Shown: positions 1-64,000 of the stretch, piece after piece
How positions within the stretch are numbered: the first letter of the stretch is position 1
How the letters are laid out: each line of letters opens with the position of its first letter
DNA from: Sinorhizobium sp. 8-89
GTDB lineage: Bacteria > Pseudomonadota > Alphaproteobacteria > Rhizobiales > Rhizobiaceae
Reading direction: 5' to 3'
DNA length: 64,000 nt
Assembly: GCF_030124325.1 (NCBI RefSeq)
Contig: NZ_JASKLR010000016.1
Location: 1-64,000 of the forward strand
Translations under genes and position numbers: made by a program
The notes under the pieces: model-generated
What the model was told of the DNA's origin: nothing
Databases searched by the model: none
The model's input: the letters and a program-made list of their open reading frames with translations, nothing else

Positions 1-1
1 C

Positions 2-163
2 GCCAATGCCGTCGTTGCGCAAGCCGGCGGCGCCAGGGTTCTGCCGACGAGTTCGCGCCAGCTCGGTGCCACGAGCTACAGCGTCGAGGTCGATGCCGGC
101 GGCCGCAAGTTCAACTGCGTCGTCGACAGCAGCGGCGGCGTCAAATCCGTCCAGCCCGCCTAA
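2..163 (+). CDS. C-terminal end of a small hypothetical (possibly exported) protein
   Basis: The window opens inside a reading frame that runs 53 codons to a TAA at 161-163. The tail is rich in Gly, Ser and Val and ends FNCVVDSSGGVKSVQPA. Short beta-strands ending in a VDSSGGV-like turn recall the PepSY-like small exported proteins common in rhizobia, but that is inference. The start and any signal peptide lie outside the window, so function cannot be assigned. Confidence 0.5.
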   Translation, partial: ANAVVAQAGGARVLPTSSRQLGATSYSVEVDAGGRKFNCVVDSSGGVKSVQPA

Positions 164-213
164 TGGGCGCAAAACCGTGATGCCGATTTGCCGCGCCTAG
201 GAGCAACGATAGG

Positions 214-470
214 CTGGAACTACCTCTTCTGCACGCGCTGCCGCTTGATGGCTCGATGTGGCAAGGGCAGATGCATCTGGCGACGACGACCGCGCGCCTG
301 GACCTGAGGCCAGCTCAATGCAGGCAGCGCAGGCGCGGCACGGACGCCTGAAGGTTGTCCGAAATTGCGGCCATTATGTTCCGCTGGAACAACCGGAATA
401 CCTCAACGCAGTGCTGCAAGAGCTGATAAGCGAACAACAACGGTCGGCTCCAGAGCAGCATCTTCGTTGA
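214..470 (+). pseudogene. Remnant of an alpha/beta hydrolase (internal deletion)
   Basis: Two separated pieces of an alpha/beta-hydrolase fold are visible. From 214 one frame reads LELPLLHALPLDGSMWQGQM, the usual N-terminal strand plus oxyanion region. From about 345 another frame reads LKVVRNCGHYVPLEQPEYL, the usual C-terminal catalytic-His segment (GHYVPLEQPE). The roughly 200 codons that should lie between them, including the nucleophile elbow, are missing, and the two pieces are in different frames. This is a decayed gene with a large internal deletion, not a functional enzyme. Confidence 0.6.
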
Positions 471-491
471 CTTGATCGCTTGACGAAAGTC

Positions 492-520
492 GGCGAACGG
501 GAAGCGCTCTCCCGCTCGCC
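492..520. terminator. Hairpin between convergent gene ends
   Basis: An imperfect inverted repeat, GGCGA-a-CGGGA then TCCCG-c-TCGCC, lies between the hydrolase remnant (plus) and the end of the carbon-nitrogen hydrolase gene (minus). There is no clear T-tract on either side, so it is at most a weak bidirectional terminator. Confidence 0.35.
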
Positions 521-542
521 GCTTGTGGTCGCCTACGCTAGT

Positions 543-1538
543 TCAGAACATATCGCGGTTGCGGCTTCGTTGGTCGTTGTCCGCCAGGTGCGGCTCGTAA
601 ATGCCTCCCCGTGCCGTTCGCCTCCAGGACCGCGCAAGGTCTCCCGGATTGTCGTTGATATCGACGACGGCAATCGAGGGTGCTCCATCCGCTGCACATT
701 GTGCGCCCCATTGACCGCCGGGACCAACGATTCCCGAAGGAGCGGTCAGGCCACGCCGCGCGAGAACAGAGAAGCTAATCCAATATCTGTTGCTTGCGGC
801 GTGTCCCTGCGCTTCGGCGGCGAAAGCCAGGTCATTGATGGAGCCGCCGGTGGTCGAGAACAAAACACAATCGACAGCAAGCCGCTCGTATTCGATGAAA
901 ATCTCCGGAAAGTGCGACTCCATGCCCAGCGCGCAGCCGAAGCGGACCCCGTCAACCTCGAACGTCACCGGGGTTGAACCCGGCGTATACATAAACAGGA
1001 CTTTGGTGTTCGACAGCATGCGCTCGTCGTAACGCGTCACCACTTCCCCACGATCGGAGATGACATACAGGCTATTGTGAGGCCTGTGAGGTGGGGTGAG
1101 TTGGTGCACTGATCCGACGATCGTCCAGAGACCCAGCTGCCGTGCTAGCTTCCTGGTAGCTTCCAGTTCCTCACGCAGGACGGTCCATTCGAACCGGCGC
1201 CAATCTGAAGCACCGATTTGCTCGGGACCGTTACTGGACATGATGCGCTTGTTAGGGGAGCAGGTCGCGCCTTCGGGAAAATGCACGAGTCTTGCTCCGG
1301 CTTCATGCGCTTGACGCATGAGGCGTCTCATCTCCAGCCCGCTGGTGCGAAGCGCCGCGGTGTTGCGAGGATCATCGTGGACAGTGGTTTGCGCTACAGC
1401 CAAACGCACTGATTTGGCTTCAGGCTTTATCTCGTTCGACGAACTCCGGCGAACATGCATGAGAGCCGTCGTGTAGGACTCACCTGTCTTAGCCGCGCGG
1501 GCGCGTACACGACGTTTGAAGATTCCGTTTTGCGTCAT
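543..1538 (-). CDS. Carbon-nitrogen hydrolase-fold protein with altered catalytic positions
   Basis: A 331-aa nitrilase-superfamily protein. The core starts at VRLAVAQTTVHDDP (about residue 44) and runs through HFPEGAT (catalytic Glu, about residue 89), RYDERMLSNTK and GCALGMESHFPE. Family members use a Glu-Lys-Cys triad. Here the Lys position (usual YxK) reads YDE, and the Cys position (usual CYExxFPE) reads GMESHFPE, so Lys looks replaced by Glu and Cys by Gly. A Cys three residues upstream could not easily substitute. The N-terminal stretch AKTGESYTTALMHVRR resembles a short helical extension seen on other rhizobial proteins. The ATG at 1538 follows GAAAGG; an upstream TTG at 1577 is less likely. 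The gene stands alone. It is either a pseudoenzyme or a divergent amidase, and substrate is not inferable. Confidence 0.75.
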   Translation of the reverse strand: MTQNGIFKRRVRARAAKTGESYTTALMHVRRSSSNEIKPEAKSVRLAVAQTTVHDDPRNTAALRTSGLEMRRLMRQAHEAGARLVHFPEGATCSPNKRIMSSNGPEQIGASDWRRFEWTVLREELEATRKLARQLGLWTIVGSVHQLTPPHRPHNSLYVISDRGEVVTRYDERMLSNTKVLFMYTPGSTPVTFEVDGVRFGCALGMESHFPEIFIEYERLAVDCVLFSTTGGSINDLAFAAEAQGHAASNRYWISFSVLARRGLTAPSGIVGPGGQWGAQCAADGAPSIAVVDINDNPGDLARSWRRTARGGIYEPHLADNDQRSRNRDMF

Positions 1539-2003
1539 TGTCGGGCCTTTCACGTCCCGGACGGAGTTCCCCAGCAACTACGTCGGAAACGATCGGACCA
1601 GGACTGCGACCCGAGACAGAAGCCCCTTTGCCTCCATTTAAGACCGTGCTGGGGAAGGTCCTGGGAGGTTAGGCGTAGGCCACGCCGAGCAGAAAGCTGC
1701 CGATGCGATTCTGATTCGTCAACTCCGGGACTGCCCGTCGCAAAATTCGTATTTGATGCTGGCTATACTCGAGCGAGTTTTGCGAGAGAAGTATTGCGCA
1801 TTTATGTTAGCCGCCGCACGTCACGCCCCGGCTTTCGCGGACATGCAACTTTCCTGAAAAATCTATTGTGCAATGCAGAATAGTGTTGTGCGGTGCAAGA
1901 ATATCAGCCGTGTCGCATGGTATCTCGAAATAATATTCCGCACTTCTTCTTTCTCTGGAAACCAATTCATGTTCTTATGTGTTGGTTGGCAGGAGGACGC
2001 GCG
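1539..2003. other. 465-bp non-coding stretch
   Basis: No convincing gene is seen. It contains a short imperfect direct repeat (GTGCAATGCAGAA / GTGCGGTGCAAGAA, about 1867-1906) upstream of the small membrane-peptide gene, which could be a regulatory site. No strong sigma70 or stress promoter is evident. Confidence 0.4.
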
Positions 2004-2105
2004 ATGCAGGCGATTCTGCAAAACTTCGCTCTCTTCGATCTCCTCATTCTGGCTGGGATCTGTTTCTTGCTGATCTGCAGCTATCTGGACGAGGGCGAGG
2101 CCTGA
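2004..2105 (+). CDS. 33-aa single-pass membrane peptide
   Basis: A very short frame has a strong Shine-Dalgarno (AGGAGGA at 1991-1997) seven bases before the ATG. It encodes MQAILQNFALFDLLILAGIC..., one long hydrophobic helix (about residues 8-25), then an acidic end (YLDEGEA). A hairpin followed by a T-rich tract lies about 20 nt after the stop, so RBS, frame and terminator make a complete small transcription unit. Size and layout resemble small membrane subunits or regulators such as KdpF or CydX, but no partner complex is adjacent. Function unknown. Confidence 0.6.
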   Translation: MQAILQNFALFDLLILAGICFLLICSYLDEGEA

Positions 2106-2125
2106 GCGGCACCATTCAGGCTGGA

Positions 2126-2170
2126 AAGGCCTTTTGGACCGGATGCAATCCGGCCTTCCCCTTTTGTTTT
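2126..2170 (+). terminator. Rho-independent terminator after the 33-aa peptide
   Basis: A perfect hairpin CCGGAT-GCA-ATCCGG (2139-2153) is nested in AAGGCC (2126-2131) / GGCCTT (2152-2157) and followed by CCCCTTTTGTTTT. It lies between the small peptide gene and the convergent methyltransferase gene and can serve the former. Confidence 0.65.
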
Positions 2171-2179
2171 GCCAACGGC

Positions 2180-2782
2180 TCATGAAATTGGTTTGGCGGC
2201 CGACACATGCAGCCAGTGGGTCGGTTCGCCGTCGTAGCCGCTGCCATCCATTTCGGCGATTTCCAGCTTGGCCCAGTCCTTCTTGTCGAACCGTCGCGTC
2301 AGCCAGTCCCGCGAAGGATAGTTGTAATAGCGCCCAAAGCGATCGTGACCCTCGCCGTTTCCGGCCTTGAAGCTCGCTTGAAGTATCCCGCCGGCTTTCA
2401 ATGCGCGCTGGATGCGGGCAAGCACGCCGGCGAGGTCGGCACGCGGCACATGCAGGAGGCATGCTTCCGTCCAGACGGCGTCGAAGACTTCGTGCCATCC
2501 GATCTCTTCAAATCGGACAACCTCGACCTGCCGGCCGAGCAGACGTTCTGCCTCCGCCGCAAGTTCCGGCGAGCCGTCGGTTGGCGTCACGTCGAACCCC
2601 CTGGCGAGCATATAGGCGCTGTCCTGGCCGCCGCCACAGCCGAGTTCAAGAATTCTGGCGCCGGGTTCAAGCCTGGCGAGAAACCGATCGAGGCGCGCGA
2701 CTGGCACCTTGCGCTCCCGGCTTGCATAGGCTTCAGCGTTGTCGCGGTAGAAGGCATTCGTCTCGTCGCTCACCGGCGGCAT
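2180..2782 (-). CDS. Class I SAM-dependent methyltransferase
   Basis: A 200-aa protein with the Rossmann methyltransferase signature ARILELGCGGGQDS (motif I, about residues 43-56), an acidic motif II region (VTPTDGSPEL) and the post-motif segment WTEACLLHVPRADL. It belongs to the small tellurite-resistance/UbiE-like group. Substrate cannot be told from sequence. The start at 2782 is set by AAGGAG five bases upstream and by the family's usual N-terminus; the open frame continues upstream without an RBS. Monocistronic, convergent with the 33-aa peptide gene. Confidence 0.8.
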   Translation of the reverse strand: MPPVSDETNAFYRDNAEAYASRERKVPVARLDRFLARLEPGARILELGCGGGQDSAYMLARGFDVTPTDGSPELAAEAERLLGRQVEVVRFEEIGWHEVFDAVWTEACLLHVPRADLAGVLARIQRALKAGGILQASFKAGNGEGHDRFGRYYNYPSRDWLTRRFDKKDWAKLEIAEMDGSGYDGEPTHWLHVSAAKPIS

Positions 2783-2872
2783 CTCGTCTCCTTCATCGAG
2801 CGTCATCCGTGCCTGATAGGGCGCGCCGTGACGTAGGACAAGCGCCGAGGGCGCGCGGGGTGAGGGGATCTG

Positions 2873-2965
2873 GCGCATGTCGCCCAAAAGTGTGCAGCGG
2901 TTTTGGGACAACGACATGGACCTAAAGCGCGTCACATGCGTCCGATTGAACGCGACCCGCTTTAG
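2873..2965. repeat. Rhizobial dispersed palindromic repeat
   Basis: Left part: GCATGTCGCCCAAAAGTGTG and CAGCGGTTTTGGGACAACGAC, where CCCAAAA pairs with TTTTGGG. Right part: CTAAAGCGCG then a near-complement ending CGCGACCCGCTTTAG. This two-hairpin arrangement recurs in many rhizobial intergenic regions. The dehydratase stop codon (TAA, minus strand, 2962-2964) lies within its right arm. Confidence 0.65.
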
Positions 2966-3954
2966 CGCCCGCTCAGGAGCTCATTGAACATTTTCAGATC
3001 GACATTTCCGCCGCTTAAGAGAATGCCCACCCTCGCACCCACACAGCGCAGAACGCCTTGCAGTACGGCCGCCGCCGCCAGGCAGCCGGTAGGCTCCACG
3101 ATGATCTTCATGCGTTCGGCGAAAAAACGCATGGTCTCGACCAATTGGACGTCGGTCACGGTTACGATGTCGTGGACCGTGTGTTTCAGGATGGCGAAGT
3201 TGTGATCGCCGACATGGGTGACGATCGCGCCGTCGGCAATGGATTTCGGCGCCGGTATGCGCACGACCTCGCCCTTGCGGAGCGACTGCTGGCCGTCGTT
3301 GCCCGCCTCCGGCTCGACGCCGACAATCTTGCACGCGGGTGACAGTGCGCGGGCGCTGAGCGCGCTGCCGGCGAGCAAGCCGCCACCGCCAAGCGGCGCG
3401 ACGATGAGATCGAGCTCGCCGACCTCTTCGATCAGTTCCAGCACGGCGGTGCCCTGTCCCGCAATCACATCCGGGTGGTCAAAGGGGGGGACCAGGGTTG
3501 CGCCGCGCTCGGCGGCGAGGCGTCGGCTTATTGCCTCGCGATCCTCGGTGTAGCGGTCATAGAAACGGATTTCGGCGCCATAGGCCTTCGTCGCCGCGAT
3601 CTTTATCTCCGGCGCGTCCTTCGGCATCACGATCGTTGCCGGAACGCCTTGCAATCTCGCCGCATCGGCGAGGGCTTGAGCGTGGTTGCCGGAGGAGAAG
3701 GCGACGACGCCCTTTCTCCGGGAAATATCATCGAGGGCGGCGACGGCGTTGTAGGCGCCACGAAACTTGAACGCGCCGGCGCGTTGCAAGTTCTCCGCCT
3801 TGAAGAAGAGAGACGCCTCGGCCATTCCGTCCGCCGTTCGCGACGTCAAGACGGGGGTGTGGTGTGCTGCGCCGGAAATGCGCTCCCGCGCGGCTTCAAC
3901 GTCCGCAAATGTCGGAACCTTAAGTGAAGCGGAAGCTGATGAAGTGTCGATCAT
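2962..3954 (-). CDS. PLP-dependent threonine/serine dehydratase-like enzyme
   Basis: A 330-aa fold-type II PLP enzyme. The PLP lysine lies in AFKFRGAYN (about residue 62), the cofactor-binding Ser/Asn loop is FSSGNHAQ, and the phosphate-binding glycine loop is LGGGGLLAG. The length lacks the C-terminal ACT/regulatory domain of biosynthetic IlvA, so it fits catabolic threonine ammonia-lyase, serine racemase or threo-3-hydroxyaspartate ammonia-lyase. These subfamilies cannot be separated here. GGGAGG precedes the ATG by six bases. It is divergent from the aminotransferase gene, possibly sharing a promoter region for amino-acid catabolism. Confidence 0.85.
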   Translation of the reverse strand: MIDTSSASASLKVPTFADVEAARERISGAAHHTPVLTSRTADGMAEASLFFKAENLQRAGAFKFRGAYNAVAALDDISRRKGVVAFSSGNHAQALADAARLQGVPATIVMPKDAPEIKIAATKAYGAEIRFYDRYTEDREAISRRLAAERGATLVPPFDHPDVIAGQGTAVLELIEEVGELDLIVAPLGGGGLLAGSALSARALSPACKIVGVEPEAGNDGQQSLRKGEVVRIPAPKSIADGAIVTHVGDHNFAILKHTVHDIVTVTDVQLVETMRFFAERMKIIVEPTGCLAAAAVLQGVLRCVGARVGILLSGGNVDLKMFNELLSGR

Positions 3955-4262
3955 GCGAACCTCCCGGCGCCGTCCCTACGCATCGAAAATAGCCCTGGCG
4001 TCAGCTCGCGAGTCTAGCACGGCGCGAAGATATCCACGAGCGCCGGAGACGCGTCAAAGATCTCACGTAAGGTTATGAAAGTCACCATGCGGCAGCGACC
4101 GGTTTGAAGCCGGAGACGACGAAAAAAGAACTGATTTAGGTCAATAACGTTGACATAAAATGGCGGACGTGATCCTGTCGCCGGACAATCGTAAAGAAAC
4201 GCGGGACTTCGGAAAGCCGTTTCGTCCGTGGTCCCGTTGCAAAGATCTCGAGGAAACTGCCC

Positions 4263-5489
4263 ATGCTGAATTGGGACCATATCTTCGCGACGCGTTCGAG
4301 CCGGATGCGCGCTTCCGAAATCCGTGAGCTTCTGAAACTGCTCGATCGTCCCGATATCATTTCCTTTGCCGGCGGCATTCCCGATCCCGAACTCTTTCCC
4401 GATGCGGAATTCAAGGAAGCCTACGCCGAGATCTTCGACGGCCCGGCCGTCAGCGCGGCGCTGCAATATTCGGTAAGCGAGGGCTATCGCCCCTTGCGCC
4501 AATGGCTGGCCAAGCAGATGGCGGCCCTCGGCATCCCGGCGACGGTGGACAACATCTTCATCACCTCGGGCTCGCAGCAGGGGCTCGACTATCTCGGCAA
4601 GCTGTTCCTGTCGCCGAAGGATACCGCGCTCGTCACCTGGCCGACCTATCTCGGCGCGCTGCAGGCCTTCAATGCCTACGAGCCGACCTACGACCAGCTG
4701 AACCCCGGCGGCAACCGCACGCCCGAAGCCTATCGCCAGCAGGCCGCGCTGGCGGGCGGCCGGGTGAAGTTCGCTTACCTCTCGGCCGACTTTGCCAACC
4801 CGACCGGCGAGACGGTTGATCGCGCCGGCCGCGAGCGCGTTCTCGATCTCGCCGAGGAACTCGACGTCGCCGTCATCGAAGATGCGGCTTACCAATCGCT
4901 GCGCTATGACGGCGAGGCGATCCCGCCGATCCTGGCGCTGGAGATCGCGCGCAAGGGCGACATCAACAGCACCCGCACGATCTATTGCGGCAGCTTCTCC
5001 AAGACGCTGGCGCCGGGCCTTCGCGTCGGCTGGGTCTGCGCCTCCGAAACGGTGATCCGCAAGCTGGTGCTGATGAAGCAGGCGGCGGATCTGCATTCCT
5101 CGACCATCAACCAGATGGCGATCTGCACCGTTGCCGAGCGCGGCTTCGACGAGCAGGTGCAGAAGATCCACAGGGTCTACAAGCACCGCCGCAGCGCCAT
5201 GCTCGCCGCACTCGAAAAATACATGCCGGCAGGCGTGACCTGGACCAAGCCGGAAGGCGGCATGTTCGTCTGGGTGACGCTGCCGAAGGGCACCGACGGT
5301 GCCGAGCTTCTGGCGAAATCGATCCAGACGGCGAAGGTCGCCTTCGTCCCCGGCCGCGCCTTCTTCGCCGACGGGTCGGGCGAGAACACGCTGCGCCTGA
5401 GCTTCTCCTGCGCCAACGACAAGATGATCGACGAGGGCATTCGCCGGCTCGGGGATCTCGTGCGCGGCGAGATGGCGGAGGCGGCCTAA
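4263..5489 (+). CDS. Class I/II aminotransferase (2-aminoadipate/MocR-type catalytic domain)
   Basis: A 408-aa fold-type I aminotransferase. ISFAGGIPDPELFP marks the KAT/2-aminoadipate aminotransferase group. The PLP lysine is in CGSFSKTLAPGLRVGW (about residue 245); NPTG and a DAAYQSLRYD loop precede it, and the C-terminal RLSFSCAN contains the carboxylate-binding Arg. No N-terminal GntR helix-turn-helix is present, so this is a free enzyme. It probably transfers amino groups from aromatic, branched or aminoadipate donors to 2-oxoglutarate. It faces away from the dehydratase gene. Confidence 0.85.
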   Translation: MLNWDHIFATRSSRMRASEIRELLKLLDRPDIISFAGGIPDPELFPDAEFKEAYAEIFDGPAVSAALQYSVSEGYRPLRQWLAKQMAALGIPATVDNIFITSGSQQGLDYLGKLFLSPKDTALVTWPTYLGALQAFNAYEPTYDQLNPGGNRTPEAYRQQAALAGGRVKFAYLSADFANPTGETVDRAGRERVLDLAEELDVAVIEDAAYQSLRYDGEAIPPILALEIARKGDINSTRTIYCGSFSKTLAPGLRVGWVCASETVIRKLVLMKQAADLHSSTINQMAICTVAERGFDEQVQKIHRVYKHRRSAMLAALEKYMPAGVTWTKPEGGMFVWVTLPKGTDGAELLAKSIQTAKVAFVPGRAFFADGSGENTLRLSFSCANDKMIDEGIRRLGDLVRGEMAEAA

Positions 5490-5751
5490 GCCGGGAGAGA
5501 ACGACATTCCGGTCAGCGAGACCCGGCAAACGCCGGGCCTCGCCGTCGGTTGCCTGTGTCGCGCTATCATTGAAAGCAGAGCGAGCCACAGCAGTCGTCT
5601 CGCTCGTCAGTTCGGAGAGGCCGCTTTTGCGTGATTGCGGCCCGGTGCAATCGAGAGCAAACTGCGTGGGTGCAGCGCCGCACTTCGTGGCGCAAGAGTA
5701 CCATCGTTTCCGATTCACGAGAGTTGTGCAGCAACCGAGGGGAGGACTGCC

Positions 5752-6213
5752 ATGACCAATCGAAGCGAACTTGAAAACATCATGCAGGCGATCTACCAGG
5801 CGCGGGCCGACAACGACCTCGACGCGTTGATGGCCTATGTTCATCCTGCCTGCAGCTTCCGCATCGCTGGGAGCGATCGCCTCGGCCCGATGGCGCAGAA
5901 GATCGAAGGCGGGGACGCCGTGCGCCTCAATTTCAAGTCATTGATGGACGTTTGGGACCTCTCCAAGGTGGGAACACTCGCGCTTCATGTCGACGGCGAG
6001 ACGGTTTTCGCACATCGCGCCGGCGAGGTGCGTTTCGTCCCGAGCGATGCCCGCTTCGAAACCGAGTTTGTCGACAAGATCACGTTCAGGGACGGGCTGA
6101 TGGTGGAGATCATGGAGTTCGTCGACACGCAGCAACTGGTCGAGGTGGCGACGCCGGTCGGTATCACGGTGCCGCTTACGAGCTTCGCGGTGACAGGGCA
6201 GGCGGACGCCTGA
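5752..6213 (+). CDS. SnoaL/NTF2-like protein
   Basis: A 153-aa alpha+beta-barrel (cone) protein. The N-terminal helices ENIMQAIYQARADNDLDALMAYVHPACSFRI are typical of ketosteroid-isomerase/SnoaL-like folds (NTF2 superfamily). Catalytic residues are not obvious, so the reaction is unknown. The start at 5752 has GAGGGGAGGA just upstream. It stands alone, 262 bases after the aminotransferase gene. Confidence 0.75.
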   Translation: MTNRSELENIMQAIYQARADNDLDALMAYVHPACSFRIAGSDRLGPMAQKIEGGDAVRLNFKSLMDVWDLSKVGTLALHVDGETVFAHRAGEVRFVPSDARFETEFVDKITFRDGLMVEIMEFVDTQQLVEVATPVGITVPLTSFAVTGQADA

Positions 6214-6835
6214 AACAGCCACGGCGTTCCGGTCGCAACCGAATCATCGACGCGGCGATCTGATTCGTGCGGCGGCCGTCGGGCAAAACAGATGTTTCAT
6301 GAACGCCTCGAGGGCGCCGGCGACGCCGGGCGCCTTACCGGCATACGTGCTCTCGTGGCGTTTGCGCCTGCGGCGTTTCACATTTCTGAAGCACATCTCT
6401 CTCGTGGTCACCGGCAATGTTCCCGCTCCGGCTGGAAGAGGCTGTGCTTCCGACGCCACGCTGCGCAGGGTCGCGTCGAGCCGTTGAGTTTCTTGGGTTT
6501 TCGGCACGCCGGCCCTTTCTTTTTGAGGGGGCGTGATATTCTTGTTATTCAATCCAAGATTGCGCTCCGGCCGCACGACGCTGGGGGCGTTCGGACGGCA
6601 ACTGTCCGGTCTCGGTGAAGGGCATGTGACCGGCCGGGCCGGGGTGATGATACAAAGCCGGCGGAAAAAATCGAAAACGGCCCCATATTGATGCCTTATT
6701 TTCGGGCAGGATCACCGCACCATGATGTGCTGCGTTGCGGCAGGGAATGCTGCGTCGCGTCAAGTAACCCCTTGCCCCCAGATCTGTTCGTGCCATGAAT
6801 GACTGGGGTGCCTGAGAAGGTATGCAACCAGCGGT
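6214..6835. other. 622-bp intergenic region, no gene seen
   Basis: Open frames here lack RBSs and have shadow-like compositions. The stretch 6640-6720 is less GC-rich and may hold the acyltransferase promoter; no clear hexamers, repeats or terminator can be defined. Confidence 0.4.
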
Positions 6836-8845
6836 ATGAGTACACAAGCCCTGAGTATACAAGCAGCCCCAGGAAGCTTTCGTCCTGATATCGAAGGGCT
6901 GCGCGCCCTGGCGGTCTCCGGTGTCGTGGCCTTTCACTTCGGCATGACCGGTCTGCCCGGCGGCTTCGTCGGGGTCGATATCTTCTTCGTCATATCCGGT
7001 TACCTCATCACCAGGCATCTGCAGCAGGAGATTGCCAGGAGCGGCACGGTCAATCTCTGGCGCTTTTACGGCCGCCGCGCCCGCCGTCTGCTTCCGGCGT
7101 CACTGTTCGTCATCCTGGCGACGCTGCTTTTCGGCTACTTCATTCTCGCGCCGTCCGAGCAGCAGTTTTATTCGAAAGGCTCGCTGTTCGCCTCGTCCTA
7201 CATGATCAATCTGTGGCTCATTCGCTGGGCTGTCGATTATTTTGCGTCGGACGCGTCGAACAACCCGTTCATCCATTACTGGTCCCTCTCGGTCGAGGAG
7301 CAGTTCTATCTCGTCTGGCCCGCGCTCCTTCTGGTCCTTGCGCGGGTTTGTCCGGGCAAGCGTGGTCTGTTCCTCCTGCTCGCCGCCGTGGCCGCGGTTT
7401 CCTTTGCGCTTAGCTGGCGGATGACTGCGATTTCGCAGCCCTGGGCGTTCTATTTCTCGCCGCTGAGAGCTTGGGAGTTCGCCGCCGGTGGCCTGGCTTC
7501 GATGGCGGTCTCGCAGGAGTGGGCAAGACGGTTTCGCTTTTCGCCCGTGCTCGGCTGGCTTGGGCTCGTCTTGATCGCGGCGGCCTATCTGACCGTGACG
7601 GAGGATATTCCCTTTCCCGGCTCCATTGCCCTGGTACCGGTGTTGGGCACGGTGCTGGTGCTTCTCAGCGGCGCGCATGAAAGCCGCGCCGGCCCGAGGT
7701 CGGTCCTCGCCCTTCAGCCGTTCCAGGAGATCGGAAAACTCTCCTATTCCCTCTATCTCTGGCACTGGCCGGTCATCGTCTATGCGGGAATCCTCGAGCC
7801 GGACCTGAGCATCGCCGATCGGCTCCTGTGTCTGGCGCTCACACTCGTACTTTCGCTTTTCAGCTATCATTTCATCGAAAATCCGGTGCGCCACAGCGGC
7901 TGGCTGGCGGCCAGGACCAGCCGGTCGCTGGGTCTCGCTGCGCTTCTCACGGCGGCGGGGGCGACGGTTGCCTACGGAAGTGCCACTCTTGCAGGCCTCA
8001 ACCTCGATTCCGAGCAGCGGCAGGTCCTCAAAAGCGCCGAGCGGAAATCGGCGGCGCGGGAATTCGATTCGGCCTGCGTGCTCGAGAGGGACGAGATTGC
8101 GCCAAGGGCCTGCGAATTCGGCGCCAAGAACCCGAAAAAGACGATCGTTCTCTTCGGCGATTCCCATGCCGACCATTGGTCGACGCCGCTCAAGCGGATT
8201 GCCGAGAACAACGGCTGGCGGCTCGTCACCTATCTGAAGTCGTCATGTCCGGCCGCAAGTGTCACGACCTGGAACTCGGTGTTGGCGCGGGATTATAGCG
8301 AGTGCGACCAGTGGAGGAAGCTGGTGCTTGGTGAGATTGCCTCGCTGAAGCCGGATGTCGTGATCCTTTCGCAATATTCGTCGAGCTATGTCCGAAACGA
8401 CATCAATTACATATCGAGCTACCAGATCGATGTCAGCGCGTGGGCGAAGGGCATCAAGCGCACGGTCGAGACATTGAAAGACACCGGCAGCGATATCGTC
8501 TTGCTCCGCGATGGCCCGCTGCACAAATCCTACCTGGACAAATGTGTTGCGCGCGCCCTGTGGCAGGACGAGAACCCCAGCGTTTGCGACACCCCGCGCG
8601 ACGAGGCGGTGGAGGAGACGATCCCGGCGGCGGAACGGAGGGTCGTTTCGGAAGTGGGCAATGCGTCCTATGTCGATGTCGTCGATCTGTTCTGCAACAA
8701 AACCACGTGCCCCGCGGTGATCGACGGCAAATTGACCTTCCGCGATCGTCATCACATCGCCACGCCCTATGCGGAATCACTCGCGGCCTCGCTTCAACGC
8801 GCGATCTTCGGCGAGACGATCGTCGGCGCGGTCCGGAAAGAGTAA
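6836..8845 (+). CDS. OafA/YrhL-type membrane acyltransferase with SGNH domain
   Basis: A 669-aa integral membrane O-acyltransferase. It opens with the family signature FRPDIEGLRALAVSGVVAFH (catalytic His in the AFHF region) and VGVDIFFVISGYLI, then about ten transmembrane helices to residue 380, including the YSLYLWHWPVI and FIENPVR motifs. A periplasmic SGNH hydrolase-like domain follows (GDSHADHW as block I; DRHHIATPYA near the end as the Asp/His block). Such fused proteins O-acetylate cell-surface glycans such as LPS O-antigen or exopolysaccharide. No glycan cluster is adjacent, so the target is unknown. The RBS is weak. Confidence 0.9.
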   Translation: MSTQALSIQAAPGSFRPDIEGLRALAVSGVVAFHFGMTGLPGGFVGVDIFFVISGYLITRHLQQEIARSGTVNLWRFYGRRARRLLPASLFVILATLLFGYFILAPSEQQFYSKGSLFASSYMINLWLIRWAVDYFASDASNNPFIHYWSLSVEEQFYLVWPALLLVLARVCPGKRGLFLLLAAVAAVSFALSWRMTAISQPWAFYFSPLRAWEFAAGGLASMAVSQEWARRFRFSPVLGWLGLVLIAAAYLTVTEDIPFPGSIALVPVLGTVLVLLSGAHESRAGPRSVLALQPFQEIGKLSYSLYLWHWPVIVYAGILEPDLSIADRLLCLALTLVLSLFSYHFIENPVRHSGWLAARTSRSLGLAALLTAAGATVAYGSATLAGLNLDSEQRQVLKSAERKSAAREFDSACVLERDEIAPRACEFGAKNPKKTIVLFGDSHADHWSTPLKRIAENNGWRLVTYLKSSCPAASVTTWNSVLARDYSECDQWRKLVLGEIASLKPDVVILSQYSSSYVRNDINYISSYQIDVSAWAKGIKRTVETLKDTGSDIVLLRDGPLHKSYLDKCVARALWQDENPSVCDTPRDEAVEETIPAAERRVVSEVGNASYVDVVDLFCNKTTCPAVIDGKLTFRDRHHIATPYAESLAASLQRAIFGETIVGAVRKE

Positions 8846-8900
8846 GGCTGCGGAGGCGGTGCAGTGGCCGGGCCGAACGCCGGTATCTTACGCGAGTGGT

Positions 8901-9599
8901 CTATAATCCCGGTTTAGCGCCTTCTTCCTCGCTGATCCGGCCGTCCACGAGATGGATGCGCCGGTGCATGCGGGCGGCCATGTCGAGGTCGTGCGTGACG
9001 GCGACGACCGTCTTGCCGCGCTCGTTGACGAGCGCTTCCAGGATCGCAAACACCTGCTCCGAACTCTTGCTGTCGAGGCTGCCGGTCGGCTCATCGGCGA
9101 GGATGAGCGGCGGATCGTTGGCGAGCGCTCTGGCGACCGCCACCCGCTGGCGCTGGCCGCCGGAAAGCTGGTCGGGTCGCTTGTGGAGGTGATCCTCCAA
9201 CCCGAGCGAGGAGAGCAGTGCCGTCGCCCGTTCACGCATCTCGGCGCGGGTGAGGCGGGCGAGCTTGCGCATCGGGATCTCGACATTTTGGCGCGCGGTG
9301 AATTCCGGCAGCAGGAAATGGAACTGGAAAACGAAGCCGATGTTGGCGAGGCGCGTCGCGGCGCGCTCCCTCTCGCTCATCGGCTCGGCATCGCGGCCGC
9401 GAACGCTTATCGTTCCCGCGGTCGGTCGGTCGAGCAGACCCAGGAGATAGAGGAGCGACGACTTTCCCGATCCGGAAGGGCCGGTCACGGCGACAAACTC
9501 CCGCTCTCCGATGCTGAGCGTGACGTTTCTCACCAGCGTGACCGGTACCGTCTCGTGGAGGATACGCGTGAGGTCCGTCGTCTCGATCAGGCTCGTCAT
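8901..9599 (-). CDS. ABC transporter ATP-binding protein (MacB/LolD type)
   Basis: A 232-aa nucleotide-binding subunit: Walker A GPSGSGKSS (about residue 40), Q-loop FVFQFHFLLPEFTA, signature LSGGQRQRVAVARAL, Walker B LILADEPTGSLD and H-loop VTHD. The DEPTGSLD and LPEFTARQNV features place it with LolD/MacB proteins working with FtsX-like permeases. It is the last gene of the adaptor-permease-ATPase operon and overlaps the permease gene by four bases, implying translational coupling. Confidence 0.9.
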   Translation of the reverse strand: MTSLIETTDLTRILHETVPVTLVRNVTLSIGEREFVAVTGPSGSGKSSLLYLLGLLDRPTAGTISVRGRDAEPMSERERAATRLANIGFVFQFHFLLPEFTARQNVEIPMRKLARLTRAEMRERATALLSSLGLEDHLHKRPDQLSGGQRQRVAVARALANDPPLILADEPTGSLDSKSSEQVFAILEALVNERGKTVVAVTHDLDMAARMHRRIHLVDGRISEEEGAKPGL

Positions 9600-10837
9600 G
9601 TCGCGCCTCTGATGATGTCGACCGGATTGAGATGGGCCGCACGCCGGGCGGGCAGGTAGCCGGCGACCGCCGCGGAGCCGACCGCCGAGGCCGTTGCGAT
9701 CAGGTAGTGGAGCATGCTCCAGGCGATCGGCAGCCGTGTCATTTCCTGGCCGGTCGCGGCAATTTCGAAGTGCACGAGCGAAAGCGCATAGGTAATGGAA
9801 AACCCGAGCGCCCAGCCGAGGAGCGAGCCCGCGGCGCCGATTGCCAGCCCTTCGAGCACAAAGAGGCGCCGCATGTCGGCTTCCGAGAAGCCGAGCGATT
9901 TCATGATCGCGATGTCGCGCGCTTTCTCGTGGGTGATGGTCGAGATGATGTTGAAGATGCCGAAGCCGGCGACAAGCATGATGGCGGCCACCACCGTATA
10001 CATGATGATGTTGCGCACCACGAGCGCCTCCAGAATGGATTCGTTCGCTTCCTGCCAGGCCACCGCCTTGTACCCGAGTTCCGCCTCGACGCGTCGTGCA
10101 ATCGTGGGGGCGGCATTCGGATCGTCGAGCTTGATACTGATCCGGTTGATCGCGTTCGGCCGGTTGGAAAGGATCTGTGCATTCTTCTGCAGCACATAGG
10201 CCTCGCCTTCGTCGCGCGCGGTGGTTCCGGTGTGAAACAGCCCGACGATCTTGAAGTTGCGGGTAAGCCCCTCGGACGATACCGCGGTGATCGTATCGCC
10301 AAGCCCGGCGCCCAGCCTCGAAGCCATCGTATCGCCGATCACGACATTGTTGCCGCCGGCGGTGAGCGCGTCGAAGCTTCCCTCCCGGAAATCCTCGACG
10401 ATCGGCGAGACGCTCGCTTCTCGCTCCGGATCGATGCCGATCACCACGGCGCCGACCTCGCGACCGGAATAGCGGATGACGCCCTCAGCGTTGAGCCTTG
10501 CGGCGAACCGTCCCGGAATCCATTCCTCAAGCCACGATTGCGCTGCCGTCGGGTTGATGATGCCGCGGCGGTCGTCGCGCGGCCGCAAGCCCGATATGGC
10601 GGCGACCTCAAAGACGTCCTCCGCCGGCTGCCGGCGCGCCGAACGCTGCTCGTCGCTCACCTCGACGTGGGGCATGGTATCGACGAGCTGGCGGACGAAA
10701 TCGTCCTGTCCGCCCTGCATCAGCGCCGCCATCGCAATGGAGAAGCCGACGCCGACGGCCACGCCGACCATCGCGACGATGGTCTGGCGGCCGCGACCGG
10801 CGATGTGGGTCCACGCGATGTCGAGGATAAGGTGCAT
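9596..10837 (-). CDS. ABC transporter permease, FtsX/MacB family
   Basis: A 413-aa permease: one N-terminal helix (MVGVAVGVGFSIAMAALMQG), a large periplasmic MacB-core domain of about 220 residues, then three C-terminal helices (NIIMYTVVAAIMLVAGFGIF onward) with the FtsX segment ITHEKARDIAIMKSLGFSE. The ATG at 10837 is seven bases after the adaptor's stop; an upstream alternative start would add ten residues with no RBS. With the ATPase and adaptor it forms a tripartite MacAB-like exporter for a peptide, macrolide-like compound or lipid. The outer-membrane partner is not encoded here. Confidence 0.88.
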   Translation of the reverse strand: MHLILDIAWTHIAGRGRQTIVAMVGVAVGVGFSIAMAALMQGGQDDFVRQLVDTMPHVEVSDEQRSARRQPAEDVFEVAAISGLRPRDDRRGIINPTAAQSWLEEWIPGRFAARLNAEGVIRYSGREVGAVVIGIDPEREASVSPIVEDFREGSFDALTAGGNNVVIGDTMASRLGAGLGDTITAVSSEGLTRNFKIVGLFHTGTTARDEGEAYVLQKNAQILSNRPNAINRISIKLDDPNAAPTIARRVEAELGYKAVAWQEANESILEALVVRNIIMYTVVAAIMLVAGFGIFNIISTITHEKARDIAIMKSLGFSEADMRRLFVLEGLAIGAAGSLLGWALGFSITYALSLVHFEIAATGQEMTRLPIAWSMLHYLIATASAVGSAAVAGYLPARRAAHLNPVDIIRGAT

Positions 10838-10844
10838 GATCGCC

Positions 10845-11855
10845 TCAGTTCCTGCCGCCTCCCGCAATGGTCACGCGCGTCCCCTCGGTAAGATCAGCGG
10901 GGAAGGGGGAGATGACCTGTGCCGTTTCCTCAAGTCCTGAAAGCACCTCGACGCCGCCCGCGCCGCGTATGCCGGTCTCGATCTCGCGCAGGCGCACGTC
11001 ACCACCTTCGACCACGGCGACCCGCTTGCCACTGATGGCGCCCGAGGGAAGGATCAACGTGTTCGGCGACTGGCGCACGATCACGTTGACATCGGTGGAC
11101 ATGCCGATCCGGAGCGGCGTGTCATCGGGCAGGCGGAAGCGGACGCGGTAGGTCTTCGTCACCGGATCGCCCTTCGGCGTGATGATGTCGACGACCGCCT
11201 CCAGTTCACGGCCGGGAAACGCATCGGACCTGAGCAGCGCCCGCTGGCCCACCTCGACGCGCGGGATGTCCTCCTCGTTCACTTCGGCCGTGACGATCAG
11301 GGGCCTCCGTTCGCCGACCCAGAAGAGCACGGTGCCGAGCTCCGCGACCTCGCCGATCTCGCCGTCCTGGCGCAGCACCTGCCCGGCACTCGGCGCGCGC
11401 AACACGTAGCTCGCGAGCCGTGCCTGCTGGGCGGCTATCAGCGCCTCCAATTGCGCCACTTCGGTGCGGGCCCTGTCAACCTCCTGCTCGCTGATCGTGT
11501 TGCGCGCGGAAAGAGCGAGCTTGCGGCGATACTCCTCCTGCGCCAGTGACAGCCGCGCCTGGAGTTCGCCGCGCGTGGCGCGTGCCTCCGTGTCGTCGAG
11601 GCGTGCGAGCACATGGTCCTTTTCCACGCGCTCGCCCTCGCAATTGCATTGCTCGACGATGCGCTCGCGCACGGTGGGCGTGACCTTGGCCCAGATGCGC
11701 GGTTCCACGACGCCGCTCGCATAGACGATTTCGGCCGCATCGCCACGCTTCAGCGTGACCACGGTCACGGGCGCCGGACGGGAGATGTACCAGTAAGCCG
11801 CCGCGCCCGCCGCCGCGGCCATTGCAATGGCGATCGCATAACGCTTCAACCGCAC
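10845..11855 (-). CDS. HlyD/MacA-type periplasmic adaptor
   Basis: A 336-aa membrane-fusion protein: N-terminal anchor AIAIAMAAAAGAAAYWY, lipoyl half-motifs around VTPTVRERIVEQ and YVLRAPSAGQVLRQDGEIGE, a coiled-coil hairpin (residues about 85-150, LQARLSLAQEEYRRKLALSAR) and C-terminal beta-barrel and membrane-proximal domains. The proposed start is GTG at 11855 with GGAGAG six bases upstream. An ATG at 11946-11948 would add 31 residues but has no RBS. First gene of the operon; its upstream region contains the TetR-type operator. Confidence 0.85.
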   Translation of the reverse strand: MRLKRYAIAIAMAAAAGAAAYWYISRPAPVTVVTLKRGDAAEIVYASGVVEPRIWAKVTPTVRERIVEQCNCEGERVEKDHVLARLDDTEARATRGELQARLSLAQEEYRRKLALSARNTISEQEVDRARTEVAQLEALIAAQQARLASYVLRAPSAGQVLRQDGEIGEVAELGTVLFWVGERRPLIVTAEVNEEDIPRVEVGQRALLRSDAFPGRELEAVVDIITPKGDPVTKTYRVRFRLPDDTPLRIGMSTDVNVIVRQSPNTLILPSGAISGKRVAVVEGGDVRLREIETGIRGAGGVEVLSGLEETAQVISPFPADLTEGTRVTIAGGGRN

Positions 11856-11962
11856 GAAATCTCTCCACGGAAACCGAATGCCTTGCCTCCAGAGGCTGCG
11901 CGTTGGAGTAAACACGCAAAGGATGCGCCAGACTTTGATCTCGAGCATTCCTGAAGGCAGGA

Positions 11963-11997
11963 TACACTCTAGTAATAGACCGACCGTCGGTCTATTA
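11963..11997 (-). promoter_or_regulatory. Perfect 25-bp palindromic TetR operator
   Basis: TAATAGACCGAC and its exact reverse complement flank a single central C (11973-11997) between the divergent adaptor and tetR genes. On the minus strand TTGATA followed by CTATTA at a 17-base spacing spans it, so repressor binding would block the exporter promoter. The hexamers are approximate. Confidence 0.8.
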
Positions 11998-12079
11998 TCA
12001 AGTCAATACTTCCACCGCAGGGTTTCGCGCGGCTCGATATCACGTGTAAGCACGTTGCGCCCCATTCCCAGGACGACCC

Positions 12080-12766
12080 ATGGCTCGAATTATAAAATCG
12101 CCGGATGTTCGAACGAGTGAGCTTATCGATTGCGCGCAACGTCTCTTCTTCGAACATGGATACGAGAATACGACGGTCAACGACGTCATCCGGGAGGCGG
12201 GCCTGTCCAAGGGCGCCTTCTACCACTACTTCGCGTCGAAGGAGGCGCTGCTGGAGGCGCTTGCCGCGCGAATGGCGCGCCAGAGCCTGGACGAAATGCG
12301 GCCGCTTCTCGAGGATCCGTTGCTCGATGCCGTCGGCCGGCTGAACGCGCTTTTTGCCAACTCGCGGCGCATGAAGGTGGACATGGCCCCGCAATTGAAG
12401 AACACGTTCAACGCGCTCTTCAAGCCTGAAAACATCGTGCTTTACCACCGCATCGACGAGGCGCTGACTGCGGTCACCCTGCCGTTCATGACGGAAATCC
12501 TGAGGCGGGGCCAAGAGGAGGGAAGCCTCGATGCGCCCGATCCCGAAGCGATGGCGCTGATGCTGCTCAATCTGAGGCTCGGTGTCGCCAAGGTCATGCA
12601 TCGCGCCCTGCAGCAGGCGGAAGCCGGCGACGTCGAGAGCGCGGCGGCCATGCTCGACAGCTGGATGCAGAGCTATGGTCTGGCCGTGGAGCGGATTCTG
12701 AAGCTCCCGGAAGGGTCGATTCAGGTCACGGAACCGGGCTTTGCCCGTGCGTTTCTCGCGGCTTAG
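12080..12766 (+). CDS. TetR-family transcriptional repressor
   Basis: A 228-aa regulator. The N-terminal helix-turn-helix is plain: ELIDCAQRLFFEHGYENTTVNDVIREAG then LSKGAFYHYFASKEALLEAL (about residues 14-62). The C-terminal ligand pocket is helical and divergent. It is transcribed away from the exporter operon, with the palindromic operator about 83 bases before its start, so it most likely represses both itself and the exporter and is released by an exported compound. Confidence 0.9.
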   Translation: MARIIKSPDVRTSELIDCAQRLFFEHGYENTTVNDVIREAGLSKGAFYHYFASKEALLEALAARMARQSLDEMRPLLEDPLLDAVGRLNALFANSRRMKVDMAPQLKNTFNALFKPENIVLYHRIDEALTAVTLPFMTEILRRGQEEGSLDAPDPEAMALMLLNLRLGVAKVMHRALQQAEAGDVESAAAMLDSWMQSYGLAVERILKLPEGSIQVTEPGFARAFLAA

Positions 12767-12843
12767 ATCATGATGAGTTGAGACGCGGATGCGTATTTTC
12801 GAAGATCGACGCGCACAGCGGACGGAGTTTCGAATCACCCACG

Positions 12844-13237
12844 TCAATCGGCCGCGACGAATTCAACCTTTATTCGATCCGGATCTTCGACAAATAGCGC
12901 GTAATATTCCTTGCCGCCGTTTCGCAAACGGATATTTCTCATCATAGAGACTACGAATATTATTCTCAATGCAGTATTGTCTTAACGCATCGATGGCATC
13001 TCTGCTTTTGACCTTGAAAGCGAGATGATTAAGTCCGACACCGCATCGATGGTATGGGTGCGATTCATACTTCTTGGCAACCTGCACAAAGGTTAGGTAG
13101 GCATCCTCGCCATTAACGAGCGTAAATCCGCCGTCCCAATGGCCCGATTTTTCGTAGCCGATTTCGGCGAGTACGCTTGCCCAGAATGCATGCGAAGCAT
13201 CAAGGTTTGAAACATAGATTTCGACATGATGTAGCAT
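12844..13237 (-). pseudogene. VOC/glyoxalase-fold gene with a one-base frameshift
   Basis: The frame starts MLHHVEIYVSNLDASHAFW and keeps the glyoxalase/VOC fold to YDEKYPFA, then shifts and stops early. The adjacent frame reads GGKEYYALFVEDPDRIKVEF to a stop at 12844-12846, the expected C-terminus (metal-ligand Glu in KVEF). Dropping one A from the AAA at 12920-12922 restores a 130-aa protein of normal length. Potential ligands His-3/4, GLNHLAF and KVEF would then be intact. Either a recent pseudogene or a sequence error. Confidence 0.75.
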
Positions 13238-13261
13238 TCGCTACCTCCAGGGAGTTGACCA

Positions 13262-13314
13262 GAATTACAAAGAGGCGGTTCGGAAAACCGCACACACTTT
13301 TCCTCATCCCGCTC
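13262..13314. repeat. Degenerate copy of the AATTCC-type intergenic repeat
   Basis: The string GGAAAACCGCACACACTTTTCC with flanking AGAATTAC resembles the repeat seen more completely at 41649 and 45830, where GGAAAACCG-n-CACACTTTTTC sits between AATTCC ends. It lies between the VOC remnant and the RES toxin gene. Confidence 0.4.
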
Positions 13315-14009
13315 TAGCCTGGCATATCGCTCAAGACCCTCGGGACCGGCGAGCCTGTCCATTCGAAGGTTATCGTGCGGCCCTGGCGGATGTTCTGGAT
13401 GACCGAGGGGCGGAACACCGCGAGGCATTCGCCCTCGGGATGGCGGGCCGAGGGATAGATCACGCCATTGCCGCCCTTGGCGAGGATGGTGCCGGCGAGC
13501 GCCTGGCCGGCCGGATAGGCGACCGCCGGGTCAGGGTCGAGATAGGCCGAGCCCTTTTCGCCGCGCACGTCATGGAAGCGGCAGAGGAAGCCGGCGATCA
13601 ACTCGCGATAGTGGCCGATGTCGTTGAAATTGCCGGCGTCGCGGAGCGCCCGCGTGCGGTGGAAAATGATTTCGGCCTGGCAGGTCTCGCTCGCCATCGC
13701 GCCGAAGGCGCAATACCAGGCGCCGCGCTCCTCGCCGTTGAAGCGGTTGCCCGGCGGGCGGGCATGGCAGAAGGCGGCGTTGATCAGCGACCAGCCATAG
13801 CCGAAGGATTCGTTGAGCAGTTCGGCGGGGCTGACGCCGGACGGCAGCGCGACGGGGCTCAGCCGCGCCGAGGTCTGCGCCTCCAGCCGGTTGAGAATTT
13901 CGATCTCATCCTCGTTGTCGCAAAGCGGTGTGACCGCCGGTTCGTCGATATAGGCGGTGGAGATCAGCCGAACCGTGGCAGGATCGGTGAAGTCGATCTC
14001 GGGGATCAT
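13314..14009 (-). CDS. RES-domain toxin
   Basis: A 231-aa RES-domain protein. RES toxins are NAD+-degrading or ADP-ribosyl-transfer-like toxins with conserved Arg, Glu and Ser. Here VRLISTAYI supplies the N-terminal Arg, NRFNGEERGAWYCAF and ASETCQAEIIFHR carry the fold core and Glu, and NGVIYPSARHPEGECLAVFRP has the C-terminal Ser. The ATG at 14009 overlaps the antitoxin stop by four bases (ATGA), giving coupled translation; the frame extends upstream but lies inside the antitoxin gene. Likely a complete type II toxin-antitoxin partner. Confidence 0.88.
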   Translation of the reverse strand: MIPEIDFTDPATVRLISTAYIDEPAVTPLCDNEDEIEILNRLEAQTSARLSPVALPSGVSPAELLNESFGYGWSLINAAFCHARPPGNRFNGEERGAWYCAFGAMASETCQAEIIFHRTRALRDAGNFNDIGHYRELIAGFLCRFHDVRGEKGSAYLDPDPAVAYPAGQALAGTILAKGGNGVIYPSARHPEGECLAVFRPSVIQNIRQGRTITFEWTGSPVPRVLSDMPG

Positions 14010-14410
14010 AGCCCACCGCGCAGGCCGTCGACGTAGCGGCGGACGCGGAGCATCGCAGGGATGCCGCCCTCGATCATCGTGGCGACGGGCGTCTTGCCAT
14101 TGAAGACCGGGCCGGTATTGACCGATTTCGGCCACTGATAGGTGAGGGGACCGTTGAAGAAGAGGCGCAGTCCCTTGAAGATCCCGACGATTAAGCTCGC
14201 GCGCGTCCGCTTGTCCTGGTCGAGCCTGCCCCGGAAGTCGCCGGCCTTCATGCGGTTCCAGGTGGCGATCGGCACGTCGAAGAGCTCGGCAGACTCCTTG
14301 TTGGTCAGCTTCCAGAACTCGCAGGCGCGCACGACCGCCTTGACGATGACGGCTTCTTCCTGTTTCGCGGCCCCGCGATCAGGGACGATTGCGGGCTGAA
14401 GGCTGGACAT
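14006..14410 (-). CDS. Xre/MbcA/ParS-type antitoxin
   Basis: A 134-aa antitoxin of the RES partner family (DUF2384). The first half has a helix-turn-helix-like region (KESAELFDVPIATWNRMKAG). The second half has the toxin-binding signature FNGKTPVATMIEGG then VRRYVDGLRGG at the C-terminus. AGGAGA precedes the ATG at 14410. It precedes and overlaps the toxin gene, the usual order for RES-Xre modules, and probably autorepresses the operon through the palindrome just upstream. Confidence 0.88.
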   Translation of the reverse strand: MSSLQPAIVPDRGAAKQEEAVIVKAVVRACEFWKLTNKESAELFDVPIATWNRMKAGDFRGRLDQDKRTRASLIVGIFKGLRLFFNGPLTYQWPKSVNTGPVFNGKTPVATMIEGGIPAMLRVRRYVDGLRGGL

Positions 14411-14436
14411 GATCGTCTCCTCTGATTTCCTTGTTC

Positions 14437-14466
14437 ATATCATATGATATAATCCTTGCATTTCAA
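14437..14466 (-). promoter_or_regulatory. Toxin-antitoxin promoter overlapped by a palindrome
   Basis: On the minus strand TTGAAA (14461-14466), 16 bases, then TATGAT (14439-14444) form a good sigma70 promoter. The perfect palindrome ATATCATATGATAT (14437-14450) covers the -10 box and is a natural operator for antitoxin-mediated autorepression. Confidence 0.7.
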
Positions 14467-14658
14467 GGGGCGTGGGTGTGCTTTATTCGTCGCCTGCCGC
14501 CACCCGACTGACGGCGCCCCGGCCAGCCGTGTATGGCGGGCATTAGCGAACATGCGCGGGGCATCCGCTCGGGAGGTGACCGCCAAAGCAAGCCTGATTC
14601 TGGTGCCGTTCCGGCCTCAAACCTGATAAGTTCAGACTGCGGAACGAGGGGTTTTGCA

Positions 14659-16503
14659 ATGAAGCGTCGCCTCACAACGATCCTTTCGGCCGACGTGGCC
14701 GGCTACAGTCGCCTCATGGGAGCAAACGAGGCGGAAACGCTTGCGGCGCTGACGGCGCATCGCGCGGAGCTGGTGGATGCCATGTTGGCCGACCATCAGG
14801 GGCGCATCGTGAAGCTGATCGGCGACGGCATGCTGGTCGAGTTCGAGAGCGTGGTCAGCGCCGTCGATTGCGCCGCCAAGATCCAGAAGGGGATGCGTCA
14901 GCGTAATTCGGCCGTACCCATGGATCGGCGGATCGAGTTCCGCATAGGCGTCAATATCGGCGATGTGATTGTGGAGAACGACGATATCTTCGGCGACGGC
15001 GTCAACATCGCGGCGCGGATCGAGAATTTCGCGAAACCGGGTGGTGTGGCGGTGTCGGCCGCGGTGCGCGAGCACGTCGGCAACCGGCTCGATCTTGTCT
15101 TCGAGGATGCCGGCGAACAGCTATTGAAGAATATCGAGCGGCCGGTACGGGTCTACAATGTAGTTCTCGACGTTCCGCAGACGGCAAACGACCCATCCGG
15201 AGCGCCGGCAACGGCGCACAAGCCGTCCATCGCGGTTCTGCCGTTCAACAACATGAGCGACGATCCCGCGCAGGAGTATTTTTCCGACGGCATAACAGAA
15301 GACATCATCACGGATCTTTCAAAAATCTCCGGCCTTTCCGTCGTCGCCCGCCACACGGTCTTCGCCTACAAGGGGACCCGGGTGACGGCACAGCGGGTGG
15401 CGGCCGAGCTCGGCGTCAGCTTCCTGCTGGAGGGGAGTGTGCGCAAGGCGGGCCAGCGCGTCCGCATTACCGGGCAGTTGATCGACGGCAAGGATGGACG
15501 CCACCTCTGGGCCGAGCGTTATGACCGGGACCTCACGGACATCTTCGACATCCAGGACGAGATCACGCAGGCGATCGTCGCGCAACTGAAGATCAGGCTG
15601 CTGCCAAAGGAGAGGAAGGCGATCGAACAGCCCGCCACCGCAAGTGTCGAGGCCTATAACTATTGCCTCAAGGGGCGGGAGCTCTTCCACACGATGACGA
15701 AGGCGTCACTGCAACACGCCCGGCGGATGTTCACCTACGCGGCGGAACTCGATCCCGATTTTGCGCGCGCCTACGCCGGCATAGCGGACTGCGACTCATT
15801 TCTCTGCGGCTTCCACGGTGTGAACATCCCGCCGGAATCCCTGCTGGAGACGTGCGCCAAGGCATTGGAACTCGATCCCGGCCTGCCGGAGGTGCACGCG
15901 TCCCATGGTTACGCGCTCTCGACGATCGGACGCTACGAGGAGGCGGCCGCCGCCTTCGAGCGCGCACTCGCGCTCGATCCAAACTCTCACGAGGCCCATT
16001 ATTTCTATGCGCGCCACTGTTTTGTGCGATGCGACTACGAGAAAGCTGTCGAGCACTACGAGCGCGCCGCCGAGATCCGCCCTGACGACTACCGCTCTCC
16101 GGTCCTCGCCGGAAACGCGCTGGACCGCCTTGGCCAGCTGGAAAAGAAGGAAAGGTTCATAAGGATCGGCCTTGAGCGCGTGGAGCGGAGCATGGTGCTG
16201 CACCCGGAAAGTTCCGATGCCGCCCAACTTGGCGCGTGCACATGCGCGGCCTTGGGCGAACGCGACCGCGCACTGGATTTAATCGCGCGGGTCAATGCCA
16301 TCGATCCGGAGGACGCGCGGGCATGCTACAACAACGCCTGCGCCTACGCGCTGCTCGGAGAACAGGACCTCGCGATGGAGTTGCTGGAACACTCCCTTCC
16401 GCTCGTTTCGCCGGAGCTTCACGCCTGGATCTGGAACGATTCCGATCTCGATTCGATCCGCTCGCACCCGCGCTTCCAGGAGCTTCTGAAAGCGACGAAG
16501 TAG
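14659..16503 (+). CDS. Class III adenylate cyclase fused to a TolB-like domain and TPRs (paralogue 1)
   Basis: A 614-aa signalling protein. Residues 1-165 form a class III nucleotide cyclase: metal Asp in TILSADVAGYSRLM, second metal Asp in GVNIGDVIVENDD, and the catalytic GDGVNIAARIE with transition-state Asn and Arg both present; LLKNIERP follows. Next comes a TolB-N/FlgO-like domain (SIAVLPFNNMSDDPAQEYFSDG to HLWAERYDRDLTDIFDIQDE), then TPR repeats (SHGYALSTIGRYEEAAAAFE and others). No membrane helix is seen, so it is cytoplasmic. The ATG at 14659 follows GAGGGG. Two paralogues lie at 45947 and 60585. Confidence 0.88.
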   Translation: MKRRLTTILSADVAGYSRLMGANEAETLAALTAHRAELVDAMLADHQGRIVKLIGDGMLVEFESVVSAVDCAAKIQKGMRQRNSAVPMDRRIEFRIGVNIGDVIVENDDIFGDGVNIAARIENFAKPGGVAVSAAVREHVGNRLDLVFEDAGEQLLKNIERPVRVYNVVLDVPQTANDPSGAPATAHKPSIAVLPFNNMSDDPAQEYFSDGITEDIITDLSKISGLSVVARHTVFAYKGTRVTAQRVAAELGVSFLLEGSVRKAGQRVRITGQLIDGKDGRHLWAERYDRDLTDIFDIQDEITQAIVAQLKIRLLPKERKAIEQPATASVEAYNYCLKGRELFHTMTKASLQHARRMFTYAAELDPDFARAYAGIADCDSFLCGFHGVNIPPESLLETCAKALELDPGLPEVHASHGYALSTIGRYEEAAAAFERALALDPNSHEAHYFYARHCFVRCDYEKAVEHYERAAEIRPDDYRSPVLAGNALDRLGQLEKKERFIRIGLERVERSMVLHPESSDAAQLGACTCAALGERDRALDLIARVNAIDPEDARACYNNACAYALLGEQDLAMELLEHSLPLVSPELHAWIWNDSDLDSIRSHPRFQELLKATK

Positions 16504-16531
16504 GGATGCTGCGTGCCCCTTTCCGCGCCCT

Positions 16532-17581
16532 TCAAACATGCGGCCCGAGCAGCGACAGGTCGGCCTCGCCGAGGCGATCCTTGGCAGTCCATAGCTGGTG
16601 CCAATAGGGATAGATGACCGGCGGCAGGCTGACGGCGTCGAGCAGCTCGCGCTCCTCGTCGGTAAGCTTGAGGCTCGCGGCGGCAAGATTGTCGCGGAAC
16701 TGTTCCTCCTTGCGTCCGCCGATGATGACGGAGGTCACACCCTTGCGGCCGATCAACCAGGCGAGCGCCACCTGCGCAGGCGAGATGCCGCGCTCGCCGG
16801 CGATTGCCACCAGCATGTCGACGATCTTCCACAGCCGGTCCTCGTCGCGGATCGGCGGCTCGTTCCAGCCGGCGAGCTGGCGCGTGCCTTCCGGCGTCTG
16901 GTCGCGCCGGTGCTTGCCGGACAGCAGGCCGCCGGCGAGCGGGCTCCAGACGAGCACGCCGAGGCCCTGGTCGATCGCGAGCGGGATCAGCTCGTATTCG
17001 GCCTCGCGGGCTTCCAGCGTGTAGTGGATCTGTTGGCTGACGAAACGGTGGCGGTGGTCGCTTGCGCTGATGCCGAGCGCCTTCATGATGTGCCAGCCGG
17101 AATAGTTGGAGCAGCCGATGTATCTCACCTTGCCCTGGCGAACGAGCGTGTCCAGCGCCTCCATCGTCTCCTCGAGCGGCGTCTCGCCGTCCCATTGATG
17201 GACCTGGTAGAGGTCGATGACGTCGGTCTTCAGCCGCTTGAGGCTCGCCTCGCATTCGTTGATCAGGTGGTGGCGCGAGAGGCCGCCGTCGTTCGGGCCG
17301 GGCCCCATGGAAAAGCGCGCCTTGGTGGCGATGAGCACGCCGTTCTTGCGCTTGCCGCCGAGGACATCGCCGATGATCTCCTCGGAGGCCCCGGCGGAAT
17401 AGATATTGGCTGTGTCGATCAGGTTGACGCCGGCATCGAGGCAGAGATCGACGTAGCGGCGCGCTTCGTCGATCCCGACATTGCCGACCTGGGCGAACTT
17501 GCCGCCGCCGCCGATGGTCATTGTTCCCATGGTGATCGTCGAGATTTTCAGGCCCGAGCGGCCGAGCAGACGGTATTCCAT
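16532..17581 (-). CDS. Aldo/keto reductase
   Basis: A 349-aa NAD(P)H-dependent oxidoreductase of the YajO/Gpr-like AKR group. The catalytic tetrad is visible: Asp and Tyr in LIDTANIYSAGASEEIIG, Lys in VLIATKARFSMG and His in DLYQVHQWDGETPLEE. The C-terminal IIGGRKEEQFRDN binds the cofactor phosphate. AAGGA precedes the ATG at 17581. Substrates of this group are usually small aldehydes. It follows the frameshifted EAL gene on the same strand, separated by a RIME fragment. Confidence 0.9.
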   Translation of the reverse strand: MEYRLLGRSGLKISTITMGTMTIGGGGKFAQVGNVGIDEARRYVDLCLDAGVNLIDTANIYSAGASEEIIGDVLGGKRKNGVLIATKARFSMGPGPNDGGLSRHHLINECEASLKRLKTDVIDLYQVHQWDGETPLEETMEALDTLVRQGKVRYIGCSNYSGWHIMKALGISASDHRHRFVSQQIHYTLEAREAEYELIPLAIDQGLGVLVWSPLAGGLLSGKHRRDQTPEGTRQLAGWNEPPIRDEDRLWKIVDMLVAIAGERGISPAQVALAWLIGRKGVTSVIIGGRKEEQFRDNLAAASLKLTDEERELLDAVSLPPVIYPYWHQLWTAKDRLGEADLSLLGPHV

Positions 17582-17650
17582 TTCCGATCCTTCCGTGTTT
17601 TCAAAATCGACAGGGTAGCGGGCCGGGCTGGCGCCGCGAATCTTTGGGTC

Positions 17651-17687
17651 ACTGCATGTTTCCGGTCCCGATTTAAGGAACCATGCC
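17651..17687. repeat. RIME half-element
   Basis: ACTGCATGTTTCC...GATTTAAGGAACCATGCC matches the GCATGTTTCCTTAAATCG hairpin end of the fuller RIME copies. The neighbouring EAL gene ends inside it: its last codons (Met-Val-Pro-stop) are read from the repeat. Confidence 0.7.
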
Positions 17688-19279
17688 GTAGGCGGGCATC
17701 CGTGGAAGAACGTCCGGGCTCGCGCCGTATTGCTGTTTGCTTTGGTGATAGAAGGCGATGAACTCTTCGAGCGGCAGCGACCGGGCGAAGAACCAGCCCT
17801 GGCCGAAGGCGACCCCAAGCGCTGCCAGACTATCCGCCTGTTCCTTTGTCTTGATGCCTTCCGCCACAGCGACGAGAGACAGCGTCTTAGCCATGTCTAT
17901 GATGTGCGGTGTGACCGAGCTCGTCGCCGTATCCCTGCCGACCGTGTCGATGAAGGTCTTGTCGATTTTGAGGGCATCGAGCGGCAGCCCTTGCAGATAT
18001 TGCAGGCTCGAATAGCCGGTTCCGAAATCGTCGATGGCGACCATATGCCCGCGTGCGCGCGCTGCTGTGATCGTCTCCCGCGCGGACTCGATGTCCATCA
18101 GGCCGCGCTCGGTCACCTCCAGCCAGATTTGCTCATTGTGTATTCCGGTATGGTCGAGCGCGTTCTCGATCACCGACAGGAACCGCCCGGTCTTGAGGTC
18201 GAATACGCTGAGATTGATGGCGATGTGCAGCCCGCGATCGGCGACGAGAAGCTTGCCGAGGTCGGAGACGACTGCCTGGATCACCTGATCGGTGATGGGC
18301 AGGATGAGGCCGCTTTCCTCGGCCAGAGAGGAATGAAGAGATCGGGGCGGACGATCGATCCGTCCGGACGCCGCCACCGCACCAGCGCCTCCGCGCCGAC
18401 GCAAATATGCGTCTTCAACGCAACGATCGGCTGGTAGTGAACAATGAACTCCCTGTTCTGTACGGCAAGCGTCAGTTCTCCGAGCGGCGACAGCCGCTTC
18501 TTCGAAAGCCAGTAGACGATCCCGATGATGAAGGCGGCGATAGAGGCGCCGACCGGCAGGAGCATCATCTGCTGGCTCCTGAGATCATTCCGCATGCCGG
18601 TGCGCGGTGCGGTCGCGATTGCCAGCCAGCCGTCGCGGCGGGCCACGGCGAACAGATGGCTTTCGTTTATGCCGGTCCGCGGTGCGGCAATGATCGATTT
18701 GATCAAGGCCGGATCCGGGGCATTCAGCGCGCTGACGAGCGTACCGTTTGCGCCGACGATGGCGAGCGTTATGTCCTCGTCGAGGATCACGTCGACGAAG
18801 CGCAAGGGATCGACCAGCACGTTGTAGCTTCGGTGGTGAAGCGCCATCATCGGCTTGCCGCCGCTGACAGCGGGCTGGATCCGGATCGTCACGGCGACGC
18901 CGTCGGGCGTCACGTAATCCGCCCCGGCCTGTTCGACCGCTCCGTCCGTCACCCCCCAGGACGTGCACTTTAGGAACCCGTTCTCGAAATAGCCCATTTC
19001 CTCCACGGCGCGGCTGTCGAAGACGGCGAGCCGCATGCGGGCGATGTGGTCGGGCGAGCAGGGCTCTACGCCGGAATCGGCAATCGTGAAGAGCACAAGT
19101 CTTGCTTCGGCGAACGACCTGTTGGCGCGCGTGATGGCTCGTTCCGCGAAAAGCTCCAGGCGATCCTGCTCGGCCCTGACGGCGAGATTCCAGGAGACAT
19201 AGAGCATCACCGCGATCGGTATGATGGCGCCGATCACGGCAAGCGCCACAGCGACGATGACGACACGTTGCCGGTTCAC
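17673..19279 (-). pseudogene. CSS-motif EAL phosphodiesterase gene, frameshifted in a CT tract
   Basis: Two consecutive frames encode one protein. The first (GTG at 19279, GAGGA upstream) has a membrane helix, a periplasmic CSS domain (PCSPDHIARMR near residue 73 and KCTSWG), a second helix and the EAL start (VGAEALVRWRRPDG). It derails after DLFIPL. The second continues AEESGLILPITDQVIQ with INLSVFDL, WLEVTERGLMD, IDDFGTGYSSLQYL, LKIDKTF and VAEGIKT. The junction is (CT)3 on the minus strand (18325-18330); removing one CT joins them into a 534-aa cyclic-di-GMP phosphodiesterase. CSS-EAL proteins sense periplasmic redox through the two cysteines. Intact catalytic motifs argue for a recent event, slippage or sequence error. 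Confidence 0.82.
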
Positions 19280-19506
19280 TTCCGCGTCCTCGATGAAGCG
19301 GGCGATTGGCGGAATCGGCGGGCGCTTTCCGCCGGACGGTTCCTGCCAGCGCAGGCTGGCGCGGATATTACCATAAGGGGCTGGCGCCGTACGATCATGA
19401 GTGGAGTTGGGCGCCGGATACGTGCGGAATTTGCGGGAGGCGACCTTCACTGCGCGCAGGTTTGCCCATGTCTATTCGAGCTTCGCCCGCTGGCCGGCGT
19501 TCGCCG

Positions 19507-20181
19507 TCAGAGGAAACGTTCGGGGATATCGTCCTTGTAGGGGAACAGATCGAAATAGGGCTGCGCCTCGGCGAGCGTGCGCTGGAACGACGGACGCAGG
19601 AGCAATCGCTCGAAATAGGCAGCGAGGTTGGGATGGGTTGTTTCGAACGGCACGAGAATGCCGGCATAGAAGAGGGCGGGGCAGGCGGCGCAGTCGGCAA
19701 TCGTGAAGATCTCCCCGGTTGCGAAAGTCCTGTCGGCCACCTGGCGTTCGGCCATGTCATAGGCGACGGCGAGGGCTGCGCGCGCATCGGCGACGCCGCG
19801 GCGGTCGCTCTCGTCGGGTGCACGCAGCCTGTCCGTGACGATCTTCTGCATCGGTACCTGGACATAGAGGTCGAAGAAGCGATCCCAGAGCCTTGCTTCG
19901 AGCGCCTGCGTTACGTCGAGCGGAATGAGCGGCCTCCTGCCGGGATAGTACCGATCGAGATATTCGATGATGATCGAGGTTTCCGGCACCGTCCGGTCGC
20001 GGGCGTCATCGCGCAGCACCGGAATCTTGCCAACCGGCCAGAGTTCGAGAAAACGGGCGTTCTCCTCGGCGTCCGCGAGATCGACGAGCCGGCTCTCAAA
20101 GGGCGTGCCGGTCTCGTAAAGCGCGATCAGCACCTTGTGGCAGAAGGAGGCGAGCGGATGGAGATAGAGGGTGAGCGCCAT
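19507..20181 (-). CDS. Glutathione S-transferase family protein
   Basis: A 224-aa GST: N-terminal thioredoxin fold LTLYLHPLASFCHKVLIAL with a Ser/Cys pair at the active-site position, ELWPVGKIPVLRDD (cis-Pro) and ETSIIIEYLD (gamma-glutamyl-binding Glu-Thr/Ser). The helical C-terminal domain has the N-capping FTIADCAACPALFYA. It lies between the TetR gene and the EAL gene on the minus strand. Substrate unknown. Confidence 0.88.
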   Translation of the reverse strand: MALTLYLHPLASFCHKVLIALYETGTPFESRLVDLADAEENARFLELWPVGKIPVLRDDARDRTVPETSIIIEYLDRYYPGRRPLIPLDVTQALEARLWDRFFDLYVQVPMQKIVTDRLRAPDESDRRGVADARAALAVAYDMAERQVADRTFATGEIFTIADCAACPALFYAGILVPFETTHPNLAAYFERLLLRPSFQRTLAEAQPYFDLFPYKDDIPERFL

Positions 20182-20295
20182 CGGGTAATCCCTTGTCTTC
20201 GGTCGGATGCCGTCGTGGGATGACTATAGGGCGCGATCACGGCGCGAGAAAGAGGGGCCTTTTCGGTGCGCCGGTCAGGCTGTGATGCGCGGCCG

Positions 20296-20874
20296 TCAGC
20301 CGTTGTCAGCCCGCGCCTGCACAAATCCGGCGACAAAGCGGTCGAGGCTTTGCCGGACGTAATCCTGCACGGGCATGCGCGGATCGAAGCTCCACCAGAG
20401 GAGGGCGCCCTGCCACTGGGCGGCCACCATCAGGCCGATGCCGGCGGGTGCCTGCGGGGTATCGGCGAAGCGCGCCTCGATCGCTTCCGACAGCACGTCG
20501 CGCCAGCGTGCGCCGCGTGCGCGGAGCGCCGGGTCGCGCAGGTCCTCGCGCAGGATCATGAGGTCGTCGGCATAGGACTCGATGCCGCCGTAATCGCCGG
20601 AAAGCCCGATGAGCAGCGCCACCGCGCCTTCAGGCGTCCTCGGAGTGCTCTCGGCAAGCGCGAGTGTCAGGCGGTCGAGCCGGTCCCAGGCCTGCAGGAG
20701 GGCGGCCTGGATGAGCCGCGCCTTACTGTCGAAGCGCTGCACCAGCGTCGAGGCGGAAAGGCCGCAGCCGGCCGAAAGTGCGGCGAAGGTCAGTGCGTCC
20801 GGTCCATGCTTCCGCATGATCTCGAGCGCCATGTCGAGCACGTCTTCGTCGGGCAAGGTTTTGGGGCGAGGCAT
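20296..20874 (-). CDS. TetR-family regulator
   Basis: A 192-aa regulator with an N-terminal HTH: DEDVLDMALEIMRKHGPDALTFAALSAG then CGLSASTLVQRFDSKARLIQAAL. The C-terminal domain is helical. It diverges from the SDR gene with a palindrome between them, so it probably controls the SDR and itself. The downstream GST may be cotranscribed (114-base gap). Confidence 0.88.
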   Translation of the reverse strand: MPRPKTLPDEDVLDMALEIMRKHGPDALTFAALSAGCGLSASTLVQRFDSKARLIQAALLQAWDRLDRLTLALAESTPRTPEGAVALLIGLSGDYGGIESYADDLMILREDLRDPALRARGARWRDVLSEAIEARFADTPQAPAGIGLMVAAQWQGALLWWSFDPRMPVQDYVRQSLDRFVAGFVQARADNG

Positions 20875-20901
20875 TTTGGACCTTTATTTATAACCGAATA
20901 A

Positions 20902-20918
20902 GCGTTTATATATAACGC
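20902..20918. promoter_or_regulatory. Candidate TetR operator GCGTT-N7-AACGC
   Basis: An inverted repeat GCGTT TATATAT AACGC lies between the divergent tetR and SDR genes, inside an AT-rich promoter-like stretch (20882-20916). Position and symmetry suit a repressor site for the adjacent TetR protein. Confidence 0.55.
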
Positions 20919-20953
20919 TGACGCCGAATGCCAATGGTTTGATGGAGGAAGGG

Positions 20954-21862
20954 ATGTCGCTCACGGGAAAAGTGGCGCTGGTCGCCGGCGGAACACGCGG
21001 CGCGGGGCGCGGGATTGCGGTGGAACTCGGGGCCGCGGGAGCGACCGTCTACGTCACCGGGCGGACGACGCGCACGGAACAATCGGAGTACCGCCGGCCG
21101 GAAACGATCGAGGAAACGGCGGAACGGGTTACGGCGGCGGGCGGAGTCGGGATCTCCGTCCAGGTTGACCATCTGCAGCCGGAGCAGGTGAAAGCGCTCG
21201 TCGAGCGCATCCGCCAGGAGCGCGGCCGGCTCGATATTCTGGTCAACGACATCTGGGGCGGCGAGCGGCTGTTCGAGTGGAACAGGCCTGTTTGGGACCA
21301 CAATCTCGAAAACGGTCTCCGGATATTGCGGCTCGCGATCGACACGCATCTCATCACCGCGCACCACGCGCTGCCGCTTCTGATCGAACGTCCGGGTGGG
21401 CTTCTCGTCGAGGTGACGGACGGCACGGCCGAATACAATGCCGAGCACTACCGGCTCTCCCCGTTCTACGATCTCGCCAAGGTTTCGGCGAACCGTATGG
21501 CCTGGGCGCATGCCAACGATCTTGCGTCCCACGGCGCCACGGCGGTTTCGCTCACGCCAGGCTGGCTGCGTTCGGAAATGATGCTGGAGGCCTTCGGTGT
21601 GACGGAGGCCAACTGGCGCGAGGCGGCTGAGAAGCAGCCGCACTTCGTCATATCCGAAACGCCGCACTTCATCGGCCGCGCGGTGGCAGCACTTGCCGCC
21701 GACCCGGACAAGTCCCGCTGGAACGGCAAGTCTCTCTCAAGCGGCGGCCTCGCCAAGGTCTACGGCTTCACCGATCTCGACGGCTCGCGGCCGGATTGCT
21801 GGCGCTATATGGACGAGGTGATGGACCCCGGCAAGCCGGCGGACGCGACCGGATATCGTTAA
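20954..21862 (+). CDS. Short-chain dehydrogenase/reductase
   Basis: A 302-aa SDR. The cofactor loop is LVAGGTRGAGRGIAVELG (TGxxxGxG variant), the NNAG position reads VNDIWGG, and the catalytic Tyr-Lys pair is FYDLAKVS. It is longer than classical 250-aa SDRs and has a C-terminal extension with HFIGRAVAALAADPD. The ATG at 20954 has GGAGGAAGGG immediately upstream. Regulated most likely by the divergent TetR protein. Substrate unknown. Confidence 0.88.
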   Translation: MSLTGKVALVAGGTRGAGRGIAVELGAAGATVYVTGRTTRTEQSEYRRPETIEETAERVTAAGGVGISVQVDHLQPEQVKALVERIRQERGRLDILVNDIWGGERLFEWNRPVWDHNLENGLRILRLAIDTHLITAHHALPLLIERPGGLLVEVTDGTAEYNAEHYRLSPFYDLAKVSANRMAWAHANDLASHGATAVSLTPGWLRSEMMLEAFGVTEANWREAAEKQPHFVISETPHFIGRAVAALAADPDKSRWNGKSLSSGGLAKVYGFTDLDGSRPDCWRYMDEVMDPGKPADATGYR

Positions 21863-21923
21863 GCCCCGCGGAGTTCGCCCGCCCACCTTCCGCGTTTCCC
21901 ATCACAGGCGTATGATCGCGCTA

Positions 21924-22030
21924 CTGCATGTTTCCTTAAATCGGGGCCCGATTTTTAAGGACGAAAACATGCAGCAATCCGAAGCGCTACAGCGACCTTT
22001 GGGCGTCTGAAAAGACGCACGGCGCTGTAG
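21924..22030. repeat. RIME element, complete
   Basis: Two hairpins: GCATGTTTCC...AACATGC (with TTAAATCG/CGATTTTTAA inside) and CTACAGCG...GGGCGTCTGAAAAGACGC...CGCTGTAG, joined by GCAATCCGAAGCG. This is the arrangement of the RIME1 class of rhizobial intergenic mosaic elements. It lies between the SDR and methyltransferase genes. Confidence 0.8.
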
Positions 22031-22059
22031 GGCATGTGTTTGGCGGGAGGGCGAGCACG

Positions 22060-22872
22060 ATGGCGGAAACGGACAAGGTGTTTGCGGGCGCGATACCCGA
22101 TCTCTACGACCGACTGCTTGTGCCGCTCATCTTCGCGGATTATGCGCGCGACCTTGCCGCGCGCATGGCACGGCTGAAGCCCCATGACATTCTGGAGATC
22201 GCGGCCGGAACCGGTGTCGTCGCGCGCGCGCTCGCGCCGCAAATGGACGCCAACGCGCGGCTCGTCGCGACCGACCTCAACCAGCCGATGCTCGATCTTG
22301 CGGCTGAAAGGCAGGGCGACGATCCGCGCATCACCTGGCGGCAGGCGGACGCGCTGGCTCTGCCGTTCCCGGCCTGGAGCTTCGACGTCGTGCTCTGCCA
22401 GTTCGGGGCGATGTTCTTCCCGGACAGGGTGCAGGCCTACCGCGAGGCCCACCGCGTGCTGAAGCCGGGCGGCTATTTCCTCTTCAATGTCTGGGACGCG
22501 ATCGAGGCGAACGAATTGCCGCTGGCTGTGACGGAAGCCCTGGCCAAGCATTTTCCCGACGACCCGCCGCGCTTCCTCGCGAGAACACCGTATGGCTACG
22601 GTGATCCGGCCGCCGTCCGCGCCGACCTGGAGGCCGCCGGTTTCCGCAACATCACGCTGGAGACGCTGGAAATGAAAAGTGGCGCGCTCTCGGCGGAGGA
22701 GATCGCGACCGGTTTGTGCCAGGGGTCGCCGCTCAGAAACGAAATCGAGGCCCGCGACCCTTCGGGCCTCCACGCGGCGACGCGGGCGGCAGCCGATGCC
22801 CTTCGGCAACGCTTCGGCGAGGGGGCGGTCGTGGGGCGGATCAGGGCCCATGTCGTGAGCGCAAGCCGGTAG
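22060..22872 (+). CDS. Class I SAM-dependent methyltransferase (UbiE-like)
   Basis: A 270-aa methyltransferase: motif I HDILEIAAGTGVVARAL (about residue 42), acidic motif II VATDLNQPMLDLA, motif III/IV FDVVLCQFGAMFFPDRVQA and HRVLKPGGYFLFNVWD. Close in style to ubiquinone/menaquinone methyltransferase paralogues of unknown substrate. The start at 22060 has GGGAGGGCGAG upstream; the frame runs back into the RIME but that extension lacks support. Confidence 0.85.
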   Translation: MAETDKVFAGAIPDLYDRLLVPLIFADYARDLAARMARLKPHDILEIAAGTGVVARALAPQMDANARLVATDLNQPMLDLAAERQGDDPRITWRQADALALPFPAWSFDVVLCQFGAMFFPDRVQAYREAHRVLKPGGYFLFNVWDAIEANELPLAVTEALAKHFPDDPPRFLARTPYGYGDPAAVRADLEAAGFRNITLETLEMKSGALSAEEIATGLCQGSPLRNEIEARDPSGLHAATRAAADALRQRFGEGAVVGRIRAHVVSASR

Positions 22873-22883
22873 AGCATTTCCCC

Positions 22884-22935
22884 GCTCCATTGATCTGACG
22901 CGTAAATTCCAGACGGGAAACCGTTACACGCTCTA
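22884..22935. repeat. AATTCC-type intergenic repeat (partial)
   Basis: AAATTCCAGACGGGAAACCG followed by TTACACGCTCTACGG resembles the GCAATTCCGGACGGAAACCG-TTACGC unit at 41649; the right half is missing. Confidence 0.5.
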
Positions 22936-23028
22936 CGGTCTGCAACCCTGACAGCATAGAACAGCCGGATGGGGAAACCTGGCGAGCGGTTCCCGCCTGC
23001 ATCCTGCAAAAAAGACGGGAGGACGACG

Positions 23029-23610
23029 ATGCGAAAGCTGCAATCGCAAGGGGTTCATCACATCACGCTGGTCGGCGCGGACCGGCAGACATCGATCGAT
23101 TTCTGGGAAGGCCTGCTCGGCATGCCTTTCGTCTTCGAGCAGCCGAACCTCGACCGGGCGACGGAAAGCCATCTCTATTTCGATCCGGGCGATGGCCGGC
23201 TGATCACGGTGTTCACCGACGAGAACCGCAAGCCCGATCCGAAGCGCACGTCGACCGACATCGGCTGCGTGCATCACATCGCCTTCGCGGTCTCGCGCGC
23301 GACGTTCCGGCAGGCGGTCGAGCGCCTTGACGAGCGGGAGATCCGGCACAGCGGCGTCAAGGACCGCGGCTTCATGGACTCGATCTATTTCGAGGACCCG
23401 CTCGGGCTGTTGGTCGAGCTCGCCTCGTATCGCTTCGAGCCGCCGGCCGGCCACACCCACGCCGAGGTGCTCATGGAGGCGCACAAGGTGCGCGTGGCGC
23501 GCGGCGACTACAATATCTCCGAGGTGCATCTTGCCGACGCCATCGAGGTGCTGATCGAGCGGACACGGCCGTCTTTGTCGGCGGACCGGACGCCGAAGAA
23601 CCCCTATTGA
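23029..23610 (+). CDS. VOC-family dioxygenase-like protein
   Basis: A 193-aa protein of two beta-alpha-beta-beta-beta modules, like ring-cleaving (extradiol) dioxygenases and related VOC metalloenzymes. Likely metal ligands are His in VHHITLVG (residue about 10), His in GCVHHIAFAV (about 84) and Glu in GLLVELASYRF (about 127), the usual 2-His-1-Glu set. The C-terminal DYNISEVHLADAIEVL extension is family-specific. The ATG at 23029 has GGGAGGA upstream. Substrate unknown. Confidence 0.8.
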   Translation: MRKLQSQGVHHITLVGADRQTSIDFWEGLLGMPFVFEQPNLDRATESHLYFDPGDGRLITVFTDENRKPDPKRTSTDIGCVHHIAFAVSRATFRQAVERLDEREIRHSGVKDRGFMDSIYFEDPLGLLVELASYRFEPPAGHTHAEVLMEAHKVRVARGDYNISEVHLADAIEVLIERTRPSLSADRTPKNPY

Positions 23611-23739
23611 CGAGGGGAGAGGTAGACCAGGGGCGGGCGGCTTAATCGCAGTCGATAGCGCGTCTGACAAGACACGCCTCGCTGTCGTGGCGAGGCAGCA
23701 TGCAGCGCACGGCAAAGGCGTCCCGTCAACGCCGAACGG

Positions 23740-24816
23740 TCACCGCCGATAGAGCGACCAGTCCTTGCGTTGGCCACTGGCCTTGCCTTCGGCGAAGAAG
23801 ACGACGGCTTCGCCGGCCTGTTCGGCGGCGGTTTCGAGCGCCTTTTCGGCATGAGCGAAGAGGCTTGCCGCCGTATCGGCATCATAGGTGGTGCTGCAGC
23901 CGAAACGGGCCGTGACGGCGGGCATGCCCGGCCGCTGACCGTTGAAGGCGCGCAGACAGCTCATGCGGATATGCTCGGCAACACGCTGGACCTCCGCCTC
24001 GCTGGTCGTCGCGACGAGAATGCCGATCTGCGGCCGGTCGAGCCATGCGGCGAAATCGGTGGCATGGATGGTCTGCGAGACGACGGAGCCGAGCCGCTGC
24101 AGGATCGCTTCCTTGAGCTTGATCAGCTCCTTCTTCTCGAAGGGTTCGAGCGCCAGCAGATTGCAGAGGATCAGCGACGCACCGTCCGGATAGCGCTCAC
24201 CGCCGTAAAGCTCGGCGAGCTTGCGGTTGAAGCCGCGCCGGTTGGCGAGATTGGTGGCGGCGTGCGTGAACTTCGCGCGCTCGAACTCGTCGAGGTCGCC
24301 GGTGATCGCGCTCACCGCCGAGATATGGGTCGACACGCTTTCCAGCATCTCGTCGCTTTTCGAACGCTGGATCTCGGTCGCGGCGCGGATCGCCTGCAGC
24401 TCGGACTGGATCCTCTGGGTGTCGCCCGGATCAATCGAGGAGAAATTGCCGCTCGCCTGGCCGAGCATGGTCGAGTAGCTCGAAAGCGAGTTCTGGCCCG
24501 ATTGCAGCGACTCCTTCAACGTCGAGAGCTCGCTGTGGATGCGATTGGCGGATTCGTCGACGACCGATTGGCCGAAGTGGTGCGGCAGGTACATGCGCGC
24601 CAGCACGTCCAGATCCTCCTCGGTCACGTCGCGGCCGAGGCGCGCGAATTTCTCGCGCAGTTCCGGATTGTTGCCGCTGATGATTTCGCACATCAGCTCG
24701 TAATTGACCGGGGAGGCATCGATCTGCATCCGCTCGAGCGTGGCGAAGGCATTGTAATAGACGTCCCTGCGGATCTGCTGCGCAATATGTTTCGGGGAAG
24801 GGCTCACGACAGCCAT
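23740..24816 (-). CDS. Degenerate GGDEF-domain protein
   Basis: A 358-aa cytoplasmic protein. The first 170 residues are helical and largely conserved in rhizobial diguanylate-cyclase-like proteins (VNYELMCEIISGNNPELREKF). From about 185 the GGDEF fold begins: LANRRGFNRKLAELYGGERYPDGASLILCNLLALEPF. The DxLTGLxNR metal loop is reduced to TNLANRRGF, the DIDxFK motif reads CNLLALEPF, and the GGDEF signature position reads FAAWLDRPQIGIL. Catalytic and metal-binding residues are therefore absent, so it is probably a non-enzymatic effector or scaffold. It is monocistronic. Confidence 0.8.
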   Translation of the reverse strand: MAVVSPSPKHIAQQIRRDVYYNAFATLERMQIDASPVNYELMCEIISGNNPELREKFARLGRDVTEEDLDVLARMYLPHHFGQSVVDESANRIHSELSTLKESLQSGQNSLSSYSTMLGQASGNFSSIDPGDTQRIQSELQAIRAATEIQRSKSDEMLESVSTHISAVSAITGDLDEFERAKFTHAATNLANRRGFNRKLAELYGGERYPDGASLILCNLLALEPFEKKELIKLKEAILQRLGSVVSQTIHATDFAAWLDRPQIGILVATTSEAEVQRVAEHIRMSCLRAFNGQRPGMPAVTARFGCSTTYDADTAASLFAHAEKALETAAEQAGEAVVFFAEGKASGQRKDWSLYRR

Positions 24817-25128
24817 GGTGCGGCACCTTTCAAAAGAAGCGTCCGACGCGGATGGGGAGGAAACGCATGAAGCGGAAACCTCGGTCAGAAAACGGCGGCA
24901 ATGATTTTCTTCGACCCCGCATGATGCGGACGAACCGATGCCTGATGCATCCGATCGAACGGCTGAGAGTAACTGAACGCGCGTTAAAGGCGGGTGAAGG
25001 GAATGGGGAGAATTTTGCGGTCAGGGGATTTTAGAGGCGGAGAAGTAGCCGCTGGAGGTCGGAGCGAGCGCCGTTGCCATCACCGAAAACTCCATCCTCA
25101 AGTCTGTTGGATTGGCGGGAATGCCCAC
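24817..25128. other. Non-coding upstream region
   Basis: About 310 bases with no supported gene. Short frames here have rhizobial-like codons but no RBS or recognisable fold. It probably holds the promoter of the degenerate GGDEF gene. Confidence 0.35.
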
Positions 25129-25168
25129 ACCCACCTCATTCCGTGCTCGTCAACGGAATGAGGTGGGT
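25129..25168. repeat. Perfect 16-bp inverted repeat
   Basis: ACCCACCTCATTCCGT and its exact complement are separated by 8 bases. The CCTCATTCC core and the GCTCGTCA loop match the ends of the larger palindromic elements at 33258 and 40504, so it is probably a solo end of that family. It could also act as a terminator for the RND operon (minus strand). Confidence 0.7.
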
Positions 25169-25229
25169 AGGGCGCCGGCCCAAATCGGCTTGGTGGACCA
25201 CACGAGCGTCGAGTGTGAGTGCGCGTCCC

Positions 25230-28200
25230 TCAATCCTGTCCCACCGACTCATGCGCCCGCCGGGCCTCGGCCGCCTCGTGCTCGCCCCGCATCTCGGTCG
25301 CTTCCCTCGCTGCCGGCGGTACGCTTGTGCCGTGCTCTTTCAGCCCGGCGAGCTTGTGGCCGCGTTCGCGCAGCCACTGGAAGACGACATAGAGGGCGGG
25401 GATGATGAAGATGCCGAGGAGGGAGGCGGCGAGCATGCCGCCGGCGACGCCGGTGCCGACGGCGCGGCGGCTGAGCATGCCGGCGCCTTCGGCCGTGACC
25501 AGCGGGATCAGCCCCACGATGAAGGCGAAGCTAGTCATCATCACCGCGCGGAAGCGGGTGCGCGCGCCCTCGACGGCGGCCTCGACGATGCCCGCGCCTT
25601 TCTCACGCCGGAATTTTGCGAATTCGACAATCAGGATCGCGTTCTTCGACGCGAGCGCGATCAAGACGACAAGGCCGATCTGGGCGTAGATGTCGAAGGA
25701 GAGGCCGGCGATCAGCACCGAGACGAGGGCGCCCGCGACGCCGACGGCCACCGACAGGAGCACCGGAATCGGGATCGTCCAGCTTTCATAAAGCGCGACC
25801 AGGAAGAGATAGGCGAAGAGCACGGCGAGCGCCAGGATCACCGTCGTCTGGCCGGCGGCCTCGAGCTCCTGCAGCGCCGTGCCGGTCCACTCGTAGCTAA
25901 AGCCCGGCGGCAGCGTCGTCGCGGAAAGTGCGGCCATCGCCTGCAACGCCTCGCCCGAGGAGACGCCGGGGGCGGGCTGACCGTTCAGCGTGATCGAGCG
26001 GTTGTTGTTGTAGCGCACCATCGTCTGCGGGCCGACGATATAGTCGACGCGGGCGACCGAGGCGACCGGCACCATGCCGCCCGCGGCATTGCGCACATGC
26101 AGGCGCTGGATGTCGTTGACCGAGTCGCGATCGGCCTCGGCCGCCTGGAGGTTCACCTTCCAGCTGCGCCCGAAGAGGTTGAAGTCGTTGACATAGTAGG
26201 AGCCGAGCGTGCCCTGGAGCGTTGCGAAGAGATCGCTGATCGAGACGCCGAGCGCCTGCACGCGGTCGCGGTCGACATCGAGATAGAGCTGCGGCGAGCT
26301 TGCCGAATAGGTGGTGAAGGTAGGCCCGAGCTTCGGATCCTGGTTGGCGGCGACGATCAGCCCGCCGGCTGTCGCGGCGATGTCCGCGGCCGGGCGGCCC
26401 TGCAGGTCGAGCAACTGATATTCAAAGCCGGAGCCGGTGCCGAGCCCGAGGATCGGCGGCAGGTTGAAGGCGAAGACCTGTGCCTCGCGGATCGTCACGC
26501 CCTTGGCCATGGCGGTGGCGACCGCGCTGTTGACCGAGGCCGACGGCGCCTCGCGCTCGGCGAACGGCTTCATGGTGACGACGGCAAAGGCGCTGTTCGA
26601 CTTGGCAATACCGTCGAGGAAGCTGTAGCCGGCGACGCTGGTCACGTCCTGCACGCCTTCGATGCCGCGGAGGAAGCTCTCGACCTGGCGCAGCGCCACA
26701 TTGGTGCGGTTGTAGGAGGCGCCTTCGGGCAGGCGGACTTCCGTGAAGAACATGCCCTGGTCTTCGCTTGGCAGGAAGCCGGTCGGCACGACGCGGAACA
26801 GCCAGCCGCTGGCGCCGATCGCGACCACGAGCAGGATCACGCCGATCACGGCGCGCCGTGCAATCTTCTCGGCCACATAGACATAGCCGTCTCGGCCATT
26901 ATCGATGCGCCGCGAGAGCCAGCCGAGAATGCCGCGCTTCTCGCCGTGATGCGGCTTCAACAGGATCGAGCAGAGCGCGGGGCTGAGCGTCAGCGCGTTG
27001 ATGGCGGAAATCACCATCGACACCGAAACGGCGACCGCGAACTGCTGGAAGAGTTGGCCGCTCAAGCCCGGGATGAAGGCGACCGGCACGAAGACGGAAA
27101 GCAGCACGAGGGTGATGGCGACGATCGCGCCGGTGATTTCGCCCATGGCGAGGCGCGCCGCTTCCGGCGCCCGCATGCCGGGGTTTTCCTCCATCACGCG
27201 CTCGATGTTTTCGACGACGACGATCGCGTCGTCGACGACGATGCCGATCGCGAGCACCAGCGCCAGCAGCGACACGGTGTTGAGCGAGAAGCCCATTGCG
27301 AGGATCACCGCGAAGGTGCCGATGAGCGCCACCGGAACGGCGACGAGCGGAACCAGCGTCGCGCGCCAGTTGCCGAGGAAGAGGAAGACGACGATGATGA
27401 CAAGCACGAAGGCCTCGACCAGCGTGTGCACGACATTCTCGACGCTCGCCTCGACAAATTCGGAGGTGTCGTAGGAGATCTTGTAGGTCAGGCCTTCCGG
27501 GAAGGCCTGCGACAGGCGGTCCAGCGCGGCCCTGACGCCGTCGGAGGCTTCAAGCGCGTTGGCGCCCGGCGCCAGGTAGGTGCCGATCATCGCGACCGGC
27601 TTGCCATTGAAGCGGGCGCTCGAATCCGCGCTCGCCGCGCCGAGCTCCACCTTGGCGACGTCCCGCACGCGCACGAAGGAGCCGTCGGCTTCGGCGCGCA
27701 GCACCACGTTCTCGAACTGCGCCGGATCGGTGAGCCGCCCCTGGGTCTGCAGGTTCAACTGGAAGAGGGGATCGTCCGTCATCGGCTGGGCGCCGATGCG
27801 GCCGATCGCCGCCTGGATGTTCTGGGCGCGCAGCGCGTTGATCACGTCCGTCGGCGTCATGCCGAGGCTGGTCAGCCGGTCGATGTCGAGCACGACCCGC
27901 ATCGAATAATCCTGCGCGCCGAAGAGCGAGGCGTCGCCGACGCCCGGCACGCGCTTGATCGTGTCCATCACGTTGATGGTGGCGTAATTCGACAGGAACA
28001 GGTTGTCGAAGCTGTTGTTCTCGCCCTCGCCGTAGATGGCGATCACCTGCATCAGCGCGGAAGACTTCTTGCGCACGCTGACGCCGGTCTGCTTGACTTC
28101 GGAAGGCAGCCTGGGTTCGGCGAGCGAGACGCGGTTCTGCACGTTGACGGTGGCGATATCGGGATCGGTGCCGACGGCAAAGGTCACCGTCAGCGTGTAG

Positions 28201-28463
28201 GAGCCGTCGGCGCCGCTCGTCGACTTCATGTAGAGCATGTCGTCGACGCCGACGATCTGGCTTTCGATCGGCTGGGCGACGGTCGACTCGACCACCTCGG
28301 CGCCGGCACCGGGATAGTTCGCCGTCACGCTCACCTGCGGCGGCACGATGTCCGGAAACTGCGCGACCGGCAGCGCAGTGAGCGCGATCAGGCCGGCGAG
28401 CGTGAGCACGATGGAAATGACCGCGGCAAAGCGCGGACGGTCGATGAAGATCTCGGAGATCAT
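25230..28463 (-). CDS. RND (HAE1) multidrug efflux permease
   Basis: A 1077-aa inner-membrane proton/drug antiporter of the AcrB/MexB type. It starts [21 protein letters not shown], has [18 protein letters not shown], the proton-relay Asp pair in [19 protein letters not shown] (about residue 405) and the relay Lys in [14 protein letters not shown] (about 940), with both large periplasmic loops. Full length. The C-terminal tail is Glu/Arg-rich ([20 protein letters not shown]). It follows the adaptor gene by three bases; no outer-membrane factor or regulator is adjacent, so a TolC-like protein elsewhere is needed. Confidence 0.95.
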
Positions 28464-28466
28464 GGC

Positions 28467-29585
28467 TCAGCCGCCCGTTGCCGGTGCGGCATCGACGGTG
28501 ACGCCCGGCCGCACCTTGCCGACGCCGTCCGTGATCACCTGCTCACCCTCCTTGAGGCCCTTGCCGATGACCGCCTGGCCGCGGGTGGTCCGCGCGACGT
28601 CGACGCGGCGAAGCTCGACCTTCGAGTCGGCCCCGACCACCATCACGAAGGCGCCCTGCTGGTCGCGCTGGATCGCCTGCTGGGGTACGGCGAGCACCTC
28701 CTGCTTGTCGGTTGCCTCGAGCGTTACGCGCACCAGCGTGCCGTCGAGCAGGAGGGCGTCGGGGTTCGGAAATTCGGCCCTGACCGTGATCGTGTCGGTG
28801 CCCGCTGCGACGTTGCTGGAGACGAAGTTGATCGTGCCCTTCTGCGGATAGGTGGTGCCGTCCGGCAGCAGGATCTGCACATTGGCGTCGCGGCCGATTT
28901 CGCCTCTCAGCGCCCGCTGGCGATATTCGAGGAAGATGGCGGTCGAGACCGGAAACTCGACATTGATCGGATCGAGCCGCGTCAGCGTGACCAGTGCGCC
29001 GGAATCCGGCCCGACCAGCGCTCCGACATCGACGGAGGAAAGGCCGAGGACGCCATCGAAGGGCGCGACGATCCGCGTATAGGAAAGATTGAGCTCGGCC
29101 GCCTGCCTGCTGCCTGTGAGGCGGACGATATCGGCCTCGGCCTTCTTCACCTGCGCATTGGCGGTGTCGACCGTCGCCTGTGCGACCGTGTTGCTGGAGA
29201 TCAGCCGTTGCGCCCGGTCGCGCTCGAGCACGGCGAGATCCCGCGCCGCTTCGGCGGCCTCGATCGAGCCCTGGATCTCCTGGACGGCGGCGCGATAGGT
29301 GCCGTCCTCGACCTCATAGAGCAAAGTGCCGGCGGTGACCTTATCCCCGTCCGTGAAGTGGAGCTTCTCGAGGAAGCCGGAAACGCGGGCGCGAATATCG
29401 ACCCTCTGGATCGCCACGACCTTGCCGGTGAAGTCCGCGCTTTCGCGCAGGTCCATGATCGCGGCGGGCGCGACGACCACGGCGGGCGCCGGTGCCTGTG
29501 CCTGCTGGGCGAAAGCCGTTTGCGATGGAATTGCGACAAGCAAGCCCGACGAAAGGGCGGCAGCCAGGATCCTCGAACCACGCAT
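28467..29585 (-). CDS. RND efflux periplasmic adaptor (AcrA/MexA-like)
   Basis: A 372-aa membrane-fusion protein with signal peptide (ILAAALSSGLLVAIPSQTAFAQQ). Lipoyl half-motifs lie around VDIRARVSGFLEKLHFTDGD and LSYTRIVAPFDGVLGLSSVD, with a helical hairpin between them, a beta-barrel (PVSTAIFLEYRQRALRGE) and a membrane-proximal domain. First gene of a two-gene operon with the RND permease. It links the permease to an outer-membrane channel to expel drugs or plant-derived compounds. Confidence 0.93.
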   Translation of the reverse strand: MRGSRILAAALSSGLLVAIPSQTAFAQQAQAPAPAVVVAPAAIMDLRESADFTGKVVAIQRVDIRARVSGFLEKLHFTDGDKVTAGTLLYEVEDGTYRAAVQEIQGSIEAAEAARDLAVLERDRAQRLISSNTVAQATVDTANAQVKKAEADIVRLTGSRQAAELNLSYTRIVAPFDGVLGLSSVDVGALVGPDSGALVTLTRLDPINVEFPVSTAIFLEYRQRALRGEIGRDANVQILLPDGTTYPQKGTINFVSSNVAAGTDTITVRAEFPNPDALLLDGTLVRVTLEATDKQEVLAVPQQAIQRDQQGAFVMVVGADSKVELRRVDVARTTRGQAVIGKGLKEGEQVITDGVGKVRPGVTVDAAPATGG

Positions 29586-30041
29586 GCACCGTCCTCCCTT
29601 GAACGAAACAGCTTTGAGGCGGCTTTTATTTCCCCGCTGGAATATTCGAAATCAGAGCACTTTCACCAGTGCAAGTCACGCAACTTGAGATTGGTGGTGC
29701 TCGACAAGATAGTTGTGAAAGGCGGGATTGGAAGGGCAAATTTTGCCCTTGGGTTCGCATGGCAACCCGGACACCCCGCCGGCCTTGATGGCGGGTTTTG
29801 GAACCGGTGACGGGGAGGGGCGGCGGCGCGCCTTGCTGCAAAAACACGCAGCGGCCCAAGTCCGCGGCGCGGAAGCTCAACCGAAGGCACGAATGGTCGC
29901 GGCCACGGACCGCCTGCCGGACGGACGGTTGCGTTGCCAGCCGGTGTCGACAAACCAGGAGTCAAACACGGCGCAGACGCGCCGTGGCTGGATTCCTGTG
30001 CATTGCAGGTCGGGCGCTTCCGGAATTGCGCCTTCAGAGCG
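29586..30041. other. Intergenic region with a fragment of the palindromic element
   Basis: 456 bases without a supported gene. At 29971-30002, CGCAGACGCGCCGTGGCTGGATTCCTGTG matches the right half of the elements at 33258 and 40504 (GCAGACGCGGCGCTGCTGGATTCCTGTG), so a truncated copy is buried here. The RND operon promoter presumably lies at 29590-29720; no clear hexamers. Confidence 0.45.
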
Positions 30042-30281
30042 TCAGCGGGCGGCGCGCACCACCTTCTTCGGCCCGGGCAGCAGGCCTTCGCGCTGGAGTT
30101 TCTTGCGGGCCAGCTTGCGGTAACGGCGCACGGCTTCCGCCTTTTCGCGCACGCGCTTTTCGGACGGCTTTTCGTAGGCGCTGCGCGCCTTCATTTCGCG
30201 GAAAACGCCTTCGCGCTGCATCTTCTTCTTCAAAACGCGAAGGGCTTGCTCGACGTTATTATCCCTGACGAGAACTTGCAA
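30042..30281 (-). CDS. rpsU: 30S ribosomal protein S21
   Basis: A 79-aa S21: [40 protein letters not shown] and the Arg/Lys-rich tail typical of alphaproteobacterial S21. The family begins MQVLVRDNN, which places the start at the TTG at 30281. AAGGAAGGA lies six to seven bases upstream of it. An in-frame ATG at 30323 would add 14 atypical residues. S21 helps the small subunit initiate translation. Monocistronic. Confidence 0.9.
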
Positions 30282-30421
30282 AGTATATCCTTCCTTTCGA
30301 CGGCGAATGCCGTGTTTCTGCATTGGTTATATGCGGTTCGTCTTGATTGAAGAGGGGCATCCCCCTGTTCACATTCCCGGTTTCACATTGAACCTCACCG
30401 CGTCGCCCGGATGGGCTCAAA

Positions 30422-30458
30422 CGATCGGTTCAGGCGATCGGTTCAGGCGATCGGTTCA
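30422..30458. repeat. 13-bp tandem repeat, 2.8 copies
   Basis: CGATCGGTTCAGG is repeated twice exactly and a third time for eleven bases. It sits just after the stop codon of the 95-aa hypothetical gene (minus strand) and upstream of rpsU. Confidence 0.8.
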
Positions 30459-30469
30459 CTTCAGCGGCT

Positions 30470-30757
30470 TCACTTGGCCGCCTTGGTGCTCAACGGCTTC
30501 AGCCAGGGCCGGCCGCTGACCAACGCCGCCGCGTCGTCCGCCCGGGCCGGCAGGTCCGTCTCGGTGGCATCGATATCGCCTTCGAAGATGCGCCGGTCGA
30601 AGTTCTCGGCGCCGAAGCGAACGCGGTACTGCGGCTCTCCGTATTCGGCCGCCGGCAGGACCCCGACGATGCAGCACTTTCTGTCGGCGCTCGCCGTCCG
30701 GGTGAGGTCGGCCCTCAAAACCACCGTGTCGCCAATGCTGTACCTGTTCCGGCTCAT
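30470..30757 (-). CDS. Conserved hypothetical protein downstream of the cold-shock gene
   Basis: A 95-aa protein (MSRNRYSIGDTVVLRADLTR...). A beta-rich start and the segment YGEPQYRVRFGAENFDRRIF suggest a small SH3-like or KOW-like barrel; this is inference. The ATG at 30757 has AAAGGAG at ideal spacing, whereas the ATG two codons earlier abuts the RBS. It lies 142 bases after the cold-shock gene on the same strand, beyond that gene's terminator. Function unknown. Confidence 0.65.
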   Translation of the reverse strand: MSRNRYSIGDTVVLRADLTRTASADRKCCIVGVLPAAEYGEPQYRVRFGAENFDRRIFEGDIDATETDLPARADDAAALVSGRPWLKPLSTKAAK

Positions 30758-30804
30758 CGCCATCTCCTTTGTCGGAAACTTCCGGCGTCGGGAATTTCCG
30801 GAGG

Positions 30805-30835
30805 CAAAACAAAAAGGCCGGGCGTTACCCCGACC
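30805..30835 (-). terminator. Rho-independent terminator of the cold-shock gene
   Basis: On the minus strand GGTCGGG-GTAACG-CCCGGCC forms a seven-pair stem (one G-T) followed by TTTTTGTTTT. The sequence just before it is shared with 33510-33600. Confidence 0.75.
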
Positions 30836-30899
30836 TCTTCCCTGTCATTCGCGCGCGCCACTGCCAGTACATCCGTGGTCAGCGGCGGCGAATGACAAA

Positions 30900-31109
30900 T
30901 TACGCAGAGCGCAGGTTGTCCGCCGAGCTCTTGCCGGACTTGCTGTCGCGCACGATGTCGTAGGTGACCTTCTGGCCTTCCACGAGCGAGCGCATTCCTG
31001 CGCGTTCGACGGCAGAAGCATGCACGAACACATCGGTCTGGCCGTCGTCGGGCTGGATGAAACCGAAGCCCTTGGTGCTGTTGAACCACTTTACAGTGCC
31101 TGAATTCAT
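30900..31109 (-). CDS. CspA-family cold-shock protein
   Basis: A 69-aa OB-fold RNA chaperone with RNP1 [11 protein letters not shown] and RNP2 DVFVHASAV, normal length. It binds single-stranded RNA and DNA and melts secondary structure, usually in cold or stationary-phase cells. AAGGAAA precedes the ATG at 31109. The leader is about 120 bases, as in csp genes whose 5' UTR folds in response to temperature. Confidence 0.93.
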
Positions 31110-31236
31110 AACGATTTCCTTTCAATCGCGAGAGTTTCCGGACAAATATTTCATCCGGCTTGATCGATATTTGAGAGGAAATCTGACAAGCGCATCGGCG
31201 CTTCGGCAAAGGTCACAAGCAATGTTCGATGCGCTA

Positions 31237-31264
31237 TATATAGACGCTATTGCCGGATATGCAA
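31237..31264 (-). promoter_or_regulatory. Promoter of the cold-shock gene
   Basis: On the minus strand TTGCAT (31259-31264), 16 bases, TATATA (31237-31242). This predicts a start near 31230 and a long untranslated leader of roughly 120 bases before the csp ATG. Confidence 0.6.
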
Positions 31265-31412
31265 TGGACAGGCCGAATTTAATCGGGGAGGCGGGTTCTG
31301 GGGGCGGGGAAATACCATCGAGCCCGACTGGAACCCGAGATAATGTTTCGGAGGACCATCGTCACGCTGGCCGAGGTGGGTCGGCAGCGGTTTGAGAGTG
31401 GGTGCAGACGAG

Positions 31413-32315
31413 CTAACCAGGCCGTCCGAGCACGTCGAGGAGCCAGACGAGACCGGCGTCCATCAGCGCCGCCTTCGGCACAACCGCCTGGACGCTGGGG
31501 CTGCCGAGGCCCAGCGGCAGCTTTGTGGTGGCGACGGCGAAGCGCTCCGCATGCATCTCGACGAACCGCTTCGGCAGGAAGCAGATCAGCTGCGTCTTGC
31601 TGACGAGATCGAGCGCCAGCAAGAAATTCGGCACGGCCAAGGCTACGCGGCGAGAAAGGCCGCGGCTTTCGAGTAGCTCGTCGACAAGGCCCCGGAGGTC
31701 GCCTCTGGGGGCGACAAGCAGATGCTGCATGCGGCAATAGTTCTCGAGCGTCGGGTTTTCGAGGAAGGGATGGCCGCTCCGCGCCGCGACTACGAACTCT
31801 TCCTCGTAAAGCGGTTGCGCGGTAAAGCGGGCCGGCAGCTCGTAAAAAGGGGCGATCGCCACATCGATCAGCCGCCCATCGAGATCGGAAAGCGCCGTCT
31901 CCATTTGCATGTGACGCACGACGAGATCGATGCCCGGTGCGTTGCGGGCGATCTCGTCGAGCAACGGCGGCAGGAAAACCGAGAAGCCATCGGCCGTGCC
32001 GATCGTGAAACGGCGACGGGCGCGCGCCGGATCGAAGGGCTCGGCGGTGGAGATGACGCTTCTCACCCGCGCGAGAATATCGGCTATCGGCGTCGCCAGT
32101 TCCTTGGCGCGATCGGTCGGCACCACGCCCTTCGGATTCTTCAGGAAGAGCGGATCATTGAGCAGCCGCCGCAAGCGGCCGAGACCGTGGCTGACGGCGG
32201 AGGCGGAGAGGTTCAGCCGTTCGGCGGCGCGGCCGACATTCCCCTCGTCAAGCACTGTTTCGAAGAGCACCAGCAGGTTGAGGTCGGCGCGCGATAGGTC
32301 GATTTCATTCAGCAT
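31413..32315 (-). CDS. LysR-family transcriptional regulator (NodD/NahR-like)
   Basis: A 300-aa LTTR. The winged HTH DLNLLVLFETVLDEGNVGRAAERLNLSASAVSHGLGRLR is followed by PLFLKNPKGVVPT and a periplasmic-binding-like inducer domain. The LNLLxxFxTVLxExxxxxAAxxLxLS style is that of the NodD/NahR/LinR branch, which senses aromatic or flavonoid-like ligands. Divergent from the DUF924 gene and likely to regulate it and itself. The start may be 32315 or the ATG two codons earlier. Confidence 0.9.
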   Translation of the reverse strand: MLNEIDLSRADLNLLVLFETVLDEGNVGRAAERLNLSASAVSHGLGRLRRLLNDPLFLKNPKGVVPTDRAKELATPIADILARVRSVISTAEPFDPARARRRFTIGTADGFSVFLPPLLDEIARNAPGIDLVVRHMQMETALSDLDGRLIDVAIAPFYELPARFTAQPLYEEEFVVAARSGHPFLENPTLENYCRMQHLLVAPRGDLRGLVDELLESRGLSRRVALAVPNFLLALDLVSKTQLICFLPKRFVEMHAERFAVATTKLPLGLGSPSVQAVVPKAALMDAGLVWLLDVLGRPG

Positions 32316-32319
32316 AATC

Positions 32320-32339
32320 ATGAAATCATATCACTTCAT
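32320..32339. promoter_or_regulatory. Candidate LysR box ATGAA-N10-TTCAT
   Basis: The inverted repeat ATGAA ATCATATCAC TTCAT in the 92-base gap between the divergent LysR and DUF924 genes contains a T-N-A core of the LysR type and is AT-rich. It overlaps the start of the LysR gene, as expected for an autoregulated LTTR. Confidence 0.5.
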
Positions 32340-32407
32340 TCAGTATTCACAAAGTCGTAGGTCTTCGGGCGAGGCCCATGCGGTCTCCCAACAGCCTGGA
32401 GGACGAA

Positions 32408-33073
32408 ATGAGCGACTTCATCGGGTATATCGAAAGCCTGGCGCTGCGCAGCTTGCAGCCAGCGGAGGGGCGGGGCCACCCAACGGCGAGTGCCAATCCC
32501 GCCGTCAACGCGCGGCTCCGCGAGGCGCTCGCCGGCGAGGACAAGGCGGCGGCGGTCATCGGCTTCTGGCGCGACGCGGGGCCGACACGTTGGTTTGCCA
32601 AGGAGCCGGAGTTCGATCGCGCCTTTCGCGAGCACTTCCTCGCGAGCCACGAGGCGGCGGCCCGCGGCGAATTCTTGGATTGGACGGTTTCGCCGGAGAA
32701 GACGCTGGCGCTCCTTCTTCTCCTCGATCAATTCCCCCGCAACGCCTTTCGCGGCACGCCGCGCATGTATGAGACCGACGCCCTGGCGCTCGGCATCGCA
32801 CGCGCCGCCGTGGACGCGGGCTACGATCTCAAGGGGCCGGCCGACCTGCAGCTCTTCTTCTATCTTCCGTTCGGCCATTCGGAAGAGCTTGCCGACCAGG
32901 AGCGCTCCGTCGAACTTGCCCGCCGTCTCGGGGAGCCGAGTCTTTCCCACGCTATAGGCCACCGCGATATCGTCCGCCGCTTCGGCCGCTTCCCGCACCG
33001 GAACGGGATTCTCGGGCGGACGATGACGGAAGAGGAGCGGCGGTTTCTCGACGCGGGTGGGTTTGCAGGGTGA
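32408..33073 (+). CDS. DUF924 family protein
   Basis: A 221-aa all-helical protein with the family's hallmark segments: VIGFWRDAGPTRWFAKEPEFD, LALLLLLDQFPRNAFRGTPRMYETD and LQLFFYLPFGHSEELADQERSVEL. DUF924 proteins are TPR-like in fold and of unknown biochemical role. The ATG at 32408 follows GGAGGACGA; the first ten codons of the longer frame are unsupported. Its divergent LysR neighbour suggests inducible expression. Confidence 0.88.
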   Translation: MSDFIGYIESLALRSLQPAEGRGHPTASANPAVNARLREALAGEDKAAAVIGFWRDAGPTRWFAKEPEFDRAFREHFLASHEAAARGEFLDWTVSPEKTLALLLLLDQFPRNAFRGTPRMYETDALALGIARAAVDAGYDLKGPADLQLFFYLPFGHSEELADQERSVELARRLGEPSLSHAIGHRDIVRRFGRFPHRNGILGRTMTEEERRFLDAGGFAG

Positions 33074-33182
33074 GAGGGGGCGACGAGCGGACCCCTCCTG
33101 CATGTTTCCTTAAGTCGTAGCCGATTTAAGGATAGAAACATGCAGCAATTCAAAGTGCTACAGCGTCCTTTGCGCGTCTGAT

Positions 33183-33411
33183 CACAATACACGACAGTAG
33201 CCAGCTTCTACCTTGTTGGTTGCGGTACGGAACGCATCTCCTCCTGGCCTCATTCCTGTGCTTGTCACAGGAATCCAGCCAGCCCAAGTCTTTGGGCTGA
33301 AAAGACTCTTCCGCGCCGCAGACGCGGCGCTGCTGGATTCCTGTGACGAGCACAGGAATGAGGGCAAAAAGAGCATCCGCGAAGCCAATTGAGCTACTGT
33401 CGTGTACTGTG
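33183..33411. mobile_element. 229-bp miniature inverted-repeat transposable element
   Basis: Termini CACAATACACGACAGTAGC (33183-33201) and its complement (33393-33411) match at 18 of 19 positions. The nine bases GCGTCTGAT flank it as a direct repeat (33174-33182 and 33412-33420), the target-site duplication expected of transposition. The interior holds no gene but carries the palindromic element starting CCTCATTCCTGTG (33258-33363). It is non-autonomous and would have been mobilised by a transposase elsewhere. Family not identified. Confidence 0.85.
33258..33363. repeat. Palindromic element (CCTCATTCCTGTG family), inside the MITE
   Basis: Outer arms CCTCATTCCTGTGCTTGTCA...CCAGC and GCTGG...GTGACGAGCACAGGAATGAGG are inverted, and each arm is itself a hairpin (ATTCCTGTG/CACAGGAAT). 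The centre has AGCCCAAGTCTTTGGGCT and CGCCGCAGACGCGGCG hairpins. Same family as 40504-40706 and the fragments at 25129 and 29971. Confidence 0.75.
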
Positions 33412-33509
33412 GCGTCTGATAAGACGCGCGGCGCTGTAGTATAGGCGAATCTCCTCCGACGAAGTGAGCTTCGATGTCGTTGTTTTCAACTCAGCGAGCT
33501 ACCGCATCC

Positions 33510-33600
33510 GAGGCAAGAAACAAAAGCCTCGGGTTACCCAAATTTCTTCCTGTCATTCACTTGGTGCCGCTGCCAGTCCATCCGTAGTTAACGGCGGCGT
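33510..33600 (-). other. Copy of the cold-shock gene's 3' untranslated/terminator segment
   Basis: CCTGTCATTC, CTGCCAGT and CATCCGT blocks in the same order and spacing as at 30800-30895 (about 70% alike by eye over 80 bases), including a GGGTAACCC stem with a T-rich tail on the minus strand. Here it follows the NUDIX gene instead of a csp gene and may serve as its terminator. Confidence 0.5.
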
Positions 33601-34019
33601 GTTCTCCGCCCGATCAGTTCCCGGTAATGCGGAAAGATGTGATCCGCGGTGAGAGGGGCAAGCGCCACGCCCGCAGCATCAAAGGGCGACACCCATCTCA
33701 ATTCCTCGATTTCGGCCGCGGGGTGGAAGTGAACCTGCTCCGTCCTGACGAGGAAGACATCCGCATGGACGCGGTGCCCCGGTTCATTGGATGCCTCGGC
33801 GCTGAACTCACCCAGGAGCTCAAAGGACGCGGGTTCGACGTCAAGGTCGATCTCTTCCCTGAGTTCCCGCGCCAAGGCCGCATCCGGCGTTTCACCGGGA
33901 GCGATCTTTCCGCCCGGCTGCATGAAGGCGCTCGCCCCGCGCTTGCGCACGAGGAGCGTTTGGCCGTCGGGGCGGAGCAAGAGGGCAGCGGCGATGCGGA
34001 TTGTGGTCAAGTTGGGCAC
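33588..34019 (-). CDS. NUDIX hydrolase
   Basis: About 143 aa. The Nudix box is GGKIAPGETPDAALARELREEIDL (canonical GX5EX7REUXEEXGU apart from the last Gly, which is Asp). The metal-binding Glu residues of REXXEE are present. Such enzymes hydrolyse nucleoside diphosphates linked to X; substrate unknown. The start is uncertain: a GTG at 34019 (VPNLTTIRIAAALLL) fits the domain but its RBS is weak. The frame is open to an ATG at 34184, adding 55 residues without resemblance to the family. Confidence 0.75.
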   Translation of the reverse strand: MPNLTTIRIAAALLLRPDGQTLLVRKRGASAFMQPGGKIAPGETPDAALARELREEIDLDVEPASFELLGEFSAEASNEPGHRVHADVFLVRTEQVHFHPAAEIEELRWVSPFDAAGVALAPLTADHIFPHYRELIGRRTRRR

Positions 34020-34180
34020 CTTGGTTGGCGAATACAGATGGGTGGGAGCGGACCTACGAGAGCTAATCCACTGAGGCGAATAAGGCAGGAGAGGGCTTTT
34101 GGACCCAGTGGCCTCATAGTTCGTCCGTCGGAGGTCTGAATAGCACTCCTCGCCTTCCCCCAAAAGCTCGTCTTCATATT

Positions 34181-35282
34181 TCATGACTGACTGGAATATT
34201 GCGAATTCTCGTTCGCATTGGCAGCCTCTGTCCTATTCGCCGCCTGAAGATGCGCGAGAAGGTATTTTAATAGGAGCTTTTGGATGGCGCCTGTCGGGAA
34301 CACATCAGCGGGATCATCTGTGCCGTGAAACACGCCATCTCGAGATTTCTTAAGCCTTCGAAATTCAGTGTCGTCGTCCGCCGCACTTTCCGGAAGGAGT
34401 ATGGTGGCGATGATTAGGAATTTGTCCGCCAATCGATATTTATCGCTCATTACCTCGACCAACCGATCGATCACAGGCTTTGCGGCCGCTGGAACTCCCG
34501 CCTCCATGATCTCGCGCCACCGGGGCGTCGTAAGTCGATTTGAACACCGATTGGACAAATATCTCCAGAGCATTCCACCCGTCCAAATAGGCTTGGAGGG
34601 GGTCAGACGTGTTGTTAATAGATGATGTCAGCAATGCAATTGGACGTCGCAACTTGGTGTCGTCCAACATTTTTTCCGCCATGCTGCCCGCCACGTCTAA
34701 CAGATCGGCCGGAGGCAACGATGCGACGGACAGCGTAGCATTTCCCCTTGTGAATGAGAACGCGTACAAAGGCTTAGCGCCATTCGTCGTTAGGAAGATC
34801 ACAGACCCAATCTCTTCGCACCTCAAGTCAGCATTCGACGGAAGACGCAAGGCTAGTCCTGTGAGGATCGCGTCGATTGCCGGTCGATAAGTTTTATGAA
34901 TCGCCTCTTTGTCGAGACCGTCTATCGCGATCTCAAAATCCCCTGCATCGCGACGAGCTTTGAATTCCGGCTCAGGCACATCCGTCACTGCCAGTGCGAT
35001 CAAGTAGGAGCCTAGCCGTCGGTTTTCCGCTCGACGCGCCTTGGCGGCCCCGATTTCACTATCAAGCCGCTCTTCCAGAGAACCATCTTCTCCGCCCTTT
35101 AACAGCCCCTTCAGCAGCCCGTTAGCGACTGCTTGGAACTTGTCGATGTGAACAAAATACGGCTCCGGGTCTTCGGTCAGTGAGAAGTCCATTGGAGGAT
35201 CGCCGAGCGTCGAGGTCTGGGGTCCCGCTGGTAGCTTGCTGACGCCCAAGAGCTTCCAAACCTTTATGTAGTCGAGCCGCAC
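34181..35282 (-). pseudogene. HEPN-motif protein gene with a one-base frameshift
   Basis: Read from GTG at 35282 (GGAGGAGG seven bases upstream). The first frame runs VRLDYIKVWKLLGVSKLPAG to ALEIFVQSVFKSTYDAP. One base (a G in the GG at 34520-34521) must be skipped; the next frame continues WREIMEAGVPAAAKPVIDRL, SDKYRLADKFLIIATILLPE and FRRLKKSRDGVFHGTDDP. That restores about 366 aa. The RDGVFH (R-x4-H) in a helical context plus LADKF is the HEPN (Apea-like) RNase signature, common in defence and toxin systems; the N-terminal 230 residues are unrecognised. Composition is less GC-rich than neighbours, suggesting acquisition. It follows the 35460 gene on the same strand. Confidence 0.7.
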
Positions 35283-35459
35283 AGGGATCCTCCTCCATCG
35301 AATGTTAGAAAGAATGATCAAGCTCAAGCATGATCGAAATCTAGCTCAAACCCGAGAAAAGAATGGCCGCCTTGGGTCGGGTCGTGACCTTCGCGGCCTC
35401 CGGTGGCAAGGTTCGCATTTGGCCCAAAGCGGTCATTGATAGCTAGCCGTGAGGCGGGT

Positions 35460-36168
35460 CTATTTGCAATCAATCACCAGCCCCACAACAGCCAATACCA
35501 ACCGTCGGGCCTCCTCAAGCGTTGGCGGATTTTGAGGCAGTGGATGCCTCTCACTCGGCGCGTGCCGATACCGGTTAGCGGTCTGTCGCGTTTTCTTCCA
35601 ACCGCTATTTATCTCTTGAACTTTGCGCTCACCTCCAAGGAAGTCTTCAATCCTCTCCATGCCCTTATAGAGATCGAACCAATTGTCGGCCCTGGCCAGG
35701 AAGATGAGGAAATCAGCAATCGCATCCTGCGAATCCGCCTTCGCCAGCCGTCTTTGCATAATTGATGGCGTTAGCTTGGTCTCCACATTGCCGCCTCCTA
35801 CTGTGGCGAAAGAGACAAGCCGATCTGGTTCTTCAGTAACGTTCAAACTTGCTTCGATCGTAACAGGTAGTCTCGCGCTATCTTCTCCGAAACGAAAGAT
35901 GCGGCCACACACGATACGGCGCGCGTGGGGTTGACTAACAAGCAGTGCGCCCGTTGATCTGTTCGACAAGCCGCCGAGCGTCCGACGCCGTCTCGCCAGT
36001 AGTCGCGAACGCCTGCCAAGCCTTTGAGCGAAGCAGCAGAAGAGTCTCATTTCCCTCGCGATATTCCTCCAGCCACGGATCAAATGGAGCCTTCAATTCT
36101 TCGCGTAGGTCGTCTAGATCAAGCTTTCGGCCTAGAAGCTCGACGGCCCATCCTTGGCTTATTGTCAT
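35460..36168 (-). pseudogene. Unknown partner gene of the HEPN module, one-base frameshift
   Basis: Starts at ATG 36168 (GGAGGGACAATTG upstream): MTISQGWAVELLGRKLDLDD, EELKAPFDPWLEEYREGNET and SDARRLVEQING. One G of the GGG at 35951-35953 (minus strand) is extra; without it the frame continues ALLVSQPHARRIVCGRIFRF, RLVSFATVGGGNVETKLTPS, FLARADNWFDLYKGMERIED and KKTRQTANRYRHAP to 35460, giving 235 aa. The NWFDLYK...NRYRHA arrangement recalls uncharacterised helical proteins with an ANxxRH motif; no function can be named. It is 177 bases upstream of the HEPN gene on the same strand, probably one operon. Confidence 0.6.
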
Positions 36169-36371
36169 CAATTGTCCCTCCTCAGCTATTCAGATAGCCG
36201 CCTTCGACCGGACTCGCTAGCATTACGGATTCTATAGGCCCTGCGGAATCATCAAATGGCGCCATTGGCGCAAAACTCACCCGCGCTCGCTTCCACGCCC
36301 CCCTGTCACACCCTTGTAAAACACCCGCTCTATCCCTCGGCGCCATCTTTCTCCCACCGAGGGCAAATCCC

Positions 36372-37352
36372 ATGAAAACGCTTCTCTCCGCCGTTGCCGC
36401 CACGCTTGTCGCCGGCCTCATGTCCACCGCGGCTTATGCCGAAAGCCTGGTGCTTTATACCAGTCAGCCGAACGAGGATGCGCAGGCGACGGTGGATGCG
36501 TTCAAGGCGGCTAACCCCGGCGTCGAGGTCGAGTGGGTGCGCGAGGGGACGACGAAGATCATGGCCAAGCTGATGGCCGAGATCGAGGCGGGCAATCCGG
36601 TGGCGGACGTGCTTCTGATCGCCGATATGGTGACGATGCAGCGGCTGAAGGAGGGCGGGCATCTGCTGCCTTACAAGTCGCCCGAGGCGGCGGGCTATGA
36701 TGCCGCGCTCTATGATGCTGATGGAGCCTATTATTCGACCAAGATGATCACCACCGGCATCGTCTACAACACCTCGGCCGCGATGAAGCCGAAAGGCTGG
36801 CAGGATCTTGCCAAGCCCGAGGCCAAGGGCCTCGTCACCATGCCGAGCCCGCTTACGTCCGGTGCTGCGCTGATCCATGCCGAGACGCTCGCCACCATTC
36901 CCGGCCTCGGCTGGGATTATTACAAGGCGCTTGCCGAAAACGGCGCGACGGCCGCCGGCGGCAATGGCGGCGTCTTGAAGGCGGTTGCGACCGGCGAGAA
37001 GGCCTATGGGATGCTCGTCGATTTCATGGCGATCCGCGAGAAGGCCAAGGGCGCGCCGGTGGAATTCGTCTTCCCGGCCGAGGGCGTTTCCGCCGTCACC
37101 GAGCCGGTCGGCATCCTTGAGACCGCGAAGAACGTCGATGCCGCGAAGAAATTCGTGGACTTCCTCATCTCCGAGGAAGGCCAGAAGGTTGCGGCGAAGA
37201 TGGGCTATATCCCGGCCCGCAACGGCGTGGCGCTGCCGGAAGGCTATCCGGCCCGCGAGACGATCAAGGTGCTGCCGGTCGATGCCGCGGCGGCGGTCAA
37301 GAATTCCGAAGCGGACCTCAAAACCTTCTCCGGCATTTTCGGGACGAACTGA
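36372..37352 (+). CDS. Iron(III)-type ABC transporter substrate-binding protein
   Basis: A 326-aa periplasmic protein with signal peptide (MKTLLSAVAATLVAGLMSTAAYA). ESLVLYTSQPNEDAQATVDAF and the KNVDAAKKFVDFLISEEGQK C-terminal segment are typical of FbpA/AfuA-type and related phosphonate/thiamine binders. Tyr residues that could ligate Fe are present (AYYSTKMITTGIVYN), but the ligand is not proven. First gene of a three-gene importer operon. Confidence 0.88.
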   Translation: MKTLLSAVAATLVAGLMSTAAYAESLVLYTSQPNEDAQATVDAFKAANPGVEVEWVREGTTKIMAKLMAEIEAGNPVADVLLIADMVTMQRLKEGGHLLPYKSPEAAGYDAALYDADGAYYSTKMITTGIVYNTSAAMKPKGWQDLAKPEAKGLVTMPSPLTSGAALIHAETLATIPGLGWDYYKALAENGATAAGGNGGVLKAVATGEKAYGMLVDFMAIREKAKGAPVEFVFPAEGVSAVTEPVGILETAKNVDAAKKFVDFLISEEGQKVAAKMGYIPARNGVALPEGYPARETIKVLPVDAAAAVKNSEADLKTFSGIFGTN

Positions 37353-37359
37353 CGGCCTG

Positions 37360-39378
37360 ATGACACGAGCGGACGAGATCGCCCGCGGCCGGCGCGGCGG
37401 CGCTCCGGCGGAATCTGATGCGGAAGGCGGCTCCGGACTGCTGGGGTCGCCTCGACGCCTTCTGTCGAAGGCGTGGCGCTTCGGCCCATTGCGGTTTCTC
37501 TTCGGTGGCGGGGAGGCGGCGGAAAGCCGGCTTCCCCAAACCACTTCCGCAAAACTGCCGAACGCGCTGACCCGGACGTTAAGCGGCGTCGAGCTGCCGG
37601 CGATGCCTTATGTAACGGAAGGTGGTTCCCTCAACGCGATGCCGCGGCACGGCGGCCAGGCAGGGCGGTGGTTCGCCTTCTCTTTGCGGAGGCCGCGAGT
37701 GGCGTCTGGCGGCGAGCCGGCCTGGCTGCTGCCCTTCGTGCTTGGTGCCGTGCTGCTGCTCTCGGTGCTGCCGCTTGCCCGCCTTGCCGGAGCGGGGGTG
37801 AGCGGGCTTGTGGGTGGCGAGGCGGCGCGGCTGATCTTCGAGCCGGCGACCTTCGCGGCGCTCCGCAATACGCTCGTCACCGCCACGGGCGGCATGGTCG
37901 TCTCGCTTCTCCTCGGCTCGCTCTTCGCCTTCGCGGTGGCGCTCACCGACGTCAGGGGCAAGCTGATTTTGAGCTTCGCCTTCATGCTGCCGATGATGAT
38001 CCCGCCGCAGGTGACGGCGCTTGCCTGGGTGGAGATGTCCGGCCCGGCAAGCCCGTTGCTCAAGACGCTTGGGCTCGCGCCGCCGCTCGGCAGCCCGCAG
38101 CCGCTCTATTCGCTTTCCGGCATCGCGCTTCTCTTGGGCGTGCAGCATGCGCCGCTCGTCTTCCTGGCGCTCAAAGCCGGGCTTGCGGCGAGCCCGCGCG
38201 AGGGCATCGAGGCGGCGCGGCTTGCGGGCGCCGGCCCGTTCCGGGTTTTTCGCGATATCGTGCTGCCGCTTGGGCTGCCGGGGCTGATCGCCGGCGGGGC
38301 GATCGCCTTCGTCTCCGGCATCGGCAATTTCGGCATTCCGGCGATCCTCGGCATTCCGGCCGGTATCGAGACCTTGCCGACGCTGATCTTCAGCCGGCTG
38401 GCGAGTTTCGGCGCTGCCACCTTCGGCGAGATCGCGCTGATCTCGACGCTGATCGCGGCGATCTCCGCCGGCGGGCTCATCGTGCAGCAGCGCGCCCTTG
38501 CCGGCCGCGACTATCGCCTGATCGGCCATTCCGGCGCGCGCGCCGCCTTCGCGCTCGGGCGATGGCGCGTCGTGCTGGAGGCGCTGCTATGGGCGGTGCT
38601 GGCGCTGGTGCTCGTCGCGCCCCTCTTGGCGCTCGTCGCAAGCTCGCTGGTGCCGGCCTATGGCGTGCCGCTCAATCTCAAGACCGTGTCGCTCAGCGCC
38701 TATGGCGAAATCCTGTTCCGGCAGTCGATCACGCTGACGGCGCTGAAAAATTCGCTGTTCCTTGCCTCGGCCGCGGCGCTCGGGCTGCTTGTGGTCACCG
38801 TGCCGGCCGCCTATCTGCTGACACGGCGGAACGGCGCGCTCGCCAATCTCATCGCGATCCTGATCGAAGTTCCCTATGCGCTGCCCGGCATCGTGCTCGC
38901 CGTCGCCTTCATCCTCACCTTCGCGGCACCGCTGCCGCTTGTCGGTGTCTCGCTCTACGGCACGATCTGGATCATCCTCGCCGCCTATTTCTCTTCCTTC
39001 CTTGCCGTCAGCCTGAAGCCGGTCATGAGCGCGTTTCTCCAGATGGACCCCTCGCTCGAGGAGGCGGCGCGGCTTGCCGGAGCGGGTTTTTCCCGCCGCA
39101 TGCGCGATGTGCTGCTGCCGCTGATCGCGCCGGCGGCCGGGGCCTCCATCATCCTCGTTTTCCTGATCGCGGCGAACGAACTCACCGTCTCGGCGCTGCT
39201 TTGGTCGGCGGGCACGCAGACGCTCGGCGTCGCGATCTTCAATCTCGACGACAGCGGCTCGTCCGATCTCGCCTCGGCCCTCTCGGTGCTCGTCGTCCTG
39301 CTCGTGATCGCGCTGATGGCGGCGCTTGAATTTTTCGCAAAGTACCTGCCGGAGGGCGTGCTGCCGTGGCGCAACTGA
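37360..39378 (+). CDS. Iron(III)-type ABC transporter permease (fused two-domain)
   Basis: A 672-aa permease carrying two six-helix halves, as in FbpB/AfuB. Each half ends with an EAA loop: GIEAARLAGAGPFRVFRDIVLP (first) and SLEEAARLAGAGFSRRMRDVLLP (second). The first membrane helix begins only at about residue 122 (PAWLLPFVLGAVLLLSVLPL). The 110 residues before it are hydrophilic, Arg/Gly-rich and unlike family members. No RBS precedes the ATG at 37360, so the true start may be the ATG near 37602 or 37639. The ATPase gene overlaps its end by 13 bases. Confidence 0.85.
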   Translation: MTRADEIARGRRGGAPAESDAEGGSGLLGSPRRLLSKAWRFGPLRFLFGGGEAAESRLPQTTSAKLPNALTRTLSGVELPAMPYVTEGGSLNAMPRHGGQAGRWFAFSLRRPRVASGGEPAWLLPFVLGAVLLLSVLPLARLAGAGVSGLVGGEAARLIFEPATFAALRNTLVTATGGMVVSLLLGSLFAFAVALTDVRGKLILSFAFMLPMMIPPQVTALAWVEMSGPASPLLKTLGLAPPLGSPQPLYSLSGIALLLGVQHAPLVFLALKAGLAASPREGIEAARLAGAGPFRVFRDIVLPLGLPGLIAGGAIAFVSGIGNFGIPAILGIPAGIETLPTLIFSRLASFGAATFGEIALISTLIAAISAGGLIVQQRALAGRDYRLIGHSGARAAFALGRWRVVLEALLWAVLALVLVAPLLALVASSLVPAYGVPLNLKTVSLSAYGEILFRQSITLTALKNSLFLASAAALGLLVVTVPAAYLLTRRNGALANLIAILIEVPYALPGIVLAVAFILTFAAPLPLVGVSLYGTIWIILAAYFSSFLAVSLKPVMSAFLQMDPSLEEAARLAGAGFSRRMRDVLLPLIAPAAGASIILVFLIAANELTVSALLWSAGTQTLGVAIFNLDDSGSSDLASALSVLVVLLVIALMAALEFFAKYLPEGVLPWRN

Positions 39379-40436
39379 TCCTCAATCACCTGACCAAGGA
39401 TTTCGGCGGAGGAAGGCCTGCAGTCGCCGACGTTTCCCTCACGCTGCGCAAGCAGGCCTTCCTCGCGCTCCTCGGCCCGTCGGGCTGCGGCAAGACGACG
39501 GTGCTCCGGATGATCGCCGGATTCGAGCAGCCGAGCGACGGCTCGATCTTCTACGGCGAGCGGCGGCTTTCGGACGCCGAGCGCGCGCTGCCACCGGAAA
39601 AGCGCAACATGGCGATGGTGTTCCAGTCCTATGCGCTCTGGCCGCATATGACGGTCGCGGAGAATGTCGGCTATCCCTTGAAGGTGAGGGGGATTTCCGG
39701 CGCGGGCTGGCGGAAGCTCGTGGGCGAGGCGCTGTCGCTGGTGAAACTCACCGACTTTGCCGAGCGGCGGCCGTCAGCACTTTCCGGCGGCCAGCGCCAG
39801 CGGGTGGCGCTCGCCCGCTGCCTCGTCACCCAGCCGGATGTCGTGCTGCTCGACGAGCCGCTTGCCAATCTCGACCAGCATCTCAGGAAGGCGATGGAGG
39901 AGACGTTTCACGCCTTCCACGAGCGCTCCGGCGCGACCATGGTCTATGTCACCCACGACCAGGCCGAGGCGATGGCGCTCGCGACCGACGTCGCGGTGAT
40001 GTCGGAAGGCCGGCTATTGCAGGTGGCGCCGCCGGCAGAGATCTATGCCAGGCCGGAGGGCCGCGTCGTCGGCGGGCTGATCGGCCGCGGCAGTATTTTG
40101 CAGCTGCCGCTGGCGGAGACCGGCGAAAGACAGCTCGGCTGGCCGGTACTGCGCGAGGCGCTCGGGTCGCACGCGGCCAATGGTGCGGTCGGCGGGCCGC
40201 CTGCCGACGTGCCCCGAGCCGACGTGCCACTTGCCGATGTTCTCGTGCGGCCCGAGCACGTCCACCGCGGTACCGACGGCATTCCGATGCGGGTGATCTC
40301 CTGCGTCTTCGAAGGCGAGCGCTTCGCCGTGGCGCTTGCGCTTCCCGACGGCCAGCGGCTGAAGGCTTTCAGCAGCGTGGCGATCGCGGAGGGGCAGACC
40401 GCGCCGTTCGTGATCGCGAGCGGTTGGCGGCTTTGA
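39366..40436 (+). CDS. Iron(III)-type ABC transporter ATP-binding protein
   Basis: A 356-aa ATPase of the FbpC/PotA class: Walker A GPSGCGKTTVLRMIAG, Q-loop FQSYALWPHMTVAENV, signature LSGGQRQRVALARCL, Walker B VVLLDEPLANLD, H-loop VTHDQAEAM. A C-terminal TOBE-like regulatory domain follows (DVLVRPEHVH). The linker has a short tandem run (ADVPRADVPLADV). GTG start at 39366 inside the permease gene, so translation is coupled. Confidence 0.92.
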   Translation: MAQLILNHLTKDFGGGRPAVADVSLTLRKQAFLALLGPSGCGKTTVLRMIAGFEQPSDGSIFYGERRLSDAERALPPEKRNMAMVFQSYALWPHMTVAENVGYPLKVRGISGAGWRKLVGEALSLVKLTDFAERRPSALSGGQRQRVALARCLVTQPDVVLLDEPLANLDQHLRKAMEETFHAFHERSGATMVYVTHDQAEAMALATDVAVMSEGRLLQVAPPAEIYARPEGRVVGGLIGRGSILQLPLAETGERQLGWPVLREALGSHAANGAVGGPPADVPRADVPLADVLVRPEHVHRGTDGIPMRVISCVFEGERFAVALALPDGQRLKAFSSVAIAEGQTAPFVIASGWRL

Positions 40437-40503
40437 GGCTGGCGGTGGCGGCGGTGCCACACATACGGCGTCGCTGCCGGCTAACCAGCGGCGAAGTATG
40501 CGC

Positions 40504-40706
40504 ACCTCATTCCTGTGCTTGTCACAGGAATCCAGCGCGCCCAAGTCCTTGGGCGCCGGAGACTCCGTATGGTCGACAGTCGGATGTTTTGGGCCGCGCG
40601 GAGCGTCTACCGGTGTTTCCGATGCCGCGTCGCACATGCTGAAAGCGAGTCATTCACGCCGCCGACGCGGCGCTGCTGGACTCCTGTGACAAGCACAGGG
40701 GTGAGG
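40504..40706. repeat. Palindromic element (CCTCATTCCTGTG family), 203 bp
   Basis: The left arm CCTCATTCCTGTGCTTGTCA (then CAGGAATCCAGC) mirrors the right arm GCTGG...CTCCTGTGACAAGCACAGGG. It matches 33258-33363 at both ends but contains about 90 extra internal bases and lacks the MITE termini. Confidence 0.75.
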
Positions 40707-40781
40707 GAGGTTGGGGTGTGGGCCGTGCCAGGGTTAGTGGCGAGAGGATGCCAGCGCAAGCAGGTGCACGATCTCTCTTGT

Positions 40782-40812
40782 CGTCATCCTCGGGCTTGAT
40801 CCGAGGATGACG
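40782..40812. repeat. Perfect hairpin repeat CGTCATCCTCGG-N7-CCGAGGATGACG
   Basis: Twelve-base arms with a seven-base loop (GCTTGAT), a hairpin type frequently dispersed in alphaproteobacterial intergenic DNA. No T-tract, so not an obvious terminator. Confidence 0.75.
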
Positions 40813-40820
40813 GAGTGGAA

Positions 40821-40856
40821 GGCCAGAACTTCGCCCAAGGCCAGAATTTCGCCCAA
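40821..40856. repeat. 18-bp tandem duplication
   Basis: GGCCAGAACTTCGCCCAA is followed directly by GGCCAGAATTTCGCCCAA (one difference). Confidence 0.85.
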
Positions 40857-40946
40857 GGTACGGGGGCGACGATGATGGAACGCCTGTCCGTGATGACGCA
40901 AGGGTGGAGCCTCCATCGCCGAAAACTGTATCAAAAAGTTAACTGG

Positions 40947-40975
40947 TTGCTTTAAACAATCAATAATGCGATAGT
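40947..40975 (+). promoter_or_regulatory. Candidate promoter of the GST gene
   Basis: TTGCTT, 17 bases, GATAGT, in an AT-rich stretch 35 bases before the GST start codon. Hexamers are approximate. Confidence 0.4.
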
Positions 40976-41009
40976 GCAAACAATGCTTGACCAATCAAGG
41001 GAGGAAGCA

Positions 41010-41618
41010 ATGAAACTCTACCAGGGCATGGGACCGAACTCCTACCGTGTGCGCATCTTCATGGCGGAGAAGGGCATCACGCTGCCGATGGCGAACATCG
41101 ATTTCTTCAAGAATGAGCACAGGTCGCCGGAATTCCTGAAACTCAATTCGCTCGGTCAGATTCCGGTGCTGGAACTCGACGACGGGACGATCATCACCGA
41201 AAGCGTCGCGATCTGCCGTTACCTCGAAGAGACGCATCCAGAGCCGCCGCTGTTCGGAACCGACGCGGTCAGCCGCGCCAAGGTCGAGATGTGGAACCGC
41301 CGGGCCGAACTGGTGATCTTCGCCACGGTCGGCAATGTCGCGCTCCACACCGAAGACTTCTTCAAGGATCGCCTCACGCAGTTTCCGGCCTTTGCCGAGA
41401 CCGAGCGGCAGGCGGTGCCGAAGAAGTGGGCCTGGCTCGACCGCGAGCTTGCCGACGGTCGGCCGTTCCTTGCCGGCGACAGTTTCTCGATCGCCGATAT
41501 CACCGCCGGCGTGTGTGGCTGGCTGGGCGAAGCCTTCGGCATGGAAATCCCGGCGTCGCTCACAAACGTCCAGCGCTGGAACGAGCGGGTCCGGAGCCGC
41601 CCGACCTGGAACGCGTGA
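41010..41618 (+). CDS. Glutathione S-transferase family protein
   Basis: A 202-aa GST: MKLYQGMGPNSYRVRIFMAEKG (thioredoxin fold; Ser/Asn at the active-site turn), LNSLGQIPVLELDDGTIITESVAICRYLEE (cis-Pro and Glu-Ser glutathione contact) and C-terminal SFSIADITAGVCGWLGEAFG. Start at 41010 with AGGGAGGAA upstream. Substrate unknown. Confidence 0.9.
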   Translation: MKLYQGMGPNSYRVRIFMAEKGITLPMANIDFFKNEHRSPEFLKLNSLGQIPVLELDDGTIITESVAICRYLEETHPEPPLFGTDAVSRAKVEMWNRRAELVIFATVGNVALHTEDFFKDRLTQFPAFAETERQAVPKKWAWLDRELADGRPFLAGDSFSIADITAGVCGWLGEAFGMEIPASLTNVQRWNERVRSRPTWNA

Positions 41619-41648
41619 GCGCCGGAACGCAAGGCATTTGAAACGACG

Positions 41649-41692
41649 CAATTCCGGACGGAAACCGTTACGCATTTTCCTGGAATTGCTCT
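41649..41692. repeat. AATTCC-type palindromic repeat
   Basis: GCAATTCCGGACGGAAACCG...TTTTCCTGGAATTGC: the terminal GCAATTCC/GGAATTGC arms are inverted complements with an inner GGAAA/TTTCC pair. Same family as 45778 and 45830. Confidence 0.7.
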
Positions 41693-41788
41693 TGGCTCGC
41701 AGGTCGGCTCCATGTCGGCCTTGCGGCGGGAGTTCGCCGCTCCGACGTCGAACATTCCCTGAACACGCACAGCGTCCGCCCATGCCCG

Positions 41789-41813
41789 GGAACCAGCGTC
41801 CCGCTCGCACGTT
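41789..41813 (+). promoter_or_regulatory. RpoE2/EcfG-type stress promoter (HAD-ATPase gene)
   Basis: GGAAC, 16 bases, CGTT: an exact match to the rhizobial general-stress ECF consensus (GGAAC-N18/19-TT). It predicts a start near 41820, about 70 bases before the HAD-ATPase ATG. Confidence 0.8.
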
Positions 41814-41888
41814 CGGTTTGTCCAGGAGATCAACGGCGACGGCCAGGAACATGCGCGTTTGATGGCCGGGAAGAGAGGCGGCGAGCAA

Positions 41889-43595
41889 ATGTATGTCATG
41901 GCCCTTGCGACAGATTATGATGGCACCCTGGCCGAGGACGGGGTTGTCAGGCCGGAAACCCTCGAGGCCTTGAAAAGACTGAGGGAGACCGGCCGCAAGC
42001 TCCTCCTCGTTACCGGCCGCGAGCTGCCGGACCTCAAGCGCGTCTTTCCCCATACGGACCTCTTCGACAGGGTCGTCGTCGAGAACGGCGCCTTGCTCTA
42101 TTCGCCCGATTCCGAAGAGGAGCGGCCGCTTGCGCCCGCGCCGCCGCCGGAATTCGTCGAGCGCCTGAGGCAGAAGGGCGTCGAAGAGATATCCGTCGGG
42201 CGGTCCATCGTCGCCACCTGGGAGCCCCATCAGGCCACGGCTCTCGAGGCGATCAACGAGCTCGGCCTCGAACTCGAGATCATTTTCAACAAGGGCGCGG
42301 TGATGGTGCTTCCGAGCGGCGTCAACAAGGCGACCGGTCTGAAATCGGCGCTCGAGGAGATGCAGCTTTCCTTCCTTAACGTCGTGGCGGTCGGCGATGC
42401 GGAGAACGATCACGCGCTCCTGAGAACGTGCGGCTGCGGCGCTGCGGTCACGAATGCCGTGCCTGCGCTCAAGGAAACGGCCGATCTCGTCCTCGAAGGC
42501 GCGCGGGGCGCCGGCGTGGAGGAATTGATCGGGCAGATCATTGAGCTCGATTACGCGCTCTGCGCCAATGCACGTCACCAGGTGCCGATCGGCGAGGACG
42601 ACGAGGGGACGGTCGAAATCGGGCCGCCTGATGTCCTGCTGATCGCCGGAAGTTCCGGCATCGGCAAGTCGACGCTGGCAACGGCCCTTTCGGAGCGCAT
42701 GCGGGAGCGGCATTGCCAGTTCTGCGTTTTCGATCCCGAGGGCGACTACGAGGGTCTCGAGGGCGCGGTGACCTTGGGCAGCAGTTCGGCGACACCCACC
42801 GATAGCGAGGTGCTGGAACTCCTCGCCAATCCGGAGGACAACGTCGTGGTCAATGCGCTCGGCTTCGAAGTGGAGGAACGGCCGGCGTTCTTCGCCGAAC
42901 TGATGCCGGGCCTTTCGGCGCTTCGGGCCAAAACCGGCAGGCCGCACTGGCTGATCATCGACGAGGCCCATCACCTCATGCCGGCGTCACGCGACAGTGC
43001 CTCGCTTGCGCTTTCGGACGACCGCTCGGGCATGATCATGATCACCGTCCATCCGGATGCCGTTTCTCCCGACGCGCTTGCGGCAGTCACCGCCGTCGCA
43101 GCGCTCGGCCCCAAGGCGCGCGAGGTGATCGAGGCTCTTTGCACGACCGTCGGCGAAGCGCCGCCGGACGGCCTCGACGAGCCGCAGGAGGAGGATGAGG
43201 TTCTTTTCTGGCAACGCTCGACTGGAGCGCCCGTGCGCCGCATCCGGGTCGAGAAACCGCGGCAGACCCGCAAGCGCCACACGCGGAAATACGCCGAAGG
43301 CCATATGGACGAGCAGACAAGCTTCTATTTCCGCGGGCCCAAGAACGAAATGAACCTGCGCGCCCACAATCTGATGATGTTCCTGCAGATCGCCGAAGGA
43401 ATCGACGACAAGACCTGGGAGCATCATCTGCGGGCCGGCGACTATTCGAAATGGTTCGAGGAACGCATCGGCGATCCGGACCTGGCGGCGGAAGCCGCCG
43501 GCATCGAAGAGGATCGTGCGCTCTCGCCCGCCGAGAGCCGCGACAGGATCGCCGAGGCGGTACGCCGTCGCTACACCGCACCCGCATTGGGGTAG
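41889..43595 (+). CDS. HAD-family phosphatase fused to a P-loop ATPase
   Basis: A 568-aa two-part protein. Residues 1-215 are a Cof/sucrose-phosphatase-like HAD hydrolase: nucleophile and acid Asp in ATDYDGTL (D9, D11), Ser/Thr in LLVTGREL, Lys in GVNKATGLKSAL and VAVGDAENDHALL (metal Asp pair). Residues 245-400 form a P-loop ATPase: Walker A AGSSGIGKSTLATAL (about 254-262) and Walker B HWLIIDEAHHLMPA (about 354-362), of the HerA/DUF853-like ATPase style. The C-terminal 110 residues are basic and contain YFRGPKNEMNLRAHNLMMF. It reads from the stress promoter at 41789. Role unknown; a stress-induced phosphatase coupled to ATP-driven DNA or protein remodelling is speculative. Confidence 0.82.
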   Translation: MYVMALATDYDGTLAEDGVVRPETLEALKRLRETGRKLLLVTGRELPDLKRVFPHTDLFDRVVVENGALLYSPDSEEERPLAPAPPPEFVERLRQKGVEEISVGRSIVATWEPHQATALEAINELGLELEIIFNKGAVMVLPSGVNKATGLKSALEEMQLSFLNVVAVGDAENDHALLRTCGCGAAVTNAVPALKETADLVLEGARGAGVEELIGQIIELDYALCANARHQVPIGEDDEGTVEIGPPDVLLIAGSSGIGKSTLATALSERMRERHCQFCVFDPEGDYEGLEGAVTLGSSSATPTDSEVLELLANPEDNVVVNALGFEVEERPAFFAELMPGLSALRAKTGRPHWLIIDEAHHLMPASRDSASLALSDDRSGMIMITVHPDAVSPDALAAVTAVAALGPKAREVIEALCTTVGEAPPDGLDEPQEEDEVLFWQRSTGAPVRRIRVEKPRQTRKRHTRKYAEGHMDEQTSFYFRGPKNEMNLRAHNLMMFLQIAEGIDDKTWEHHLRAGDYSKWFEERIGDPDLAAEAAGIEEDRALSPAESRDRIAEAVRRRYTAPALG

Positions 43596-43651
43596 GATTG
43601 AGCCGGCCGGCAATCGCCGGCGCTTTTCCAGGCGTAGAGATCAAAAAGGCT

Positions 43652-43846
43652 CTACCGGTTCGGCTTCTGCTTGGAGCCGGCACTCCTACCGTCCGAGCTT
43701 TTCGAGCGCTCGTCGAACCGGTCGGCGCCTTTGGCGAGATCGGAACCCTTCTGTGCTTCCACCTTTTTCTCTTCCTTGGCGGCGCTTTTGTGCAGGCCGC
43801 GCGACGATTGCTTGCCCTTCGCCGTCGGGGCTTTTTCGACACCCAT
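43652..43846 (-). CDS. 64-aa Lys/Ser-rich hydrophilic stress protein
   Basis: MGVEKAPTAKGKQSSRGLHK... is highly charged (Lys, Glu, Asp, Ser) with no hydrophobic core and looks intrinsically disordered. GGAGGA lies nine bases before the ATG at 43846. The minus strand has an exact GGAAC-N16-CGTT promoter 35 bases further up. Composition recalls hydrophilin or DNA-protective small proteins; this is inference. Convergent with the HAD-ATPase gene. Confidence 0.72.
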   Translation of the reverse strand: MGVEKAPTAKGKQSSRGLHKSAAKEEKKVEAQKGSDLAKGADRFDERSKSSDGRSAGSKQKPNR

Positions 43847-43880
43847 TGCAGCCACTCCTCCGTGAGCGAAACTGAGTTTG

Positions 43881-43905
43881 AACGTGCGGGAGCTTTGTTT
43901 GTTCC
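43881..43905 (-). promoter_or_regulatory. RpoE2/EcfG-type stress promoter (64-aa protein)
   Basis: On the minus strand GGAAC (43901-43905), 16 bases, CGTT (43881-43884). The predicted start, near 43874, leaves a leader of about 28 bases. Confidence 0.8.
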
Positions 43906-44069
43906 TTCGGCGACCGAGCAGCCTCGGCGGCCGAATTTCTTTCAGTTATCGCGACCGCAGTCATCATCGCCTGCGCCCTGTTCGTCGCCCTTGCCGCTGC
44001 GGCAGGAGAGGAGGGCCGGGATCCTGCATGTACGGCAATTAGGAATAGCAGGCATATTTGCTACAGGGG

Positions 44070-44085
44070 TCGTAGGAGCCTACGA
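44070..44085. promoter_or_regulatory. Palindrome TCGTAGG-AG-CCTACGA before the cupin gene
   Basis: A perfect seven-base inverted repeat with a two-base centre, 55 bases upstream of the cupin start. Possible operator; no regulator gene is adjacent. Confidence 0.45.
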
Positions 44086-44139
44086 TCCGGAGTGGGATAG
44101 AACCGCGAAGCGGTCCTGCGCCGAGCAAGGGGCACGCAA

Positions 44140-44523
44140 ATGGATGTCGTCTCGAATACCGATCACCCGCTTGAGGAATGGCGCCCGGGCGTCCAGACCC
44201 GGATGCACGTCGCCGCCTCAGTTGGCTCGACAGAGCTCTGCATCTTCGAGCAGTGGGTCGCACCTGGCGCCGGCGCGCCTGACCATTTCCATTTCGTGGA
44301 GGAGGTGCTGACCGTGCTGGCGGGCGAAGCGGAGACCTGGCTCGGTGGGGAGCGCATGGTGCTGACGCATGGCCGCTCGCTGATCGTTCCTGCTGGCCTC
44401 CGGCATGGCTTCCGCAATGTAGGCAAGTCGACCCTTCACATGCATGCGGTTCTTGCCTCCGCCTGTTTCGAGGCAGCGTTCGACCATCGCGAACCTCCGG
44501 TTCGTCGATGGGCGAGGCTGTAG
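44140..44523 (+). CDS. Cupin-domain protein
   Basis: A 127-aa single-domain cupin. Motif 1 is APDHFHFVEEVLTVLAGEAE with two His and one Glu as metal ligands, and motif 2 is VPAGLRHGFRNVG with the final His. It could be a small metal-dependent enzyme or a sensor protein; substrate unknown. The RBS is weak. Monocistronic. Confidence 0.85.
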   Translation: MDVVSNTDHPLEEWRPGVQTRMHVAASVGSTELCIFEQWVAPGAGAPDHFHFVEEVLTVLAGEAETWLGGERMVLTHGRSLIVPAGLRHGFRNVGKSTLHMHAVLASACFEAAFDHREPPVRRWARL

Positions 44524-44719
44524 CCGGTCATCCGGCCATTTGTATGAGGCCCGCCGCACGTAGCTGTGGACTTGCCTCGTTTTTGCCGTTCTTGCCTTCT
44601 CCGTGGCCTTTTTGAGTTCCTAAAATAGCTGACTGATTCGCGCCCGCACCGCTTTCGTCGCAGTTTCCGGGGGCCGACAAGCCTTTGACAACCCGCGGAA
44701 CTGCCCAAGGAGAAGAGCC

Positions 44720-45763
44720 ATGACAGAGTACAAGAAGCCTATCATCACGGAGATGCGTCCGAAAATCACTGTCATCGGTGTCGGCGGCGGTGGCGGCAAC
44801 GCCATCAACAACATGATCGCGGAAGAGCTGCAAGGCGTCGATTTCATCGCTGCCAACACCGACGCGCAGGCGCTTTCGATGTCAAAGGCGGAGCGGCGCA
44901 TCCAGCTCGGCGCGGCCGTGACCGAAGGCCTCGGCGCCGGCTCGTTGCCCGATATCGGCAACGCCGCGGCCCAGGAATCGATCGACGAGATCATGGATCA
45001 TCTGGGCGGCACGCATATGTGCTTCGTCACCGCGGGCATGGGTGGCGGCACGGGCACCGGGGCGGCGCCGGTTATCGCGGAGGCAGCACGCCGCGCCGGC
45101 ATCCTGACGGTCGCGGTGGTCACGAAACCCTTCAGCTTCGAGGGCAAGCGGCGGATGCAGACGGCGGAGCAGGGCATCGAGCGGCTGCGCGAGAGCGCCG
45201 ACACCGTCATCGTCATCCCCAACCAGAACCTCTTCCGCATCGCCGACGCCAAAACCACCTTCGCCGATGCCTTCATGATCGCGGACCGGGTGCTCTATTC
45301 GGGGGTCAGCTGCATCACCGACCTGATCGTCAAGGAAGGCCTGATGAACCTCGACTTCGCCGATGTGAAGACGGTGATGAAGGGCATGGGCCGGGCGATG
45401 ATGGGAACGGGCGAGGCGACCGGAGACAACCGCGCGATGATGGCGGCCGAAGCGGCGATCGCCAACCCGCTGCTCGACGAAGTGTCGATGCGCGGCGCCA
45501 AGGGCGTGCTGGTCTCGATCTCCGGCGGCATGGACATGACGCTGTTCGAGGTCGACGAGGCGGCCACCCGCATCCGCGAGGAGGTCTATGACGAGGCCGA
45601 CATCGTCGTCGGCGCGATCTTCGACCGGACGCTCGACGGCACCTTCCGCGTGTCGGTGGTGGCAACGGGCCTCGACAGCCCGCGCACAGCCGGCGAAATG
45701 CAGGGCCAACCCGAGATGGTCAACGGCCAGCCGGCGCAGATGCCATCGCGCACGCTGCAATAA
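44720..45763 (+). CDS. ftsZ2: FtsZ2, second tubulin-like division protein lacking the C-terminal tail
   Basis: A 347-aa FtsZ homologue: [14 protein letters not shown] (nucleotide binding), the tubulin signature [13 protein letters not shown] (about residue 108) and the T7 region [15 protein letters not shown]. The globular core is complete, but after VVATGLD only about 30 residues remain ([19 protein letters not shown]). There is no conserved DxPxFLR-type peptide for FtsA/ZipA/MinC contacts. Rhizobia such as Sinorhizobium meliloti carry exactly such a short FtsZ2 besides full-length FtsZ1; FtsZ2 is dispensable and its role is uncertain. AAGGAG precedes the ATG. No division genes are adjacent. 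Confidence 0.93.
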
Positions 45764-45777
45764 GTCCGCGAAATCAG

Positions 45778-45882
45778 GCAATCCCCGGCGGAAAGCCGTC
45801 GCACGCTATTCGTGGAATTGGTTTGAATTACGCAATTCCGGAGGGAAAACCGCTACACACTTTTTCTGGAATTGCTTAGGCG
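45778..45882. repeat. Two tandem AATTCC-type palindromic repeats
   Basis: Copy 1 (about 45778-45824): GCAATCCCCGGCGGAAAGCC...TTCGTGGAATTGG. Copy 2 (about 45836-45882): GCAATTCCGGAGGGAAAACC...TTTTTCTGGAATTGC. They lie between the convergent ftsZ2 and cyclase genes. Confidence 0.7.
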
Positions 45883-45946
45883 GGGGAGCCGGAGAAGCAG
45901 GCGGTGCAAGGCGAGCCTTCTCGTTCCGCAGCTTCTCCGGCACTGC

Positions 45947-47767
45947 CTATCCCGGCAAGCCGGCGCGCTCGAGGTCGGTGGCGAAGCGGTCGATGAAGTG
46001 TTCCGGCATGGCCGGGACGCCGCCGAAATAGAATTCGGCTCGTGCTTTTTCGATCGTCATCTCCGGCCGAAATTTTAGAAGTTCGGTGAGCGCCGCAGGT
46101 GCCGCCTCGGCGTTGCCTTGGGCGCCGACGACTGCCGTCAGCAGCATTGCCGGCCAGAAGGTGGTGTTTTCCTGCCTCAGCGATGCTCGGGCCGCAGCTT
46201 CGGCTTGCATGAGCCGGCCCGACTGGTAATGCGCGATCGCCAGCATGTTGTGGAACGTCCAGAGATGCGGATCGCGCGGGCTCAGCCGGAACGCCTCGTT
46301 GATTTCGGCGATGCCTTCCTCCGGGCGTTCGACGTAGCAGAGCGCCTGGCCCAGGGCGAAATGGCCCTGGGCAAAGCTTGCGTCGAGCTCGAGCGCATTG
46401 CGCAGATGGACGATGCCACGTTCCGGCTGACCGCGCAGAGCCAGCGCCCGGCCGAGGGCGACATGGGCGGCGGGCTCGCGGCTGTCGAGGGCGATTGCGC
46501 GCTCCGCGAGCCGGATGGCGTCGGCGATCCGCAAGCCGCGCTCGTCCATCGGGCCATACCAGCCGAGCTGGATGTGCACATAGGCGAGGCGCGCATAGGC
46601 CTGCGCGAATGTCGGGTCGACGCGCACCGCGCGTTCGAAGAGCTCTTTCGCGATCTTCAGGTCGTCCAGATTGAACTTGTAGAGGTGCCAGAGACCTTTG
46701 AGGTAGATGTCCCAGGCATCCATGTCGGCGGCGGTCTGCCCGCGAAGGGCAGCAAATTCGATGATGCCGAGTTCGGGCTGGACCGTGCCGGTGATCTGGC
46801 CGGCGATCTCGTCCTGAAGCACGAACAGGTCGTCCAGCGTCCGGTCGTAGCGTTCCGCCCAGAGAAGCGTGGCGCTGTCTGCGCGCAGAAGCTGGGCGGT
46901 GATGCGGATGCGGTCGCCCGATCGCCGGACGCTGCCTTCGATCACGTATTTCACCCCGAGATCCTCGGCGGCCTTCCGGACGTCCACGGGCTTGCCCTTG
47001 TAGGCGAAGGAGGAATTGCGGGCGACGACGTGCAGCCACCGGCAGCGCGCGAGCGTGTGGATGAGCTCCTCGGTGAACCCGTCGGCAAAATGCTCCTGTT
47101 CGTCGACGCTGGACATGTTGATGAACGGCAGCACCGCAATCGACGGCCGCTTGCGATCGGGCAGGGTGCGGGCGGCGTGAGCGGATGGGGGCTGATCGCA
47201 TCGGTCGTCGTCACCGAGCCGACGCGCCGCCGCCGTGCTGCCGGGCGCCGCCTCGTCCGGCATCCAGCGCCAGACGCGAACGGGGTGGCGAATGTCGGGG
47301 AGCGTGCGGCGGCCGAGATCGGTCGAAGGAAAATCGAGCTTCGTCCCGATATGGTCGTGCACCTGTTGCGAGATGCAGATGCCGCCCGGCGGTGCGATCT
47401 CCTGGAGCCGCGCGGCGACGATGACGCCATCGCCGTGAATCCCGTCGTCTTCTACGATGACATCGCCGAGGTGAATGCCGATCCGCAGGTGCATGTGGCG
47501 GTCGGAATCTGCGGTTTCGTTGCGCCGGAGCATTGCCTGCTGGATCTCGAGCGCCGAGGTGACCGCCCCGAAGACGCTCGGAAATTCGGCGAGCAGGCCG
47601 TCGCCGATCTGCCGGACGACCCGGCCGCCGCGCTCGGCAATGGTCGGGAGAATGACCTCCGTCTGGTGCGCCTTCAGCGCCGCGAAGGTGCCGGCCTCGT
47701 CATGCCGCATCATCCGGCTGTAGCCGGAAAAATCCGCGTCCAGGATTGCTGCCAGCCGCCGCTTCAT
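45947..47767 (-). CDS. Class III cyclase homology protein with TolB-like domain and TPRs (paralogue 2)
   Basis: A 606-aa protein with the same layout as the 14659 and 60585 genes. The cyclase domain has both metal Asp residues (AAILDADFSGYSRMM; GIHLGDVIVEDDG), but the catalytic motif reads GDGVIVAARL: the transition-state Asn (GDGVNIAARL) is Ile. LKNI is LPDI, losing the usual Lys. Then RPSIAVLPFINMSSVDEQEH to LLWAERYDRTLDDLFVLQDE (TolB-N/FlgO-like) and TPRs. It may be a non-catalytic paralogue. Transcribed convergently with ftsZ2. Confidence 0.85.
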   Translation of the reverse strand: MKRRLAAILDADFSGYSRMMRHDEAGTFAALKAHQTEVILPTIAERGGRVVRQIGDGLLAEFPSVFGAVTSALEIQQAMLRRNETADSDRHMHLRIGIHLGDVIVEDDGIHGDGVIVAARLQEIAPPGGICISQQVHDHIGTKLDFPSTDLGRRTLPDIRHPVRVWRWMPDEAAPGSTAAARRLGDDDRCDQPPSAHAARTLPDRKRPSIAVLPFINMSSVDEQEHFADGFTEELIHTLARCRWLHVVARNSSFAYKGKPVDVRKAAEDLGVKYVIEGSVRRSGDRIRITAQLLRADSATLLWAERYDRTLDDLFVLQDEIAGQITGTVQPELGIIEFAALRGQTAADMDAWDIYLKGLWHLYKFNLDDLKIAKELFERAVRVDPTFAQAYARLAYVHIQLGWYGPMDERGLRIADAIRLAERAIALDSREPAAHVALGRALALRGQPERGIVHLRNALELDASFAQGHFALGQALCYVERPEEGIAEINEAFRLSPRDPHLWTFHNMLAIAHYQSGRLMQAEAAARASLRQENTTFWPAMLLTAVVGAQGNAEAAPAALTELLKFRPEMTIEKARAEFYFGGVPAMPEHFIDRFATDLERAGLPG

Positions 47768-47779
47768 GCGCCCCGTCTC

Positions 47780-47838
47780 CTACAGCGCCGTGCGTGTTTC
47801 AGACCCACGAAGATCGCTGTAGCACTTTGAATTGCTGC
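47780..47838. repeat. RIME half-element
   Basis: CTACAGCGCCGTGCG...CGCTGTAGCACTTTGAATTGC corresponds to the CTACAGCG hairpin half of a RIME. Confidence 0.65.
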
Positions 47839-47897
47839 GGAAGAGTAACAATCGCGGAATTGGGAGTCCATGAAGACGGCCGGCGTCGCGGGACCAT

Positions 47898-48554
47898 TCA
47901 TTCGATCAGCAGCAGCCCGCGCTTCTTTTCGCCATCGAACGTATCCATCGCCGAGAACAGCCGTTCGCGCTCGATCAGCCAGGGCTTGTAGTCCTCGTTC
48001 ACGTCGAGAACGAAGACCATGTCTTCCGCCTCGAGATACGCTGCGATCGGCGAGTGATGGCCGACGCCGGCGCCGAAGATCTTTTCGCGGGTGAAATTGA
48101 CGATGTAGCGGCGGCCGGGATCGTTGGCGCGCTTCATATGATCGTGGAATTCCTCCGCCGTCAGGTCCCGAAGAACCGATACCTCCCGGCCGGTCTTCGC
48201 TCGCGCGACTTCGGCAAGTTCATCAAGCGTGAGCCCCATGAAGCAGAACCCGGTCCAGCACTTGCCCGTGCCTTCGAGGACTTCGGCCTCGGTCGTCTCC
48301 TCTTCTCCAATGGAGCGGAACGCGTTGGCGATGCTGGCGGGGCCGCAGCGCGAGCCGTTCGACTGCCAGGTGACGTCCTTGCCGAAGCTGGCGGCCACCG
48401 GGAGCTGCCAGGCGCGGTCCATCAGTTCCGGCGTGCGAATGACCGCGGATTGGATCGCTTCGGACGAAACGCCGGACGGGACAGCGGCGAAATAGGTGGC
48501 GCCGCAGAGCACGCCGACGCCGACCGCTATGGCGAAAACCAGACCGCGCTTCAT
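47898..48554 (-). CDS. Phytochelatin synthase-like cysteine peptidase
   Basis: A 218-aa protein. The N-terminus has a signal/anchor helix (VFAIAVGVGVLCGATYFAAV). The catalytic Cys lies in SNGSRCGPASIANAFRSIG (about C70), the His in GVGHHSPIAAYLE and the Asp in MVFVLDVNEDYKPW (papain-like Cys-His-Asp triad of the phytochelatin synthase family). Bacterial members lack the plant C-terminal domain and usually cleave glutathione to gamma-Glu-Cys; polymer synthesis is weak or absent. Location is probably periplasmic or membrane-anchored. Flanked by RIME elements. Start ATG at 48554. Confidence 0.87.
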   Translation of the reverse strand: MKRGLVFAIAVGVGVLCGATYFAAVPSGVSSEAIQSAVIRTPELMDRAWQLPVAASFGKDVTWQSNGSRCGPASIANAFRSIGEEETTEAEVLEGTGKCWTGFCFMGLTLDELAEVARAKTGREVSVLRDLTAEEFHDHMKRANDPGRRYIVNFTREKIFGAGVGHHSPIAAYLEAEDMVFVLDVNEDYKPWLIERERLFSAMDTFDGEKKRGLLLIE

Positions 48555-48577
48555 GGCGGGAACCTCGACCGGGCAGA

Positions 48578-48654
48578 CTACAGCGCCACGCGTCTTATCA
48601 GACGCGCAAAGCACGCTGTCCTTAAAACGGATACGATTTAAGGAAACATGCAGT
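48578..48654. repeat. RIME element
   Basis: CTACAGCGCCACGCGTCTTA...CGCTGTCC followed by TTAAAACGGATACGATTTAA and AAACATGCAG, the typical hairpin halves in reverse order to 21924. Confidence 0.72.
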
Positions 48655-48753
48655 AGGAACAATGCCTGATGGAGGTCGCAGGATCAATCAGAACCGCGGC
48701 GCGTCGCCGTTAGTCGGACGGGAGAATTTCACTGCCGCGTGTTATGCGGTCGC

Positions 48754-50088
48754 CTAGCGCCCGTTTGCCGACGTCACGCGCCAGATGACGTTGCCAACGT
48801 CGTCGGCCACCAGCAAGGCGCCTTTCTTGTCGATCGCCACGCCGACCGGGCGCCCCAGCGCCTTGTCGTCCTTGTCGATGAAACCGGTCAGGACGTCCTT
48901 CGGCGGGCCGGCGGGTTTGCCGTCCCGGAAGGGCACGAAGATCACCTTGTAGCCGCTGCGCACGCTGCGGTTCCATGAGCCGTGCTGGCCGACGAAGGCG
49001 CCGTTGGCGTAGTCCGGCCCGAGCCGTGCGCCGGCCGCGAAGGTCAGCCCCAGCGAGGCGGTGTGGGCGCCGAGCGCATAATCGGGCTTGATCGCCTTCT
49101 CGACGAGGTCCGGGCGCGGCGGCTTGACGCGCGCGTCGACGTTCTGGCCGAAATAGCTGTAGGGCCAGCCGTAGAAGCCGCCACCCCGCACGGAGGTCAT
49201 GTAGTCCGGCACCAGATCGTCACCGAGCTCGTCGCGCTCGTTGACGGCGACCCAAAGCCTGCCGTCGTCGGGATTCCAGGAGAGCCCGTTCGGGTTTCTC
49301 AGGCCCGAGGCGAAGACCCGTGTGCGGCGGGTCGCCGCGTCGACCTCGAGAACGGCGGCGCGATTTTCCTCCGCGGCCATGCCGTTTTCCCCGACATTGC
49401 TGTTCGATCCGACGGTGACATAGAGCTTGCTGCCGTCGCGGCTGGCGATCACGTCCTTGGTCCAGTGATGGTTGAGGTCTCCCGCCGGCAGATCGACGAT
49501 CTTCTCAGGCGCTGCCTTCATTCGGGTCTCGCCTTCGGTATAGGGGAAGGCGACAAGGGCATCGGTGTTCGCGACGTAGAGCCTGCCTTTGGAAAGTGTC
49601 ATGCCGAAGGGGGAGTTGAGACCCTCGATGAAAGCACTGCGCTGATCGGCGACACCATCGCCGTTGGTGTCACGCAAGAGGGTGATGCGATTGGCGCTTT
49701 TGGTGGCGGCGCCGGCCCGCTTCTGGGCCTGATCCATGAACACCTTCTTGATGCTGAAGCCTCCGTTGCGTTTGGCGGGGGCATTGCTTTCGGCAACCAG
49801 CACGTCGCCATTCGGCAGCACATGCAGCCAGCGCGGATGGTCGAGGTCGCCGGCAAAGGCGTTCACCTTCAGCCCGCTTGCCGCCTTCGGCTTGGCGCCA
49901 TTTGGCCAACCCTTGGCCTCGGCGATGTTGACCGTCGGTATCAGCGTGCTGGTGGGCGCCGGCAAGGTCGGGTCGGGGCCGTAGCTGCCGCTTTGCTCCG
50001 CTCGTCCTTGCGCCGAAACGCCGGCGCAAGCCGCGGCGAGCGCACCGGCGAGGACGGTAGCTGCAATTCCAATCGCACCGGTATTCAT
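48754..50088 (-). CDS. PQQ-dependent sugar (sorbosone-type) dehydrogenase-like protein
   Basis: A 444-aa exported beta-propeller of the L-sorbosone dehydrogenase/sGDH family. Signal peptide [76 protein letters not shown] and [19 protein letters not shown] are the usual propeller blades. The C-terminus has [18 protein letters not shown]. It may use PQQ to oxidise sugars or aldehydes, but the reaction is unproven. ATG 50088 follows AAGGA; a longer frame upstream lacks support. The stress promoter at 50177 directs it. Confidence 0.85.
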
Positions 50089-50176
50089 CTTGCGTCCTTC
50101 GAGCGGAATATTCGTGCCGCGCTCGCATCGTCTCACGAGGCTTCGATGCGCTCCAGCTTCTTTCTCTCGCGCTCCT

Positions 50177-50201
50177 AACGGCGGTGCCCGGCCATCGTTC
50201 C
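50177..50201 (-). promoter_or_regulatory. RpoE2/EcfG-type stress promoter (sorbosone dehydrogenase-like gene)
   Basis: On the minus strand GGAAC (50197-50201), 16 bases, CGTT (50177-50180). Predicted start near 50170, leader about 80 bases. Confidence 0.78.
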
Positions 50202-50279
50202 CTGCAATCTTTGCGCGGGGCGTCATTAGGAGTATTCTTAAATGCTTAGGCGAAAAGCCTATGTTTTCGGGAGGAAAAG

Positions 50280-51422
50280 ATGAAACGCAGAACCCAGACC
50301 GGGGGGAGCACGTCGCGTCGCAAATTCCTGAGTGGCGCAGCAATGGCCGGAGCGGCGATGGTCGCTGCACCGAGCATCGTCAAGGCACAGGGGCCCGTGA
50401 GCATGCGCTGGCAGAGCACATGGCCCTCCAAGGACATCTTTCACGAATTCGCGCTGGATTTCGCCAAGAAGGTCAACGACATGACCGGCGGGGACCTCAA
50501 TATAGAGGTGCTGCCGGCGGGTGCCGTGGTACCGGCATTCGGCCTGCTCGACGCCGTCTCGCAAGGGACGCTCGACGGCGGCCACGGCGTCGTCGCTTAC
50601 CACTATGGAAAACAGTCGGCGCTGGCCCTGTGGGGCTCCGGGCCGGGCTTTGCCATGGATGCCAACATGCTGCTCGCCTGGCACAAATACGGCGGCGGCA
50701 AGGAGTTGCTCGCGAAACTTTATGAATCGATCGGCGCGAACGTCGTTTCGCTCCTCTACGGACCGATGCCGACGCAGCCCCTCGGCTGGTTCAAGAAGCC
50801 CGTCGCCAAGGCCGAGGACATCGAGGGGCTGAAGTTCCGCACCGTCGGCATCTCGATCGACGTCTTCACCGGTCTAGGTGCCGCCGTCAACGCACTGCCG
50901 GGCGGAGAAATCGTCGCGGCTCTGGACCGCGGCCTGCTCGATGCGGCCGAGTTCAACAATGCTTCGTCCGACCGGGTGCTAGGTTTCCCGGACGTCTCGA
51001 AGATCTGCATGCTGCAGAGCTATCACCAGAATGCCGAACAGTTCGAGATCCTGTTCAACAAGGCCAAGTATGACGGCCTGCCCGAGCAGATGAAGGCGAT
51101 AATCTCCAACGCGGCGGAGGCTGCGTCGCAGGACATGCATTGGAAGGCAATCGACCGCTATTCGAAAGACTATGTGGCGATGCAGACGGACGACCAGGTG
51201 AAGTTCTACAAAACGCCGGACGCGATCCTGAAAAGGCAGCTCGAAGTTTATGACGAGGTGGTGAAGAAGAAGGCGGCGGAAAACCCGCTGTTCAAGGAGG
51301 TCATCCAGTCCCAAATTGCCTTTGCCGATCGGGCGACGCGATGGGAACAGGATACCGTCGTCGGCCGGCGGCTGGTCTTCGACCATTACTTCGGCCAGGA
51401 GGGTGTGGCCAAGGAGCTTTAG
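50280..51422 (+). CDS. TRAP transporter substrate-binding protein (DctP family)
   Basis: A 380-aa periplasmic binding protein with a Tat signal ([20 protein letters not shown]). [20 protein letters not shown] and [21 protein letters not shown] (Arg binding the substrate carboxylate) are TRAP-binding hallmarks. The family handles organic acids such as alpha-keto acids. First gene of a complete P-Q-M operon. Confidence 0.92.
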
Positions 51423-51535
51423 CTCGACAAGGCCTCGGGCCGCTGGGCCCGAGGCCGCAAACGTCACCGATTCCAATGAGATAGAGCGGTGATGCGGCCA
51501 CGGCCGTGTCTGCCGCCGCCGGTGGGAGGCGCGGG

Positions 51536-52204
51536 GTGAACGTTCAGCATTTTCTCCTGAGGGTCGATGCAATCAGCGTTTGGGTCGGGAAGGCTTCGGC
51601 CTGGCTGATCATCGGACTGATGGCACTCGTCTGCGTCGAGGTCTTCAAGCGCTACATCATGAACATGCCGACGGCGTGGATCTTCGATGCCAGCAACATG
51701 TTCTACGGCACGCTTTTCATGCTCGCCGGCGCCTATGCGCTGGCGCAGAACGCCCATGTGCGCGGCGATTTTCTCTATAGTTCGCTTAAGCCCCGCACGC
51801 AGGCGGCGCTCGACCTTTTGCTCTACATCCTCTTCTTCCTGCCCGGCGTCGCCGCCCTGATCTATGCCGGCTACGACTATGCGGCGCTGTCCTGGCGGAT
51901 CGGGGAGCATTCGACGGTGACGGCGGAAGGACCGCCGATCTATTATTTCAAGACGGTAATTCCGATCGCGGGCGCGCTCGTGATGCTGCAGGGGCTCGCC
52001 GAGATCGCCCGCTGCGTTGTGTGTCTCAGGACCGGGGAGTGGCCGAGCCGGCTGCGCGACGTCGAGGAGATCGACGTCGTCGCCGAGCAGCTCGCGCACA
52101 GCGAATTTGTCGACGAGGAAGCCCGCGAGGCGGCGATCGAGCGGGCGCAGAACATCGAAAAGGCGGCCCGGCAACGGGGCATGGGGGGAGAGGCCGAAAC
52201 GTGA
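51536..52204 (+). CDS. TRAP transporter small permease (DctQ)
   Basis: A 222-aa four-helix membrane subunit. VDAISVWVGKASAWLIIGLMALVCVEVFKR and NMFYGTLFMLAGAYALAQNAHVRGDF (the conserved HVR) fit DctQ. A long Glu-rich cytoplasmic tail follows the last helix. The GTG at 51536 has GGGAGG upstream. It overlaps the large permease by four bases (GTGA). Confidence 0.9.
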   Translation: MNVQHFLLRVDAISVWVGKASAWLIIGLMALVCVEVFKRYIMNMPTAWIFDASNMFYGTLFMLAGAYALAQNAHVRGDFLYSSLKPRTQAALDLLLYILFFLPGVAALIYAGYDYAALSWRIGEHSTVTAEGPPIYYFKTVIPIAGALVMLQGLAEIARCVVCLRTGEWPSRLRDVEEIDVVAEQLAHSEFVDEEAREAAIERAQNIEKAARQRGMGGEAET

Positions 52205-53943
52205 GCGATCCGTTCCTTGGACTGACGATGCTGGCGCTCATTATCGTCGTCATCATCATGGGCTTCCCGACCGCCTTCACACTGATGGGGCTCGGCATGC
52301 TCTTCGGCTTCTATGCCTTCTACAATCCGGCCGAGCACTGGATCGACAACCGCGTCTTCGACCTGATGGTCCAGCGCACCTATGGGGCGATGACCAACGA
52401 CGTGCTGATCTCGATCCCGCTCTTCGTGCTGATGGGCTATGTGATGGAGAGGGGCGCGCTGGTCGACAAGATGTTCTACAGCATCCAGCTCTCCTTCCGG
52501 CGGGTGCCGGCGTCGCTCGCCGTGGCGACGCTGATCGTCTGCACCTTCTGGGGCATTGCGAGCGGCCTTGTCGGCGCCGTGGTGGTGCTGATGGGCGTCA
52601 TCGCCATGAACCCGATGCTGCGCGCCGGCTACGACGTCAAGCTCGCCTCGGGAGTGATCACCGCCGGCGGCACCCTCGGCATCCTCATTCCGCCCTCGGT
52701 GATGATCATCGTCTATGCGGCGGTGGCAGGGCAGTCGGTGGTCAAGCTCTATGCCGCCACGATGTTTCCCGGCTTCTTCCTGTCGCTCCTCTATCTTGCC
52801 TATATTCTCGGCTGGGCGGCGATCAATCCGAAGATCGCGCCGGCTTTGCCCGAGGAGCAGACGCGGGTTCCGGTTGCCTCCTGGATGCCCCGCCTTCAGG
52901 CAGCCTATTCGCCAAACATGCTGGCCGGGCTTTTCCGCGCCCTGGTCTCGCCGTCGAAGGCGATGGCGCTCGATACCGGGGAGGGGCGGCTCACCTATTG
53001 GCGGCTCGTCAAGAATTTCGGCGCGGCGCTGGTGCCCTTCTCGCTGACGGCCTTCACGCTCGCGCTCGTGTGGTGGTATGCCGTCATCCATCCGCAGGCC
53101 TCCGCCGAGACGGAAGCGCCGGAGGGGCTGGAGCAACTCGGCGCGCCGGCGGCGGATGCAGGTCCGGCTGCGGTCGACGGGCCGGCGACCACTTTCTACG
53201 TGTCCTTCGGCATCGCCGCCGCGATCGCCGCCGTGGTGCTCATCCGCTACTACCGCAATATGAGCGCGGAGCGGCTTCAGGTGATGAAGATGCTCGTCTC
53301 CTCCGTCCTGCCGCTCGCCATACTGACGGTCGTCGTGCTTGCCGTCATCCTGTTCGGCATCACGACCGCGACCGAATCCGCGGCTGTCGGCGCCGCCGGT
53401 GCCTTCCTGCTCGCCTTTCAGGCGCGCACGCTCAACTGGAAACGCACCAAGGAAGCGGTGTTCCTGACGGCAAAGACCACGGCCATGGTGTGCTGGCTCT
53501 TCGTCGGCTCGGCGCTCTTCTCCGCCGTCTTCGCCATCCTTGGCGGACAGGCGCTGATCGAGCAATGGGTGCTGGCGCTCGATCTCACGCCCGTTCAGTT
53601 CATGATCCTGTCGCAGGCGATCATCTTCATTCTCGGCTGGCCGCTCGAATGGACCGAGATCATCATCATCTTCGTGCCGATCTTCCTTCCGATGCTGAGG
53701 CACTTCGACATCGACCCGGTTCTCTGGGGCGTGCTCGTTTTCGTCAACCTGCAGGCGGCCTTCCTGTCGCCGCCGGTCGCGATGTCGGCTTACTATCTGA
53801 AGGGCGTCTCGCCGCCGCATGTCACCTTGAACCAGATCTTCGCCGGCATGATGCCCTACATGCTGATCGTCATCCTCTGCATGGTCCTCATGTATCTCTG
53901 GCCCGGCATGACGCTCTGGCTGCCGGAGTATCTCTACGGTTGA
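52201..53943 (+). CDS. TRAP transporter large permease (DctM)
   Basis: A 580-aa membrane subunit of the UIT/DctM family. GFPTAFTLMGLGMLFGFYAF, GIASGLVGAVVVLMGVIAM and SGVITAGGTLGILIPPSVMIIVYA are its signature segments, and the C-terminal half has TTATESAAVGAAGAFLLAF. It is longer than the usual 430 residues, with an inserted central region (about residues 215-370, including a Pro/Ala-rich linker). GTG start couples it to DctQ. With DctP and DctQ it makes a sodium-driven uptake system. Confidence 0.92.
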   Translation: MSDPFLGLTMLALIIVVIIMGFPTAFTLMGLGMLFGFYAFYNPAEHWIDNRVFDLMVQRTYGAMTNDVLISIPLFVLMGYVMERGALVDKMFYSIQLSFRRVPASLAVATLIVCTFWGIASGLVGAVVVLMGVIAMNPMLRAGYDVKLASGVITAGGTLGILIPPSVMIIVYAAVAGQSVVKLYAATMFPGFFLSLLYLAYILGWAAINPKIAPALPEEQTRVPVASWMPRLQAAYSPNMLAGLFRALVSPSKAMALDTGEGRLTYWRLVKNFGAALVPFSLTAFTLALVWWYAVIHPQASAETEAPEGLEQLGAPAADAGPAAVDGPATTFYVSFGIAAAIAAVVLIRYYRNMSAERLQVMKMLVSSVLPLAILTVVVLAVILFGITTATESAAVGAAGAFLLAFQARTLNWKRTKEAVFLTAKTTAMVCWLFVGSALFSAVFAILGGQALIEQWVLALDLTPVQFMILSQAIIFILGWPLEWTEIIIIFVPIFLPMLRHFDIDPVLWGVLVFVNLQAAFLSPPVAMSAYYLKGVSPPHVTLNQIFAGMMPYMLIVILCMVLMYLWPGMTLWLPEYLYG

Positions 53944-54020
53944 GCGGGACCCGCGCAATTCTTGCCTCGCCTGACGGGGGTGTGGTAGTTTGACTGCTTT
54001 CCGCCCATGGGAGAACGAAG

Positions 54021-54623
54021 ATGGCGCGGAGCATGTCGTATCTTGTTTCCGTCATTCTTGGTGCCATGCTTTCGGCCTCGGCCGTCGTGGCAGGGCCGCT
54101 GCACGACGCGGCGAGGGAAGGCGACGTCGGGCGGGTCAAGGAACTCATCGACCAGGGCGCCAAGGTGGCGGAGCCGGACGACACCGGCGAGCCCGCATTG
54201 CTGATCGCGGCGCTTGCCGGAAAGAGCGATGTCGTGATGCTTCTCCTGGAGCGGGGCAACGACATCGAGATCCGCAACAAGGGTGGGCTGACCGCGCTGC
54301 ACGCGGCCGCCTATGGCGGAAATCTCGAGATCGTGAAGCTGCTTGTCGAAAAGGGCGCGGCGGTCAACGACGACAAGAATTTCTACAGGATGACGCCGCT
54401 CCATGCGGCGGCCGAGGAGGGCCACGCGGACGTGGTCGCTTTTCTGCTCGCCAACGAGGCGGTTGTCGAAGCGAAGGAAAGAAACGGCTACACGCCTCTG
54501 ACCCAGGCGGGGTGGCGCGAGCACTGGGATGCCGCCGGGCTGCTGCTCAAGGCTGGTGCCGTCTGCCAGGGCGCCGATCTTGTCGGCGAATGGCTCTACA
54601 ACGAGTGCACCAAGCGGAAATGA
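54021..54623 (+). CDS. Exported ankyrin-repeat protein
   Basis: A 200-aa protein with signal peptide (VSVILGAMLSASAVVA) and four ankyrin repeats, for example GGLTALHAAAYGGNLEIVKLL and RMTPLHAAAEEGHADVVAFL. A C-terminal QGADLVGEWLYNECTKRK contains a Cys; another is in AVCQGADL, so a disulfide is possible. Probably periplasmic protein-protein interaction. Monocistronic, 77 bases after the TRAP operon. Confidence 0.88.
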   Translation: MARSMSYLVSVILGAMLSASAVVAGPLHDAAREGDVGRVKELIDQGAKVAEPDDTGEPALLIAALAGKSDVVMLLLERGNDIEIRNKGGLTALHAAAYGGNLEIVKLLVEKGAAVNDDKNFYRMTPLHAAAEEGHADVVAFLLANEAVVEAKERNGYTPLTQAGWREHWDAAGLLLKAGAVCQGADLVGEWLYNECTKRK

Positions 54624-54626
54624 CGC

Positions 54627-54729
54627 CTACAGCGCCGCGCGTCTTTTCCGGCGCGCAAAGGACGCTGTAGCACTTTGATTGCTGCATGTTCTTATCCTTA
54701 GATCGGCAACGATTTAAGGGAACATGCAG
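54627..54729. repeat. RIME element
   Basis: CTACAGCGCCGCGCGTCTTT...CGCTGTAG, then ATTGCTGCATGTTCTTATCC...TTTAAGGGAACATGCAG. Confidence 0.75.
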
Positions 54730-54766
54730 GATGTAGCCGACAACGGTCGGAATTCGGAGAACTGTC

Positions 54767-55288
54767 ATGACGAACTATCAAGGAAAATGCGGGATGCGGA
54801 TCGCCCTCGCGTTCGGCGCGGCGACCATCCTCTTCTCCTCGGGAGGGGTTGCGAGTGCCGAAGCGCTCGTCAACACCGGCTATTTCGGCGACGTCGCCAT
54901 CAAGGGCTACGATCCCGTCGCCTATTTCACCGAGAACAAGGCGGTCGAGGGATCGCCGGAATACTCGCACCGCTGGCTCGGCGCGACCTGGCATTTCGCC
55001 AGCGCCGAACATCGCGACCTTTTCATGCGCGAGCCCTCGAAATACGCCCCGCAATATGGCGGCTACTGCGCCGATGGCGTCTCCCTCGGGACGGTGACCA
55101 CCAATATCGATCCGAGGGCATGGCGGATCATCGACGGCAAGCTCTACATCAGCTACGACCCGGGTGCGGCCGACGGCTTTGAAAAGAACCCGAGCAAGGT
55201 CGTCGAGTCGCAGAAACACTGGTCCGAGGTGCAGCAGACGCTGGTCACCGAAAAGCTGCAGACGAACTGGCAAGCCAGCGCCAAGTGA
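54767..55288 (+). CDS. YHS-domain exported protein
   Basis: A 173-aa protein with signal peptide (RIALAFGAATILFSSGGVASA). IKGYDPVAYFTENKAVEGSP, WHFASAEHRDLFMREPSKYA and QYGGYCADGVSLG form a YHS-like domain of exported paralogues in which a Cys and Tyr/His residues could bind metal. Function unproven. Start of the gene lies after a RIME. Confidence 0.82.
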   Translation: MTNYQGKCGMRIALAFGAATILFSSGGVASAEALVNTGYFGDVAIKGYDPVAYFTENKAVEGSPEYSHRWLGATWHFASAEHRDLFMREPSKYAPQYGGYCADGVSLGTVTTNIDPRAWRIIDGKLYISYDPGAADGFEKNPSKVVESQKHWSEVQQTLVTEKLQTNWQASAK

Positions 55289-55385
55289 GGCGCCACGAAG
55301 TACCAACGTACGCGGCGGCGGTGTGAGCTGATCAGCAGCAACGGCCGCGACACATTCCGTGCGCGGCCGAGCGAGTTCGTTATCT

Positions 55386-56624
55386 TCATGCGGGCAAAGG
55401 CGCCGGCTCGGCCTTGGCCTTGGGGAAGGGCCTGAAGGTCAATGCGATCAGGAAGGCACCGATCCCGATGCCCCAGGCGCCGATATAGAGCCAACCGTAA
55501 CTGGCGAAGGTGTCGTAGATCAGGCCTCCTGCCAAGGGACCGGTCGCCATGCCGAGACTGCCGGCCATTGCCGTTCCGCCGATGACGGTGCCCATCATGC
55601 GCAGTGGAAAGTTCTCGCGGGCAATCACGGCGTATAGCGGCATAACGCCGGCGTAGATGAAGCCGAACACCGCCGCCACGGCATAAAACGCGCCAAGATC
55701 GCGCACGAAGAAATAGGCCAACGCGCCGAACGCCTGCAGCAGCAGCCCCGAGACCAGAACCCGTTTGGCGCCGAACCGGTCTCCGAAAAGACCGAAGGCA
55801 ACGCGGCCGCCCATGCCTGCCAGCCCCTCCACGCTGTAGATCGAGACCGCCGCGATCATCGGAATGCCGCAGCTTATCGCGTAGCTCACCGTATGGAAAA
55901 TCGGGCCCGAGTGCGTGGCGCAGCAGAAAAAGTTCGTCAAAAACAGGATGATGAACTGCGGCGACCTCATCGCCTGTCCCACGGACATGGCGGATTGCTG
56001 CTCTCCATCGGGAGAAGCGACGGCAGCTGGGCCTTCGAGAGCGGGCGGGCGGCGCACGAGCAGCGCGACCGGGATCATTACGGCCCCGGCAAGGGCGGCG
56101 ATGATCAGGAGGGACGTTCTCCAATCATAGATGGTGACGAGCCAGGCCGCGAAGGGAGACATGGTCATGGGCGCCATGCCCATGCCGGCCGATACAAGCG
56201 AGACGGCAAGGCTGCGGTGCGTGTCGAACCAGCCGGTCACGCAGGCCATCATCGGGGCAAAAATCGCGGCGGTCGCGCCACCGACAGCCAATCCGAAGAC
56301 GAGTTGAAACTCGACAAGGGAGGTCGCCCTGCTTGCCAGAGCCAGTGCCGCGGCCAAGACAGCCGATCCGATCGACACGACCACGCGAGGCCCCCAGCGG
56401 TCCGACAGAGTACCCCAGATCATGCTTGCCAGCGCCATGGCGACAAACCCGATGGTCATGGCACTGGATACGCCCGTGACCGACCATCCGGTATCCCGGG
56501 AGATGGGCACGAGAAAAACCGGCAGTGAAAACATGGCGCCTATTGCGATGCAGCCCAACAGGCCGCCGGCGGCAACAATCACCCAGCGATATGAACTTTG
56601 TGTCTGAAACTCAGCGTGCGACAT
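55386..56624 (-). CDS. MFS transporter (oxalate/formate antiporter-like)
   Basis: A 412-aa twelve-helix major facilitator. Loop motif between helices 2 and 3: WGTLSDRWGPRVVVSIG (G-x-L-x-D-R). The repeat in the second half is GRVAFGLFGDRFGAKRVLV. Helix 4-5 region GGATAAIFAPMMACVTGWFD resembles the OFA/monocarboxylate branch. The ATG at 56624 has GAGG upstream. Substrate probably an organic anion. Confidence 0.88.
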   Translation of the reverse strand: MSHAEFQTQSSYRWVIVAAGGLLGCIAIGAMFSLPVFLVPISRDTGWSVTGVSSAMTIGFVAMALASMIWGTLSDRWGPRVVVSIGSAVLAAALALASRATSLVEFQLVFGLAVGGATAAIFAPMMACVTGWFDTHRSLAVSLVSAGMGMAPMTMSPFAAWLVTIYDWRTSLLIIAALAGAVMIPVALLVRRPPALEGPAAVASPDGEQQSAMSVGQAMRSPQFIILFLTNFFCCATHSGPIFHTVSYAISCGIPMIAAVSIYSVEGLAGMGGRVAFGLFGDRFGAKRVLVSGLLLQAFGALAYFFVRDLGAFYAVAAVFGFIYAGVMPLYAVIARENFPLRMMGTVIGGTAMAGSLGMATGPLAGGLIYDTFASYGWLYIGAWGIGIGAFLIALTFRPFPKAKAEPAPLPA

Positions 56625-56796
56625 GAGAATACCTCGTGGCAAAATTGGCAGCGACGCTCCTCCAAGACGAACGAGCCGCATGAAAAACGACATGCCTGCC
56701 GAAAAATCTTGCACGACATCGCCGCGCGGCTTGCCGTGGCCGGGGACGGTTATCTGCGCCTGGAGCGGGTGCGGGTTCGGGGCGGATCGCCAAACC

Positions 56797-57429
56797 CTAC
56801 CTCGGGCGACGGACGGCTCTCACCTTGCCGGCGCTTCCGCCGCCGCAGAAGAAGCGGTCGGCGCCATCGGACTCCAGTCCCGATACGCCCATGCCAGGCG
56901 GCATGTCGACCCTCTCCAGGACGTTTCCCGTTTCGGGGTCGATGCGCCTGACATCGCTCTCGTCGCCTTCCCAGGTGCCGTGCCAGAGTTCGCCGTCGAT
57001 CCAGGTGACCCCGGTGACGACGCGGTTGGACTCGATGGTGCGGAGGACCTTGCCCGTTTCGGGATCGACCTGATGGATCTTGCGGTCTCGGTACTGGCCG
57101 ACCCAGAGCGTGCCTTCGGCCCAGGTGAGGCCCGAGTCGCCACCGTTGCCGGGCGCAGGGATGGTGGCGAGCACGCGGCCGGTCTTGGGGTCGATCTTCT
57201 GGATGCGATCCTCGGCGATCTGGAACAGGTGCTGCCCGTCGAAGGCCGTTCCCGCATGCGCGGCGACATCGATCGAGCGCGTGAGTTCCCCGTTCGCCGG
57301 ATCGAAGGCATTCAACTTGTCTCCGGATGCAAACCAGACCTGGCCGCCGTCGAAGGTGACGCCATGCACGTTGTCGGCTCCGGGGAAGGGGCCGTATTCA
57401 CAGAGAATTTCGGCGGCAGATCGTTTCAT
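56797..57429 (-). CDS. Beta-propeller (SMP-30/virginiamycin B lyase-like) protein
   Basis: A 210-aa protein built of repeated strands such as VHGVTFDGGQVWFASGDKLN, TAFDGQHLFQIAEDRIQKID, SGLTWAEGTLWVGQYRDRKI and GVTWIDGELWHGTW (a repeat of about 40 residues, four to five blades). It ends FCGGGSAGKVRAVRRPR. No signal peptide. Substrate unknown. The ATG at 57429 has a strong AGGAGG RBS eight bases upstream. Confidence 0.82.
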   Translation of the reverse strand: MKRSAAEILCEYGPFPGADNVHGVTFDGGQVWFASGDKLNAFDPANGELTRSIDVAAHAGTAFDGQHLFQIAEDRIQKIDPKTGRVLATIPAPGNGGDSGLTWAEGTLWVGQYRDRKIHQVDPETGKVLRTIESNRVVTGVTWIDGELWHGTWEGDESDVRRIDPETGNVLERVDMPPGMGVSGLESDGADRFFCGGGSAGKVRAVRRPR

Positions 57430-57533
57430 GCTTTTCCTCCTGAGACATGATTTTCTGCAGCGCGGCACAAAGCTCGCCGCAGCATGTGGCTTGCTGCGAT
57501 GCGCCTGTCGATCGGCAGACCAACACCGCATTC

Positions 57534-57905
57534 TTATTCCACGATTTTCCAATAGGAGTCCTTGCGGATCACCTTCCCGTTGCGAAACGTGTAGAAGTCA
57601 CAACCCCGGACCTCCGTTCTGATCCCGTCGCGGGTCGTGCCCGTGAGGGTCCATTTCGAGATTCCAGTGTCGGTAGCCGAGTCCACAAAATGCTCATCGT
57701 TGCCGTAGTGGACATCGGGCAGGCCTTCAAAGCGTGCTGCCAGCGCTTCACGTACGTTCTCTTTGCCCTCGAAGCGAGTACCCCAGGGCTTGCTTCCTCT
57801 CGGCATCTCCAGGACGCAATCGTCAGAAAAGAACGCCATGATGCGATCGAGATCGTGCGTGTTGAAGGCCGCGCATAGCTCCTTCAGTGTTGATCGAATG
57901 TCCAT
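57534..57905 (-). CDS. SnoaL-like/ketosteroid-isomerase-fold protein
   Basis: A 123-aa protein beginning LKELCAAFNTHDLDRIMAFFSDDCV with GSKPWGTRFEGKENVREAL and HFVDSATDTGISKWTLTG, typical of nuclear transport factor 2-like small enzymes. 104 bases upstream of the beta-propeller gene on the same strand, possibly cotranscribed. Confidence 0.85.
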   Translation of the reverse strand: MDIRSTLKELCAAFNTHDLDRIMAFFSDDCVLEMPRGSKPWGTRFEGKENVREALAARFEGLPDVHYGNDEHFVDSATDTGISKWTLTGTTRDGIRTEVRGCDFYTFRNGKVIRKDSYWKIVE

Positions 57906-58024
57906 CGCCCCAGTCTCCGTCCCGCCGGTCGATCCTGAACATGCAGCACCGTCGCCGCGCGCCGGCCGCGCTGCAAACTATCTGCCTTTATCCAGATCGC
58001 ATCAATCCGGCTGTGGTCCTGAGC

Positions 58025-59245
58025 CTAGTCGCTCGGCAGCGGGCCGGGGAGTAACAAGATTGTCGGGAAACCGGTGAGCGGCGGGGTCATCCAGCGGCGC
58101 GCCGGTCCGCGGCCGAAGGATTGCACCTTGCCGGCCTCCGCAAGCTGTTCGAGCGCCCGCTGCACTGTGCGGGGGCTCGCGCCGAGCGCGATCGCCAGCG
58201 CCGAGCTCGACCAGGATTCGCCGTCGGCAAGGAAGGCGAGCACCGCCGCGTGCCGTTCCTCGACGGGCGGCACAAGCACGACGACGTCGCTTGCGCGGCG
58301 CGGCACCAGCGCAAAGCCATTCTTTGTCGCGCTCACGTCCGCCAGCGCCCGAAGCTCCGCGCGGAGCCGTCCAATTTCCACCCTAAGCCGCGCGCGATGC
58401 GATTCATCGGCGTGTTTCGCCCGGAAGGCGCGGGAAAGGAGCGTGCTCCTCGATACGTCTGCCGGCCAGGCTTCGGCGAGCGCCCGCGCCAGCGCGAACA
58501 GGATCGGGCGGGTCGCGAGCGAAACCGCCTGCCTCTCGTCGCGCACGACATTGCGACAGGCGTCGACGACAAGCGCGCCGGACGCGAAGAGCGTCTCGAC
58601 CTCCTCGAGCAGGAGCGGTCGTTCCCCGCCACGGGCGATCAGCCGCGCCGCCGGCGTCTTCAGGACGAGCGCTGCGTTTTCGACCTCCGCCGTCAGCGCC
58701 GGGATATCCGCCGCGCGCGCGGCTTCAGTGGCACGGCTGAGCGCGGCATGCGCCGTCTTCGTCCGCAAGCGCCGGACGGCGATGCCAGCGACCGCGAGTT
58801 CATGCGCGGCGCGCGCGGCGGGTGGAAGCGGCGAGGGATCGAGCGCGGAGAGCATGCGCTCGGCATCGTCGAGGCGGCCGATCAAAAGCAGGCGGCGGAC
58901 TTCGACGTTCCGTGCATGCGCGGCGTTCACCCGGTCGCCATGCGCCTCGAGTGTCGCGCGCGCTGCGTCGAGCGCCTTCGCGGGCCAGCTGAGATCGCGC
59001 GAGACGAGGGCGATCTCGGCCTCGGCGACGACGCATCGTGCGCGCGCCACCGCTTCTCTGCGGCCGAAGGCGCGCGCGGCACTCTTCAGCAAGGCCTTCG
59101 CGCGCACGAGATCGCCGAGCTGCGCCATGGCAATGCCGCGGAGCGCGAGCGCGGGCGCGTCGCCACGGAGCGCAACCCGCTTCAATGCGCCGAGGGGATC
59201 ACCCGCCGCGAGTGCATGCGCCGCGGCGGTGATCAGCGAGTCCAT
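58025..59245 (-). CDS. Helix-turn-helix regulator with TPR-like N-terminus
   Basis: A 406-aa protein. The first 260 residues are Ala/Leu/Arg-rich helical repeats (LLKSAARAFGRREAVARARC, LEAHGDRVNAAHARNVEVRR). The middle is GERPLLLEEVETLFASGALV. The C-terminal HTH, SSSALAIALGASPRTVQRALEQLAEAGKVQSFGRGPARRW (about 355-395), is a winged-helix DNA-binding region. Start at 59245. It diverges from the DUF899 gene and probably regulates it; this pairing is inferred from position. Confidence 0.8.
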   Translation of the reverse strand: MDSLITAAAHALAAGDPLGALKRVALRGDAPALALRGIAMAQLGDLVRAKALLKSAARAFGRREAVARARCVVAEAEIALVSRDLSWPAKALDAARATLEAHGDRVNAAHARNVEVRRLLLIGRLDDAERMLSALDPSPLPPAARAAHELAVAGIAVRRLRTKTAHAALSRATEAARAADIPALTAEVENAALVLKTPAARLIARGGERPLLLEEVETLFASGALVVDACRNVVRDERQAVSLATRPILFALARALAEAWPADVSRSTLLSRAFRAKHADESHRARLRVEIGRLRAELRALADVSATKNGFALVPRRASDVVVLVPPVEERHAAVLAFLADGESWSSSALAIALGASPRTVQRALEQLAEAGKVQSFGRGPARRWMTPPLTGFPTILLLPGPLPSD

Positions 59246-59358
59246 CGGAATCCCGTCACACTTGTCACTCTCACCATTCGATACCCGGTCGTAATCTATC
59301 TCCCGACCAACAAGCAACACGTCGCACCGAAAACGGGACGGCGCCAGACAGGAGAAGA

Positions 59359-60159
59359 ATGATGACGGAACATCTGACCGGGACGCGCGAAGGGTGGCTG
59401 GCAGCACGGCTCGATCTGCTCGAGGACGAGAAGGAGCTGACGCGGCGCAGCGACGCGTTGGCGCTCCGGCGCCAGGCGCTGCCCTGGGTCCGGATCGACA
59501 AGGACTACCGGTTCGAGACCGAGGAAGGAAGCGCCTCGCTCAAAGACCTCTTTGGAGGCCGCTCGCAGCTTCTCGTCTACCATTTCATGTTCGGCCCCGA
59601 TTACACAGCCGGTTGCCCGTCCTGCTCTTCGATCGCGGATGGGTTCAACGGCATCGTCGTCCATCTGCAGAACCACGATGTCGCCTTCTCGGCGATCTCG
59701 CGAGCGCCGCTCGCAAAGCTGCAGGCATTCAAGCGGCGGATGGGGTGGAGCTTTCCCTGGGCGTCCTCGAACGACGGCGATTTCAACCGTGATTTCAGCG
59801 TCTGGTTCACCGAGGAAGAGCAGCGCAAGGGCGGCATAGAATACAACTTCCGCCGCGAGCCGCCGGCACCGGAGCCGCTGGCAGGAAAGACCGTTCAGGA
59901 ATGGCAGTCGGCCGCCAGCGAAGGGCCGGTGGCACAAATCGCAGCGATGACCGGAACCGACGTTCCCACCTATACGCGTGACAGGCCGGGCGTCAGCGCC
60001 TTCGTGCTCGATGAAGGCGTCGTCTACCATACCTATTCCAGCTATGCGCGCGGACTGGACAGCCTGTGGGGCATGTATCAATGGCTCGACCGTGCGCCTC
60101 TGGGGCGCAACGAACACGGTATCTGGTGGCGCCACCGCGACGCCTATGGGCGGAGCTGA
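59359..60159 (+). CDS. DUF899 thioredoxin-fold protein
   Basis: A 266-aa protein. The N-terminal helical region (REGWLAARLDLLEDEKELTR) is followed by a thioredoxin-like fold with a CxxC (GCPSCSSIADGFNGIVVHL, about residue 90) and typical DUF899 segments (DFNRDFSVWFTEEEQRKGG and RGLDSLWGMYQWLDRAPLGR). Reaction unknown. Divergent from the HTH regulator; the 97-aa membrane protein gene starts six bases after its stop. Confidence 0.85.
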   Translation: MMTEHLTGTREGWLAARLDLLEDEKELTRRSDALALRRQALPWVRIDKDYRFETEEGSASLKDLFGGRSQLLVYHFMFGPDYTAGCPSCSSIADGFNGIVVHLQNHDVAFSAISRAPLAKLQAFKRRMGWSFPWASSNDGDFNRDFSVWFTEEEQRKGGIEYNFRREPPAPEPLAGKTVQEWQSAASEGPVAQIAAMTGTDVPTYTRDRPGVSAFVLDEGVVYHTYSSYARGLDSLWGMYQWLDRAPLGRNEHGIWWRHRDAYGRS

Positions 60160-60165
60160 CGTCCG

Positions 60166-60459
60166 ATGTTGCGCCCCTCCACCAGTCCGAAGAGAACGCC
60201 GGCCGCAGGCAGTGGATCGGCCGGCGTTCCGGGCGGCAACGCAGTCACCTTCTGCGCTGCCAACTGGCTGTCCTTCGCGGCGGCGCCGACCTTCGCAACC
60301 ATGGCGCTGCTGACTGGCGTTCTTGGCCCGGAGGATATGCTCTGCTCGTCCGTGCCGGATGCGTCGCCCTTGACCGGAATGGTGCTGATGTACCTGCTGA
60401 TGAGCGTCTTTCATTTGCCGCCCTGGCTGAGGCTGGTCTCCAAAGCGCGGCGCGTCTGA
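60166..60459 (+). CDS. 97-aa membrane protein following the DUF899 gene
   Basis: A small membrane protein with one or two helices (PTFATMALLTGVLG; GMVLMYLLMSVFHLPPWLRL). It starts six bases after the DUF899 gene, so is probably cotranslated. Its last codons (Lys-Ala-Arg-Arg-Val-stop) are read from the start of a RIME element, so the natural end may have been replaced. Function unknown. Confidence 0.7.
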   Translation: MLRPSTSPKRTPAAGSGSAGVPGGNAVTFCAANWLSFAAAPTFATMALLTGVLGPEDMLCSSVPDASPLTGMVLMYLLMSVFHLPPWLRLVSKARRV

Positions 60460-60580
60460 CAAGACGCGCGGCACTTTACAGCGCCGTGCGTCTTTTCAGA
60501 CGCACAAAGGTCGCTGTAGCACCATGAATCGCTGCATGTTCTTATCCTTAAATCGAATACGATCTAAGGATACATGCAGT
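60445..60580. repeat. RIME element with an extra half-hairpin
   Basis: CGCGGCGCGTCTGACAAGAC...CACTTTACAGCG, then CTGTAGCACCATGAATCGC and GCATGTTCTTATCC...AAGGATACATGCAG. The left part is a duplicated GCGTCTGACAAGACGC hairpin. Confidence 0.72.
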
Positions 60581-60584
60581 AGCG

Positions 60585-62798
60585 TTACCGCTCGAGCGAG
60601 AAGAACTTCAGCGCTTGCGGGGTGACGTGGATGTAGTCCTTGTCGGTCTGCTCGCCCGTGGTGTTGCGATAGACATAGCCGCAGACCATGCGGTCGAGGA
60701 AATAGCCGCCGATCTTTTCGCAGAGCTGGTCGCCCCGGATTTCCGCCACGCCGGTGATGCTGGTGTTTGCGGTGCGATAGGCGGTGTTGCCGGCCCTGTC
60801 GAAGGCCTGGAGGAATTCGGTGCCGTTCTTGTGTTTGCCGATCCAGGTTTTGTCGTCGATGAGGCCGGCGAGATCCGCCTCGGAGAGGCGGTCGGCCGCC
60901 GCCCCGGCAAAGCCGAAGGGCCACTCCGGTACGCCCGCCGCTTTCAGACCGGCGAGGTGGTAGGCCAGATCCTCCTTGCCCCAATAGTCATAGAGGTAGC
61001 TGTAATAGGTGAAATTGGCCTCCGGATATAGCGCCTTCAGCTTGCCGACTGCGGCGGTCGCGCGCGCCGCGTCGCCACGACGGGCATAGGCGGCGGCGAG
61101 ATATTCGCGGGCGGGTTCGGCATCGGGCAGCGCGTCACGCGCCGCTTCGATCAGGGGGATGGCGCGGTCGTTGTCGCGGGCGGTGTAGAAGACGATGCCG
61201 GCGAGCAGCTGGAAGCTCGGCGACGGCGAAGGGTCGAGCCGCAAGGCGCGCTGCATTTCCGCGATCGCCTCCTGATGGCTGCCGGTATGCGCCAGGATCA
61301 ACGCAAGGTTGCCGTAGGCCTCCGCGTCGCTCGGCTGGGCGGCGACCGCGCGATGGGCGGAATCGAGCGCTTCGGTGTCACGGCCGTCGACGAGCTGCAA
61401 AAGCGCGAGCACGGTGTGGGCGCGGGCATTGTTGGGGTCGAGCTTCAGGGCCTCGCCGGCGGCGTCGTAGGCGATCTTGCGGGCGACGGCGGCGGACCAG
61501 AGATAGTTATAATCGTTGCGCCAGACATCGACCGCGACCCGGGCGATGCCGGCATGGGCGTCGGCGAAACGCGGGTCGAGATCGATCGCCTTCTGGTAGA
61601 AGGAGAGGGTGCGGCGATAGGTGTTGACGTCGCTATAGATCAGGCCTTCCTGCTCGGCACGCAGATAATTGTCGTAGGCCTCCAGATTGTCGGTCGGTAT
61701 GCGGGAGAGCCGGTCCTGCTCGCTCTGGCTGAGTTTGACCTCGAGGGCCGATGTGATCTTGCCGATGACGTCGTCCTGGACGGCGAAGAGATCCCTGTAC
61801 TGGCGGTCGTAGCGCTCGGCCCAGAGCGAGTGGCCAGTCATCGCGTCGATCAGCTTGACATTGATGCGCAGCCGCGAATCCGCCCGCTGCAGCGAGCCTT
61901 CGAGCACGTAATGAACGCCGAGTTCAGAGGCGACGTCCTGGATCGTCGCCTCTGAACTGCGCATGGCGAGGACGGAGTGGCGGGCGATGACGAAGAGGCC
62001 GGAAACCTTCGAGAGCTCGGTGATGAGATCGTCGGTCAGGCCCCGCGCCAGATGGTCCTGCGTCTGGTCGCCGCTGACATTGATGAAGGGCAGCACGGCG
62101 ACGGAGGGCTTGTCCGGCAGTGGATAGGCGATGCGCTGGGGAGGCGGCTCCGGCCAGACAAGCGTCCAGGGCTGCCACCAGAGCACGGCTCCGGCGAGTA
62201 TCGCCGCTACGGCCGCGGTGATCGCTGCGGCGAGCCCTGCGCCGCGCGTCCTGGGTGCGGCGACAGTCTTGCCGGCCGCTGTCGGATCGAGCACGACGCG
62301 ATAGACGCGCACCGGCTCGGGAATGTTCTTCACCTTCTGCTCGCCGAGCGAGAGAAAGCCGACGGCAAGCTTCGTCCTCAACTGGTCGTAGGCAGAGCCG
62401 GAAATCGCGATGCCGCCGGGTTCCGCGAGCGCCTCCAGCCGGGCGGCGATGTTGACGCCGTCGCCGTGGATATCGTCGCCCTCGACGATGACGTCGCCGA
62501 GGTTGATGCCGATGCGGAATTCGAGCCGTTGCTCGCGCGGCGCGTCGGCATTGCGCCGAGCCTTCTCCCGCTGCACGCCCACCGCGCAGCGAAGCGCATC
62601 GACGACGCTATGGAACTCGACGAGAAGGCCGTCGCCCATGGTCTTGACCAGGCGCCCATGATGTTCGGCGATCTGCGGCTCGAAGATCTCGGACAGATCC
62701 GTGTGGAAACGGATGCGCGTGTCCTCCTCGTCGATCCGGCTCAGACGGCTGTAACCGACGACGTCGGCAATGAGGATGGCTGCGAGATGGCGCTCCAT
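60585..62798 (-). CDS. Class III adenylate cyclase with TM helix, TolB-like domain and TPRs (paralogue 3)
   Basis: A 737-aa signalling protein. Cyclase domain (1-165): AAILIADVVGYSRL and GINLGDVIVEGDD supply the metal Asp residues, GDGVNIAARLEALAEPGG has the transition-state Asn and Arg, and EQKVKNIPEP the Lys. A helix (GLAAAITAAVAAILAGAVLW) follows, so the TolB-N/FlgO-like domain (PSVAVLPFINVSGDQTQDHL to LWAERYDRQYRDLFAVQDD) and TPRs may face the periplasm. The C-terminus has CEKIGGYFLDRMVCGYVY with two Cys. ATG at 62798 is the domain start; a longer frame upstream runs into the RIME. Confidence 0.87.
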   Translation of the reverse strand: MERHLAAILIADVVGYSRLSRIDEEDTRIRFHTDLSEIFEPQIAEHHGRLVKTMGDGLLVEFHSVVDALRCAVGVQREKARRNADAPREQRLEFRIGINLGDVIVEGDDIHGDGVNIAARLEALAEPGGIAISGSAYDQLRTKLAVGFLSLGEQKVKNIPEPVRVYRVVLDPTAAGKTVAAPRTRGAGLAAAITAAVAAILAGAVLWWQPWTLVWPEPPPQRIAYPLPDKPSVAVLPFINVSGDQTQDHLARGLTDDLITELSKVSGLFVIARHSVLAMRSSEATIQDVASELGVHYVLEGSLQRADSRLRINVKLIDAMTGHSLWAERYDRQYRDLFAVQDDVIGKITSALEVKLSQSEQDRLSRIPTDNLEAYDNYLRAEQEGLIYSDVNTYRRTLSFYQKAIDLDPRFADAHAGIARVAVDVWRNDYNYLWSAAVARKIAYDAAGEALKLDPNNARAHTVLALLQLVDGRDTEALDSAHRAVAAQPSDAEAYGNLALILAHTGSHQEAIAEMQRALRLDPSPSPSFQLLAGIVFYTARDNDRAIPLIEAARDALPDAEPAREYLAAAYARRGDAARATAAVGKLKALYPEANFTYYSYLYDYWGKEDLAYHLAGLKAAGVPEWPFGFAGAAADRLSEADLAGLIDDKTWIGKHKNGTEFLQAFDRAGNTAYRTANTSITGVAEIRGDQLCEKIGGYFLDRMVCGYVYRNTTGEQTDKDYIHVTPQALKFFSLER

Positions 62799-62869
62799 GC
62801 CCGGTCTTCCATGCGCGGCTTTCCCGCGATGCGTGCATATACTCCGCCGATTTCCTCGGCACGATAAAT

Positions 62870-62923
62870 CATGCTGCAATTCAAAGCGTTACAGTGACCC
62901 CGCGCGTCTGAAAATAAGCGCAC
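62870..62923. repeat. RIME half-element
   Basis: CATGCTGCAATTCAAAGCG, TTACAGTGACCCCGCGCGTC and AAAATAAGCGCAC, a decayed half near the cyclase gene start. Confidence 0.55.
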
Positions 62924-63002
62924 CGCTGGTCAGAAGGGACGTGGGCTGGAAACGACTCCACACCTTGCGCGACAGCTTACAGCAGGTGCCTCTCCGATGC
63001 CA

Positions 63003-63117
63003 TTACAGCGCCGCGCGTCTGACCAGACGCGCAAAAGTCGCTGCTGCCACTGCCTGTTTCCCTGAATCGGTCGAAGAATCGAAACATGCAGCTCAGTGCT
63101 ACAGCGGCTTGTTCACG
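63003..63117. repeat. RIME element, degenerate
   Basis: TTACAGCGCCGCGCGTCTGA...GCAAAAGTCGCTG, then CTGTTTCCCTGAATCGG...GAAACATGCAGCTC and CTACAGCGGC. Confidence 0.6.
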
Positions 63118-63185
63118 ATCGCCAGGAATGCGAGGGTAATCGGGTGAAAATCGGTTCCATCGGATGCCACCTTCCGAAGGCCCCG

Positions 63186-63211
63186 AACGTTTCCTCGCGA
63201 TCATTGGTTCC
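63186..63211 (-). promoter_or_regulatory. RpoE2/EcfG-like promoter on the minus strand
   Basis: On the minus strand GGAAC (63207-63211), 17 bases, CGTT (63186-63189), within the tolerated N18/19-TT spacing. Reading leftwards it could drive the third cyclase gene (ATG at 62798) with a leader of about 380 bases that crosses RIME sequence, or a short non-coding RNA. The assigned target is inference. Confidence 0.45.
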
Positions 63212-63257
63212 GGGCGGCGGAAAACGGCCCGACCGGCACGGCTTGACCTCCCGAACA

Positions 63258-63290
63258 CAAAAACAGAGCCCGCTCCACAGGAACGGACTC
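63258..63290 (-). terminator. Rho-independent terminator on the minus strand
   Basis: On the minus strand GAGTCCG, an 11-base loop, CGGGCTC, then TGTTTTTGTG. No gene on the minus strand ends just before it, so the RNA it stops (somewhere between 63291 and 63480) may be non-coding. Confidence 0.6.
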
Positions 63291-63446
63291 TGAGAGAAGT
63301 TCGCGACGAAATGCCTGCCAACTTATTGGCGCTCATCCATTGTCAGAAACGCCGTGCCCACCCAAAAAGCATTCGGGCCAACCCGTTTGAAACCCCTCTC
63401 TCGCGTCCTCGGGAATCGCCGCTATCCCGGCGAGTTCGAACTCCCA

Positions 63447-63479
63447 ATCAGAGCTCACATGCAGGCAGCGAGCTCTGAT
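63447..63479. repeat. Perfect 10-bp inverted repeat ATCAGAGCTC...GAGCTCTGAT
   Basis: Arms of ten bases with a 13-base centre (ACATGCAGGCAGC). Located upstream, on the minus strand, of the orphan terminator at 63258. Confidence 0.75.
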
Positions 63480-63625
63480 CTAAAGGGACACTGAAATGAA
63501 TTCTCTATATGAATTCTCACGGATTTGCATGCCCATATTTGCCAATTCCACCGCCCTGGTCCAGTAACTTTTAAGGGCGATTTGTAACGAAATACGATTG
63601 TTTCCCGTGTGACGACGGTCGCTCC

Positions 63626-63650
63626 GGAACCGCCCGGAATCCGAAACGTT
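63626..63650 (+). promoter_or_regulatory. RpoE2/EcfG-type stress promoter (69-aa protein)
   Basis: GGAAC (63626-63630), 16 bases, CGTT (63647-63650), with a predicted start near 63657, about 38 bases before the ATG at 63695. Confidence 0.82.
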
Positions 63651-63694
63651 GTGCCCGTAAAGCCGGTCCAATCGAAACGGAAAGGAGGCCAGAA

Positions 63695-63904
63695 ATGGCC
63701 CAGCGCGACGCAAATCCGACGCATCACACCGAAAGGATGAAAGGCGAGCTGAACGCGCTCATCGACCACCTGCGCGAGGACATTACCAAGGTCGACGATC
63801 CGCAGTTCAAGGCGATGTTCGAGACCTCGGCGGAGGTCCTCGGTGGGCTGGTGAAGGCCTTCACCCACTACGAACAAAAGAGCGAGGCGGCCTGGAAGTC
63901 GTGA
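63695..63904 (+). CDS. Conserved 69-aa protein under a stress promoter
   Basis: A hydrophilic, helical 69-aa protein (MAQRDANPTHHTERMKGELN...) with no Cys and no membrane segment. The RBS AAAGGAGG lies six to seven bases before the ATG. It has an exact GGAAC-N16-CGTT promoter just upstream, so belongs to the general-stress regulon by sequence. Function unknown. Confidence 0.8.
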   Translation: MAQRDANPTHHTERMKGELNALIDHLREDITKVDDPQFKAMFETSAEVLGGLVKAFTHYEQKSEAAWKS

Positions 63905-63942
63905 CGGTTGGCCTCAAGCCGCGACGCGGTCTCGCACAGCAG

Positions 63943-64000
63943 CTAGGTGTTGAAGGCGCGTTCGAGCCCGGCGATGTCGAGCTTGACCATGGCGAGCATG
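63943..64000 (-). CDS. C-terminal end of a gene on the minus strand (VOC/PhnB-like tail)
   Basis: Read from the right edge on the minus strand: MLAMVKLDIAGLERAFNT then TAG (63943-63945). AMxKLDIAxLERA is the usual C-terminus of PhnB/3-demethylubiquinone methyltransferase-like VOC proteins in rhizobia. The rest lies outside the window, so this is only a tentative match. Confidence 0.5.
   Translation of the reverse strand, partial: MLAMVKLDIAGLERAFNT

Follow-up and report, generated by a model that had tools for sequence, protein, structure and literature searches.

We analysed a window of 64,000 nucleotides from Sinorhizobium sp. 8-89 (the whole stretch, positions 1 to 64,000 of contig NZ_JASKLR010000016.1), which raises the question of whether its matches to the pattern GGAAC-N16/17-CGTT are promoters of the general stress response, and of which genes. 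The initial annotation had listed four exact N16 matches and one N17 variant, and had read them as a scattered regulon.

Pattern matches in the window and the genome

The scan recovered all five matches, as listed here with their strands and putative roles.

41789..41813, + strand: GGAAC-N16-CGTT, exact match, HAD-ATPase gene; predicted EcfG-type promoter
43881..43905, - strand: GGAAC-N16-CGTT, exact match, 64-aa basic gene; predicted EcfG-type promoter
50177..50201, - strand: GGAAC-N16-CGTT, exact match, sorbosone-dehydrogenase-like gene; probable, weaker EcfG-type promoter
63186..63211, - strand: GGAAC-N17-CGTT, match, cyclase-TPR gene; probably no promoter of that gene
63626..63650, + strand: GGAAC-N16-CGTT, exact match, 69-aa gene; predicted EcfG-type promoter

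The genes next to the four N16 sites are as follows.

41889..43595, + strand: HAD-IIB phosphatase fused to a HerA/DUF87-like P-loop ATPase, 568 aa (Pfam, NCBIfam, invariant residues, fold)
43652..43846, - strand: 64-aa basic, hydrophilin-like protein, convergent with the HAD-ATPase gene
48754..50088, - strand: sorbosone-dehydrogenase-like (GSDH) protein, 444 aa (Pfam PF07995, PF23500)
63695..63904, + strand: 69-aa two-helix protein of no named family (predicted model; family searches)

The leaders of 28-82 bases that had been proposed agree with the likely start codons at 41889, 43846 (-), 50088 (-) and 63695. The description as scattered did not hold, since the five sites sit clustered inside one 22-kb stretch. 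Dinucleotide shuffles of the window contained a mean of 0.89 matches and reached five in 2 of 100 cases, and the density of the whole genome (179 matches in 7.06 Mb) predicts 1.6 matches per 64-kb window and 0.55 in the 22-kb stretch.

A whole-genome scan with the pattern, as the initial annotation had recommended, was run and left membership undecided. The 179 matches in the genome compared with 150 for the reversed pattern, with no clear enrichment, and 30 genomes of the genus contained the pattern 4287 times and its reversed form 4364 times. Since the pattern did not clearly outnumber its reversed form, scanning for it alone is not enough to delimit the regulon in these genomes, and we rejected the genome-wide scan as proof of membership. 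Match counts alone are insufficient for any single site; on sequence evidence, it is conservation across species that establishes three of the five.

Conservation of the sites at three genes

We compared the regions upstream of orthologous genes within the genus, whose members are not independent of one another. An exact site was present upstream of the HAD-ATPase gene in 28 of 30 regions and in all 14 named Sinorhizobium/Ensifer loci (genomes partly shared with the 30-region set), upstream of the 64-aa gene in 25/25 orthologues (spacer 16 in 15, spacer 17 in 10), and upstream of the 69-aa gene in 15/17. At each of the three genes the GGAAC and CGTT boxes lie 16-17 bases apart and shortly upstream of the start codon. 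Pairwise identity in the exact-site rows was 34-46% in the 20-base flanks and 51-72% in the spacer; the box identity of 100% in these rows holds by construction, as they were picked by exact match (28/30, 25/25 and 15/17).

We ranked all 5-mer/4-mer pairs at that spacing, and GGAAC-CGTT came top in each of the three gene sets; in the HAD set, ranked with row G039 excluded, it was tied for first at 28/29 with two shifted pairs from the same site. Upstream of ftsZ, a neighbouring gene, the pair occurred in 0/14 regions. A total of 265 kb in 12 syntenic regions contained 43 GGAAC-N16/17-YGTT sites, of which 39 fell on the four orthologous positions, and the reversed pattern appeared 4 times. The conserved sites and the top-ranked dyad strongly support the general-stress reading that had been proposed for these three genes. 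The genes themselves are not universal across the genus sample, and the 64-aa gene was present in 25 of 60 genomes (own genome included), always less than 1 kb from the HAD gene.

Order-wide profile searches, run with the own genome excluded, yielded 12 homologues of the 69-aa protein and 14 of the basic protein, and the counts beyond the genus cover the loci of 9 and 14 of these, respectively. Of these loci, 5/9 for the 69-aa gene and 6/14 for the basic gene had the motif upstream, which makes 11/23 for the two small genes together; among basic-gene homologues of family f35 it was found in 0/5. The HAD gene mostly lacked an exact site of its own outside Sinorhizobium (7 of 66 named loci with one), and an order-wide sample of its orthologues gave 0/25. 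In the non-Sinorhizobium loci its back-to-back neighbour often carries an exact site, and a minus-strand site lay at most 215 bases from the HAD start in 22/66 regions. An operon-promoter search of 91 regions outside Sinorhizobium detected a plus-strand exact site within 1500 bases upstream of HAD in 12, of which 7 were the same close sites as in the 66-locus count and 5 were further away; the reversed pattern was detected 3 times, both strands summed. The one-mismatch form GGAGC-N16/17-CGTT occurred within 250 bases in 14 of the 66 named loci, and 24 of the 66, many of them closely related, scored at least 15, against an average of about 3.3 for mononucleotide shuffles.

The sigma module and the S. 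meliloti regulon

The genome encodes a PhyR-NepR-EcfG locus whose promoters, those of phyR and nepR-ecfG, themselves contain exact sites; at locus L135, PhyR, NepR and the adjoining ECF sigma factor were recognised by Pfam. NepR was found twice, and a second PhyR-NepR pair is present. According to two papers (PMC3616915, PMC6180224), RsiB, RsiA and RpoE2 of S. meliloti form the same kind of module, and the regulon of RpoE2 (EcfG, ECF15) in that species of the same genus uses the same boxes and spacing. The RACE-mapped RpoE2 promoters described in PMC6180224 have the same form as the sites here, and most RpoE2-dependent genes are given there as having no predicted function. The HAD-ATPase, 64-aa and 69-aa genes are very probably genes of an EcfG (RpoE2-type) regulon, because their sites are kept in relatives while flanks and spacers diverge. 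We hold with high confidence that these three sites would be real EcfG (RpoE2-type, ECF15) promoters, with the sorbosone-like site probably a weaker or partly lost one and the N17 match probably due to chance.

From the observed sites, sigma module and conservation, we infer the sigma dependence, the start sites and the roles of the proteins. Following the known partner switch, stress would lead to phosphorylation of PhyR, which would titrate the anti-sigma factor NepR and free EcfG. Freed EcfG would bind GGAAC and CGTT, with transcription starting a few bases downstream, and would switch on a two-domain enzyme (HAD-IIB phosphatase and HerA-like ATPase), a 64-aa hydrophilic, probably disordered and probably protective protein, and a 69-aa helical-hairpin protein.

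In place of the main RpoE2, another ECF sigma factor (RpoE5, RpoE6 or a second EcfG) might be the chief reader of the same promoters, which we regard as improbable. The second PhyR-NepR pair in the genome is in keeping with such a factor, and PMC6180224 describes RpoE5 as a second ECF15 factor in S. meliloti and RpoE6 targets that overlap the RpoE2 regulon in 27/40 cases, some with GGAAC promoters. However, 21 of these 27 targets respond less to RpoE6, and the -35 box here is GGAAC, as in the own phyR and nepR-ecfG promoters, whereas the ECF26 consensus is GGAATA (same source). These points speak against such a reading.

In S. meliloti 4H41 (G006, locus L165), the HAD and basic genes are both present with exact sites; in the same genome the region upstream of the sorbosone gene contained no GGAAC-N16/17-YGTT, and the 69-aa protein had no match. 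A search of paper texts turned up no published locus tags for the orthologues in S. meliloti, and the known target SMc00885 carries the annotation of another type of protein. The HAD, 64-aa and 69-aa genes are very probably genuine, if not unusual, members of the known regulon, and they may already stand in published S. meliloti tables. Conservation singles out three little-studied genes worth testing and drops one candidate.

The sorbosone-like gene and the N17 match

The exact site upstream of the sorbosone-dehydrogenase-like gene, present in the window as had been described, was found in 4 of 30 orthologous regions. In the 25 close genus orthologues, a set that excludes G039, G036, G018, G028 and G017 (54-65% identity; 5/30), the -10 box read CGTT in 4, TGTT in 14 and neither in 7, S. 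meliloti 4H41 being one of these, and the GGAAC-CGTT dyad ranked 266 for this gene set. The general-stress reading of this gene is thus weakly supported, and on these comparisons its membership of the regulon is probably weaker or has partly been lost.

The N17 match had been suggested to serve the third cyclase-TPR gene. The results showed an exact site in 1/6 upstream regions, namely the window's own, and in none of the five close orthologous regions, those of the nearest relative G014 and of G003 included; we rejected it as a promoter of this gene, and the match probably arose by chance. As a real stress promoter it would have a leader of about 380 bases and serve the cyclase-TPR gene (start 62798) or a small intervening transcript. 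The match in the window is exact, G002 has GGAAC-N16-CGTT at a comparable place, and G019 has a similar stretch in which GGAAC is kept and CGCA replaces CGTT, but the five close relatives without an exact site make this highly improbable. A short pattern could match by chance at all five places in a genome of 63% GC, and this would fit the lack of a genome-wide excess (4287 against 4364 in 30 genomes), but it is very improbable given that three genes keep the site at the same place amid diverged surroundings and that the motif recurs upstream of homologues in other families.

Predicted products of the three genes

HAD-IIB phosphatases carry the motifs DxD, Thr, Lys and GDxxND, and the HAD-ATPase protein has all of them, with D9, D11, T42, K147 and G169-D174 invariant in 25 sequences. 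The HAD part matched TIGR01484 with 104.1 bits (cut-off 41.8), and the N-terminal 220 residues resemble Cof/SPP-type phosphatases such as phosphoglycolate phosphatase (1wr8) and B. subtilis YhaX (3dnp). Unlike these, the protein has a HerA/DUF87-like ATPase joined on, followed by a helical C-terminus that is conserved. DUF87/AAA families match the ATPase region, which resembles HerA-like folds (HerA 4d2i, STIV2 B204 4kft); its P-loop residues G254 and S256-S261 and residues D358, E359, H361 and H362 are invariant in the 25 sequences. PADLOC mad8 and HerA profiles matched the P-loop part in a defence-library scan that covered four proteins only. In contrast to HerA-like ATPases, the ATPase here is joined to a phosphatase. 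HerA-type DNA translocases are hexameric DNA pumps that usually have a nuclease partner, and the neighbours here are a glutathione S-transferase-like gene and the 64-aa gene. The likeness to such translocases appears to be a resemblance of fold only.

At the thresholds applied, searches of Pfam, NCBIfam and PDB sequences drew a blank for the 69-aa protein, the single Pfam hit having an E value of 0.09, and its model predicts helices at 8-31 and 36-68 (pLDDT 81).

The 64-aa protein matched no Pfam or NCBIfam family. It contains 11.1% glycine, no cysteine and one aromatic residue, and has a GRAVY of -1.57 (initiator Met omitted). Hydrophilins contain more than 6% glycine and are strongly hydrophilic, and the composition of the 64-aa protein falls within these bounds; high glycine and strong hydrophilicity are thus common to it and to hydrophilins and LEA-like proteins. 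It is very hydrophilic and probably disordered, and by analogy with hydrophilins it probably guards cell contents in drying or osmotic stress. Together with the phosphatase-ATPase fusion, such a protein would give concrete leads on how rhizobia survive these stresses. A bolder and doubtful proposal, to which we give a low probability, is that the hydrophilin-like gene and the HAD-HerA-like fusion gene convergent with it would be a jointly acting stress-induced pair, kept together in Sinorhizobium by two facing EcfG promoters; in the general stress response of alphaproteobacteria this would be a new functional unit. One example of such a pair would be an ATP-driven machine for handling nucleic acids or sugar phosphates with a protective partner.

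Predicted promoter sites in the window

The initial annotation had proposed five EcfG (RpoE2-type) general-stress promoters of the form GGAAC-N16/17-CGTT (-35/-10 boxes), and all five matches were found at the claimed coordinates:

41789-41813 (+), before the HAD-ATPase gene (41889..43595, +)
43881-43905 (-), before the basic 64-aa gene (43652..43846, -)
50177-50201 (-), before the sorbosone-dehydrogenase-like gene (48754..50088, -)
63186-63211 (-), N17 variant, tentatively attributed to a cyclase-TPR gene starting at 62798
63626-63650 (+), before the 69-aa gene (63695..63904, +)

The predicted leaders of 28-82 bases agreed with the sequences and start codons. Five matches were attained in 2 of 100 shuffles of the window. 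The pattern was also counted genome-wide, with the reversed pattern as a control. The results showed 179 real versus 150 reversed matches in the 7.06 Mb genome containing the window, and 4287 versus 4364 in 30 genus genomes summed, with the real pattern more frequent in 13 of these. By itself the pattern is weak evidence, and the bare genome scan that had been proposed would therefore not separate members from chance. At the genome's rate, 0.005 sites are expected per 400-base region.

Conservation and synteny within the genus

The genome of the window and those of 59 relatives, 60 in all with 33 from Sinorhizobium/Ensifer, were searched for orthologs of the four proteins, and we read the 450 bases upstream of each ortholog, oriented to the gene strand. 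The HAD-ATPase matched in 36 genomes at E 0.001. Of the 30 upstream regions read, taken from the best matches, 28 carried an exact site between 62 and 115 bases ahead of the start; it was absent from G039, an ortholog of another family, and from G012, where the gene is broken. Its closest named relative was from Sinorhizobium psoraleae (98% identity), and 13 more Sinorhizobium/Ensifer loci had 79-85% identity. The basic 64-aa gene was present in 25 genomes and had the exact site in all 25. Measured to the second codon, its distance was 58-65 bases in 22 genomes, 80 bases in two and 151 bases in one. The 69-aa gene was present in 17 genomes, 15 with the exact site; the two without were G015, where CATT replaced CGTT, and a partial match, G024. 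The distance from site to start was about 165 bases in seven genomes, 62-70 in seven and 97 in one, with the site retained throughout.

In the site-bearing rows of these three genes, identity was 51-72% in the spacer and 34-46% in the flanks, and spacer lengths of 16 and 17 were both seen in two of the three. When every 5-mer/4-mer pair with this spacing was ranked over 200 bases, GGAAC-CGTT came top for all three genes; for HAD it tied, at 28 of 29, with two shifted versions of the site itself. GGAAC-CGTT occurred in 0 of 14 regions upstream of the neighbouring ftsZ gene and ranked 266th in the sorbosone set. On these counts, the proposed general-stress regulon membership stood for the HAD-ATPase, 64-aa and 69-aa genes, which, judged from sequence, are very probably real, predicted members of a known regulon.

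For synteny, we compared 12 regions (265 kb in total), that of the window plus those of 11 relatives of our choice. GGAAC-N16/17-YGTT gave 43 sites, 39 of them at the four orthologous places, and the reversed pattern gave 4. Wherever the basic gene was present (25 genomes), the HAD gene was less than 1 kb away. The sites had been described as "scattered", which is the wrong word for the window, where they form a 22-kb cluster. The corresponding cluster covers about 6 kb in G028 and G017, with the sorbosone gene outside, and G003 has the HAD and basic genes on a different contig from the other two. Divergent to the 64-aa gene is an ftsZ-like gene (347 aa; 44720-45763, +); beside the HAD gene in 14 named Sinorhizobium loci, the ftsZ-like gene was seen in 14 and the 64-aa gene in 13 (L168 lacking it).

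Two papers (PMC3616915, PMC6180224) report over 100 direct targets of RpoE2, most of them lacking a predicted function, together with RACE-mapped promoters that share this form; orthologs of these genes may already be in their supplementary tables. For Ensifer aridi, whose HAD and basic genes (L157; G025, with matching contig coordinates) have exact sites, PMC8877191 reports that mild salt switches on the RpoE2 response, which seemed non-essential there. The regulon finding is ordinary in kind, and its detail is useful.

Weaker sites and homologues outside the genus

Among 25 close genus orthologs of the sorbosone-like gene, CGTT was seen in 4, TGTT in 14 and, following GGAAC, CTATT in 2; the other 5 had neither. 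Among these 5 are S. meliloti 4H41 (G006) and two further genomes (G020, G031), which keep GGAAC without the -10 box and have a one-mismatch GGAAG-N17-CGTT nearby. Support for membership was weak here, and this gene is probably a weak member of the regulon. The N17 site as cyclase-TPR promoter was not borne out: about 390 bases from the start, it was exact in the window but in none of the five other close cyclase upstream regions compared, that of the closest relative (G014) included. G002 carries an N16 match in a similar position. The N17 site is probably a chance match.

Cyclase-TPR fusion genes (Guanylate_cyc + TPR) lie at 45947-47767 (-) and 60585-62798 (-), the second having close orthologs (at least 80%) in 5 of 39 relatives searched. 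By eye, a hairpin trailed by T residues at about 63225-63270 (-), between the cyclase-TPR and 69-aa genes and also in several relatives, could be the end of a small unannotated transcript. At 30807-30943 (-), the window matches the Rfam entry for ar35, an alphaproteobacterial small RNA (55.5 bits, cut-off 45).

Profile searches of 397 order genomes found further homologues in 12 genomes (69-aa) and 14 (basic), with upstream regions available for 9 and 14. The exact site stood before 5 of the 9 and 6 of the 14, in each of these eleven at 65-70 bases ahead of the match. TGTT was present in another two basic homologues, and no site was seen in the five of family f35. In the pooled set, GGAAC-CGTT was present in 11 of 23 and the next-best pair in 6.

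HAD orthologs outside Sinorhizobium had their own exact site within 300 bases in 7 of 66 named loci, three of which (L226, L231, L233) are second copies from strains already listed, and in 0 of 25 of an order-wide sample with partly overlapping genomes. In 24 of the 66, the 1500 bases upstream held an exact site on the minus strand, pointing away from HAD, and in 22 it lay within 215 bases (102-211) of the HAD start (e.g., Mesorhizobium L170, L184, L213, L224). The downstream frame was of one kind in ten loci, DUF892 by Pfam in the one scanned (L170), and in eight it encoded a membrane-like protein, for which the one scanned (L213) matched Anthrone_oxy weakly; in Devosia L232 the site is more distant (1251 bases) and lies before an alpha-amylase-family gene. 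DUF892 (YciF-type) proteins are associated with stress. Given the neighbours' exact sites, the HAD gene tends to adjoin stress-type promoters across genera, including loci where its own promoter is absent or carries a single mismatch (GGAGC). GGAGC-N16-CGTT about 62 bases before the HAD gene is common to L170, L184 and other Mesorhizobium loci; elsewhere in Mesorhizobium, by eye, the HAD gene directly follows an apparent short-chain dehydrogenase gene.

Gene products and the sigma-factor system

In the HAD-ATPase, the HAD-IIB phosphatase domain is intact (TIGR01484 above cut-off), with motifs invariant in 25 sequences; a second, P-loop domain is DUF87/HerA-like. Its predicted model (mean pLDDT 81) resembles phosphoglycolate and sucrose phosphatases and HerA-like ATPases. 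The 64-aa protein, very hydrophilic with 11% glycine, matched no family in Pfam or NCBIfam; its composition suggests a protective hydrophilin role. For the 69-aa protein, no named family was found, and a single-sequence model predicts a two-helix hairpin (pTM 0.53).

The genome carries two copies of NepR. On contig 16, phyR, nepR and the ECF sigma gene (ecfG) are adjacent, as Pfam confirms, with exact sites upstream of phyR and of nepR-ecfG; a second PhyR-like and NepR pair is on contig 1. Another cluster with many EcfG-type sites was observed on contig 8 (95-127 kb; L137, L138), where some sites precede small hydrophilic open frames and glycogen-type genes, named by inspection.
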